This document shows, piece after piece, positions 1 to 38,521 of a DNA stretch of 38,521 bases. The stretch is from a virus. The position numbers and the translations under genes were made by a program. The stretch is from IMG/VR virus record IMGVR_UViG_3300037117_000201, positions 1 to 38,521 of that record; one strand, written 5' to 3'. The notes under the pieces were generated by a model, which was not told the origin of the DNA, made no database searches, and saw only the letters and a program-made list of their open reading frames with translations. Within the stretch, counting starts at the first letter, position 1; each line of letters begins with the position of its first letter.

Positions 1-303
1 CCGCGCGCGGCCGCGCGGAGGATGCGATATGGCCACGTTACGGCGCGCGATGGGCGCACAGCTCGCGCGCGGCCGCGCGGCGGTCCTGGGGCATTCTGGA
101 CCGTGCCGGCCGCGGGCGACCGCATGAGGGTTTTTCTTTTTCGCGCGGAGGGGGCCGGGTTCGATCTCGGGGGGCGTGCCCGAAATTCTGACGTGCGCCC
201 GGCGGAAGAAGTAGGAGTCTCCTCGCGTTGGTGCGCGCAACAGAAAAAAAATAAAAAAAATATTCCCTTGACAAGAACGTCACGCGCCCGCTACAATCCC
301 CGC
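1..303. other. Non-coding left-end region with repeated GC palindrome and A-tract
   Basis: No convincing gene lies here. The 17-base string CGCGCGCGGCCGCGCGG occurs at 2-18 and again at 64-80. Each copy holds the perfect 14-bp palindrome CGCGCGGCCGCGCG (4-17 and 66-79). An A-rich tract at 241-260 lies directly upstream of the promoter at 268-297 and could act as an UP element. A frame open from base 22 runs into the first gene, but it is low-complexity GC-rich sequence. Because the minus-strand cluster reads away from the right end and the plus-strand genes away from the left end, this region may hold the divergent control region or a genome end; that is inference. Confidence 0.6.
268..297 (+). 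promoter_or_regulatory. Sigma-70 promoter, leaderless arrangement, for gene at 304
   Basis: TTGACA (268-273) and TACAAT (292-297) are separated by 18 nt, with an A-tract just upstream. The ATG of the next gene begins 6 nt after the -10 box, which is where transcription would be expected to start. No Shine-Dalgarno sequence can fit between them, so the mRNA is probably leaderless. Confidence 0.8.
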
Positions 304-711
304 ATGACCAAGATCTCCGATCACCTCGCTCAAGCGCACGACCTGCCGAAGGGCGGCGCGCTCCTCGGCCACCGCATCACCGTCGAGGGCTTCTACTTCG
401 CTTTCGCCGAGAAGGGCGAGAAGGTCAAGCGCGCGTACAGCGAGAAGTTCGAGTTGAAGCCCAGCGAGCACCGCGTCCACGGCCAGGGCGCGCTCGGCCA
501 CATCCTCTCCGACAAGCTGCTTGCCGAGCGCCTGTCCAAGAAGGACCCCGAGTTCCGCGCCATCCACACGCACAAGGTCGTCGCGCACGAGAACATCGTC
601 GCCAAAACGGCCGCCCCGCCGGCCGCCCCGCCGGCCGCCCCGCCGGCCGCTCCCATCGTGGCCGACGAAGAGCCCGACTTCAATTTGCTGGACGACGAGC
701 AGTCCGCGTAG
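304..711 (+). CDS. Unknown protein, paralogue of the next gene
   Basis: This 135-residue protein is not recognised. Residues about 21-97 (from GHRITVEGFYF) align by eye with about residues 75-155 of the next gene (from GYRVIVVGEYY): both have an aromatic-rich strand, a lysine-rich turn, a GALGHI/SALGII segment and a K(K/M)DP segment. The two genes therefore look like a tandem duplication that has diverged. A low-complexity (A/P)-rich linker near residues 101-116, coded by a 12-bp tandem repeat, leads to an acidic tail ending DFNLLDDEQSA. That tail resembles, but does not match, the FGDL tails described elsewhere. I chose ATG 304 because a promoter sits immediately before it; upstream in-frame codons are GC-rich and unconvincing. 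It is first in the rightward operon, so an early or DNA-linked role is possible. Confidence 0.75.
   Translation: MTKISDHLAQAHDLPKGGALLGHRITVEGFYFAFAEKGEKVKRAYSEKFELKPSEHRVHGQGALGHILSDKLLAERLSKKDPEFRAIHTHKVVAHENIVAKTAAPPAAPPAAPPAAPIVADEEPDFNLLDDEQSA
609..650 (+). repeat. 12-bp tandem repeat coding an Ala/Pro linker
   Basis: The unit GGCCGCCCCGCC is repeated exactly at 609-620, 621-632 and 633-644, followed by a half copy. It codes for an A-A-P-P type linker in the first gene. Slippage in copy number would stay in frame, since 12 is a multiple of 3. Confidence 0.9.
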
Positions 712-742
712 AGCGCGTAAAGACGCAAGGGGGATTACCAGC

Positions 743-1498
743 ATGGCACCGACCGCAAACGCGAACGACGCACTCCTCGAAGAGCTCAACGGCGCTCTCG
801 CCAAGACCGGCGAACCCTCGCTCGTCGCCGGCGATCACGCGCAAGAGCAACCGCCGGCACTCGACAAGCAGTTGGAGACCACACGTCCCGCGGCCCCCGC
901 GATCAAGCACGCCGTCAACCTCGACAAGACCCTGAGCAAGAAGGCCGGCGCCCACGGCTACCGCGTGATCGTGGTGGGCGAATACTACGCGCGCAGCTCC
1001 GAGACCAAGGGCAACGTCACCAAGCGCTACTCGCTGCCTTTCAACCTCCCCTCTCTCGTCAGCGCCAAGGGCGAGTCGGCGCTGGGCATCATCGTGGGCC
1101 AGAGCCGCCCCAACGGCGGGCTGCTCAAGAGCGCCTTGCAGAAGATGGACCCGCTGGCGATCACCTTCCGCACGCACTCCATCGAGAGCGTGACCCCGCT
1201 TCAAGGCGCACCCGAGCCCACGAGCCTCGCCTACATGAGCTTCGAGCCGCTCAAGGTCTACGTCCGCGAGAACATCCCCGACTTCCCGGTGGACGTCGAT
1301 GAGTATTTCGACGTGGCCCACCTGCGCGAGGACGTCATCGACTTCAAGACCAACACCGTCACCGACGTCGTCGACCAAGCGGGCAACCGCGTGAAGGGCG
1401 GCTTCGGCGTGAAGAAGACCCCGAGCGACCGCATCCTCGAGCGCCACACCGCGCGCAAGGAAGAGAAGGAACTCGCGGACATGAACGACGGCCTGTGA
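743..1498 (+). CDS. Unknown protein, second member of a tandem paralogous pair
   Basis: This 251-residue protein is not recognised. The start at ATG 743 is supported by a purine-rich AAGGGGG at 727-733; an open frame further upstream overlaps the previous gene and is coincidental. Residues about 1-70 are low-complexity and acidic to neutral. The middle section from GYRVIVVGEYY is paralogous to the previous gene. The C-terminal part (YVRENIPDFPVDVDEYFDVA onward) is extra and rich in Asp, Val and Lys, ending in a charged helix. The adjacent coupled terminase genes suggest it belongs to an operon that also feeds packaging, but no catalytic motif is visible. It could be a DNA-binding or regulatory protein; that is a guess. 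Confidence 0.75.
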   Translation: MAPTANANDALLEELNGALAKTGEPSLVAGDHAQEQPPALDKQLETTRPAAPAIKHAVNLDKTLSKKAGAHGYRVIVVGEYYARSSETKGNVTKRYSLPFNLPSLVSAKGESALGIIVGQSRPNGGLLKSALQKMDPLAITFRTHSIESVTPLQGAPEPTSLAYMSFEPLKVYVRENIPDFPVDVDEYFDVAHLREDVIDFKTNTVTDVVDQAGNRVKGGFGVKKTPSDRILERHTARKEEKELADMNDGL

Positions 1499-1544
1499 CC
1501 CGCGGCGAAGAGAAGCCCTGGCAAGCCGACAAGGAGAGCAAGCC

Positions 1545-1667
1545 ATGGTCCTATTTCGCCTGATCGCTAAGTTCGTCTGCTGGATCACCTGGGGCCATGA
1601 TTTCTTCAACGGCGGCGAGTCCTGCCAGGATTGCGACGCCCCGAGGCCGAAAGGGCGGAAGCCATGA
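1545..1667 (+). CDS. 40-residue micro-protein with three cysteines
   Basis: An ideal ribosome-binding site AAGGAG (1531-1536) lies 8 nt before ATG 1545. The frame codes for 40 residues, with an aromatic, hydrophobic first half (MVLFRLIAKFVCWITW) followed by SCQDCD and a basic tail. Cysteines are at about 12, 27 and 30. The stop overlaps the next start as ATGA, so translation can pass directly to the following ORF. It is not recognised. The hydrophobic half is amphipathic rather than a clear membrane helix. Confidence 0.6.
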   Translation: MVLFRLIAKFVCWITWGHDFFNGGESCQDCDAPRPKGRKP

Positions 1668-1714
1668 AGAAGCCCACGCTGCTGGACATGGAGGCGGTGG
1701 AGCATCCTCGGTGA
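1664..1714 (+). CDS. 16-codon coupling ORF
   Basis: The ATG overlaps the preceding stop (ATGA at 1664-1667), and its own TGA overlaps the GTG of the next gene (GTGA at 1711-1714). The peptide is MKKPTLLDMEAVEHPR. GGAAG lies just upstream. It may be a real micro-protein, or simply a translated bridge that delivers ribosomes to the small-terminase start. The exact fit of both overlaps is the only support. Confidence 0.4.
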   Translation: MKKPTLLDMEAVEHPR

Positions 1715-2145
1715 ACGACGTCGCCATCCCGTCGACGGCGATTCAGCGCCTCATCATCTGGAAGGACGGCGTGCCCGTCCTGGCGTCTGAGCCGGTCCTC
1801 ACGCGCAACACGCTTCAAAACCTCTACTTCGCGGCGGCAGCGCAGCCCTACGAAGTCACAAACCCCCTCGACCCCGACTTCGGCCGCTTTGACGGCATGA
1901 CCATCGCCGAGGTTATGGTGCGCAAGCAGCTCGTCAACGCCGCGCGCTCCGGCGACCGCGCGGACATCGAAGCCGCGATGGATCGCTTAATCGGCAAGGC
2001 CTTGAGCAAATCCGAAAACTTGAACGTCAACCTCGATGACAAATCCTACGAGGGCTTCTTGAAGCGCAAGGCCGACGAGCTGGCGGCAAAGGTCGTCGAG
2101 GCCGAAGTCGTCGAGCCAAATCTGTTCGGGGATCTCGCGCCATGA
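1711..2145 (+). CDS. Putative terminase small subunit with FGDL tail
   Basis: This 144-residue protein starts at GTG 1711, with GGAG at 1699-1702 and 8 nt spacing, and overlaps the upstream micro-ORF as GTGA. The central segment (RKQLVNAARSGDRADIEAAM, then DRLIGKA) resembles the helical pattern of small-terminase-like DUF5681 proteins, where a Gly-Asp and a D-R-x-x-G-K motif recur. The stop overlaps the start of the large terminase (ATGA at 2142-2145), the usual place for the small subunit, which recognises phage DNA and recruits the motor. The C-terminus is NLFGDLAP, a peptide shared with three replication proteins in this genome. The assignment rests on position plus weak similarity. Confidence 0.6.
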   Translation: MNDVAIPSTAIQRLIIWKDGVPVLASEPVLTRNTLQNLYFAAAAQPYEVTNPLDPDFGRFDGMTIAEVMVRKQLVNAARSGDRADIEAAMDRLIGKALSKSENLNVNLDDKSYEGFLKRKADELAAKVVEAEVVEPNLFGDLAP

Positions 2146-3809
2146 ACGTCGTCGATATACACAATCGACTTAACGACGACCTCTGGTTCTTCGCGGAGAA
2201 CGCGCCGCTCGTCGTCCAGGCCAAGAACGGCGAGCTCGGTCCCATGCGGCCCAACCTCGCGCAGCGCTACCTCCACGCGAAAATCGAAGAGCAGAAGCGC
2301 AAGAAGGGTTGGGTGCGCGTGGTCATCGTCAAGGGCCGCCAGGCCGGCATCTCCACTTACGTCGGCGCGCGCGACTACCACTTGGTCACGCGCAACCCCG
2401 GGCTCTCGGCGTCAATCCTCGCGCACGAAGCGACGGCGACTGACAATCTGTTCGGCATGGTGCGGCGCTTCCATCAGAACGTCAACCCCGCGTTGCGCCC
2501 CGAAGTCAGCAAGGACAACCCGCGGCAGATGATCTTCCCGGGCATCAACGGAAAATATTCCGCGGCGACGGCCGGCAACGAGGACGCCGGCCGCAGCACG
2601 ACGTCGCAGCTCGTCCATTGGTCCGAGGTCGCGTACTCGGAAAACGCGGCCGCGATCATCGACTCCATGATGCAGGGCGTGGCCCTGCTTCCTGGCACCG
2701 AGATCATCCTCGAATCGACCGCCAACGGGCCCAAGGGAACCTACTACGAAATCTGCCAGGCGGCCATGCGCGGCGAGGGCGACTACATCTTCGTCTTCTT
2801 GCCGTGGTATTGGCAAGACGAGTACGAACGCGAAGACGACGGCACCCCGCTCACCGAGGAAGAAGAGAAGTTCGTCGCCGCGCACTTCGACAAGCCGTTC
2901 CCGTTCTCGCAAGCGCCCATCTCGCCGGCGCGCGCGCGGCGCAAGATGCTCTGGCGCCGCGGCAAGATCTTCGAGCTCTCGCCGCTCAACCCCCAGGTGG
3001 GGGCAGCGAAGTTTCGCGCAATCTATCCGAGCAATCCCATCGAAGCGTTTCTTTCGACAGCGGTTGGGGAAGTGCGCGCCGACGCCATCGTCACCGCGCG
3101 CGGCCTAGACCAAAAACTCCCGCTCGATGAGATGATGCCGCGCATCGGTGGCTTGGACCCCGCCGGCGAGGGCAAGCGCGCCGACCGCTCCATCCTCGTC
3201 GTCCGCCAAGGCAACGTGTTCGAGAAGGCGTACCGTTTCGCGGGGCTTAACTCCATGCAGCTCGTCAGTCGCGTCGCGCGCTTGCTCGAACAGGAGCGGC
3301 TCGACACGCTCTTCGTCGACAACGGCTACGGTAAGCAAATGGTCGACCGCCTGCACGAGCTGGGCTTTAAGCGCCGCGTGATCGGCGTGTGGTTTAACCA
3401 GGGAACCGACTTCCCCAATAAGTACACCAACAAGCGCTCGGAGATCCACCTGCTCGGCGCCGATTGGATTAACGGCGGCCACGTCTCCATCCCCAACGGC
3501 CCCGGGGTCCAACTCGACGCGCACGCCTGGCTTTGCAGCGGCGACGCCATCCACGCTGACCTCGCCGCACTCCCGATGCACAAAGAGAGGTCGGACGGCA
3601 AGCACTCCATCGCCCCGCGCGAGGACCTCATCAAGATTTTCGGCCAAAGCCTCGACATTTTCGCGGGCTTTGCGTTGACCTACTCCGACCCCGTCCGCCG
3701 CGTGCAGGCCGAAAACTCCTGGCGTCGCGCGGATAATGGTGCTACAATCTCGACACGAAATCGTCAAGGGGGTTTGCGGAGCATGGCGCGAAAGAGGGCG
3801 TTGGGATGA
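2142..3809 (+). CDS. terL: Terminase large subunit (packaging ATPase and nuclease)
   Basis: This 555-residue protein is the motor that pumps DNA into the prohead and cuts it. The ATPase part shows a Walker A-like VKGRQAGIS (residues about 63-71), a Walker B HWSE (159-162) and a coupling segment ESTANGPKGTYYE (about 191-203). The nuclease part begins near GLDPAGEGKRADRS (about 337-350, RNase H-like first Asp) and continues with FVDNGYGKQMVDRL (about 391-404). The length is normal for the family. It starts by an ATGA overlap with the putative small subunit and ends by an ATGA overlap with the GNAT protein. The last 60 bases also contain an extended -10 promoter for the downstream genes. Confidence 0.95.
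   Translation: MNVVDIHNRLNDDLWFFAENAPLVVQAKNGELGPMRPNLAQRYLHAKIEEQKRKKGWVRVVIVKGRQAGISTYVGARDYHLVTRNPGLSASILAHEATATDNLFGMVRRFHQNVNPALRPEVSKDNPRQMIFPGINGKYSAATAGNEDAGRSTTSQLVHWSEVAYSENAAAIIDSMMQGVALLPGTEIILESTANGPKGTYYEICQAAMRGEGDYIFVFLPWYWQDEYEREDDGTPLTEEEEKFVAAHFDKPFPFSQAPISPARARRKMLWRRGKIFELSPLNPQVGAAKFRAIYPSNPIEAFLSTAVGEVRADAIVTARGLDQKLPLDEMMPRIGGLDPAGEGKRADRSILVVRQGNVFEKAYRFAGLNSMQLVSRVARLLEQERLDTLFVDNGYGKQMVDRLHELGFKRRVIGVWFNQGTDFPNKYTNKRSEIHLLGADWINGGHVSIPNGPGVQLDAHAWLCSGDAIHADLAALPMHKERSDGKHSIAPREDLIKIFGQSLDIFAGFALTYSDPVRRVQAENSWRRADNGATISTRNRQGGLRSMARKRALG
3740..3748 (+). promoter_or_regulatory. Possible extended -10 promoter inside the terminase 3' end
   Basis: TGCTACAAT (TG at 3740-3741, TACAAT at 3743-3748) matches an extended -10 element and repeats the wording of other promoters in this window. 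No good -35 box sits 17 nt upstream. It would drive the GNAT, portal and scaffold genes. Confidence 0.45.
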
Positions 3810-4282
3810 CCGAGACCATGACGAGCGAGCACGCTGTCGCCTCCTTCCGGCGCGAGAACGTCAAGCGCATCTGGGACAACCTCGTGCCCCTCCTCGCCCA
3901 GCATTACGAGGAACTCGCCCCCTACAAGGACGTCCCGCTCGACCCCGACAAGGACTTCTTCGTCAAGGCCGACGAGACGGGCATGATTCGCGTCTACTCC
4001 GCGCGCGAGGCCGGCGTGCTCGTCGGCTACGCCGTCTACTTCGTGCGCCGCGACATCCACTACAAGTCGATCAAGCTGGCCCAGCAGGATCTCATCTTCG
4101 TCGACCCCGCGCGCCGCGGGCGCTTCGGCATCCGTTTCATCCGCTGGTGCGAAGCGCAGCTCAAGGGCGAGGGCGTCAACCTCATCATGTGCCACACGAA
4201 GATGGGCGCCGACTTCGGCGCGGTGTTCGAGCATTTGGGCTACGCGCCCATCGACAAGATTTTCTACAAGAGGTTCGCCTAG
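3806..4282 (+). CDS. GNAT-fold protein next to the portal gene
   Basis: This 158-residue protein overlaps the terminase stop as ATGA. The segment IFVDPARRGRFGIRFIRW (about residues 97-114) is the acetyl-CoA-binding motif A of GNAT N-acetyltransferases (R-x-x-G-x-G type, here RRGRFG at 103-108), followed by a beta strand VNLIMCHT and a final strand with GYAPIDKIFYKRF. Such small GNAT-fold proteins are common beside podovirus portal genes, and T7 gp13 belongs to this general group; their role is structural or unclear. Acetyl-CoA binding is plausible because motif A is intact, but a substrate cannot be inferred. The start is supported by GAGGG about 10 nt upstream. Confidence 0.8.
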   Translation: MTETMTSEHAVASFRRENVKRIWDNLVPLLAQHYEELAPYKDVPLDPDKDFFVKADETGMIRVYSAREAGVLVGYAVYFVRRDIHYKSIKLAQQDLIFVDPARRGRFGIRFIRWCEAQLKGEGVNLIMCHTKMGADFGAVFEHLGYAPIDKIFYKRFA

Positions 4283-4600
4283 GTGTGCACGGGAGTTGAG
4301 ATCGCGCTCGCTGTCAGCGCCACCGCGGCCGCGGTCTCGACCGGCGTGGGTGTCGCCAACTACGAGGCAAGCCAAGGTGCTGCCGGCGCCGCCAGGGACC
4401 TCGCGAACCAGCAGCAGGCCCAGCTCAAGGCCGAGCAGGACGCCGCCAGCGCGCAGGCGAAGGCGCAAGAGACGACGGGCGCCACGTTCGGTTTCGGCGA
4501 CAACGAGAAGAGCGCAGTCGCCACCGGCTTCGGTTTTGGCGCCGCGACTCAAACGGGCGCTCCCAACAGCGGGCGCGGCCAGATCACGGGGATGAGCTAG
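4283..4600 (+). CDS. Small virion-type protein, gp14-like N-terminus
   Basis: This 105-residue protein starts at GTG 4283, immediately after the upstream TAG, with AAGAGG at 4268-4273 and 9 nt spacing. The Met-Cys start, an Ala/Val-rich hydrophobic helix (about residues 5-27) and then an Ala/Gln-rich coiled-coil region resemble the beginning of T7 gp14-type internal virion proteins. The C-terminal third is Gly/Thr-rich and probably disordered. It directly abuts the portal start. A short head or ejection component is the best guess; no enzymatic motif is seen. Confidence 0.65.
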   Translation: MCTGVEIALAVSATAAAVSTGVGVANYEASQGAAGAARDLANQQQAQLKAEQDAASAQAKAQETTGATFGFGDNEKSAVATGFGFGAATQTGAPNSGRGQITGMS

Positions 4601-6379
4601 ATGCCCAAAACGACGAAGGAATACATCGGCCGGTTGCGCGAGCTCGAGCAAGAGAAATATCCGTGGCTCGTGCTCTACCAGACGCTCGCCGAAATCTTCC
4701 TCACGCGCAAGATGGATTTTACGCGCGTCATCGTCCCCGGCCAATTCCTCCAAGCCGACGTCTTCGACAACACCGGCCAGTTCTCCGCGTATTTGTTCGC
4801 CTCGATTTTCCTCTCGATGATGCTGCCCGACGCCGCGCGCACCTTCCGGCTCAAGCCTAACTATCGCATCAAGGGTGTGCCGGGCGTCGAGGATTATTTC
4901 CGCTTCGCGACCCATCAGATGCACGAGTACATGGAGAAGCCCAAGGCCGGCCTCTCGATGGCGTTCATGGAGCACTTCTTGGACACCGGCATCTTCGGCA
5001 CGGCCGGAGTGTTCACCGAGGACAACTCGAAGAACGACCCCGAGATGCCGTTGCTCTACGACGCTTGGGGTGTCAAGAACATGTGCATCTCGGAGACGAA
5101 GCAGGGCTTCGTCGACCAGGTCTACTTTATCCGCCCGCTCAAGGTGAAGCAGATCATCACCGAGTACAGCAAGCCCGGCGACTACATCCCGGCGAAGATT
5201 CAAGAGAAGTACAACACCGGCAAGGAGGACGAGGAAATCGACGTCCTCGTCGTCATCGAGCCCAAGAACCCCGAGAAGGACGACCTCGGAAACTTGAAAC
5301 TCGGCAAGGCCGGGATGCCCGTGCGCACGGTCCACATCGCGATCGGCGAGGCGGCGCGACTGCGCGAGGGCGGCTTCGAGGAGATGCCCGTCGCGATCGG
5401 CCGGCTCTTCAAGCAGCTCAACGAGCCCTACGGCCGCTCGTGCGGGATGCTGGCCCAGCCCGACGCGCAATCGCTCAATGTCCTCACCGAAGGCGTGCTC
5501 GTCGCCACCGAGAAATCTCTCGACCCGCCCCTGGGCGTGCTCGATGACGGGCGCCTCGGCGGCGGTATTATCTCCACGGGTGCCGGCGACATCAACGTCT
5601 TCAACACGTCCGGTCGCCAGAGCGACGAGAAACCGATCTTCCCGCTCTTCACCATCGGCGAGTTCATGCAGGCGTTGGATCAGCAGAAGCAGCTCGCGGC
5701 AAAGATCGCCCAGGCCTTCTTCCTCGACCGCCTCTTGGACCTCAACAACCAGACGCAGATGACGGCCTACGAGACGAGCATCCGCGATAAGATCCGCGGC
5801 GAGGCGCTCGGCGGCGTTTTCTCGCGCCAAGAAAAAGAAGTCATGACGCCGACCATCGAGCGGTCGTTCAACATTCTCTTTCGCAACGGCTACCTGGGTG
5901 TCGTGACGAAAGGTCCCGGGGCCAAGCTGCGCAAGTCATGGGATGCGATCGTCGGCGCCGAGAAGGTCACCGTCCCGCCCGTCGTGCTCAAGGCGTGGCA
6001 GGCCGGCCTCAACGTCTTCGAAGTCGAGTACATCTCGCCGGCCAAGCGCTTCCAGCAGGCCGACAAGCTGCGCGGCCTCATGACCGCCACCGACTCGGCG
6101 CTGGCCCTCGCAGGGGTCCAGCCGCAAGTTCTCGACGGCCTCGACCTCGACATGTGGCTGCGCAAGGTCTACGACCTTTCGGGCGGCCCGGTCGAAGTCA
6201 TCCGCACCGAGCAAGCGCTCTTGAAGTTCCGCGCGGCCAACCGCCAGGAAGCCGACAAGCAGAAGCAGCTCGACCAGGGCGAGCAGCAGTCGAACATCGC
6301 GCTCAAGGCCGCGCAGTCGCGGCAGGCGATGGGCACGACGCCGGCCATTCCGGCTGCCGCCGCTGCGTCGGCGAAGTGA
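4601..6379 (+). CDS. Portal (head-to-tail connector) protein, T7 gp8 family
   Basis: This 592-residue protein is the dodecameric ring through which DNA enters and leaves the head. The order and content fit the podovirus head-tail connector family: an N-terminal helical part with YPWLVLYQTLAEIF, the TGQFSAYLFASIFLSMMLP segment (T7-like portals have a comparable region), the GTAGVFTED strand, and a long helical C-terminus with the RFQQADKLRGL and AANRQEADKQKQLDQGEQQ segments. The length is typical. It lies between the GNAT/gp14-like genes and the scaffold, the standard order. The C-terminal Gln/Ala-rich tail is likely the barrel or a disordered end. Confidence 0.92.
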   Translation: MPKTTKEYIGRLRELEQEKYPWLVLYQTLAEIFLTRKMDFTRVIVPGQFLQADVFDNTGQFSAYLFASIFLSMMLPDAARTFRLKPNYRIKGVPGVEDYFRFATHQMHEYMEKPKAGLSMAFMEHFLDTGIFGTAGVFTEDNSKNDPEMPLLYDAWGVKNMCISETKQGFVDQVYFIRPLKVKQIITEYSKPGDYIPAKIQEKYNTGKEDEEIDVLVVIEPKNPEKDDLGNLKLGKAGMPVRTVHIAIGEAARLREGGFEEMPVAIGRLFKQLNEPYGRSCGMLAQPDAQSLNVLTEGVLVATEKSLDPPLGVLDDGRLGGGIISTGAGDINVFNTSGRQSDEKPIFPLFTIGEFMQALDQQKQLAAKIAQAFFLDRLLDLNNQTQMTAYETSIRDKIRGEALGGVFSRQEKEVMTPTIERSFNILFRNGYLGVVTKGPGAKLRKSWDAIVGAEKVTVPPVVLKAWQAGLNVFEVEYISPAKRFQQADKLRGLMTATDSALALAGVQPQVLDGLDLDMWLRKVYDLSGGPVEVIRTEQALLKFRAANRQEADKQKQLDQGEQQSNIALKAAQSRQAMGTTPAIPAAAAASAK

Positions 6380-6399
6380 AAAAAGTAGGGGGGTAGGAC

Positions 6400-6789
6400 A
6401 TGGCAAAGAAGGGGGGAACGGGGTTCACCAGGGCGTTGCCGTCTGAGCACCTGGCCGCGCGCACGAAGGAGCAGGCCGACGACGTCGTGCGCCAGGAAGA
6501 GGCGAAGCGCAAGGAAGCCCGTATTCTTGCGGCCTTCGATTGGATTCTCAAGCAAGAGAACGGCCGCATCGTGTGGGCGTGGCTTTTTGCCCGCTGCGGC
6601 TACAACAAGGCGGTGCTCCTGCGCGCCGCCGGCGGCGACGTGGCCCCGCTCTCGACCGAGTGCGCGGCGGCACAACGCGAGGTCTACCGCGACCTGCGCA
6701 AGATGATTGCCACACCCGAACTCCTGGCCGCGGCCGAGTTCGAGGCCGAGTTTGGCGTCGTGAGATCGAAGGAAGGGGAGAAGAAATAA
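6400..6789 (+). CDS. Bbp19-like small phage protein
   Basis: This 129-residue protein has a strong AGGGGGG site at 6387-6393 before ATG 6400. The core, AFDWILKQENGRIVWAWLFA then a Cys-Gly segment and AAQREVYRDLRKMI, resembles the Bbp19-like phage family, which has a G-R-x-(V/L)-W/L helix, a cysteine-glycine turn and a later charged helix. Members sit between portal and scaffold genes in many podoviruses, and their function is not established. Both ends are lysine- and glutamate-rich. The next gene starts 2 nt after its stop, so the two are almost certainly co-translated. Confidence 0.65.
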   Translation: MAKKGGTGFTRALPSEHLAARTKEQADDVVRQEEAKRKEARILAAFDWILKQENGRIVWAWLFARCGYNKAVLLRAAGGDVAPLSTECAAAQREVYRDLRKMIATPELLAAAEFEAEFGVVRSKEGEKK

Positions 6790-6790
6790 T

Positions 6791-7591
6791 ATGGCCGAGC
6801 CGATTGCCGTGCTGACGCGCGAGTACGTCCCGCAGGAACTCCACGAGTCCGCGTTCATCAAGCCCTGGCTCGACAAGCCCTGGGACAAGACCGTCGGGGC
6901 CGAGTTTTTCAAGAAGCTCGATGGCGCCGAGTCTCTCATCGGCAAGCGCCTGGCCATCCCCGACCACAAGACGGCGACGCCCGAGGAGATGGAAAAGTTC
7001 TTCGAGCAGTTCCGCCCCGACAAGGCCGACGACTACGAGATCCCGCTCGACAAGGACGCCAAGCCTAGCGACGACTTCTTGAAGGCCGTGCGCGCGGCCT
7101 TCCACGCCGGCAAGATCAGCAAAGTCCAGGCGAGCGGCTTTCTCAAGACGATGGACGAGTTCGGGCGCGAGCAGCGCAAGGCGCTGGGGCAAGAGAACGC
7201 TCGCAAGGCTCAAGAGTTCGACACGCTGGCAAAGACCATGCTCGGCGAGCAGAACAAGGCCGTCATGGAGCGCGTGCGCGGGCTCATCAAGCAGTACGCG
7301 CCGTCCGCGGCCGCCCAGAACCTCGACAAGATCACCGACGAGCAGGTCGTCGTCATGGGTTCGATCATCGACGCCATCCACAAGAAGTACGCGACCGAAG
7401 ACGACCTCAACGGCGGCACCGGCAGCACGGGCGGCGGAACCGGCGGCACGACCGCGGCTGAGAAGCGCCGGGAGATGCGCACGCTCATGGGGACCAAGCC
7501 TTACGCCAACTGGCAGGACCCCGCGCACGCCTCGACCAACGCGACGGTCAAGCAACTCGCGAAGGAGATTGCGGCCCTCGAAAAGAAGTAG
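6791..7591 (+). CDS. Capsid scaffolding protein
   Basis: This 266-residue, highly charged, mostly helical protein lies between portal and capsid, the normal position for the scaffold that shapes the prohead and then leaves. Features: an N-terminal half with many Asp-Lys pairs (PDHKTATPEEMEKFFEQF), a long amphipathic helix around residues 100-190, a Gly/Thr linker (GGTGSTGGGTGG, about 213-225) and a basic C-terminal helix ending KQLAKEIAALEKK. Basic C-terminal helices bind coat protein in known scaffolds. GGGGAG lies about 10 nt before the ATG. The last codons of this gene (from 7577) are the left edge of a 94-bp tandem duplication. Confidence 0.8.
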   Translation: MAEPIAVLTREYVPQELHESAFIKPWLDKPWDKTVGAEFFKKLDGAESLIGKRLAIPDHKTATPEEMEKFFEQFRPDKADDYEIPLDKDAKPSDDFLKAVRAAFHAGKISKVQASGFLKTMDEFGREQRKALGQENARKAQEFDTLAKTMLGEQNKAVMERVRGLIKQYAPSAAAQNLDKITDEQVVVMGSIIDAIHKKYATEDDLNGGTGSTGGGTGGTTAAEKRREMRTLMGTKPYANWQDPAHASTNATVKQLAKEIAALEKK

Positions 7592-7606
7592 AATCATCTC
7601 AACACA

Positions 7607-7656
7607 CCGCCCCCACCTACGAGATCGTATGGTGCACCTGGGGTGGTTTTCTTTTT
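7607..7656 (+). terminator. Rho-independent terminator, copy 1
   Basis: CCGCCCC (7607-7613) pairs with GGGGTGG (7640-7646), and an inner stem CACC-TACG / CGTA-GGTG closes on the loop AGAT. The hairpin is followed by TTTTCTTTTT. It lies just after the scaffold stop. Confidence 0.85.
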
Positions 7657-7660
7657 CCCC

Positions 7661-7688
7661 TTGACACGCGCTCGAAAAGAAGTAGAAT
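7661..7688 (+). promoter_or_regulatory. Promoter-like element at the duplication junction
   Basis: TTGACA (7661-7666) belongs to copy 1, and TAGAAT (7683-7688) to the start of copy 2, with a 16-nt spacer. The pair exists only because of the duplication. Its transcript would run straight into the second terminator, so it may be weak, decoy-like or attenuated. Confidence 0.5.
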
Positions 7689-7700
7689 CATCTCAACACA

Positions 7701-7750
7701 CCGCCCCCACCTACGAGATCGTATGGTGCACCTGGGGCGGTTTTCTTTTT
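7701..7750 (+). terminator. Rho-independent terminator, copy 2
   Basis: Same hairpin as copy 1, 94 bp further on. The outer stem CCGCCCC / GGGGCGG is now fully Watson-Crick because of the single base difference. It is followed by TTTTCTTTTT. Confidence 0.85.
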
Positions 7751-7754
7751 CCCC

Positions 7755-7784
7755 TTGACACGCGCAACATGTCTCTGTCATAAT
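7755..7784 (+). promoter_or_regulatory. Promoter for the major capsid gene
   Basis: TTGACA (7755-7760) and CATAAT (7779-7784) are spaced by 18 nt. It lies directly after the second terminator, so the capsid gene is transcribed independently of the portal-scaffold operon. The predicted 5' leader is about 115 nt long and ends in a good ribosome-binding site. Confidence 0.7.
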
Positions 7785-7905
7785 TCCGACATTGGAGACA
7801 CGGGACACGCGACCCCCTCCACTCGAATCGCGCAGAGGGCCCCCGCTCGGCAGGGATACGGTCTTCGCTAAGAGACGCATAAAATCTTAACGGAGGCTTA
7901 CCCCT

Positions 7906-8796
7906 ATGGCAGGCGATCTTATCGACAATGCCCTCGTAATCGAGTTCTCGGAACACGTCCACGTCCTCGCGCAGCAGATGGAGTCCCGGCTGCGTCCCTT
8001 CGTCGAAGTCCGCCCGATGGAAGGCGAGACTTACGCCTACGACGGTCTCGGCCCGATCGAAGCTTCGCCGGTCGTCGGCCGCCATCAGCCCGTCCAGTTC
8101 TCGGACATCAACCACCTGCGCCGCCAGATCGCGCGCCAGCGCTTCGTGCTGACGCTCCCGATCGACAAGGCCGACGTTCGCGGAATGCTCGCCAATCCGC
8201 AGGGCGAGTACGCGAAGGCCTGCGTGCGCGCCATGGCCCGGGTGTTCGACCGCGTCGTGGTCTCTTCGCTCTTCGCGACCGTCTACACGGGTCGCACGAT
8301 GGGCACCGCGGTCACGGGCGCCAACGACGGTGTCTTGACCGTCACCGCGACGGCGGGCTTGACTTACGCCCAGCTCATCGGCATCCGCAAGAACTTCATG
8401 GACAACGACGTCGGCAACGACGTCGAAGAGACGTTCGTCATGGGCATCGCCGGCAATGAGTACACGTCTTTGATGCAGGAAGTCGAGCTCATCAACGACC
8501 TGTACTCGCAGCACTACGTCGTGGACAAGGGTCGCATGGCCGAGGCGGCGGGCATCAAGCTCGTCCCCTTCGCGGCCAACGCCCCGAAGCCCGTGCTGTC
8601 GGTGGCCGCGAGCGTGCGCGCGTGCTTCGCGATGTCCACGCGCGGATGCTGCGTGGGCATGTCCAAGGAGTTCTCGCTCGAGGTCACGCCGCGCTATGAC
8701 CTCATCGAGGTCATGCAGGTCCAGATCATCTTCGACCTGGGAGCCGTCCGCACCGAGGGTCCCCTCGTCCAGCAGGTCAACACGACCGCGAGCTAA
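7906..8796 (+). CDS. Major capsid protein, HK97-fold type
   Basis: This 296-residue protein has GGAGG (7892-7896) 9 nt before its ATG. It fits a podovirus coat protein by position after scaffold, by size, by its own promoter, and by content: an N-terminal helix (EFSEHVHVLAQQMESRLRPF), an extended loop with the YDGLG and RHQPVQFSD segments, a long spine-helix candidate (EYAKACVRAMARVFDRVVVS), and a C-terminal beta region ending FDLGAVRTEGPLVQQ. The last of these is typical of coat proteins whose final strand places a charged residue near the end. The exact capsid family was not determined. It is the only gene between a strong promoter and the hairpin at 8822, as expected for an abundant protein. 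Confidence 0.85.
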   Translation: MAGDLIDNALVIEFSEHVHVLAQQMESRLRPFVEVRPMEGETYAYDGLGPIEASPVVGRHQPVQFSDINHLRRQIARQRFVLTLPIDKADVRGMLANPQGEYAKACVRAMARVFDRVVVSSLFATVYTGRTMGTAVTGANDGVLTVTATAGLTYAQLIGIRKNFMDNDVGNDVEETFVMGIAGNEYTSLMQEVELINDLYSQHYVVDKGRMAEAAGIKLVPFAANAPKPVLSVAASVRACFAMSTRGCCVGMSKEFSLEVTPRYDLIEVMQVQIIFDLGAVRTEGPLVQQVNTTAS

Positions 8797-8821
8797 AACA
8801 CGCGGCCGGGTGAGCTGCACT

Positions 8822-8852
8822 CCCGCCGCTGGGCTACACGCTCAGCGGCGGG
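8822..8852 (+). other. GC-rich stem-loop after the capsid gene
   Basis: CCCGCCGCTG (8822-8831) pairs perfectly with CAGCGGCGGG (8843-8852) around an 11-nt loop. No T-run follows, so it is not a standard terminator. It may slow or partly stop transcription, or protect the capsid mRNA 3' end. Confidence 0.55.
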
Positions 8853-8900
8853 GGAGGACGGGAGACAAGACGGACCCCTAAAGGGTGGAGGACGAATACC

Positions 8901-9521
8901 ATGGCAGCTTTCATCGGATGGATCGACGCGAACGTCGGGGCCTTGCCGCAGAAGCGCGGCTTGGCGGGCGTCGCGGCGGGCGGGTTGGTGCGCGAGTTCA
9001 TTCAGAGCTGGGCGAAGAAGACGACCGACGGCAACGGCACGATCTACTTCTGCGCCGAGATCGCGTCGGATGCGCTCATCACCATGCTCGAGCTCTACAA
9101 CGATGCGATCACGGGCTTGACGAGCGCGGACATCGGCATCTTCAAGGTCGACAAGTCCTTGTCGAATTTGGGCGCGGTCAGCACGACCACCGGGGACTAC
9201 TACGCCGGGGCTTCGACGACCGGCACGCCGAACAGCACGCCGGTCGACGCGGGCGCGATCTTCTTGACCGCGACCGACATCAGCGCGGGCAACGCGCAGG
9301 GTTCGCCGAAGAACGTCCTGACGAACATCGTGGTCCAGACGATCACGACGCTCGGCGCGACGACCGGCGGGTTCCTCAACTACGACTTGAAGCTCTGGCA
9401 GCTTCTCGGCTTCACCGACCCGAAGTGGAAGGAAGACGCCTACGCCATCGGGATGCGCCTCAACACCGCGGGCTCCGCGGCGGGCAACCTGGTCCTGCGC
9501 GGCCGCTGGATTCAGGGCTAG
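8901..9521 (+). CDS. Probable structural protein of unknown type
   Basis: This 206-residue protein has GGAGG about 12 nt before its ATG. It is not recognised. It is rich in Thr, Ala, Gly and Ser with alternating hydrophobics (for example GAIFLTATDISAGNAQ), pointing to a beta-sheet structural protein, and has a helical N-terminus (LVREFIQSWAKK). It sits between the capsid gene and the tail-tube genes and ends at a strong terminator, so it is expressed with the capsid. A decoration, head-fibre or head-completion protein is plausible, but the sequence alone does not decide. Confidence 0.65.
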   Translation: MAAFIGWIDANVGALPQKRGLAGVAAGGLVREFIQSWAKKTTDGNGTIYFCAEIASDALITMLELYNDAITGLTSADIGIFKVDKSLSNLGAVSTTTGDYYAGASTTGTPNSTPVDAGAIFLTATDISAGNAQGSPKNVLTNIVVQTITTLGATTGGFLNYDLKLWQLLGFTDPKWKEDAYAIGMRLNTAGSAAGNLVLRGRWIQG

Positions 9522-9530
9522 TCTTCAAAA

Positions 9531-9570
9531 CCGAGAGGCCCCGCCCTCGGCGGGGCCTCTCGGCATCTTT
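9531..9570 (+). terminator. Strong rho-independent terminator after the capsid operon
   Basis: A perfect 15-bp stem CCGAGAGGCCCCGCC (9531-9545) / GGCGGGGCCTCTCGG (9549-9563) has a 3-nt loop CTC, is preceded by AAAA and followed by CATCTTTT. It ends the capsid transcription unit. Confidence 0.9.
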
Positions 9571-9597
9571 TGTTCGTAGGTCGCAAGGGGGAAACGG

Positions 9598-10584
9598 GTG
9601 TCTCAACCTACGGCGTCCGTTGACTTGGTAAACCTCGCGCTCGACTTGCTCGCGCAGGACCCCGTCACGAGCATCGTCAACCCGGCTTCCCCGGCGGCCG
9701 ACATCATGGCCCGGTGGTACGACCAGATCCGCCGTCTCCTCCTGCGCAAGTACATCTTCAACTTCGCGCGCAAGGTCGTCCTCATCACGCCGAACGCGAA
9801 CGCGCCCGCCCACCCCGAGTTCGTCAACGGCTACTCGCTGCCCAACGACAGCGTGCGGCTGCTCAAGCTCGGCGACCGCATCTTGTGGGGCGGGGCCATC
9901 CCCACGGACTTCTTTGATTTCTCGGGCGGCTACCTCTACTGCGACGACATAGCGGGAGCCGTGGGCCTGGCGACGCCGGCGCCCGTGCTCACCCTCACGG
10001 CCATCTACCGGAGCGGTGACCTCTACGCGGGCATCGCGGTTCCCGCGGGGTCGACGGTGGCCCTCGTCGCCGGCGGCGCGCCAATCCCCGGCGCGCAGTA
10101 CCAGGTCTCTGGGGTCGTGGGCACGGTGCAGCTCAACGGCAACGTCTACCAGCTCGTCGCGGGCCTCCTGGGTGCCAACGCGGTCTACTTCCTTCAGACG
10201 GCCGGCGGCCAGAACTTCGACTCCTCGGCCTATGGCACCTATTCCGCCGGTGGCGCTGCGGCCCCGATTTACGTTCCCCCGGGGGCTTCGGCCAACCCCA
10301 CGGGCCTCGAGCTCACCTACACCTACGACGCGCAGAACGTCTTGCAGTTCGACTCGGCCTTCATCGACGTGCTGGCGGCAACGCTCGCGGCGCGGACCTG
10401 CAAGAAGATCACGGGCAAAGAGCCGAGCGACAAGCTCATCGCGGAACTCCGCAACGCCGAGGTCGCGGCGGCCGCCATCTCCGGCCAGGAGAAGCCGCCG
10501 GTGCGCGTGCAGCGCTCGCGCATCCGCGACGTGCGGCGCGCAGGCGGCTCCTGGCGCAACAACACGCGCATCGGGGGAAGGTAG
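9598..10584 (+). CDS. Tail tubular protein A-like (gp11-type gatekeeper) with inserted FCCH-like module
   Basis: This 328-residue protein starts at GTG 9598 after AAGGGG. The N-terminal helices (LVNLALDLLAQDPVTSI, then ARWYDQIRRLLLRKYIFNFA) and the C-terminal section (FDSAFIDVLAATLAARTCKK, then ELRNAEVAAAAISGQEKPP) match the pattern of T7 gp11-like proteins that join the portal to the nozzle. Between them, around residues 157-222, lies an extra glycine-rich beta module (YQVSGVVGTVQLNGNVYQL) like the E1 FCCH-type module seen in other phage tail proteins. A related module occurs in the next gene. The C-terminus is strongly basic. The length exceeds T7 gp11 because of the insert. Confidence 0.82.
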   Translation: MSQPTASVDLVNLALDLLAQDPVTSIVNPASPAADIMARWYDQIRRLLLRKYIFNFARKVVLITPNANAPAHPEFVNGYSLPNDSVRLLKLGDRILWGGAIPTDFFDFSGGYLYCDDIAGAVGLATPAPVLTLTAIYRSGDLYAGIAVPAGSTVALVAGGAPIPGAQYQVSGVVGTVQLNGNVYQLVAGLLGANAVYFLQTAGGQNFDSSAYGTYSAGGAAAPIYVPPGASANPTGLELTYTYDAQNVLQFDSAFIDVLAATLAARTCKKITGKEPSDKLIAELRNAEVAAAAISGQEKPPVRVQRSRIRDVRRAGGSWRNNTRIGGR

Positions 10585-10588
10585 CCCC

Positions 10589-13500
10589 GTGACGGGCAAC
10601 GCGGTCGTCGTCAACTTCTCGGGCGGGGAAACCTCTCCGCGCTCCCGCGCGCGCTTCGACCAGCCGTGGTATCAGACCTCCGCGAAGAAGATGCTCAACT
10701 TCATCGCGGAGATCCAGGGGCCGGCGCGCTTTCGCACCGGCACCATCTACTCCTACCAGACCCGCCTCGGGGCCGTCGCGCGCGCCTTCGACTTCGAGGT
10801 CAACGACGTCCTCGCCTACCTCTTGGAGTTCACCCCGGGCTACCTGCGCGTGCGCAACCCCGTCACGCAGAACCTCCTCACAACGACCCAGGCGGCGATC
10901 ACGAGCATCACCAAGGCCAGCCCCGCGGTGGTCACGGTCGCGAGCGCCTCCGGCCTCGCCAACGGTCAAGAGGTCATCCTCAGCAACGTCGTGGGAATGC
11001 CGCAGCTCAACAACAAGCAGTTCTTGATTTCGGGCCTTTCCGGCAACACTTTCAGCCTGGCCGACCCCGTCACGGCAGCGCTCCTCGACACGAGCGCGTA
11101 CCCGGCCGTCGCAACCGCGGGCACGGCGGCGGTGGTCTATGAAATCACCACGCCCTACTCGGCCGCGGACATCGCGAACTTGCAAGTGGCCGCGACGCGC
11201 TCGACCATGTATCTCACGACCGGCGGGACGCAGTCCGCGCAGAAACTCACGGTCGACTCCAACAACGCCTTCACCATCGGCTCGTTCACGCGCACCAACG
11301 ACCCATTCTCGCAGTCGACGGCGCTGAGTCTTTTGGGCATCACCCCGGGCGTGCTCTACGACGACTTCGAGTCGGGGCTGGGCTTATGGACGCCGACGCT
11401 CATGACGACGTCGTCTATCTTTGGGTCGAGTCTCCAAGCGGTCAGCTCGGACACCGCGCGCGTGACGCCAGGGTATACGTCGGCGAGCCTCTTGGCCGCG
11501 CAGGCGACCGGGGGTGCTGGCAATTGGGAGTTCGACATCGTCAAGACCGACGGCGGCCTGGGTGGAGGCGACGTCGTGCCTGACAGCACCGGCACGAGTT
11601 TCGCGGGCGTCGTCAACGCCTTCGTGCGCTTCCTTCCCATCTACAAGGACGCGACCAACTTCTACGAGCTGCGCGTGTACGGCACCGACTGCAACACGTT
11701 TCGTCTTTACTTCAACAACGCCGGCGTGGCTTCACTTCTCGGCACGTTCACCGGGGCGGCGGTTAGCGCTCGCAGTTCCCACATCCGGCTCAATCGCGAT
11801 GGAAGCGGGGTGTGGACGCTCTACCAAGACGGGACGATCTTGGGCACGGCGACGGAGAACACGCTGACGACGAGCGTCAGCACTTATTTTTATCTGACCG
11901 CGCCCATCAGCAAGGCCTCTGGAACCGCTTTTACCACCAACAACGTCGGCATCGACAACGTCTTCCTCCCCGCGGGCAGCGCCACCGCAAAGACGCTCAT
12001 CTGGTTTCCGTCGGGCATCATCCCGGGCAGCGTTTCGTATACGTTCTCTGGGGTCGTGGGCGCGGTCACGATCAACGGCGGGACCTACAAGCTGTCCGCC
12101 GACGGCTCCTCGAACGTCGCCTACTTAAAGACGCTCGCCGGTGCTGACGTCAACTCGTCGGGCTGGGGCGCCTACGTCAGCGGCGGTGTTGCGACCGCTG
12201 TCCCCGAGCATCCGCTTTCGGTTGCGTTCTACGAAGGGCGTCTCGTCTACGGCGGCACCGACCAGCGCCCCGACTGCTTGTTCCTCTCGCGCTCCCCCGA
12301 CAACAACGGCAACTCGCGCTACGACGATTTCACGGGCGGCAGCAACGCGGACTTTGCGTGCTTCTTCCAGTTGGCCCCGACAGGCGGCAGCACGAACTAC
12401 ATCTCGTGGACGCGCGGCGGCCCCGACTATCTCTTCTTGGGCACCTTCGGCGGGCCCTACCGCGTCTCGGGCTCCGGCCTCGACATCCCGATCACGCCCT
12501 CCTCGATCAATGTCCGCCAGTTCGACACGGCCGGCGCCGAGGAGACGATGCCCGCCGGACTTCAACAGATGTTCTTCATCCAGCGCGCGGGTAAGACGCT
12601 GCGCTCAATCAAGGTCATCAACCCGTATCTCGCGACCTTCGAGAGTGCTGACATGTGCCTCAACGCCGAGCAGATAGGGTACTCCCCTATTCAGCGGGTA
12701 GTGCTTCAGCGTGGACGCCCTGACTCCCTCTGGATCTTCTGCGCGGACGGCACGCTGGCCGGGATGTCGGTGCACATCACGGTCCAGCAGTCGGACACCC
12801 TCTCGGGCTGGCACCGCCACAAGCTCGGCGGGGGCGGCAAGGTCGTTGACATCGCGGTCGTGTCGCGGCAAACCGGGTTCGATCAGCTTTGGGTCGTCGT
12901 GCAGCGCACGATCAACGGCGCCTCGCGCTGCTACGTCGAGGTCATGGCCGACGACGTCGTGTTTCCCGACCCCGAAGATTTCTACGCCGCGAGCGGTGCC
13001 ATCGTTCGCGCCAGCGACAACCCGCAGCGCGTCAGCACGGCCGCCAACGGGAGCAAAGCCGCCGACCTGGCCCTCTGGGGGAGTGCGGTGTGGCGCGCGC
13101 AGGCGAGTTACGTCCACATGGACTCCGAGGTCTCCTACGACGGCTCGCTGCGCGGCACGACCGCGGCGGCCACGCTCACGCCGAGCGCTGTGGGGGCGGC
13201 CCAAGTCGCAGGGCAGGCCGCGGTGCCGATCACGCTTACAGCAGGACAGGCGGTCTTCACCGCTGCCGACGTGGGCTCGGAAATCTGGGTCAAGCCAAAC
13301 GCCGTGACGGGGCTAGGCGGTGGGCGCGCGACGATCACGGTCTACACGAGCTCGACGGTCGTGTCCGCTGTCGTCACTGTTCCCTTCGCGAGCACCGCGG
13401 CCGTCGCCGCCGGCGACTGGTATTTCGCAGTCTCGACCTTCTATGGTTACGGCCACCTTGAGGGCGCACGGGTTGCCGTCCTCGGGGATGGCGCGGTGCT

Positions 13501-13987
13501 TTCGGACGGCGGGCAGACCGGCGACCCGAGCTTTGCCACGCTCACGGTGACGAAGGGCACGATTACGTTGCCCAGCGGAAACCTGGGCCAGCAACAGCGC
13601 GCGGCGGTCCTGCGCGGGGGCTTGCCCTACACCGGCGTCTTGGAGACGCACAACTTGGAGATGGGCGGCCGTTCGGGGCCTGCGCAGTCAAAGCCCCGCA
13701 GCATCTCGGAAATCAACATCCGCTTCATGAACTCCCTGGGCTGCGAGTACGGTACTGACCTCTATAACATGGAGAAGATTGAGCACCGCCTCTCGGACGC
13801 GAACTATGACCGCCCCGCGCCCGTGTTCTCCGGCTTGCGGCGACTCAAGCTCGAGGACTCGTGGTCGGGCCTCGATGACGCGACACGAGAGAAAAATGTT
13901 TTCGTCACACAACGGCTACCTCTCCCCGCTGTGGTACAGTTCCTCGACTTGGCCTACAGCACGGCCGATGATGGGGGCGTGGAATAA
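10589..13987 (+). CDS. Tail tubular protein B-like nozzle (gp12-type) with FCCH-like and LamG-like insertions
   Basis: This 1132-residue protein starts at GTG 10589, 4 nt after the previous stop, with GGGGGAAGG upstream. It opens with the nozzle signature (SRARFDQPWYQTSAKKMLNF, then RLGAVARAFDFEV), and later shows the GGTDQRPDCLFLSRSPDNNG and CADGTLAGMSVH segments typical of podovirus nozzle proteins. An FCCH-like module lies near residues 121-185 and a second near 476-535. Between them, at about 256-465, is a jelly-roll-like segment (YDDFESGLGLW to VGIDNVFLP, containing NFYELRVYG and SGVWTLYQDG) resembling LamG or carbohydrate-binding domains. It probably forms the tail tip, with the jelly roll exposed. 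It is longer than T7 gp12 because of these insertions. Confidence 0.85.
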   Translation: MTGNAVVVNFSGGETSPRSRARFDQPWYQTSAKKMLNFIAEIQGPARFRTGTIYSYQTRLGAVARAFDFEVNDVLAYLLEFTPGYLRVRNPVTQNLLTTTQAAITSITKASPAVVTVASASGLANGQEVILSNVVGMPQLNNKQFLISGLSGNTFSLADPVTAALLDTSAYPAVATAGTAAVVYEITTPYSAADIANLQVAATRSTMYLTTGGTQSAQKLTVDSNNAFTIGSFTRTNDPFSQSTALSLLGITPGVLYDDFESGLGLWTPTLMTTSSIFGSSLQAVSSDTARVTPGYTSASLLAAQATGGAGNWEFDIVKTDGGLGGGDVVPDSTGTSFAGVVNAFVRFLPIYKDATNFYELRVYGTDCNTFRLYFNNAGVASLLGTFTGAAVSARSSHIRLNRDGSGVWTLYQDGTILGTATENTLTTSVSTYFYLTAPISKASGTAFTTNNVGIDNVFLPAGSATAKTLIWFPSGIIPGSVSYTFSGVVGAVTINGGTYKLSADGSSNVAYLKTLAGADVNSSGWGAYVSGGVATAVPEHPLSVAFYEGRLVYGGTDQRPDCLFLSRSPDNNGNSRYDDFTGGSNADFACFFQLAPTGGSTNYISWTRGGPDYLFLGTFGGPYRVSGSGLDIPITPSSINVRQFDTAGAEETMPAGLQQMFFIQRAGKTLRSIKVINPYLATFESADMCLNAEQIGYSPIQRVVLQRGRPDSLWIFCADGTLAGMSVHITVQQSDTLSGWHRHKLGGGGKVVDIAVVSRQTGFDQLWVVVQRTINGASRCYVEVMADDVVFPDPEDFYAASGAIVRASDNPQRVSTAANGSKAADLALWGSAVWRAQASYVHMDSEVSYDGSLRGTTAAATLTPSAVGAAQVAGQAAVPITLTAGQAVFTAADVGSEIWVKPNAVTGLGGGRATITVYTSSTVVSAVVTVPFASTAAVAAGDWYFAVSTFYGYGHLEGARVAVLGDGAVLSDGGQTGDPSFATLTVTKGTITLPSGNLGQQQRAAVLRGGLPYTGVLETHNLEMGGRSGPAQSKPRSISEINIRFMNSLGCEYGTDLYNMEKIEHRLSDANYDRPAPVFSGLRRLKLEDSWSGLDDATREKNVFVTQRLPLPAVVQFLDLAYSTADDGGVE

Positions 13988-14424
13988 TGGCGACGGCGGG
14001 GGAAGGCGCGCAGGCGATGTACGGGGTGTCGGCGGGCCTCGACATGATTTCCGGCGTCTTCGGCTATCTCTCCTCGCTTTCCGCGCAGTCGATCGCCAAC
14101 AGCCAGGCCGACATGATTCGCACCGAGGCCGAGGCCAACGCCCAGCGCTACGAGGAGCAGGCCGCCCAGCACGAGGCGCAGCAGAAGGTTATGTACTCGG
14201 CCTCGGGCGTCACGCTCGCGGGTTCCCCGATCGACGCGCTGGCGACCTCCGCGCGCATCGCCAATGAGAACGCTGCCGCGATTCGCATGGGCGGGGAGCG
14301 CGAGGCGGCGAACGCTGAGATGGGTGGTACCAACGCCGAGATGAAAGGCCGCGACGCGCTGGCCGGCGGCTTTGTCGGAGCCGCGAAGGCGACGGGCATG
14401 GGCATCCTCGCGGGGGTTAAATAA
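13987..14424 (+). CDS. Internal virion protein, gp14-like
   Basis: This 145-residue protein overlaps the previous stop by one base (TAATG). A hydrophobic N-terminal part (AMYGVSAGLDMISGVFGYLS) is followed by an Ala/Glu/Gln-rich helix (EAEANAQRYEEQAAQHEAQQ) and a YSASGVTLAGSPIDAL segment, the pattern of short podovirus internal virion proteins that form part of the ejection channel. It lies first of three internal protein genes, in the T7 order 14-15-16. The C-terminus ends in another hydrophobic glycine-rich segment. Confidence 0.8.
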   Translation: MATAGEGAQAMYGVSAGLDMISGVFGYLSSLSAQSIANSQADMIRTEAEANAQRYEEQAAQHEAQQKVMYSASGVTLAGSPIDALATSARIANENAAAIRMGGEREAANAEMGGTNAEMKGRDALAGGFVGAAKATGMGILAGVK

Positions 14425-15974
14425 TGGCAAGAATGCCGCAGATCCCCGCGCCCGAGATCGGTAGCCGCCCCGACAGCCGGGTCGGGCGCGACGCCACGCC
14501 TGACATCGAGGCCGTCACCCAGCCCTTCCAGGGGGCCGCGAACGCCTTGGAGGGCGGGGCGGGGCAGCTTGAGAAGCTACAGCAGCAGGCCGACGACGCG
14601 ACGGCCAAAGCTAAAGCGATGGCCGACAACGTCGCGACCACTCTTAAACGCGGCGAGTTCGCCCGCTTTGCGGGGGACAAGTTGTCGGGCTACATGGCGC
14701 AGGCGGCGGACACGACGGTCCCGCCCGAGCAGCGCCCCGCTTTTGAGGACATCCCCGAGCTCTTGCGCAAGGACCTGCAAGAGAAGACCGACGGCGACGC
14801 GAAAGCCACGCAGCTCCCGGGGCTTCCGCTGGCCTACGCGCAGGAGACGAACAAGCAGCTTTTGTCGGCGCAGTCGTTGGCCCAGCGCGGGCTCGTTAAG
14901 CAAGCGCAAAATAACTTGCGCGCGCTTGCTCAAGGGGCTGTCCAGACCGCGACCCAGGCGGGGACGCCAGCCGGGTTGAATTTGGCGATTGCGCAGATGA
15001 AAAACGACGTCGGCGAGAACGCCAAGAACCTCCACGCTGCCCCCGACGAGCTGTTGCATAAGACCGGGCACGACATGGTGATGGGCTACGTCGCCAACGG
15101 GCTCTTGAAAAACCCGGCCGGCGTGGGGGAGTTCTTAGCACAGAGCAAAGGGGCGCACCGCGCCTTCCTGTCGGGGGCCGAAGTGGCCGGAGAGCAAAAG
15201 AAGGCCGAGCACGCCTTCCTCGCTTACGGCGAGACGCAGCGCGTCCAATTGCTCAAGGAACTGTCGGACTCGGGCGCGCGCGACTACGAGCTCAAGGAGA
15301 GCGGCGACCTCACGCCCGCACTCGCCCGCTCGATGAACGCCGCGGACATCGCCAAGGGCCAGGCGATTCAGGCAAACCCCAACATCCCCCCGAAAGAGAA
15401 AGCGAAGCAGGCGGCCATGCTCGAGCGCGGCATTGAGACGCGCACCTGGCTTTCGGAGTTGCCGATCACCCCGGGCCGAATCGACCGCGACACGAGAATG
15501 GAAACCGCCGTCAAAGTGCGCGACGACTTCAAGGCCCTAGGGAAAAACCCCACCAAGTCGGTGCAAGATTTGGACGCGCTCGGGGAACTCCGGCACGACC
15601 TGGCGGCCGCCGAAAAAGCAGGGGCGGTCCCGGCGACCTTCGCCTCGACGGTGCACACCGCCCTCACGCAGATGACGGGCAAGTCGCTCGCGAAGGCCAA
15701 AGGCGACAACGGCTACAACTTCGGCCCCCTGGGCTTCTACGGCACGTCGCGCCAGTTCGGCAATCGCTACCTCGACGCGCAGGCCAGCAAGGACGGGCCG
15801 TTCGGCGAGTTGTCGCCCGACAAGCAGGTCGAAGCGTTTACCAGCTACCACGCCAAGTACAACAACGCCGCCAAGCAGCTTCCCGGCGGGAGTGTGAGCA
15901 ACGACGCCGCACGACAGTTCGCGCAGGAGGCGTTGATGGAAGCGAGCGCGCGCGCGCCCGGGGCGAAGCCTTAA
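14424..15974 (+). CDS. Internal virion protein, gp15-like
   Basis: This 516-residue, almost entirely helical protein, rich in Ala, Lys, Gln and Asp, is coupled to the upstream gene by TAATG. Coiled-coil-like stretches include LEKLQQQADDATAKAKAMAD and the region around KQAQNNLRALAQGAVQTATQ. A late GDNGYNFGPLGFYGTSRQFG segment marks a short non-helical break. Position between the gp14-like and the giant gp16-like gene makes it the middle ejection protein that crosses the periplasm in T7-type phages. No enzymatic motif is visible, and the family is inferred mainly from order and composition. Confidence 0.75.
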   Translation: MARMPQIPAPEIGSRPDSRVGRDATPDIEAVTQPFQGAANALEGGAGQLEKLQQQADDATAKAKAMADNVATTLKRGEFARFAGDKLSGYMAQAADTTVPPEQRPAFEDIPELLRKDLQEKTDGDAKATQLPGLPLAYAQETNKQLLSAQSLAQRGLVKQAQNNLRALAQGAVQTATQAGTPAGLNLAIAQMKNDVGENAKNLHAAPDELLHKTGHDMVMGYVANGLLKNPAGVGEFLAQSKGAHRAFLSGAEVAGEQKKAEHAFLAYGETQRVQLLKELSDSGARDYELKESGDLTPALARSMNAADIAKGQAIQANPNIPPKEKAKQAAMLERGIETRTWLSELPITPGRIDRDTRMETAVKVRDDFKALGKNPTKSVQDLDALGELRHDLAAAEKAGAVPATFASTVHTALTQMTGKSLAKAKGDNGYNFGPLGFYGTSRQFGNRYLDAQASKDGPFGELSPDKQVEAFTSYHAKYNNAAKQLPGGSVSNDAARQFAQEALMEASARAPGAKP

Positions 15975-18900
15975 ATGCCCCGCGATCCGGCCAGCTTCCT
16001 CGATAACTCCGCGCAGGCGCGCGCGGATAACCCCCCGGCGCCGGAAGCCCCGAAGGTCAAGGCGGCCCCCGCGGCCCCGGCCTCGTCAGCGGGGACGGGT
16101 GCGCTACTCCCAGAATCTAAGCCGGCGGCGGGCGGCGACGCCCCCTTGTCGTCGAACGCCGCCGGCTCTTCTTTCACCGTCAGCGCCGGCCACATCTTCT
16201 CCTTTTCGGACACCGACGCGCAGAAGGTGGGCGAGGTAACACTCGCCCCCGAGGACGCCGAGAAGCTCCTCAAGGGCTCGGGCGCGAGCTTCGACAAGGA
16301 GCGCAACACCTACGACAACGTGCCCGAGGCGACGGTCAAGTTGCTCACGAAGGGCCCGCAGTCGTTGGCGGCCGAAATCAAGACGCGCTTCAACGCTGGG
16401 CTTGCCGACTTCCACCACTCGTCTTTGGGCATGGCGCTCGCAGAGGGCAGCATGACCGCCGAGGACGTGCGCCAGCGCGGCCAGCCTGACCTCGTCCAGT
16501 TGCAGCTCGACCACCACCCTGGGGCGGCGTGGCAGGGGCTCGGAAAGTCGCTCAACCATTTCGTCGAGCATCCGCTTGACGACAGCAAGGACCTCCTGCG
16601 CCAGTCGATCGCAAAGACCGCCGAGGCCCTACCCTCGATCGCGGATCTCGTCGGCAAGGGCACGCTCGGCGCTGCCGCCGGCGGGACGGCGGCCGGGCTC
16701 CTGCTGGGCCCCGAGGCAATCCCGATCGGCATGAAGCTCGGAAGTGCTGCGGGCACGTTCTTGTCGCTCTACCATCAGGAACTCGGCGGGCGCATGGCGA
16801 AGTTGGCCGATTCAGGGCTTAGCGATGCCGACATCAAGAAGCAGGCACCCGCTGCCGCGGTCAAGTCCGCGGTGGGCGCGGGCGTTTTCCTGTACGGGGT
16901 CGACGCGATGGCCGCGCCCTTCAAGGCGCGCTTCCTGCAATCGTTGAGTGCGGAGACGGCTCCGATTAAGAGCCTCACCGAGAAGATGGCCTCTTGGGCG
17001 TACAATTACGGCGTCAACGCCGGGATTAAAATGCCCGCAATCGGCGTCGTGCATCAGATGACGTCGGACCTCATGGACAACATGAGCGCGCTGGCCGACA
17101 AGCGCCCTGACCTCTTGAAATCCCCCCTAGAGTTCTCCGACAACGCCATCGAGGCCGCGGCCGGGATGGCGCAGCTCGGCGTTGTCGCGGGGGTGCCGGG
17201 AGCGGCCTTCGAGGCGGTCGGGGGTGCCATCGACCACGCCGCGGAGACGAAGGCGGCGGCAGAGATGGACGCTAAGCTTGCGGGGGTGGAGCGTCGGGAG
17301 CCTTTGGCGTCTCAAGGCCCGTCTTCCCCGAGTGCGAGTCCATCAGGTGGGAAAATGCCTGGACCTTCTGCCGGAACGGCATCTGCGGAGCCTCTTTCAG
17401 GAACGCCCCAAGCTCCGCTTGAAAGTTCTTCGCCACCATCTGCCGATTCGAAGTCGCCACTCCCAGATAGTATAAAGGAGCACCCGGCCTACGTCAAGGC
17501 GGTTGAGGGGGCCAAGGAGTTCTTGCCCGAGGGCGTGTCCCCTGACGACCGCGCGGGTGTGGCCGACGCCTACAAGAAGGCCGCGGACGCCGCGCAAGAG
17601 TATCGCGACATCGTCATCAAGACCTTGACGGGCGAGGGCGCGGCCGAAGACGCCGACAAGCCCGCGCTACCGCCGCTGACACTCGACGAGCAGAACCAAG
17701 TCTCGGCGAACATCGACGAACTGGCGACGAAGATGCACGCCCTGGGCGAGTTGGCGGTCTTCGCCGTCGACCCCGAGGCCGCGGCCGCACACGCGGATTG
17801 GGAAGCCAACGGACGCGAGGGCCCCGAGCCCCCGCCGGTCGACCCCGCCAAGAAGCCGGCGGCACCGGAGGCGGCCGCGCCGTCTCTCGACGAGACGCTG
17901 GCGAACAAGGACGCAAAGCCCGGCGACATCGTCAAGGCCGCCGGGCGCCTGGGCGATAAGGTGCAGGAGGCGACGGTCGGCGCGCGCGCCACGGCGGTCA
18001 AGGCCGACCTCGACGCGCTCCAACAGCGCATCGGCGAGATCGCCTCGACGCGCGACCGGATGCAGAAGAATGGGTTGTCCACGCGCGCCATCGACCGGCA
18101 GCTCAATACGCTCCTCGACAAGGCCGTGGGGTCGCAGAAAGAGGGCGAGCTCCTTTCGGCCCGCGACCCCAGCGAACTCGAGGTCTCGCCCAAAGCCAAG
18201 CCTCAAATGAAGCCCGCGACCTTGCAGAACATCATGGAGGCGGGCTTCAAGGAAGGCGGCAAGCAGTCGCAAGAGCGCGCGCGCGAGCTGCTCAAGATTG
18301 CCGAGGACAACGGCCTGACCGCCAACGACGTCAAGAAGCTCATCGGCAACAAAGCCATTGGTGCCATGGGCGACACGGCGTACAAGAATTTCCTCAACGG
18401 CTTCGATCGACAAATCGAAGATTTCGACAAAAAAGAGCCTCCGCGAGATTTAACCGATCCCGTCGTTTTTAAGAACCCGTCGGCGTCGAAGGCGTTTGGC
18501 GAATACACGATCAAAGCCGAGGAAGACCGCATCGTAGCCCTGGACAAAACAGGGAAAGAAATCGGATCGCTTGGCGTGACCGGCACGCGAGGCGACCGGC
18601 CTCTTGGCGACGTATATGTGAAAGAAGAGAACCGTCGCCAGGGCATTGCCACAGCCATGTACGACTTCGCTGAGTCGCAACTCGGCAAGAAATTTACCCC
18701 CTCCAATATGGCGACACCTGACGGCGAAGCGTTTTGGAAAGATCGAAATTCTGAGCATACGCCCGGCTTCCGCGAGGGCGTCGAGAAGCTCGTCGAGCGC
18801 AAGAAGGCGCGCGCCGAAGTGGCCTCCGTCCTCCAAGAGAAGCAGCTCGAAAAGGAGCAGTACATCCGCCAGTTGAACAAGTTGCCCGCCTTCTCGAAGA

Positions 18901-20816
18901 TGACGACCGAGCAGCTCAAGAGCTACGCGGAGATCCTGCGCGGCTACGACAAGGGCGACGAGGCGTTGGCCCCCGAGCGCATCGCGGCCTTGAAGGGCAC
19001 GGTCCTCGAGGGTGTGGAGACGACCGGCGAGGCGCGCGCGAAGGCGGCGCAGCTCACCGGGCAGCCCGTCGAGGACTTCCAGAACGTGCGCGTGCCTTTG
19101 AAGGCGCGCGCCATCCCCGACCCGCAGTTGCGCGAGTGGTTCCCGGCGCTGCGGCCCTTCGTGGACCTGGCCGGCGAGACCTCCGAGAAAGGCGAACGCC
19201 TGGCCGAGATCGTGCGCGACCGCAACGAAACCTTGGCCGCCGAGGCCATCCGTGAGCGCCGCGCGCTGCAAGGCGCTGGCACGCGCGTGGCCGATTTCTT
19301 TGCCCCGCAGCAGAGCGAGGTCATGGCCTACCTCGAGGCCAAAGAGCCCGGCGACGTCACGGCCGCCGCCGAGCGTCTCACGCCGGCCGAACTCAAGTGG
19401 GCGGGCTTCCTCAAGGCGTGGTTTGGCACGGCCGAGGGCTACTTGGTCAAGAAGGAGGGCATGGAGTCGCGCTTCTCGGGCGCCTACGCCCCGCACGTCA
19501 ACAAGGGCTGGCCGGAGATCCTGCGCGACCTCAAGAGCCAAGGCATTGCCGCGAGCCTCAAGGAGTTCTTGCCGCAGGCCCAAGGCAAGAACGCGGACTT
19601 CGTCGACGCGCAGGGCGACGTCCTGGGCTCCAACAAGTTCTTCAAGCAGTCCATTTTCCGCACGGGCGCGCTCGACCCCTCGAAGAACGTGGTCGAGGCG
19701 GCCAATCACTACATCTCCGACTTCTACCGCAAGGCGGCGCTGGACCAAATCGCCCCCGTCCTCGACACCCTCGCGCGCGCCATGAAAGCGCCGCCCGAGG
19801 AAACGGGTTTGGCCCCCAAGGAGAACGAGGCGATGACATCCTCGCTTCAAGATTTCGTCAAAGCCTACGCCAACAACAAAAAGGGCATCAACAACTCGGC
19901 CGGCGCGGTCGGCGAGATGCTGGCCCCAGCACTACGCATGTCGCAGACACTCGCCGCCGTCCACTACATCGCGGCCAACTATGCGCTCCAAATCATCAAG
20001 GGCTCGGTCGCCATTCCGGTCACGGAGTACATGGCGCTGGGCACAGACCTCTTCAAAGCCAAGGGGCTCAAGTTCACCGACCAGGGCAAAGCTATCCTCT
20101 CGAAGTACGAGTCGTTCACGGGAAAATCCCCGTGGCAGGAAGTCGGCCGCCCCGGCGCCGACGCCCAGGACTTCGCCCGCGCTCTCGCCTACGGGGGCTT
20201 TGGCATGGCCCACAAGGCGGCGATGGGTGACCTGCTCCTGGGCTCGATGACCAAGGAAGAGTTCGCGGCCGGGACGATCTCGGATGCGCGCCTCAATCAG
20301 ATTCGCCAGGAGGCCGGGCGGTGGATGGACCTCTCGCGTTCCGCCTCCATCATGGGCTCCTCGACGGTCGGCAAGACCTTCACGCAGTACAAGGGCTGGG
20401 CCATTCCGCCGACGCTGACACTCGCCGAGGACGCCCGCGCGCTCGCGCGAGCCGTCGCGGGCAAGGGCAAGATGTCCGACGTCCAAGTGCGCGAGACGCT
20501 GCGCCTAGTCTCGCTTGCGGCGATGGCGGGCACCGTGGGCACGATCGCGACGAAGGACATGGAAGACGACAGCTTCCGCGGCCAGGCAATCCACTACCTG
20601 CGCCGCGCGGTGGGCTCGGTGTGGCGTGGCCTTGACCCCCCGTTCTTCTTCTCGGCGGCGGGGCCGGGCTACGTCGCCAAACTCGCCAACGACTTGCATC
20701 TTCTGGGCACGCTCGAGCGCGACAAGAACGACGAACTCAAGGGCGTAAAGGCCCTCAAGAAGGACCTGACGCCGCGGCTCGTCAAGGACGTCCAGAAGGC
20801 TACCGAGGAGGAGTGA
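15975..20816 (+). CDS. Giant internal virion (ejection) protein with an embedded GNAT domain
   Basis: This 1613-residue protein starts at ATG 15975 directly after the previous stop. It is the last and largest of the three ejection genes, as for T7 gp16. Two hydrophobic Gly/Ala-rich stretches near residues 230-320 (GAAAGGTAAGLLLGPEAIPI; AVGAGVFLYGVDAMAA) could insert in membrane. A Pro/Ser-rich linker lies near 435-500. At about 820-945 sits a GNAT-type domain with VYVKEENRRQGIATAMYDFA (motif A), and its DNA is visibly richer in A/T than its flanks. The C-terminal 400 residues are helical with GSSTVGKTFTQYKGWAIP and a charged end. No lysozyme or transglycosylase motif is recognised, unlike T7 gp16. 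Confidence 0.82.
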   Translation: MPRDPASFLDNSAQARADNPPAPEAPKVKAAPAAPASSAGTGALLPESKPAAGGDAPLSSNAAGSSFTVSAGHIFSFSDTDAQKVGEVTLAPEDAEKLLKGSGASFDKERNTYDNVPEATVKLLTKGPQSLAAEIKTRFNAGLADFHHSSLGMALAEGSMTAEDVRQRGQPDLVQLQLDHHPGAAWQGLGKSLNHFVEHPLDDSKDLLRQSIAKTAEALPSIADLVGKGTLGAAAGGTAAGLLLGPEAIPIGMKLGSAAGTFLSLYHQELGGRMAKLADSGLSDADIKKQAPAAAVKSAVGAGVFLYGVDAMAAPFKARFLQSLSAETAPIKSLTEKMASWAYNYGVNAGIKMPAIGVVHQMTSDLMDNMSALADKRPDLLKSPLEFSDNAIEAAAGMAQLGVVAGVPGAAFEAVGGAIDHAAETKAAAEMDAKLAGVERREPLASQGPSSPSASPSGGKMPGPSAGTASAEPLSGTPQAPLESSSPPSADSKSPLPDSIKEHPAYVKAVEGAKEFLPEGVSPDDRAGVADAYKKAADAAQEYRDIVIKTLTGEGAAEDADKPALPPLTLDEQNQVSANIDELATKMHALGELAVFAVDPEAAAAHADWEANGREGPEPPPVDPAKKPAAPEAAAPSLDETLANKDAKPGDIVKAAGRLGDKVQEATVGARATAVKADLDALQQRIGEIASTRDRMQKNGLSTRAIDRQLNTLLDKAVGSQKEGELLSARDPSELEVSPKAKPQMKPATLQNIMEAGFKEGGKQSQERARELLKIAEDNGLTANDVKKLIGNKAIGAMGDTAYKNFLNGFDRQIEDFDKKEPPRDLTDPVVFKNPSASKAFGEYTIKAEEDRIVALDKTGKEIGSLGVTGTRGDRPLGDVYVKEENRRQGIATAMYDFAESQLGKKFTPSNMATPDGEAFWKDRNSEHTPGFREGVEKLVERKKARAEVASVLQEKQLEKEQYIRQLNKLPAFSKMTTEQLKSYAEILRGYDKGDEALAPERIAALKGTVLEGVETTGEARAKAAQLTGQPVEDFQNVRVPLKARAIPDPQLREWFPALRPFVDLAGETSEKGERLAEIVRDRNETLAAEAIRERRALQGAGTRVADFFAPQQSEVMAYLEAKEPGDVTAAAERLTPAELKWAGFLKAWFGTAEGYLVKKEGMESRFSGAYAPHVNKGWPEILRDLKSQGIAASLKEFLPQAQGKNADFVDAQGDVLGSNKFFKQSIFRTGALDPSKNVVEAANHYISDFYRKAALDQIAPVLDTLARAMKAPPEETGLAPKENEAMTSSLQDFVKAYANNKKGINNSAGAVGEMLAPALRMSQTLAAVHYIAANYALQIIKGSVAIPVTEYMALGTDLFKAKGLKFTDQGKAILSKYESFTGKSPWQEVGRPGADAQDFARALAYGGFGMAHKAAMGDLLLGSMTKEEFAAGTISDARLNQIRQEAGRWMDLSRSASIMGSSTVGKTFTQYKGWAIPPTLTLAEDARALARAVAGKGKMSDVQVRETLRLVSLAAMAGTVGTIATKDMEDDSFRGQAIHYLRRAVGSVWRGLDPPFFFSAAGPGYVAKLANDLHLLGTLERDKNDELKGVKALKKDLTPRLVKDVQKATEEE

Positions 20817-20849
20817 CGGCCATGTGGACAAAATTGGACGTTCCTGCTA

Positions 20850-20858
20850 TGCTAGAAT
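20850..20858 (+). promoter_or_regulatory. Extended -10 promoter, leaderless, for the fibre-anchor gene
   Basis: TGCTAGAAT (TAGAAT at 20853-20858) is an extended -10. The possible -35 boxes TTGGAC (20834-20839) and TGGACA (20825-20830) are badly spaced. The ATG begins 7 nt after the -10 box, again leaving no room for a ribosome-binding site. Confidence 0.6.
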
Positions 20859-20865
20859 CGCTCCC

Positions 20866-21369
20866 ATGGTGACATCCCAATACGCGCCGGCGAAGCAAGC
20901 GGGAAACGGGGTCATCGTCGCGTTCAATTTCAGCTTCAAGATCCTCGCGACCTCCGACCTCGTGGTCTCGAAGCTCGACGCCAACGGCGTGTCGAGCGGA
21001 ACGCTCATCTTGGGCACCGACTACACCGTCACCTTCGACCCCATCGCCGAGACCGGAACCGTGACCTTCACGGTGGCCGTCGTCAACGGCGGCTTTGCTG
21101 TCATCGCACGCAACTCGAACAACCAGCAGCAGACCTCGCTTCCGCGCGAAGGGTCGGTGCCCGCCAAGACCGTCGAGACGATGATCGACAAGCTGACGAT
21201 GCTCGTGCAGGAAGACCTCGTCGGCAACACCGAGACGCCCGCTGAGGCGTCGGGCCTCTACGCGAGCAAGCCCGTCACCCCGCTTCAGGCCGTCTACTAC
21301 TACTCGACCGATAAGCTGATTTATGAGAAATGGGTGCCCGCGATGCAGAAGTGGATTCTCCTCGGATAA
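20866..21369 (+). CDS. Tail-fibre anchor (T7 gp17 N-terminal-like domain)
   Basis: This 167-residue protein starts at ATG 20866; an in-frame ATG at 20824 lies upstream of the promoter and is unlikely. The strands FNFSFKILATSDLVVSKLD and LGTDYTVTFDPIAETGTVTF, the R-N-S-N-N-Q-Q-Q-T turn and the helix VETMIDKLTMLVQEDLVG match the virion-binding N-terminal domain of T7-type tail fibres. The protein stops shortly after this domain: no receptor-binding part follows in frame. It must either act as an adaptor to which a separate fibre binds, or be a truncated fibre. The next genes carry fibre-type repeats on separate polypeptides. Confidence 0.8.
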   Translation: MVTSQYAPAKQAGNGVIVAFNFSFKILATSDLVVSKLDANGVSSGTLILGTDYTVTFDPIAETGTVTFTVAVVNGGFAVIARNSNNQQQTSLPREGSVPAKTVETMIDKLTMLVQEDLVGNTETPAEASGLYASKPVTPLQAVYYYSTDKLIYEKWVPAMQKWILLG

Positions 21370-21373
21370 AACT

Positions 21374-22510
21374 ATGAAGAAAATTCTTCTCGCCGCCCTT
21401 CTCTTGCTCGGCCTCGCGCGCGGTGCGCAGGCGGGCCCGTACTACAGCAACACCTTCGACGGGTCCTCGACGACCTTGTCCATGGCGGGCATCTTCACGA
21501 TCGCCAACCCGTTCAACCTGGCGGCCGGGCCCGCCCTCAAAATCGACGGCGGGACCGGGATTTTCTCTTGGGCCTGGGGCATCAAGGCGGCGACGGGCAG
21601 CTTCACCGCCACGGGCAGCACGACCTACAGCGTGACGACGTCCTCGGGCATCAACGTCGCGGCGGGTACGGTGGTCGCTCCGTCTTTCGTGGGCGCCCAC
21701 GCAGGGGACGGATCGAACCTCACGGGTGTAGGCAACGCGGCCCTCGCGGCCAACTCCATCGACACGACGAAGTTGCAAGCTGGCGCGGTCACGAACGCCA
21801 AGCTCGCCGCCAACGCGGTCGACACCGGCAAGCTGGCCGTCACCGGCGTTGCCGCCGCGACCTATGGCTCCTCGGGCCTCATCCCTGTTCTCGCCGTCAC
21901 GGCCGACGGCCGCATCACGGGCGGGTCCTCCATCGCGCCTGTCATCACCAACGCCATGATCGCGGCCAACGCTGTCGATACCAGCAAGCTCGCCGTGACC
22001 GGCGTGGCCGCGGGCGCTTACGGGTCCTCGACGCTCGTGCCGACGATCACGGTGACGGCCGATGGGCGTGTGACCGCCGTCAGCGTGACCTCCATCGGTG
22101 CGGGCACGGTCAACGCGAGCACGTTCACGATCAACGCCATCCCGCCGTTTGCAACCTCCAATACCGTCTGGACCATCGTGCCGGGTTCGACGCTGACCTA
22201 TACGACCAACGGCACCTCGCCAATCCGCATCACCGTCACCAGCAGCTTTTTGCAGGGTTCAACCGGCAATCTATGCAGCGCCGCTGTATTCATTGACGGA
22301 GCCTATCTGCCCGGCGAATCGGCCAGCACCGGCTACGGCCCGCAGTTGATCGGCAGTGCGTCCGCCGCGCAGGTCTACACCTTCGCCCACACCGTCGTCG
22401 CTCAATCGGCCAGAAGCCATACTTGGACGCTCGGAATCAAGGCGAGCGGCAACACTTGCACGTTCGGCAATGCGAGCGACGTATCACAGTTCGTCGTAGA
22501 GGATAAATAG
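21374..22510 (+). CDS. Signal-peptide protein with tail-fibre-type repeats
   Basis: This 378-residue protein starts at ATG 21374, 4 nt after the previous stop. It opens with a textbook signal peptide (MKKILLAALLLLGLARGAQA, cleavage expected after residue 20). The mature part has two copies of a repeat built from (N/D)AKLAAN-VDT-KLAVTGVAA-YGSS-LVP-I-VTADGR, near residues 135-240, a pattern very common in phage tail fibres and related surface proteins. The C-terminal third is beta-rich, with single cysteines that could form disulphides after export. A phage fibre does not normally need a signal peptide, so the protein may be displayed on or released from the infected cell. No Shine-Dalgarno site is seen; reinitiation is likely. 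Confidence 0.75.
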   Translation: MKKILLAALLLLGLARGAQAGPYYSNTFDGSSTTLSMAGIFTIANPFNLAAGPALKIDGGTGIFSWAWGIKAATGSFTATGSTTYSVTTSSGINVAAGTVVAPSFVGAHAGDGSNLTGVGNAALAANSIDTTKLQAGAVTNAKLAANAVDTGKLAVTGVAAATYGSSGLIPVLAVTADGRITGGSSIAPVITNAMIAANAVDTSKLAVTGVAAGAYGSSTLVPTITVTADGRVTAVSVTSIGAGTVNASTFTINAIPPFATSNTVWTIVPGSTLTYTTNGTSPIRITVTSSFLQGSTGNLCSAAVFIDGAYLPGESASTGYGPQLIGSASAAQVYTFAHTVVAQSARSHTWTLGIKASGNTCTFGNASDVSQFVVEDK

Positions 22511-22517
22511 GAGACCC

Positions 22518-22916
22518 ATGAAAAACATTCTGCTAACTCTCGCCATTCTCCTCGGGCCGTTGGTTCCCGCGGTGGCACACGACGCCGTGATGACGTCTTC
22601 GAAATCTAGCTTCACGGTGGTCGGCATCGACATCTCGAGCGCGCCCGCCACGAGCATCGTGCTCGGCCCCAACAACGGCTGGCAGAATGTGTGCCTCCAA
22701 AATCTCGACTTGACCAACGCCCTCTACTGCGGCGACTCAGTCAGCGTGAGCTCGATTACGACCAACGCGCTCATCGGCACCATCATCCCGCCGGCAGTCG
22801 ACGCGACGCACCCGGCCCAGCCGACATGCTTTGCCTTGGTGGCCGGGGCTGACTTCTTCTGCCGCACCGGAAGCACGTCGGGCACGACGCGCGCCGGCGT
22901 CGCCAAGTCGAGGTAA
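22518..22916 (+). CDS. Small exported protein with paired cysteines
   Basis: This 132-residue protein has AGGAG (22509-22513) before ATG 22518. An N-terminal signal peptide (MKNILLTLAILLGPLVPAVA) is followed by a beta-rich domain with cysteines at CLQNLDLTNALYC and later C-x(n)-C positions, four in total, fitting disulphides in the periplasm or outside the cell. The segment ATSIVLGPNNGWQNVCLQN resembles short phage virion proteins with an N-x-x-R/S pattern, but no family is certain. It lies between two exported fibre-like proteins, so it probably acts with them. Confidence 0.7.
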   Translation: MKNILLTLAILLGPLVPAVAHDAVMTSSKSSFTVVGIDISSAPATSIVLGPNNGWQNVCLQNLDLTNALYCGDSVSVSSITTNALIGTIIPPAVDATHPAQPTCFALVAGADFFCRTGSTSGTTRAGVAKSR

Positions 22917-22919
22917 GAG

Positions 22920-23849
22920 ATGAAAATGAACACGGGTCTGCTCGTCTTGCTTCTTGCCTTTGCTCCCGCGCTCGCGGGCGCGCAGGCAATCTCAGGCGGT
23001 GGCGCCCCGCCGGCCGCGGCCTCGTCTGGCTTCACCGCCGGTAAAGACCTGTCCGGCACGTCCACGTCGCAGACGGTCAACTCGGCGTCGGGGGCAGCGT
23101 TCACGGTGACGGGGCCGGTTGATAGCGCGAGCAGCGTAACGATTCACGCCGGGCTCAAAATATCCAGCGGGGCGCTTACCATCGACGGCAACGTAGCCTC
23201 TGGGGCCACCATCAAGGGGAACGTGACGATTGGGACCACCACGATCTTCAACCTGAGCCAGAAGCTCCTTGTCCAAGGCGCGAATATCGGCCTCGTCCCG
23301 AACTCGAATAACTCCGGCCTGACGCTGATCGTTCCCAACGATACGACCGACGCAGGCACTTCTCTCAGCTTCGCCACCAACGATCAGACCGCTAACTCCG
23401 GTCAGAACCCGACCTTTCGTGCGACTATCTCGGGGCACCTGACCAATTCGTCAGGATACGGCGGCTACCTCCAATTCAACACCAAGAACCCGTCAGCAAC
23501 GATCACCGAGGGTATGCGCCTTGACCAGAATCAGTTTCTCGGCATCGGCACCGCCTCCCCCGCGACGAAGCTCCACATGAGTAGCGGGACGCTGACGGTG
23601 GATGGGACGGGGGGCAATCTTTCCGTAAGCGGAACGTCTGGCCTCGGCTACGAAGTCATCACCAACGCCTGCGGGGCAGGCGTCACGACCTGCACCGCTA
23701 CCTGCACCGGCTCAAAGGTCATCCTCGGCGGCGGCTGCACTTCGACCGTGGCCCTCCTTGGCGACGGCGGCGGCACGACAAGCTGGACGTGTTCCTCAAC
23801 CGTCGGCACGATAACCGCCGTGGCGTATTGCGCGAGACTCGGGCCGTGA
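22920..23849 (+). CDS. Exported fibre/spike-like protein
   Basis: This 309-residue protein has AGGTAAGAG before ATG 22920. The signal peptide runs to about residue 23 (ALAGAQA). The mature part is Ser/Thr/Gly-rich beta sequence with the hallmark FLGIGTASPATKLHMSSG near residues 200-218, a motif found just before the tip of many tail fibres and spikes. The C-terminal 70 residues hold six cysteines in a compact domain (ITNACGAGVTTCTATC, GGGCTST, SWTC, YCARLGP). No S74 chaperone domain is present. Its stop overlaps the next ATG (TGATG). With the genes on either side it forms a set of exported, fibre-like proteins. Confidence 0.75.
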   Translation: MKMNTGLLVLLLAFAPALAGAQAISGGGAPPAAASSGFTAGKDLSGTSTSQTVNSASGAAFTVTGPVDSASSVTIHAGLKISSGALTIDGNVASGATIKGNVTIGTTTIFNLSQKLLVQGANIGLVPNSNNSGLTLIVPNDTTDAGTSLSFATNDQTANSGQNPTFRATISGHLTNSSGYGGYLQFNTKNPSATITEGMRLDQNQFLGIGTASPATKLHMSSGTLTVDGTGGNLSVSGTSGLGYEVITNACGAGVTTCTATCTGSKVILGGGCTSTVALLGDGGGTTSWTCSSTVGTITAVAYCARLGP

Positions 23850-24061
23850 TGACGTGGCCATACAGCCTCGCCTGGGCTCCCTTCGCCGCCGCCGCCGTCG
23901 GGCTGTTGCTCGGGGCTTTGGCGGGGTGCGCCTCCCGAGTCTTTGAGAGCGAGTGCATCAAGCGTCGGCGGGACCTCCACATCATCTACGCGACTCACGA
24001 GCAGCTTTGGGTTGAGCCGGTGATGATCTGTCCTGGCGAGTCGTTCAAACTGACCCCCTAG
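23849..24061 (+). CDS. Small lipoprotein
   Basis: This 70-residue protein is coupled to the upstream gene by TGATG. A hydrophobic signal sequence ends in the lipobox LAGC (Cys 27), with Ala at +2, which in Gram-negative bacteria directs sorting to the outer membrane. The mature part of 44 residues has two further cysteines (positions about 36 and 61) and is mixed in charge. It could be an Rz1-like outer spanin, or a superinfection-exclusion lipoprotein acting at the cell surface. It lacks the proline richness usual for Rz1. Confidence 0.7.
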   Translation: MTWPYSLAWAPFAAAAVGLLLGALAGCASRVFESECIKRRRDLHIIYATHEQLWVEPVMICPGESFKLTP

Positions 24062-24078
24062 CCAAGAGGGAATTTGTC

Positions 24079-24087
24079 TGCTAGAAT
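24079..24087 (+). promoter_or_regulatory. Extended -10 promoter before the exported protein at 24125
   Basis: TGCTAGAAT (TAGAAT at 24082-24087) repeats exactly the extended -10 seen at 20850 and on the minus strand at 35686. No good -35 box is seen. Unlike the leaderless cases, the start codon here is 37 nt downstream and has AAGGAG at 24111-24116. Confidence 0.55.
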
Positions 24088-24124
24088 AGTCGTCACAACG
24101 CCGTCACGAAAAGGAGACTCTAAA

Positions 24125-24544
24125 ATGAACAAGATCCGCAAAGCCCTGACGTTCGCGGCGCTGTCCATCGTGGCGGCCGCTTCCCTGCTCCTGCTCAAGC
24201 CCGTTCGCGCGTGGGCCACGGCGGAAGGCTCGTACCTCTACAACCAGTTCGTGCTCCAAGGCCCCGCCTACATCTTCAAGAGCCGCATCGGCGGCGCGCA
24301 GGGCCTCGTCATCAGCACGAGCGCCTACACCGGGTCCTCGCAGACCGGCGTGCCCACCGCGGGCACGGGCACCGCGCTCACGCTCATCGGCGGCCAGACC
24401 TCAGCACAGCGCGCGACGTGTGCGGCGGGCACCGAAGGCCAGTTCATCTACGACCCGACGGTCCACTCGATCGCCTTCTGCAACGGCACGAGCTGGTACA
24501 AGAGCGTCGACAGCGGCTCGGCCGTCAGTTGGACCATCTACTAA
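24125..24544 (+). CDS. Exported beta-rich protein
   Basis: This 139-residue protein starts at ATG 24125 with AAGGAG 8 nt upstream. The N-terminus has a basic start and a long hydrophobic core (KALTFAALSIVAAASLLLL), with cleavage likely after VRA or AWA. The mature part is Gly/Ser/Thr-rich, and its end (CAAGTEGQFIYDPTVHSIAF, then CNGTSWYKS) resembles the C-terminal motif that occurs in many phage fibre-associated proteins (x-G-x-I-Y-x-x-x-x-x-x-x-x-C-N-G-T-x-W). This links it again to fibre-type sequence behind a signal peptide. Two cysteines could pair after export. Confidence 0.72.
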   Translation: MNKIRKALTFAALSIVAAASLLLLKPVRAWATAEGSYLYNQFVLQGPAYIFKSRIGGAQGLVISTSAYTGSSQTGVPTAGTGTALTLIGGQTSAQRATCAAGTEGQFIYDPTVHSIAFCNGTSWYKSVDSGSAVSWTIY

Positions 24545-24557
24545 GGGAGACGTCCTC

Positions 24558-24860
24558 TTGGACCTCCCGGGGTGGCTGACGGCGGCGGCGTCGGTGGCGG
24601 GCGTGCTCGGCACGGCCAGCGCGGCCCTCATGCACAACGCCCTCGCCTCGCGCGATGAGCAAATCAGCAGCTTGCGGACGGGACAGAAAATCGCCTTCGA
24701 CAAGATCGACGCCCAGAGCCGCGACCTTCACGAGTACAAGCTGCACGTCGCCGAGACCTACGTCAACGAGGCGAAGTTGGAGAAGCTCTTCGACCCGATT
24801 AATCGACGCCTTGAGAGCATCGAGAAGGGCCTACGAGACGAGAGGGGCCTGCGCGCATGA
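24558..24860 (+). CDS. Small membrane protein with coiled coil (holin- or spanin-like)
   Basis: This 100-residue protein starts at TTG 24558, with GGGAGA about 8 nt upstream; an ATG start at 24420 would overlap the previous gene widely. One membrane helix (residues about 5-30, WLTAAASVAGVLGTASAAL) is followed by a charged coiled coil (SRDLHEYKLHVAETYVNEAK and RRLESIEKGLRDERG). This shape is common for small phage lysis-module proteins. The stop overlaps the next ATG (ATGA). It could be a holin or an inner-membrane spanin; the sequence does not settle which. Confidence 0.65.
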   Translation: MDLPGWLTAAASVAGVLGTASAALMHNALASRDEQISSLRTGQKIAFDKIDAQSRDLHEYKLHVAETYVNEAKLEKLFDPINRRLESIEKGLRDERGLRA

Positions 24861-25336
24861 GAAAGGCCACCCTGACGCGCGTCGAGACCGGGCTTGAGGG
24901 CACCTTCGGCAAGCTCTCGACCGACTCGGCCTTCGGCTGCGAGACCTTGGAGCTGCCCTGGCGCGGCAACGCGCATGACATCTCCTGCATCCCCGAGGGC
25001 GTCTACCTCGTCGAGTGGGATGAGAGCCCCGCACACGGCTTCTGCTACCACTACCGCAACGTCCCCGGGCGTGACCATTGCTTGCTCCATGCCGCCAATT
25101 TAGCCGGCGACATAGCGCAGGGCTATGTGGCCGAGCTCAAGGGCTGCACGGCCCCCGGCATCACGACCGCGATCTTCGCCGCCGGCGTGCATCCCGCCGG
25201 CGAGAAGCATCAGCGCGGCGTCACCGGCAGCGGTGTCGCCCTGCACGCGCTCGAGGCCGACATGGCGCATCAGCCCTTCGAGCTCACCGTCGTCTGGGCG
25301 CCGGGCGCCAAGCCCCAAGCCGAAGTTCTCTCTTGA
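24857..25336 (+). CDS. DUF5675-like protein of the lysis region
   Basis: This 159-residue protein shows the DUF5675 pattern in order: a starting TLTRVETGLEGTFGKLS, CETLELPWRGN, ISCIPEGVYLVEW, VPGRDHCLLHAANLAGD and an acidic-hydrophobic end. Family members are frequent beside lysis genes, but their activity is not known. The conserved cysteines and the R-D-H / L-H-A-A-N segment might form an active site. In this window no lysozyme, amidase or endopeptidase is recognised, so this gene is one of the few candidates for cell-wall attack; that is inference. It is coupled to the upstream membrane protein by ATGA. Confidence 0.7.
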   Translation: MRKATLTRVETGLEGTFGKLSTDSAFGCETLELPWRGNAHDISCIPEGVYLVEWDESPAHGFCYHYRNVPGRDHCLLHAANLAGDIAQGYVAELKGCTAPGITTAIFAAGVHPAGEKHQRGVTGSGVALHALEADMAHQPFELTVVWAPGAKPQAEVLS

Positions 25337-25362
25337 CGGGCGCGTCATCTCAGGGCTACAAT
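25333..25362 (+). promoter_or_regulatory. Sigma-70 promoter, leaderless, for the exported protein at 25369
   Basis: TTGACG (25333-25338) and TACAAT (25357-25362) are 18 nt apart, with the same geometry as the promoter at 268. The ATG begins 6 nt after the -10 box. The signal peptide that starts at this ATG makes the start codon certain, so a leaderless mRNA is likely. Confidence 0.75.
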
Positions 25363-25368
25363 ACCGTC

Positions 25369-25917
25369 ATGAAACCCCTAATCCTGCTTGCCCTGCTCTT
25401 GGCCGCCGCGCCCGCGCGCGCCGCGTACTTCGACAACGCCTTCAAGAACCCCGGGCAGGCGCCGGCCGGCGCGCTCCTCCTCTTTACCTCCAAGGGCGCG
25501 ACCGACGGAGGGGTCGGCACGTTCTCGCCTATCTACCATCGCGCCAACCCCGACGAGTCCCTCCTCCCGAAATCGTGGCAGGCGTACATCCCGCCCGAGA
25601 CGTGGGGGCTGGACCTGGGCTTCGGCGGCAACGGGCAAACCGGCTTCTTGTATGCCGCGATCGACTGGAACGTGGCACCGCAACTCCTCTTTCCGCTAAC
25701 CAAAGCACTCGCCCACCAGGGGGGTAATTACGCGGCGTTCGGCCAAATCGTCACGCAGACCGGCGCCAACGGTGCCTCGACGGGCCAGGGCGTGAGGCTT
25801 GACGTCGGCTGGAAACTGAGTCTCGTGTCCGACGGGGCCGTCCCGAAGTTCGACCAACTCCGCGCGCCGCCGCGCTACGGCGCCGGCTATTCTTGGATCT
25901 TCGGCGGGGCGAAGTAA
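25369..25917 (+). CDS. Exported protein of unknown function with its own promoter
   Basis: This 182-residue protein begins with a signal peptide (MKPLILLALLLAAAPARA, cleavage after about residue 18). The mature part has many aromatics and glycines with short alternating strands (TWGLDLGFGGNGQTGFLYAA, then VRLDVGWKLSLV and AGYSWIFGG), suggestive of a small outer-membrane beta barrel or a beta-rich periplasmic protein. No cysteines are present, unlike the other exported proteins here. A dedicated promoter suggests it is expressed apart from the fibre-like cassette. An OmpA/OmpX-like role in surface change or exclusion of other phages is possible but unproven. Confidence 0.72.
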   Translation: MKPLILLALLLAAAPARAAYFDNAFKNPGQAPAGALLLFTSKGATDGGVGTFSPIYHRANPDESLLPKSWQAYIPPETWGLDLGFGGNGQTGFLYAAIDWNVAPQLLFPLTKALAHQGGNYAAFGQIVTQTGANGASTGQGVRLDVGWKLSLVSDGAVPKFDQLRAPPRYGAGYSWIFGGAK

Positions 25918-26202
25918 ATGGACAGCGCCCTCGCCGCCGTCAACGCCTTCGCCGCCGCGCACCCGTTCTACTTCGCCGCGGCCACGGGCCTCGGCGGCTT
26001 CTTCGCGCGCTCCTTCATCTTCACCAAGGAGAACGCCCGGCGTCTCATCAAGCTCTGGTTCGACAAGCAGCGCGCCGCCTTGAAAAAGGCGGGCAGCTCC
26101 GACGCCGAGATCCAGAGCGTGATGAAAGACGAGGCCGACTTCCTGCTTAGCGCCGCACAGGAAGCCCAGGCGGAGGCCGCTGGCGTCGCCGCTCCGAAAT
26201 AG
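25918..26202 (+). CDS. Small membrane protein with charged tail
   Basis: This 94-residue protein starts directly after the previous stop. A hydrophobic segment (PFYFAAATGLGGFFARSFIF, residues about 16-35) is followed by a basic amphipathic helix (ARRLIKLWFDKQRAALKKAG) and an Ala/Glu-rich end. It could be a holin-type or other small phage membrane protein. Its last 56 bases overlap the 3' end of the oppositely oriented membrane gene, so the two transcripts are complementary there. Confidence 0.6.
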   Translation: MDSALAAVNAFAAAHPFYFAAATGLGGFFARSFIFTKENARRLIKLWFDKQRAALKKAGSSDAEIQSVMKDEADFLLSAAQEAQAEAAGVAAPK

Positions 26203-26848
26203 CCCACCACCAAGCCAGCGCGTAGAGCGCGGCACAGGCCGGGTGGTGGAGGCGGTTGTCGAGGAGCGATTGCGCGGTCAGGCAGAGCACGACCGCCACC
26301 GCAAGTAGTCGCTCCCCGTCGAGCAGCCAGTCCAGGGCGAGGAGCATCAGCGCCCCCGCGATGAGCATAAAGCGCGCCCCGAAGTGGACGTAGAGCTGCA
26401 AAAGGTCGGAGTGGGCCTTGGCCGCGGGGTGGCCGTCGACCCGCACGGCTGCGAAAGCCGCACTACCGACCCCCGGGGAGGCCGCCACGGCCCGCCAGAT
26501 GTCCAGGCGCACGGCGTCGTTGTAGGGGTGGGGCTTGAGCCGCGCGCCCAGGACCACCGCCAGGACGACGAGGACGGCCGCCACGGCGCGTCTACGACGC
26601 CCGCCGAGGTAGCCCCACCCCACCAACGCGCCCACCCAGGAGCAGCGGTTGGTGGATATAAGCATCGCCCCTAGGCACAACCCCTGAGCCTCCGGCCAGG
26701 TGGCGCAGAGGAGGGCTGCGCTCTCAAAGTAGGCCGAGTAGCCGTAGTGGGGCGGCAAGAGGCCGACCATCCCGGCGCCGCCCGCCGGCGTCATCCACGT
26801 CGCAGCCATGGCCGCGATCGTGCCCGCCGCCGCGATTACCTCGCGCAC
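26147..26848 (-). CDS. O-antigen-ligase/polymerase-like membrane protein
   Basis: This 233-residue protein starts at GTG 26848, overlapping the resolvase end by 13 bases. It has about five to six hydrophobic helices and an R-rich loop. Its central segment (RLDIWRAVAASPGVGSAAFA, then KAHSDLLQLYVHFGARFML) resembles the periplasmic loop of WaaL/Wzy-type O-antigen ligases: Arg-x-x-x-W, a P-x-x-G-x-G-like turn, and a His-(S/N)-x-x-L-Q motif. Full enzymes have about 400 residues and more helices, so this is a reduced version. Phages are known to carry Wzy-type genes that change the host surface. It is last in the leftward operon and converges with the late genes. Confidence 0.6.
   Translation of the reverse strand: MREVIAAAGTIAAMAATWMTPAGGAGMVGLLPPHYGYSAYFESAALLCATWPEAQGLCLGAMLISTNRCSWVGALVGWGYLGGRRRRAVAAVLVVLAVVLGARLKPHPYNDAVRLDIWRAVAASPGVGSAAFAAVRVDGHPAAKAHSDLLQLYVHFGARFMLIAGALMLLALDWLLDGERLLAVAVVLCLTAQSLLDNRLHHPACAALYALAWWWAISERRRQRPPPGLPVRR
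26204..26249. other. Inverted repeat at the convergence of the two operons
   Basis: CCACCACC (26204-26211) and GGTGGTGG (26242-26249) enclose a second hairpin GCGC-GTAGA-GCGC (26218-26230). It lies just after the last plus-strand stop, inside the minus-strand coding sequence. No T-run is present, so terminator function is uncertain. Confidence 0.35.
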
Positions 26849-27369
26849 ATGCGGCCGTAGGTGGCGATGAGCAGGGCGTCGGCGATGGCGTGGGTCATCT
26901 TAATCCCGGGGAAGAGTTCGACCGCGCGCTTTTTCGAGATGTTCTTGTTGCCGCCCGTCATGCACTCTAGCTTGGTCTGCCAGAGCTGCGGCGGCACGTC
27001 GTAGAGGTGCACGCCGCGGCTCTTGAGCGCGCCGCGCATGAGTCCCTTGATGTAGCCGAAGGTGTGCGAGCCTTGCGCCCCGTCGCCGGTCATGTGCTGG
27101 ACCTTCTCGAAGTAGCATTCCCAGCCGCCGCACTTGAGGAGTGCTGTCGCCGCGAAGCGCAGGATCTCCAAGACCTCGTCCTCGGTCATATCAGAACGCA
27201 GGCCGCGCACGAAGGCGACGCCCCCGTGTTGGTCGAGGACAGCCACGCCGCCGGCGACCCCGGGGTCGACCCCCATGACGGCGATGCGGCCACCCGGATT
27301 TCCGCACTCGCCCGCCGCCAAAAACACGCAGCCTGGCCAGCCGCGCGCATGGACGCACTTGGCGTTCAT
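26836..27369 (-). CDS. RuvC-like Holliday junction resolvase
   Basis: This 177-residue protein shows the RuvC-fold acidic residues: MGVDPGVAGG (Asp 35) on the first strand, YFEKVQ (Glu 88), and HAIADALLIA (His 160, Asp 164) on the last helix. The middle includes a PPQLWQTKL segment typical of phage and bacterial RuvC proteins. It would cut branched DNA formed during replication and before packaging. An N-terminal extension of about 30 residues holds Cys/His (KCVHARGWPGC to GECGNPGG), which may bind zinc. The start overlaps the zinc-ribbon gene stop (ATGA). Confidence 0.85.
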   Translation of the reverse strand: MNAKCVHARGWPGCVFLAAGECGNPGGRIAVMGVDPGVAGGVAVLDQHGGVAFVRGLRSDMTEDEVLEILRFAATALLKCGGWECYFEKVQHMTGDGAQGSHTFGYIKGLMRGALKSRGVHLYDVPPQLWQTKLECMTGGNKNISKKRAVELFPGIKMTHAIADALLIATYGRMCAR

Positions 27370-27998
27370 GCGTGCCCCTCCCGAGTCGTGCGCCCCGAGC
27401 CGTCGAGCTTCAAATCGACGGTCGGCAGGTCCGCGTCGTCCGCCTCTCCGAGCTGCGCGTCGCTCATGTCGTCGGGCGTTGCGACAGCGCCGGCGACGTT
27501 GGGGAGTGCCAGTGTATTTCCCTTGTCGTCGAAGAGTTGCTTATTCGGTTCACCGGCCTTGCTGCGATCGGGAGACGAGAGCTGCATCCGCGAGCGACAC
27601 TTCTTGACCGGGCATTGGGCCAACATAAAGCCCGTCGACGTGCAGAAGAATCGCATCTCGTGGTCGCAGGCTGGGCACAGAATCTTCTCGCCCTTCGCGT
27701 AGGCCTCCTCCCAGCGCCCGACGAAAGGGTCGTTGCAGGCGATGCCGATTTTGCAATGGTGGCAGACGAAGACCTCGGCCGCCCCGCCTTTGATCGACGC
27801 CTCGAGCATCTCGCCCCATTGCCGCGCCTTCGCGAGTTCCTTGCTGTTGTTGGCGGCCTTGAATTTGACGATGGCCTCGGCCACCATTTGTTCGAGGCGC
27901 TGCTTGACCATCTCGTCGAGACGGCGGTCGAACATCGCGTGGCACAACGGGCAGCGCGGCGTCGTCTTGACGTTCTTGGGGATTCGGACTTTGCTCAT
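27366..27998 (-). CDS. Multi-zinc-ribbon protein between polymerase and resolvase
   Basis: This 210-residue protein starts at ATG 27998, preceded by AAGAGGT, and overlaps the polymerase stop as ATGA. It has three cysteine clusters: CPLCH near residue 15, CHHCKIGIAC near 75, and CPACDHEMRFFC with QCPVKKC near 110-135. This suggests two or three zinc ribbons around a charged helix (DEMVKQRLEQMVAEAIVKFK). The C-terminal 70 residues are acidic and probably disordered. Zinc-ribbon proteins in this position could bind DNA or bridge polymerase and other factors. I do not recognise a named family. Confidence 0.75.
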   Translation of the reverse strand: MSKVRIPKNVKTTPRCPLCHAMFDRRLDEMVKQRLEQMVAEAIVKFKAANNSKELAKARQWGEMLEASIKGGAAEVFVCHHCKIGIACNDPFVGRWEEAYAKGEKILCPACDHEMRFFCTSTGFMLAQCPVKKCRSRMQLSSPDRSKAGEPNKQLFDDKGNTLALPNVAGAVATPDDMSDAQLGEADDADLPTVDLKLDGSGRTTREGHA

Positions 27999-30121
27999 TT
28001 TCGATACCTCTTTCCGATGAATCCTTCCGCCAGCACGGGACAGCCCGCCGTCCACGCCGGTAGGTCCTTCGTCATCATGCCGATCAACTCGGGCAAGCGT
28101 AGCCCGACGTCTCCCGTCAACGGCACTTCCGCGAGCAACTCGTCGTAGTTATGGAGCACGAGCGGGAACTTGCCGCTCATCTCGGCGCGCTCCATCCCGA
28201 CCACCATGAATTCTCTAGCGGCGGTCTGGACGGTGTTCTCGACGAGCTCGCCGCCCCACGTTCTATACTCGCCGAGAAAGCCGTTGCAGCCTGTCCGAAT
28301 CGCGCCCTTGCCTGCGCTCGCCCAGTAGTGCAGCTCGGTCTTCGCGCGTTTCTTAGGGCACAACTCGACGTCGTTCTTGAGGACGTGGGGACAGTCAGGC
28401 GCCTTGCAGCGCGTCGACGTTGCCTGGACGACGCTCGGGGTGTAGTAGCGCAGGAGCCGCCCGCTGGGCAACTTGCACACCAAGTAGACCCGGTCAGCGC
28501 TCATGCCCCACAAGACGCGGCCGCCGGCGACAGGGAAAAGTTGCCCCGGATTGCGCACGGCGTTGACAGCCGCGGCCTCGGTCGCGTACCAGAAGGCGAC
28601 GACGTTGGGGTGCGTCTCGCGGTAGACGGTCTTGGCTTTCTCGGCCAGGTCGTCGTCGAGCCACACGCCCTCGCCCTTCTTCGAGGTCTCGGTGTAGACC
28701 GACCCCTGGAACTTGGCGGCACCCATGCCGAAGCCGAAGCCCAGCTCGCTTCGCTTTCCGATGTCGTACTCGAACGGCGTGCCCTTCTTGGAGAGCCCCT
28801 TCTTCTCGAAGATGCCCTCGGCCATGCGAATGTAGGGCGATTCCCCGCGCGCGAAGAGTGCCATGACCCACTGTTCGCCGGCAAGCCAGTTGAGCACGCG
28901 GCACTCGATGGCGTTGAGGTCGGCACCGACGTAGACGTGGTCTTTCGCCGGAACGATGACAGCGCGGATGAGGTCAGAGAGCGTTTGCATCGCCTTGTCG
29001 CCGAAGGCCGCGCGAAAGAAGCCGACGCCCTCGTTGAGCATCGCAATCGCGAATTCCTGTTGCGCCTCGACGTCTTCGCCGCCGAAGCCCTGGGGTAGAT
29101 TGGCCGGCTGGAAGAGCCGTGCTGTCCACCGCCCCGTGTGCGCGCCGTTGAACTGGAACATCCCGCGCGCCCGCCAGTCCGCGCAGGCGCAGAGCAGCAT
29201 CGTTTTGAACTTGGCGACACTCGATTTTCCGACCTGTTGGCGAATCTTGAGGACGTCGACGACGTGCTTGGGCGTCTCGGGGTCCTTGATAAGGTCCTTG
29301 ACCGCCTCGATGTCGAGCGTCTCCTTGATTTCCTCTTCGTTGGTCTCGCTGTCCATCTCGACGACGGTGGGGATCTTGACACCTTGCGCCGCGACCCAGC
29401 GCTTCATCTCGGGAACGCCGGAGGCCTTCGAGCACGCCCCGCCCGTCATCTTGCGGAGCTGGGCGTTCAAGTCGTCGGTGAGCCCCGCTGCGATCTCGGT
29501 GGCCTTGCGGGCGGCGTTGAGGTCTAACAGGAGCCCGCGGCGGTTGATGCGCAGGTCGATCTCGAAGAGCTTGCGTTCGGAAGGCGGAAACTCGGGCAGC
29601 ACTTTGTCGGCCGCACGCTCAGTCTCGACGTCGATGCCGCAGTAACGGTAAAGCGCGACGTAGGTCGCGGGGTCTTCATCCCAGGTGCCGTCCTTGCGGC
29701 GGCGGCAAGTGGCGTACATCGCCTTCCGGCCCATCATGTCCTTCTGGAAGTTGAGGCGGAGCGACAGCGCCACGCCTTCAAGCGAGCCAGGAAGCCCGCA
29801 CATGTAGGCGCGAGCCTTCGTGCAGTCCCAGCCGGCGGGGTCCAGGCGGTCGGGGAAGCCGTATTTTTTGTGCATGACGAAGTGCCACATCGCGTACTCG
29901 AACTCGACCGAGTGGGCGACGACGCGCCCGACAAAATCGCGCAAGACGGGCGGCTTGGCGCCCCCGCGCAAATCCCATCCCATAACGCCCTGCAGGGGCT
30001 CGTCGTCGACGGCCCAGCGGGCAACGGTGATGTCCGTCGATTCGTGGCTCGCATAGGCCCAAGCGCCGACTTTCGTGATGTCGAGGTCAGAGCGGCTTTC
30101 GAAATCGAGATGGAGTTTCAC
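27995..30121 (-). CDS. Family A DNA polymerase with 3'-5' exonuclease domain
   Basis: This 708-residue replicative polymerase starts at GTG 30121, overlapping the upstream stop as GTGA; a longer frame upstream lies over the previous gene. The exonuclease begins MKLHLDFESRSDLD, with the D-x-E of motif I at residues 6-8. The polymerase palm shows motif A YVGADLNAIECRVLNWLAG (about residues 398-416), motif B KRSELGFGFGMGAAKF (about 455-470), and motif C LHNYDELLAEV (about 655-665). The exonuclease plus polymerase arrangement is that of phage PolA proteins found with DUF2815 and DUF2800 genes. It copies the phage genome. Confidence 0.93.
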   Translation of the reverse strand: MKLHLDFESRSDLDITKVGAWAYASHESTDITVARWAVDDEPLQGVMGWDLRGGAKPPVLRDFVGRVVAHSVEFEYAMWHFVMHKKYGFPDRLDPAGWDCTKARAYMCGLPGSLEGVALSLRLNFQKDMMGRKAMYATCRRRKDGTWDEDPATYVALYRYCGIDVETERAADKVLPEFPPSERKLFEIDLRINRRGLLLDLNAARKATEIAAGLTDDLNAQLRKMTGGACSKASGVPEMKRWVAAQGVKIPTVVEMDSETNEEEIKETLDIEAVKDLIKDPETPKHVVDVLKIRQQVGKSSVAKFKTMLLCACADWRARGMFQFNGAHTGRWTARLFQPANLPQGFGGEDVEAQQEFAIAMLNEGVGFFRAAFGDKAMQTLSDLIRAVIVPAKDHVYVGADLNAIECRVLNWLAGEQWVMALFARGESPYIRMAEGIFEKKGLSKKGTPFEYDIGKRSELGFGFGMGAAKFQGSVYTETSKKGEGVWLDDDLAEKAKTVYRETHPNVVAFWYATEAAAVNAVRNPGQLFPVAGGRVLWGMSADRVYLVCKLPSGRLLRYYTPSVVQATSTRCKAPDCPHVLKNDVELCPKKRAKTELHYWASAGKGAIRTGCNGFLGEYRTWGGELVENTVQTAAREFMVVGMERAEMSGKFPLVLHNYDELLAEVPLTGDVGLRLPELIGMMTKDLPAWTAGCPVLAEGFIGKRYRK

Positions 30122-30516
30122 GGCGCGTCCATCAAGAACTTGATGTGCTCGCAATTCTCGCCCGGCCACGCGATCGTGGCGTGGGGGCAAACGAAGACCT
30201 GATACGGAAGGTGAAGCTGCGTGTCGACGTACTCGACGGGCCAGCGGCGCAGCCAGGCAACGGGGAATTGGTCGCGCTTAAAGTGCTGCCACCAAGAGGC
30301 GGGTTCGCGCACCATGAGGGGCAACGCGATCGGCTTATCGGCGAGGACGTAGGCGCGCAGCTTGAGTATCAAACCCTCAAGCGCCCGCTCGGTCTCGACT
30401 TCAAGCGAGCCCTTCACGAAGGGGACGTCGTCGAGGATTTTACGGACGCCGACTGGCATCCGAAAAATCGTGACCTCAGTCAACTTGTCGTCGAACTTCG
30501 GGATTTCTTTTTTCAT
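30118..30516 (-). CDS. Unknown protein coupled to the DNA polymerase
   Basis: This 132-residue protein is not recognised. It overlaps its upstream neighbour as ATGA and the polymerase start as GTGA. It is rich in aromatic and basic residues in the second half (SWWQHFKRDQFPVAWLRRWP), with two cysteines near the end (FVCPHATIAW, GENCEHI). Part of the N-terminal half is Val/Glu-rich. Tight coupling to the polymerase suggests a replication accessory role, by context only. Confidence 0.65.
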   Translation of the reverse strand: MKKEIPKFDDKLTEVTIFRMPVGVRKILDDVPFVKGSLEVETERALEGLILKLRAYVLADKPIALPLMVREPASWWQHFKRDQFPVAWLRRWPVEYVDTQLHLPYQVFVCPHATIAWPGENCEHIKFLMDAP

Positions 30517-30692
30517 TTAGTGATCCGTGAAAGCGTGGCGTCGGCAAGTTCCCGCTTCAATTCCTCCACGCGGTCGCGCCATGCCGCGTCAGATGACGCC
30601 AGCGCGGCCTCGGCCTTCTCGGCCCTGCGCTTCATCTTGTCGAACGCCTCCATGCAATCGGAAAGCGGGTCCGGCTGTTCATCAAAGGCCAT
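30513..30692 (-). CDS. 59-residue helical protein
   Basis: A short frame starts at ATG 30692, overlaps the end of the methyltransferase gene by 11 bases, and ends in an ATGA overlap with the next gene. The sequence is strongly charged and helical (MEAFDKMKRRAEKAEAALAS, then WRDRVEELKRELADATL) with heptad-like spacing, so a small coiled-coil dimer is likely. It fills the only gap between two coupled genes, which supports it being real. Function unknown. Confidence 0.7.
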   Translation of the reverse strand: MAFDEQPDPLSDCMEAFDKMKRRAEKAEAALASSDAAWRDRVEELKRELADATLSRITK

Positions 30693-31206
30693 TGGTCTTG
30701 TTCTCCTTGGGGGCGCGGAGAGATTCCTTCCAAGCCTCCCACGCCGTCGTCACGGCTCCCGTGCCTGGGTACAAGTCCACAAGCTCGTCATCGGGTTCGA
30801 GTCCGAGCATCTCGAAAGCCCACGCGCACACCTTCGGCGGCTTGACCCCGCAAAGTCCTTTCTTGAGCGTGATGCTCTCGCTGACCCAATCGCGCATGAC
30901 GATGCGCCCGGTGACGACGGGCTTTCGACAGGCTTTGACGATGACGGGCTCCCAGGCGTAGGCCACGCTCACATTGCGCTTGAAAGCCGCGAACGGTTTA
31001 ACCCAGGCCATGATCCGCACCGTGGGCGGGCAGATCGCCAACACGCCGCGCAAAGCCGTCGAGCTGGTGTGCAAAAGCCAGCCGTCGAAGTCGCGCTCTA
31101 GGCGGGCGATGAGTTCGGCATGGTCAACCTCGCCAGCAAAGTCCTTGTGGTCCTTGTAGCGGTGGGCGCATCCTGGGTACGGCGGGTCGGCATAGGCAAT
31201 CTTCAC
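30682..31206 (-). CDS. DNA adenine-N6 methyltransferase, small
   Basis: This 174-residue protein starts at GTG 31206 with AAGGAG upstream, coupled to a micro-ORF by GTGA. It begins MKIAYADPPYPG: the catalytic DPPY (residues 7-10) is at the very N-terminus. The AdoMet-binding motif DLYPGTGAV lies near the C-terminus (about 144-152). This order fits the beta-type arrangement of N6-adenine methyltransferases. No target-recognition domain is obvious at this size. It would methylate phage DNA, giving protection against host restriction or marking DNA; the site cannot be read from sequence. No partner endonuclease is present. Confidence 0.82.
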   Translation of the reverse strand: MKIAYADPPYPGCAHRYKDHKDFAGEVDHAELIARLERDFDGWLLHTSSTALRGVLAICPPTVRIMAWVKPFAAFKRNVSVAYAWEPVIVKACRKPVVTGRIVMRDWVSESITLKKGLCGVKPPKVCAWAFEMLGLEPDDELVDLYPGTGAVTTAWEAWKESLRAPKENKTNGL

Positions 31207-31283
31207 GCTATCTCTCCTTGGGGGCGGCTGTTTTTGTTAGGCGAGTCGGCGTCTGCGTCTTTGATGCTGTCGTCGATGTTCAT
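31203..31283 (-). CDS. 26-codon micro-ORF upstream of the methyltransferase
   Basis: ATG at 31283 overlaps the preceding stop as ATGA, and its TGA overlaps the methyltransferase GTG as GTGA. The peptide is Asp/Asn-rich and hydrophilic (MNIDDSIKDADADSPNKNS to GEIA). Its 3' part contains the ribosome-binding site of the methyltransferase. It may serve mainly as a translated coupler. Confidence 0.45.
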   Translation of the reverse strand: MNIDDSIKDADADSPNKNSRPQGEIA

Positions 31284-31366
31284 TTCGGCAAATGGAAGAA
31301 GCCATAGATTATCAGCGGGACTAGGTACAAGCAAACCGCGAGGCCGATGCAGTCAATGGTTTTCAT
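31280..31366 (-). CDS. 28-residue single-helix membrane micropeptide
   Basis: Starting at ATG 31366, the frame codes for one hydrophobic helix (MKTIDCIGLAVCLYLVPLII followed by YGFFHLPK). It ends in an ATGA overlap with the next micro-ORF. No clear Shine-Dalgarno sequence is seen. The composition (one membrane span, short charged ends) is unlikely to arise by chance in such GC-rich DNA, which supports it being expressed. A membrane micropeptide of this kind could act on a host membrane complex. Confidence 0.55.
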   Translation of the reverse strand: MKTIDCIGLAVCLYLVPLIIYGFFHLPK

Positions 31367-31379
31367 GTTGAAGTTCAGC

Positions 31380-31418
31380 CCCGCCCGCGCGAAGCTCCTG
31401 GCAACTCGCGGGCGGGGC
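31380..31418 (-). other. Stem-loop after the ssDNA-binding protein gene
   Basis: CCCCGCCCGCG (31380-31390) pairs perfectly with CGCGGGCGGGG (31408-31418), an 11-bp stem with a 17-nt loop. It begins 17 nt past the ssb stop on the minus strand. No T-run follows, so partial termination or mRNA processing, giving more ssDNA-binding protein than methyltransferase, is more likely than full stop. Confidence 0.5.
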
Positions 31419-31434
31419 CTACCTCACTTGGACT

Positions 31435-32133
31435 CTACCCCAAGTCTCCGAACACGCCACCGGCCGCGGCGGGAGCAGAAGCCGCGGCGGGAGCAGAAGC
31501 CGCGGCACCCGCAGGCGCTCCCGACGGCAACGGGATCGACGCGAAAGCGTCGGCCGCTTCCATGCGGTTGCCCAAGGGCTCGCCGTCCTTCTCGAGTCGG
31601 AGCATGTCGAGCGTGAAGCTAACGCCATTACCGTAAGTCGCCGGCTGGCCAGGCGACGGCCAGGCGTAGGCGTGGAGCTTCGCGCGCATGTAGCAGCCCG
31701 AGTATATCTGATTCTTGTCGATGATGTCCTTGATGTTCTGGTCGACCACAATCGGCCGCCCAAACTTCTCCCTGCGCTTCGTGCGCACGATGATGACGCC
31801 CGGGTTGGCCCCATTCTTGCCCTCATTGTTCTCACCCTTTTTGAAGAGGGGATACTTGAACTTGGGCCACTTCGCACTATCAACGCCCCATCTTTCGGAC
31901 GCTGCGGCCATAGCGGCAGCTTGCATATCCTTGATGCTAACGATCTCCTCGCCCGCGGCCTGCGACTCGGGCGTGTGCGCGACGCGGAACCACATTTCGA
32001 CGCCGTATTCTTTGGCATCAGGCTTGCTAATGTCCGACGCGCGGGGCTCGAACACGTTGAGATACGACGCTCGGAACACCGGCGTCAACACGTCACACGG
32101 GCCTAGCTTCTTCTTCTTCGCTTCAGTAGTCAT
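31435..32133 (-). CDS. Single-stranded DNA-binding protein, DUF2815 type, with FGDL tail
   Basis: This 232-residue protein has AAGGAG about 9 nt before ATG 32133. The N-terminal GPCDVLTPVFRASYLNVFEP, the internal FKYPLFKKGENN and the KDIIDKNQIYSGCYMRAKLH segment are the hallmarks of DUF2815, the phage ssDNA-binding family with an OB fold. It coats single strands during replication. The last 30 residues are an Ala/Pro linker ending GGVFGDLG: the acidic tip found on other SSBs is replaced by the FGDL peptide shared with the primase-helicase, nuclease and putative small terminase. Its neighbour is the DUF2800 nuclease, the usual pairing. Confidence 0.9.
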   Translation of the reverse strand: MTTEAKKKKLGPCDVLTPVFRASYLNVFEPRASDISKPDAKEYGVEMWFRVAHTPESQAAGEEIVSIKDMQAAAMAAASERWGVDSAKWPKFKYPLFKKGENNEGKNGANPGVIIVRTKRREKFGRPIVVDQNIKDIIDKNQIYSGCYMRAKLHAYAWPSPGQPATYGNGVSFTLDMLRLEKDGEPLGNRMEAADAFASIPLPSGAPAGAAASAPAAASAPAAAGGVFGDLG

Positions 32134-32321
32134 CTCGTTTTTCTCCTTTGGTTTAGCGTCTGTCTGTCAAATCGGCCGATCTCAGCTTAAACGACGCCTG
32201 ACCGGCTTCCCGTCTACTGGACCGAGCGCGCTGCATCTTTGGCGGTCATCACACCGCCTGCGCGCCTGGGTCCGACCTCAAGTACCAGCCTCGCGGCTTC
32301 CTTGGGGCCCTTGCCCGCGCT
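32134..32321 (-). other. Intergenic gap between nuclease and ssDNA-binding genes
   Basis: This 188-nt gap, unusually large for the tightly packed leftward operon, holds no convincing gene. Two short frames (15 codons from the ATGA overlapping the nuclease stop, and 11 codons from an ATG at about 32250) are present but weak. A TTGACA (32165-32170 on the minus strand) has no -10 box at the right distance. Confidence 0.5.
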
Positions 32322-33623
32322 TCATTGGGGCCAGAACGCTTCTTTCTTCGCCGGCGGCCCGCCGAGGTCGCCGAAGATGTTCTCGGGTTCGGGCCCGAAA
32401 GTATCCGCGACTCCGAACACCGCTGCGGCGTCGCCGGGCGCGGTGGTCGCAGCCTGGCGCTTGTCGCTCATCTTGGCGACCGTCAGACGCCCGGGCAGCT
32501 TCACCGCGTACTTTGCGACCTCTTCCTTGCCGGCCAGCTTCTCCATCTGCGCCGGCGACTTGAGCTTCCGGTTGTAGCGGTCGTCGCCGAGCATGGCGAA
32601 GGCGGTCTCGACTTCCCCTTCCACCCCCCATGATCTATTGGTCTTGCCTTCGACGAGCTTGTACTCGGCGGAAGCGTTGGGGTCCTTGAGGAGCTCCGCG
32701 TGCATCCGCTCGCGGCAGGCTTCCATGAAAGAGTCGAGGAAATCCTCCCAATCAAGCGCGCGGCCGAGCTGCTCGACGGTCATCTTCTCGACCGGCGGCA
32801 AGTGCATCCCGAGCGCGACTTCCTTGGACGGCGGGGCCGGGATCTTCGTAAAGACCGCCTGCACGCCCCCTTCCAGGGCGCCGCGCGCCTCGGCGCAGTA
32901 GGCCAGGGCCGGGCAGAACGTCTTGTGGCACCACGGGCCCGCCACGCGGGGGGCCTTCTGGTCCTTCGTGCGCGCCACGGCGGCCGCCAGTTCCTTGCGG
33001 AAGGCGTCGAGGCGGCCCTTGGGGAGCTGCCAGGGGCGCGCGGAGCCTTCGTTGTGGCGGGCGCGGGGCTGGACGATGTGGAAGAAGACCTTGTCGAAGG
33101 CCGTGCCCGCCTCGGTGTCCTGCGCGCCGACGAGGTAGATGAGCCCTTGCTTGTTTTCCTCGGCCTCGACAACACCCTTGCCGTACTTGAAGTCGAGAAC
33201 GTGGAGCTCGTTGCCTTTCTGATAGAGGACGTAGTCGGCCGTGCCGTAGACCTCGGCGTCCACCGACGACGCGATGGCGCGAACCTCGGCCAGCGCCACG
33301 ACGGGCGCGGAGCGATGCGGCATCGCCTTGCGGATGCTGGTGATGTGGTCGGCGTACTCGATCACGCCTTCGATCATGGCGTCGGTGATCTCGACCTCGA
33401 AGCCTTCCTGCATGACGGTCTCACCAACGCGGCTCGTTAAGGTGAGCAGGTCGACCTCGCCCGTCACGAAGTCCTCGGCGAGTTGATGGGCCACGACACC
33501 CTCCACGCTGTATTTATTTCCCTTGAATGCGCTCTCGGGCAACGTGGCGATGAGATTGAGGCTGCCGGCGCAGTTGAACCAGCGCTCGGCGCTTGATGGC
33601 GACAGCTTGGCGTGAGTTCCCAT
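32322..33623 (-). CDS. PD-(D/E)XK nuclease, DUF2800 (Cas4/RecB-like), with FGDL tail
   Basis: This 433-residue protein starts MGTHAKLSPSSAERWFNCAG, the typical opening of DUF2800. The nuclease core includes GTADYVLY (Asp 130) and LHVLDFKYGKG (Asp 144, Lys 146), followed by the helix ENKQGLIYLVGA. Cys 18 plus CHKTFCPALAYC (Cys 232, 237, 243) give four cysteines placed as in Cas4/AddB-like proteins that bind an iron-sulphur cluster. It probably trims DNA ends for recombination or replication. Near the C-terminus is NIFGDLGG, 14 residues from the end. Family neighbours (DUF2815, PolA, SNF2 helicase) are all here. Confidence 0.88.
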   Translation of the reverse strand: MGTHAKLSPSSAERWFNCAGSLNLIATLPESAFKGNKYSVEGVVAHQLAEDFVTGEVDLLTLTSRVGETVMQEGFEVEITDAMIEGVIEYADHITSIRKAMPHRSAPVVALAEVRAIASSVDAEVYGTADYVLYQKGNELHVLDFKYGKGVVEAEENKQGLIYLVGAQDTEAGTAFDKVFFHIVQPRARHNEGSARPWQLPKGRLDAFRKELAAAVARTKDQKAPRVAGPWCHKTFCPALAYCAEARGALEGGVQAVFTKIPAPPSKEVALGMHLPPVEKMTVEQLGRALDWEDFLDSFMEACRERMHAELLKDPNASAEYKLVEGKTNRSWGVEGEVETAFAMLGDDRYNRKLKSPAQMEKLAGKEEVAKYAVKLPGRLTVAKMSDKRQAATTAPGDAAAVFGVADTFGPEPENIFGDLGGPPAKKEAFWPQ

Positions 33624-33626
33624 AAA

Positions 33627-33824
33627 TTATTTTCTTCCCCCTTTGCATTTGGGCGTATAGCAGTAGAACCTGTTGCCCGCCCTCTCGTAAACGCCGCGCG
33701 TGGACATGCAGAATTTGCACCCGACGGTGCCCACGACTTCGCTTCGTCCGCGCTCAAGGCGCCGGCGTTCCGCTCGTGAGAGCGACGCATCGCGCGGTGC
33801 CGGCGCCTTGTAGTTCGGGTCCAT
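33627..33824 (-). CDS. Small zinc-finger protein
   Basis: This 65-residue protein has a basic helical N-terminus (LSRAERRRLERGRSE) and a C-terminal CKFC to CYTPKCKGG arrangement of four cysteines, fitting a single zinc ribbon of the C-x2-C / C-x4-C type. It lies 3 nt after its upstream neighbour and 3 nt before the nuclease gene. It is probably a DNA- or RNA-binding accessory protein. Not a named family by eye. Confidence 0.7.
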   Translation of the reverse strand: MDPNYKAPAPRDASLSRAERRRLERGRSEVVGTVGCKFCMSTRGVYERAGNRFYCYTPKCKGGRK

Positions 33825-33827
33825 GAA

Positions 33828-34304
33828 CTATTTCCCGTCCGCCTTTTCCAACTCGGCCTCGAAGGTCGGCGTCAGCTTGAGCCAGTCCTCGGGGGTGAAG
33901 TCTTCGAGCTTCCACGCCGCCGCGGGGGTGCGCGGCAGCCCCAACGTGTCGTTGATGATCTTCTTCGCGCGCTCGAGGCCCGTGGGGCTGGCCTTGAGGT
34001 AGCGGCGAATGAAGAGGCCCATGACTTCCTGGCCGCGGCGGCCGGCTTCAATCGCGTCCTCGGGGGCGAGCTTCGAGGGAGCGGGCTGGCCGCCTTGGTT
34101 GGCGCCGCCGAACGGCGAGTCGACGACCTCGGGCGCGGCTTTGGGGGTGCGCGTCTTGCGCTCCTTTGCGGGCTTCTCGGGGGCCGAAGGCTGCGCCGGG
34201 ACGTCCCCGCGGAACGGCAGCGCGGCTTGGCCGCCGTTGTTGGAGACGTAAAGCGTCAGCGCCTCGGTGGCGACGTCGATGAGTCTTTCGAGCTTCTGCA
34301 TCAT
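33828..34304 (-). CDS. Unknown charged protein of the replication operon
   Basis: This 158-residue protein has AGGAGAA before a double ATG; I take the first (34304), which overlaps the upstream micropeptide stop as TGATG. An N-terminal helix (MMQKLERLIDVATEALTLYV) leads to a Pro/Lys-rich linker (EKPAKERKTRTPKAAPE) and a C-terminal helical domain with GRRGQEVMGLFIRRYLKASP and EDFTPEDWLKLTPTFEAEL. No family is recognised. The three-part shape of helix, basic linker and globular end fits an adaptor or a DNA-bound accessory protein. A position between helicase and nuclease supports a replication or recombination role. Confidence 0.7.
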   Translation of the reverse strand: MMQKLERLIDVATEALTLYVSNNGGQAALPFRGDVPAQPSAPEKPAKERKTRTPKAAPEVVDSPFGGANQGGQPAPSKLAPEDAIEAGRRGQEVMGLFIRRYLKASPTGLERAKKIINDTLGLPRTPAAAWKLEDFTPEDWLKLTPTFEAELEKADGK

Positions 34305-34381
34305 TTCAGTTCTCCTTTTATATTTAAGACCAAAACGAAAAGATTCAACACGCAACCGAGCACGGCAAGAATTTCTATCAT
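34301..34381 (-). CDS. 26-residue single-helix membrane micropeptide
   Basis: The ATG overlaps the helicase stop as ATGA, and its own TGA overlaps the next gene start as TGATG. The peptide (MIEILAVLGCVLNLFVLVLN then IKGELK) is one clean membrane span with an acidic start and a basic end. Its DNA is richer in A/T than the surroundings. The next gene's ribosome-binding site is in its last codons. It is the second such membrane micropeptide in this operon. Confidence 0.6.
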   Translation of the reverse strand: MIEILAVLGCVLNLFVLVLNIKGELK

Positions 34382-35664
34382 GCGCGCCACCCCGCCTCGC
34401 CCATCAATTTTCCGACGACCGAACCCTTCGAATTCTGGACTTGCAGGACCGCCGACTCCATCGTGCCCGGCGCGTGCAAGAGGTAAGCGTTCACGCTTCC
34501 GGCCTTCTGACCGATGCGATGCAAGCGGTCCATCGCCTGGACCATGACGCCCGGCGTCCAATCGAGTTCGGCAAAGACGACCGAGGAGCAGACCTCTTGC
34601 AGGCCGTTAATGCCGGTTCCGGCCGCTTGAATCTGGCCTAAAAAGACTCGGACGCCGGCCGACTTGAACGCTTCGATCGCGTGGTGCTTGCCGGCATCGT
34701 TCATGCCGCCCTGGTAGGCCACACTTCCGAGGCCGCTAATCGAGCAGGCCGCGCGCAGCGCCTCGCCGACGTCGGTGTGCTTAAAGAAGACGACGACCTT
34801 CTCTTCGGTTTCGAGCAAGTCGTTGATGAAGCCCATCGTCGCCGCAATCTTTGCGAGGCCCGTGGCGTGAAGAAGGGCCGCCATGTCGCCCAACTGCGAG
34901 TAGTTCTCCGACGCCGCGGAAATCTTCGCCTCTCGGTCAAGGATCTCGCGCTCGGCGCGGTCGATGATTTGCTGCGCGGCGGCGGCCAGCTTGAGCGGCA
35001 CGCGGGAAACAAGACGCGCGGGGAGCTCGGGGAGCACTTCGTCCTTCGTGCGCCGAAGCATGAAGCCGCCGAGGCGGATGCGCAGCTCGTCGACATTCGA
35101 CGCTCCGCGCGTGTCCATCTCGCGGCCGTTGAAGTAAGAGCCGCAGTAGCGCTGCGCGTAGACGGCCCAGCTCATCTCGGCAAAGCCGCCGTGTAGATTT
35201 TTTAGGAGGGGCCAGAGTTCGCGCGGCCTGTTTAAGACGGGCGTGCCCGTGAGCGCCCAGCGGGCGCGCAGGCGCGGGCTGCGGGCGAGGCCGCCCTTGC
35301 CGAAGATCGCCTGCGTGCGCTTGGAATCGGGCGTCTTGAGGTAGTGGGCTTCGTCCAAGACGAGGCCGTCGTAGCCGCGGTCGAAATCACAGCCGCCCCG
35401 CACGGCCTGTTCGTAGGAGATGACGTTCCACAAACCGGCAGCGCCGCACTCATGGACCTCTTGATGCCAGCCCATCCGTACCGACGCTGGGCACACGACG
35501 AGGATGCTGCGAAGGTCGAGGCGCACGGCCGCGTCGATGGCCTGGACGGTCTTACCGAGGCCGGGCTCGTCAGCGAGCAGCGCGTGGGGATTGCTTTGGA
35601 GGAAAAGCGAGCCGTGAACTTGAAACGGTTTCAGTCTCTTTTTTAACATGGGGTAATCTCGCAT
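34378..35664 (-). CDS. SNF2-family DNA helicase/translocase
   Basis: This 428-residue protein shows the SF2/SNF2 motifs in order: Walker A LADEPGLGKT (residues about 30-39), DEAH (104-107), LTGTP (138-142), and motif VI QAMDRLHRIGQ (376-386). The RLHRIGQ wording is specific to SNF2 proteins. The compact size resembles the phage helicases found next to PolA and DUF2800 genes. It probably remodels forks or clears proteins from DNA. Its promoter lies immediately upstream at 35686-35714. An alternative start at the sixth residue (MLKKRLKPFQ) fits just as well. No Shine-Dalgarno site is clear before either. Confidence 0.92.
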   Translation of the reverse strand: MRDYPMLKKRLKPFQVHGSLFLQSNPHALLADEPGLGKTVQAIDAAVRLDLRSILVVCPASVRMGWHQEVHECGAAGLWNVISYEQAVRGGCDFDRGYDGLVLDEAHYLKTPDSKRTQAIFGKGGLARSPRLRARWALTGTPVLNRPRELWPLLKNLHGGFAEMSWAVYAQRYCGSYFNGREMDTRGASNVDELRIRLGGFMLRRTKDEVLPELPARLVSRVPLKLAAAAQQIIDRAEREILDREAKISAASENYSQLGDMAALLHATGLAKIAATMGFINDLLETEEKVVVFFKHTDVGEALRAACSISGLGSVAYQGGMNDAGKHHAIEAFKSAGVRVFLGQIQAAGTGINGLQEVCSSVVFAELDWTPGVMVQAMDRLHRIGQKAGSVNAYLLHAPGTMESAVLQVQNSKGSVVGKLMGEAGWRA

Positions 35665-35685
35665 TGACTTTTGTTTACGTTCATA

Positions 35686-35714
35686 ATTCTAGCAGACGCG
35701 CCGCGAATTGTCAA
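35686..35714 (-). promoter_or_regulatory. Consensus sigma-70 promoter for the helicase and downstream replication genes
   Basis: On the minus strand TTGACA (35714-35709) and TAGAAT (35691-35686) are separated by exactly 17 nt, and TGC before the -10 makes it extended. This is the best promoter in the window. It lies in the 150-nt gap between primase-helicase and SNF2 helicase genes. The predicted 5' leader before the helicase ATG is about 15 nt. Confidence 0.85.
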
Positions 35715-35814
35715 CACTTATTTTTCCGCGCTCTCGAAGATAACAATGGCGAGGCCCCGCCGTGAGTGCGGATCTGTTGCGGGTGATTTCGCGCTTGAAA
35801 GCCGAGACCGTACA

Positions 35815-37974
35815 TTAGGCGAGGTCTCCGAACACGCTCATGGCCTCTTCCTTCTTCACCGAGCGCGCCGGCGCGGGCGCGACGCCTGCGCGCCAGAAGC
35901 CCCGCACCGCACCGCCGTCGCGCCACTTAAACCCCGCCGACCATTTGAGGTCCTTGAGCGCCTTTGCAATGCCGATCTGCTCGTGCCGGGAATAGCGCAC
36001 GTCCATCCCGCCCATGGCACCGATGAAAACTTCGCGGCCGGTGTAGAAATCCTCGCGCGTCTCTTTGTTCTTGTCGCGCTCTTTAATCCAATCGCCCACG
36101 CGCTCGGCCCACGGGTGGTCGGCGACGCGCTCAGCCTGCGCCGCCCGCGCGGCGTCCTGCAATTGCGTTGTGTCCATCTTGAGCGCCTCCCCCTTCCTGT
36201 ATAGCGCGACCGCCTCGGCCCACAGCATATCGCGCACGGCCTTGAGCCCGACGAAATCAAACACGGGGCCGACAACCGCGTGGCACATCACGGGCCACCA
36301 ACGCCGGTTCTCGTCGTCCTTCAAATAGGTGCCGTCGGGGCCCGGGTTGTAGGTGCCGATGAAGATGCCCTGGCGCGGGTAGCGCCCCGGCAAGCGCCCG
36401 TAAGCCATGCGCGCCTCGTCGACTTGGCGCGTGAGGAAGGACTTAACCATGTCGATGTCGGCCTGGCGCGTGGCGTGGAGGTCGGGCATCTCGACTAACC
36501 ACTTGCCCTGCATCATCTGGATTGTGTCCTTGTCGCCGACGTTCATCTTAAAGTCAGAGAACCATTCCCCGCCCAGCACCGCGCAAACTCCACTCTTGCC
36601 GAGCCCCTGGCGTCCCTCGAGCACGAGGACATGGTCGAATTTGATGCCGGGCTCGTAGACGCGCGCGACCGCGGCCACGAGGGTCTTGCGCCCCACCGCG
36701 GCCGCGTAGCCGTCCGTGCCGGCTTCGACGCCAAGGTATTTGGAGAGCCAGCCATCGAGCCGCGACTCGCCGTCCCACTTGAGTGCGTTTAAGTATTCCT
36801 TGACGGGGTGAAAGCGCCGAAACTGCGAAACGTCGACCATGGCGTCGACGAGATTGGTCATGCCCGTCTCGTAGCCGTGGTTGCGTGCCAGATGCGCGCG
36901 CATCCGTTGGAGGTCGATATCGGAGACGGGAAGGCCCGGCAACGCACGCCAGGGCGTTTCCCGCATGAGATCCACGCGGCGCGCGAACTCGTTGTAGCCG
37001 AAGCAGCCGCGCAAGCCGACCGACGGCAAGCTCAAATAGTTGAGCGTGTTTTGCAGGCAGCTCACGGGCTGCTTCTTGTTGTCGAGCTTCCAGCCTGACT
37101 TGCCGACCGCTTCTTCGACGTCTTCGGCGTTTTGCTTGGTCGCAGCGCTTTGAGCCTTGGCCGATTCGACCTTGTCGAAGTACGCGGCGGGGTGCGCGCT
37201 TCCGGCAGCGCCCTTGGCGTAGGTGTAAGCGTGCTGGATTTTCTCGACGAATTGCTCCTCGGTCTTCGGGACCGGGCGCCGGTCGTTCCACGATTCGAGG
37301 AGGAGCTGCAACGCGACCTTGGGGCTCACGCCCAGGTCGCGCAGGCCGCAGACGACTTTGTAGGTGCCGACCGTCGGGGCCATCATGAGGTAGGCGAAGC
37401 ACCGCGCGCGCGTGGCTTCGTCGTCTTGATAGGCGGCCGTGCCCGCCGCACCGAAGTCCTTGACGGGCAGGCGCTTGATGAGGTCTAGGAGAGCTTGCGG
37501 AGCCTGCGCAACGCTCGCAGGAGATCCTTGTAGGTGAAAGTATCCTTTGCCCGTCTCGGGGTGAACGCTGCCCGGGCCGACGACCTGGCGGCCGGGGCCG
37601 GCTTTGAACTCGATGCCGCGAAATTCTGGGATGGCGTTGCGAACAGATAAATCACGCGGCTTTTCGAGAAAAATATGTAGCCCACCGCCGCCGGTCTTTG
37701 TGACCAACGTCCCGGCCGGGATGCCGCCGATCGCTTTGGCAAGGCGGTCGAGAGGTTTATCGTCTTTTTCATAGTTGCGTGGGTCCACGTCGACGACGAG
37801 GTCTTGCGCACCGAGCACGACACCGTAATTTTGATCGGAGCCGATTGTTTTTTCGTCGTGCTTCGAGAGCGGGCTGTTTTCCCATTGCGACTCGACGGGC
37901 TTTTTGCCATCAAGCGGTATGATAGGAAAACCGGCCGCCAAAAACGCGCGGATTGCTTCCGCCTTGGTCTTCAC
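35815..37974 (-). CDS. Primase-polymerase fused to VirE/D5-type helicase, with FGDL tail
   Basis: This 719-residue protein starts at GTG 37974. The N-terminal PrimPol domain shows the catalytic VVDVDPRN (Asp 62, Asp 64), TGGGGLHIFLEKP with His 100, and FKAGPGRQVVGPGSVHP (about 123-139). The C-terminal AAA+ VirE-like helicase shows Walker A LEGRQGLGKS (about 452-461), a Walker B-like WLVEMPDLH (about 492-500) and a sensor-like IFIGTYNPG. It would lay down primers and unwind the fork. The last residues are MSVFGDLA, the peptide shared with the ssDNA-binding protein, nuclease and putative small terminase. Confidence 0.9.
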   Translation of the reverse strand: MKTKAEAIRAFLAAGFPIIPLDGKKPVESQWENSPLSKHDEKTIGSDQNYGVVLGAQDLVVDVDPRNYEKDDKPLDRLAKAIGGIPAGTLVTKTGGGGLHIFLEKPRDLSVRNAIPEFRGIEFKAGPGRQVVGPGSVHPETGKGYFHLQGSPASVAQAPQALLDLIKRLPVKDFGAAGTAAYQDDEATRARCFAYLMMAPTVGTYKVVCGLRDLGVSPKVALQLLLESWNDRRPVPKTEEQFVEKIQHAYTYAKGAAGSAHPAAYFDKVESAKAQSAATKQNAEDVEEAVGKSGWKLDNKKQPVSCLQNTLNYLSLPSVGLRGCFGYNEFARRVDLMRETPWRALPGLPVSDIDLQRMRAHLARNHGYETGMTNLVDAMVDVSQFRRFHPVKEYLNALKWDGESRLDGWLSKYLGVEAGTDGYAAAVGRKTLVAAVARVYEPGIKFDHVLVLEGRQGLGKSGVCAVLGGEWFSDFKMNVGDKDTIQMMQGKWLVEMPDLHATRQADIDMVKSFLTRQVDEARMAYGRLPGRYPRQGIFIGTYNPGPDGTYLKDDENRRWWPVMCHAVVGPVFDFVGLKAVRDMLWAEAVALYRKGEALKMDTTQLQDAARAAQAERVADHPWAERVGDWIKERDKNKETREDFYTGREVFIGAMGGMDVRYSRHEQIGIAKALKDLKWSAGFKWRDGGAVRGFWRAGVAPAPARSVKKEEAMSVFGDLA

Positions 37975-37982
37975 CTGGCGGC

Positions 37983-38243
37983 CTATTTGGTCTTCTTGGC
38001 GACCGGGCGCAGCAGCGCCGCGGCTTCGGCCGGCGTCATGTAGTAACGGCCGAGCAGCCGGTGGTGGTCGACCTTGCCCTCGTGGCAGAGGCGGCGCAGG
38101 TAGCGCACGCAGAGACCCGTGATCTTGGCCACGCCGCCCAAGTCGTGCAGCTTTTCGTCTTTGAGGAGCTGTGCGAGCGTGTTGCGGTCGCTGAGCTGCA
38201 CGCCGTCCAAATCGGTTGCTTGCTTCTTGGGTTCCGTTTTCAT
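37983..38243 (-). CDS. Small HTH DNA-binding protein
   Basis: This 86-residue protein starts at ATG 38243, overlapping the upstream stop as ATGA. The segment LHDLGGVAKITGLCVRYLRR followed by LCHEGKVDHHRLLGRYYMTP has the shape of a MerR/excisionase-type winged helix-turn-helix. It ends in a basic tail (VAKKTK). Without an integrase in the window, an excision role is unlikely; a regulator or origin-binding partner of the primase-helicase just downstream is more plausible. Confidence 0.72.
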   Translation of the reverse strand: MKTEPKKQATDLDGVQLSDRNTLAQLLKDEKLHDLGGVAKITGLCVRYLRRLCHEGKVDHHRLLGRYYMTPAEAAALLRPVAKKTK

Positions 38244-38521
38244 TTCGCTTTTTCCTCGATGAGCAACTTGAGAGTGCCGTGCTTGATTTCGCCGCCCCCG
38301 GCTATGCTCTTGCACGAGACGACCGATTCTTCCGGCGCCGCCTCCTTCCACGTCGCCGCGCCGGCGAAAAGATTGAACTTAAAGGTAAGGACCTTTTGGC
38401 AGACGACCGAGAGTCCCGCCTTGATGCCCTCGCCCGCCTCGATGCCCGAGCCCGCCTCGATGCCCGAGCCCGCCTCGATGCCCCAGCCCGCCTTGATGCC
38501 CTCGCCCGCCTTGATGCCCCA
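38240..38521 (-). CDS. Hexapeptide-repeat protein, 5' end outside the window
   Basis: The frame is open from the window edge and ends with a TGA overlapping the HTH gene start. The visible 93 residues begin with at least five repeats of G-I-(K/E)-A-G-x, followed by a unique C-terminal domain (LSVVCQKVLTFKFNLFAGAA to HGTLKLLIEEKAK) with two cysteines. Six-residue periodicity with an aliphatic residue in each repeat fits a left-handed beta-helix. The N-terminus and total repeat number are unknown. Function unknown. Confidence 0.75.
   Translation of the reverse strand, partial: WGIKAGEGIKAGWGIEAGSGIEAGSGIEAGEGIKAGLSVVCQKVLTFKFNLFAGAATWKEAAPEESVVSCKSIAGGGEIKHGTLKLLIEEKAK
38415..38521. repeat. 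18-bp tandem repeats at the right window edge
   Basis: Six units of 18 bp (consensus CCCGCC(T/C)(T/C)GATGCCC + 3 variable bases) start at 38415, 38433, 38451, 38469, 38487 and 38505; the last is cut by the edge. They code for the hexapeptide repeats of the minus-strand gene. A repeat like this can stop an assembly, which may explain why the sequence ends here. Confidence 0.92.

Follow-up and report, generated by a model that had tools for sequence, protein, structure and literature searches.

Four proteins of one phage, namely a DUF2815 single-stranded DNA-binding protein (SSB), a PrimPol-helicase, a DUF2800 nuclease and a small-terminase-like protein (TerS), share a short peptide with the consensus [LIV]FGDL[AG] at or near their C-termini. 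The sequences lend good support to its interpretation as a docking peptide common to replication, nuclease and packaging proteins. The stretch of DNA analyzed here (the window) is the whole 38.5-kb IMG/VR virus record and encodes 38 predicted proteins. FGDL occurs in 4 of the 38 and nowhere else, and all four copies lie within the last 18 residues. TerS (1597–2145, plus strand) ends in ...VVEPNLFGDLAP*, with FGDL of the terminal NLFGDLAP at 2125–2136. On the minus strand, the SSB (31435–32133) ends in ...AAGGVFGDLG*, with FGDL at 31441–31452, and the PrimPol-helicase (35815–37974) in ...EEAMSVFGDLA*, with FGDL at 35821–35832. The DUF2800 nuclease (32322–33623, minus strand) ends in ...EPENIFGDLGGPPAKKEAFWPQ*, with FGDL of NIFGDLGG at 32364–32375. 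The last residues are thus AP in TerS, G in the SSB, WPQ in the nuclease and A in the PrimPol-helicase. The original prediction had placed the peptide at these four positions, and all were confirmed in the sequence. The DUF2800 copy is not terminal but internal, 13 residues before the stop.

The sharing far exceeds what the composition of the proteins would produce. In shuffles of the 38 proteins, 0.0105 proteins with FGDL in the last 24 residues were expected, none of 20,000 shuffles reached even three, and the exact probability of at least four is 4e-10. A shuffled-sequence estimate had been proposed earlier as a check, and it shows that four FGDL tails are not expected by chance. When any 4-mer was allowed, 6 of 5,000 shuffles contained one common to at least four proteins. 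Since the codons differ between the copies, the motif does not stem from a recent DNA duplication, in agreement with the earlier argument.

The plus strand carries a podovirus-type structural module with a T7-like head–tail connector, and the minus strand a replication module consisting of a family-A polymerase, the DUF2815 SSB, the DUF2800 nuclease, an SNF2 helicase and the PrimPol/VapE helicase. The SSB matches PF10991 with 86 bits against a curated cut-off of 26 (E = 3e-24), as well as phrog_112, and its core has an OB fold like those of the Enc34 SSB and T7 gp2.5 (Foldseek: 5odj, E = 1e-9; 1je5, E = 1e-8; also 4jg2 and 4klk). The protein is a DUF2815/Enc34-type SSB, for which ssDNA binding is predicted. 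Its linker is Ala/Pro-rich, with one Asp, and is not acidic; the tail has a pLDDT of about 50 in the AlphaFold monomer and is predicted to be disordered. The DUF2800 protein is a PD-(D/E)XK nuclease (PF10926, E = 6e-57; PF12705; phrog_69 exonuclease), and the VapE-like primase-helicase matches PF09250, PF05272, phrog_256 and others. The family-A polymerase (PolA; 27995–30190) matches PF00476 below the cut-off and is homologous to PolA of other DUF2815 phages; it ends in EGFIGKRYRK, without the tip. The SNF2-type helicase (34378–35664; PF00176/PF00271) is likewise without the tip in the window. The right end of the contig, about 38410–38521, is a tandem repeat with a unit of roughly 18 bases (CGCCTCGATGCCCGAGCC-like).

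TerS lies directly upstream of TerL and overlaps it, and its homologs adjoin TerL in L006, L011, L014/G002, L018 and L020/G005. It has no Pfam or PHROG match and no match among annotated phages, and the TerS alignment was too diverse for use as a scan query. The only close relative found, L006, is an 8.8-kb fragment with a portal identity of 82%, in which TerS ends in IEAEVIEPSVFGDLA, compared with VEAEVVEPNLFGDLAP in the window. FGDLA is kept in this relative behind a linker of different length and sequence, and synonymous changes affect three of the five codons of FGDLA. The TerS tip is selectively conserved, as the original prediction had anticipated in expecting a constant tip on varying linkers; TerS is the sole protein comparable in L006. 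The SVFGDLA tip of the L006 TerS is identical to that of the PrimPol-helicase in the window. More distant TerS homologs have other ends, ..EVVEPETQEEPWTLL in L011 and ..VIDITLEPDGDERMFS in G002. The TerS of L015, L018 and L020 stops at ..E[AE]DVIDI, exactly where the window tip starts, and has no tip, for which reason G005 was not counted as tip-sharing. These differing or absent ends indicate that the tip behaves as a module added after a conserved EAxVI[DE] segment.

Genes 1 and 2 (304–711 and 743–1498, plus strand) are paralogues of an uncharacterized family whose homologs immediately precede TerS in related phages. The family has no Pfam or PHROG match, and for gene 2 an AlphaFold model with a pLDDT of 73 yielded no convincing PDB fold match. 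Gene 2 is without the tip. The weaker variant FNLLDDE proposed for gene 1 (within DFNLLDDE, 676–699) is weak when taken alone, but a member of the family in L072 carries the clear tip DDLLGDL, and the SSB of that genome ends in DDILGDLT. DDLLGDL is internal in the L072 protein, as FGDL is in the DUF2800 nuclease; if these copies work, the tip can do without a free C-terminal carboxylate.

The comparison was extended to other phages by scans with DUF2815 alignments, which yielded 73 viral loci and 13 genome loci. Scans of the viral contigs with single-protein SSB or PrimPol queries gave no relatives, and alignments were required. The relatives are mostly metagenomic contigs, whose genes were called by open reading frame. 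Across this set, the SSB cores have diverged from one another, and a variety of short hydrophobic tips closes their tails. FGDL itself is otherwise lineage-specific, and distant phages have other tips that match within each genome. L093 has DPLFW on the SSB, DPLFQ on DUF2800 and DPLFH on PrimPol; L085 has DPLA on the SSB, PrimPol and a TolA-like protein; the matching ends are SDEFDL, DDFSDL and DDFGDL in L061, and SVFD and TIFD in L062. In Bradleyvirinae/Pamexvirus phages, SFLD of the SSB is paired with DFLE of a TolA-like protein; Pseudomonas phage PaMx74 has this SFLD/DFLE pair. This Lys/Ala-rich protein (L010:14570–15040 and relatives) belongs to phrog_17205, has no known function and adjoins the SNF2 helicase.

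The matching within genomes was assessed by a permutation in which tips were swapped between lineages, with SSB cores clustered at 55% identity and the window excluded; kinship is only partly controlled by this design. SSB tips match those of DUF2800 (P = 1e-4, 28 lineages), PrimPol (P = 0.006–0.02, 19 lineages) and SNF2 (P = 0.003, 26 lineages), the last carried mainly by L108, L116, L066 and L117. The SSB–RuvC match is weak (P = 0.04–0.10), and single cases look real, such as QEIFE in L055. No excess was found for SSB–PolA (P = 0.58, 26 lineages). An all-gene test on 28 genomes, with no preselection of families and the window excluded, gave 5 own-genome matches with a score of at least 20, against 0.57 expected (P = 9e-4); with the window included, 7 were found against 0.65 expected (P = 5e-5). 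The excess was gone when the last 10 or 20 residues were removed, and under the strict score many DUF2815 lineages have no matching tips. These results show that tip sharing is non-random and that tips match within the genomes of other phages. The common docking peptide of the original prediction is thus upheld in its pattern, by sharing far above chance, by the conserved TerS tip and by its repetition in distant DUF2815 phages, but not in its letters, since FGDL is replaced there by other tips. PolA ends in the DUF2815 set never match the SSB, with one exception: the family-A polymerase at L095:1076–3103 has a C-terminal extension, PTDYNI, like SDFNI of the SSB and EDFLDI of DUF2800 in the same genome. 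Given this polymerase and a few SNF2 helicases with tip-like ends, any of the core proteins may be a tip bearer.

Matching tips are also found on small terminases of two unrelated families. In MW202898 (L001), the protein ending in INIFD belongs to the Sf6-type small terminases (PF20901), to which the window TerS gives no match; the SSB of this phage ends in DDLFN and its TerL in DYDVFG. Sf6-type TerS proteins over the cut-off were found in eight records. They end like their own SSB in five (L001, L055, L062, L066 and L126) and have no SSB-matching tip in L075, L110 and L114; the TerS of the L058, L064 and L072 genomes has no matching tip either. In L066, which is the same phage type as the Nitrosovibrio sp. 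Nv4 loci, the SSB ends in GVFDD, TerS in NPFDD and SNF2 in NPFED; the matching tips of the Nv4 prophage are VFDD, NPFDD and NPFED. G002, a relative of the window phage, has RMFS on TerS, GMFS on the SSB and EMFT on a C5 DNA methylase. A C5 cytosine DNA methylase at L144:6908–7963 ends in EMFT, which matches the MFS tips of the G002 SSB and TerS. DNA modification may belong to the same hub.

The arrangement resembles that of phage T7, in which an SSB of the same fold and a primase-helicase share a short C-terminal tip: gp2.5 ends in EDGDF and gp4 in NDTDF, both in DF, as the corresponding window proteins end in GVFGDLG and SVFGDLA. The T7 tails have a strongly acidic character and end in Phe, whereas the SSB tail of the window is not acidic, no window tail ends in an aromatic residue, and the motif can be internal. 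The gp4 tails bind basic patches of the family-A polymerase gp5 (PMC12593628), and the gp2.5 tail has been implicated in contacts with the polymerase and the primase-helicase (PMC5686142). T7 provides a two-protein precedent among the proteins checked; sharing by four, including a nuclease and a small terminase, goes further and suggests that the peptide gathers machines at one place. The window SSB is a member of the DUF2815/Enc34 type by its fold matches (5odj, 4klk and 4jg2) and PF10991, but the consulted passages of PMC5686142 make no mention of other phage proteins with the tail tip of the SSB. Among open-access papers matched by words rather than meaning, sharing of such tips beyond T7 was not reported.

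Partners are likewise recruited by the bacterial SSB tip DDDIPF, which is short and hydrophobic and sits on a disordered tail; a phage example is the HK620 SSB, whose last six residues recruit Sak4 (PMC5928155). In that system, however, the SSB alone bears the tip and the partners bear the pocket, whereas several proteins bear the same tip here, its sequence changes between lineages and the internal DUF2800 and L072 motifs, if working, need no free carboxylate. The sliding-clamp motif (QL[SD]LF) offers the likeness of a short hydrophobic peptide on many unrelated replication and repair proteins competing for one hub, but its first-position Gln is absent from the four tips and GDL after Phe lies outside it.

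From these patterns we infer binding, a common receptor, its identity and a coupling of replication to packaging. We consider it probable that FGDL is a docking tip of the kind borne by T7-type phage SSBs, modular and specific to its lineage, and that it takes proteins of replication, recombination and packaging to a single receptor. Flexible linkers would present the same tip on the SSB, the PrimPol-helicase, the DUF2800 nuclease and the small-terminase ring alike, and one pocket on the common receptor would take whichever tip is locally most abundant. The helicase, nuclease and terminase would thereby be gathered and exchanged on newly made DNA, and replication, end processing and packaging would be coupled. 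The receptor is most likely phage-encoded, because the tips seem to follow the phage lineage across host groups: NEDFLN is common to the Tissierella and Varibaculum loci. We tentatively name the family-A polymerase as a candidate, on the basis of the T7 analogy and of a polymerase end that almost never matches the tips, although this end may simply be structurally fixed. The SNF2-type helicase is an alternative candidate; in a few other genomes its end resembles that of the SSB.

The main rival to the polymerase is the SSB itself, since C-termini occupy the groove in crystals. Here the tip would occupy, in cis or trans, the groove with which the OB fold binds DNA, and the tip-bearing proteins would dock on the SSB, a reading that we regard as unlikely. 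Crystals of T7 gp2.5, the Enc34 SSB and further DUF2815 proteins have C-termini seated in the groove of neighboring molecules (PMC5686142), the SSB is, by construction, the only protein common to all genomes compared, and the polymerase (L095) and SNF2 (L066, L108 and L117) can bear similar ends themselves. Conversely, the tip is disordered and not docked in the groove of the AlphaFold monomer, which is weak evidence, and tip and ssDNA would compete for the same surface, as established for T7 gp2.5 (cited in PMC5686142); such competition argues against docking on a DNA-bound SSB.

A host protein that reads the tip, in the manner of the readers of the sliding-clamp motif or the bacterial SSB C-terminus, appears less likely still. 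The SSBs of a DUF2815 clade (L052, L053, L056 and L057) end in the bacterial tip DDDIPF despite their different, gp2.5-type fold family; this apparent capture of the host SSB interactome indicates that capture of host readers happens in the DUF2815 SSB family. In the window, however, none of the four tails ends in Phe, the DUF2800 motif is internal, and no clamp-motif Gln precedes any tip (EPNLF, AGGVF, PENIF and AMSVF); the tracking of phage lineage across hosts also speaks against a host reader. The clamp motif was rejected because Gln at position 1 of a pentapeptide ending in Leu-Phe is absent from all four tips. The bacterial SSB C-terminus was rejected because the window tails have no acidic stretch and terminal Pro-Phe, features present only in the SSBs of the L052 clade.

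A role of the tails as C-terminal degrons (with ClpXP-like -LA/-LG ends) that time the removal of early proteins is very improbable. Three of them end in short hydrophobic or small residues, but the conserved part is FGDL rather than the final two residues, and the SSB and TerS would be destroyed together despite acting at different times. The degron was rejected because the conserved residues are not at the extreme C-terminus, the motif being internal in DUF2800 and followed by AP in TerS. A chance or compositional likeness of short C-termini, which might account for looser matches such as the -DL endings in G005, is hardly credible given the FGDL probability in the window, the absence of excess in upstream segments and PolA ends, and the synonymous conservation in L006.

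Returning to the docking tip with a phage-encoded receptor, how phages bring newly copied DNA to the packaging machinery is largely open, and a shared tip would be a directly testable physical link. A broader reading, to which we give slightly less than an even chance, is that T7-type-SSB phages use a private, swappable address code, in which a lineage-specific tip has a cognate phage receptor and replication, recombination, modification and packaging proteins join by gaining the tip, TerS doing so in two unrelated families. The label borne by the SSB would in that case also hold packaging physically at the site of replication. Several bacterial defence systems are stimulated by phage SSBs (PMC13381803), and through a shared tip other phage proteins could come to be sensed in the same way. 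Matching tips within a genome could also reveal unknown hub members from sequence alone. A shared tail of another kind is seen in L118, where the SSB ends in ..SGLPPLTPR and DUF2800 in ..PKLPPLTLS.
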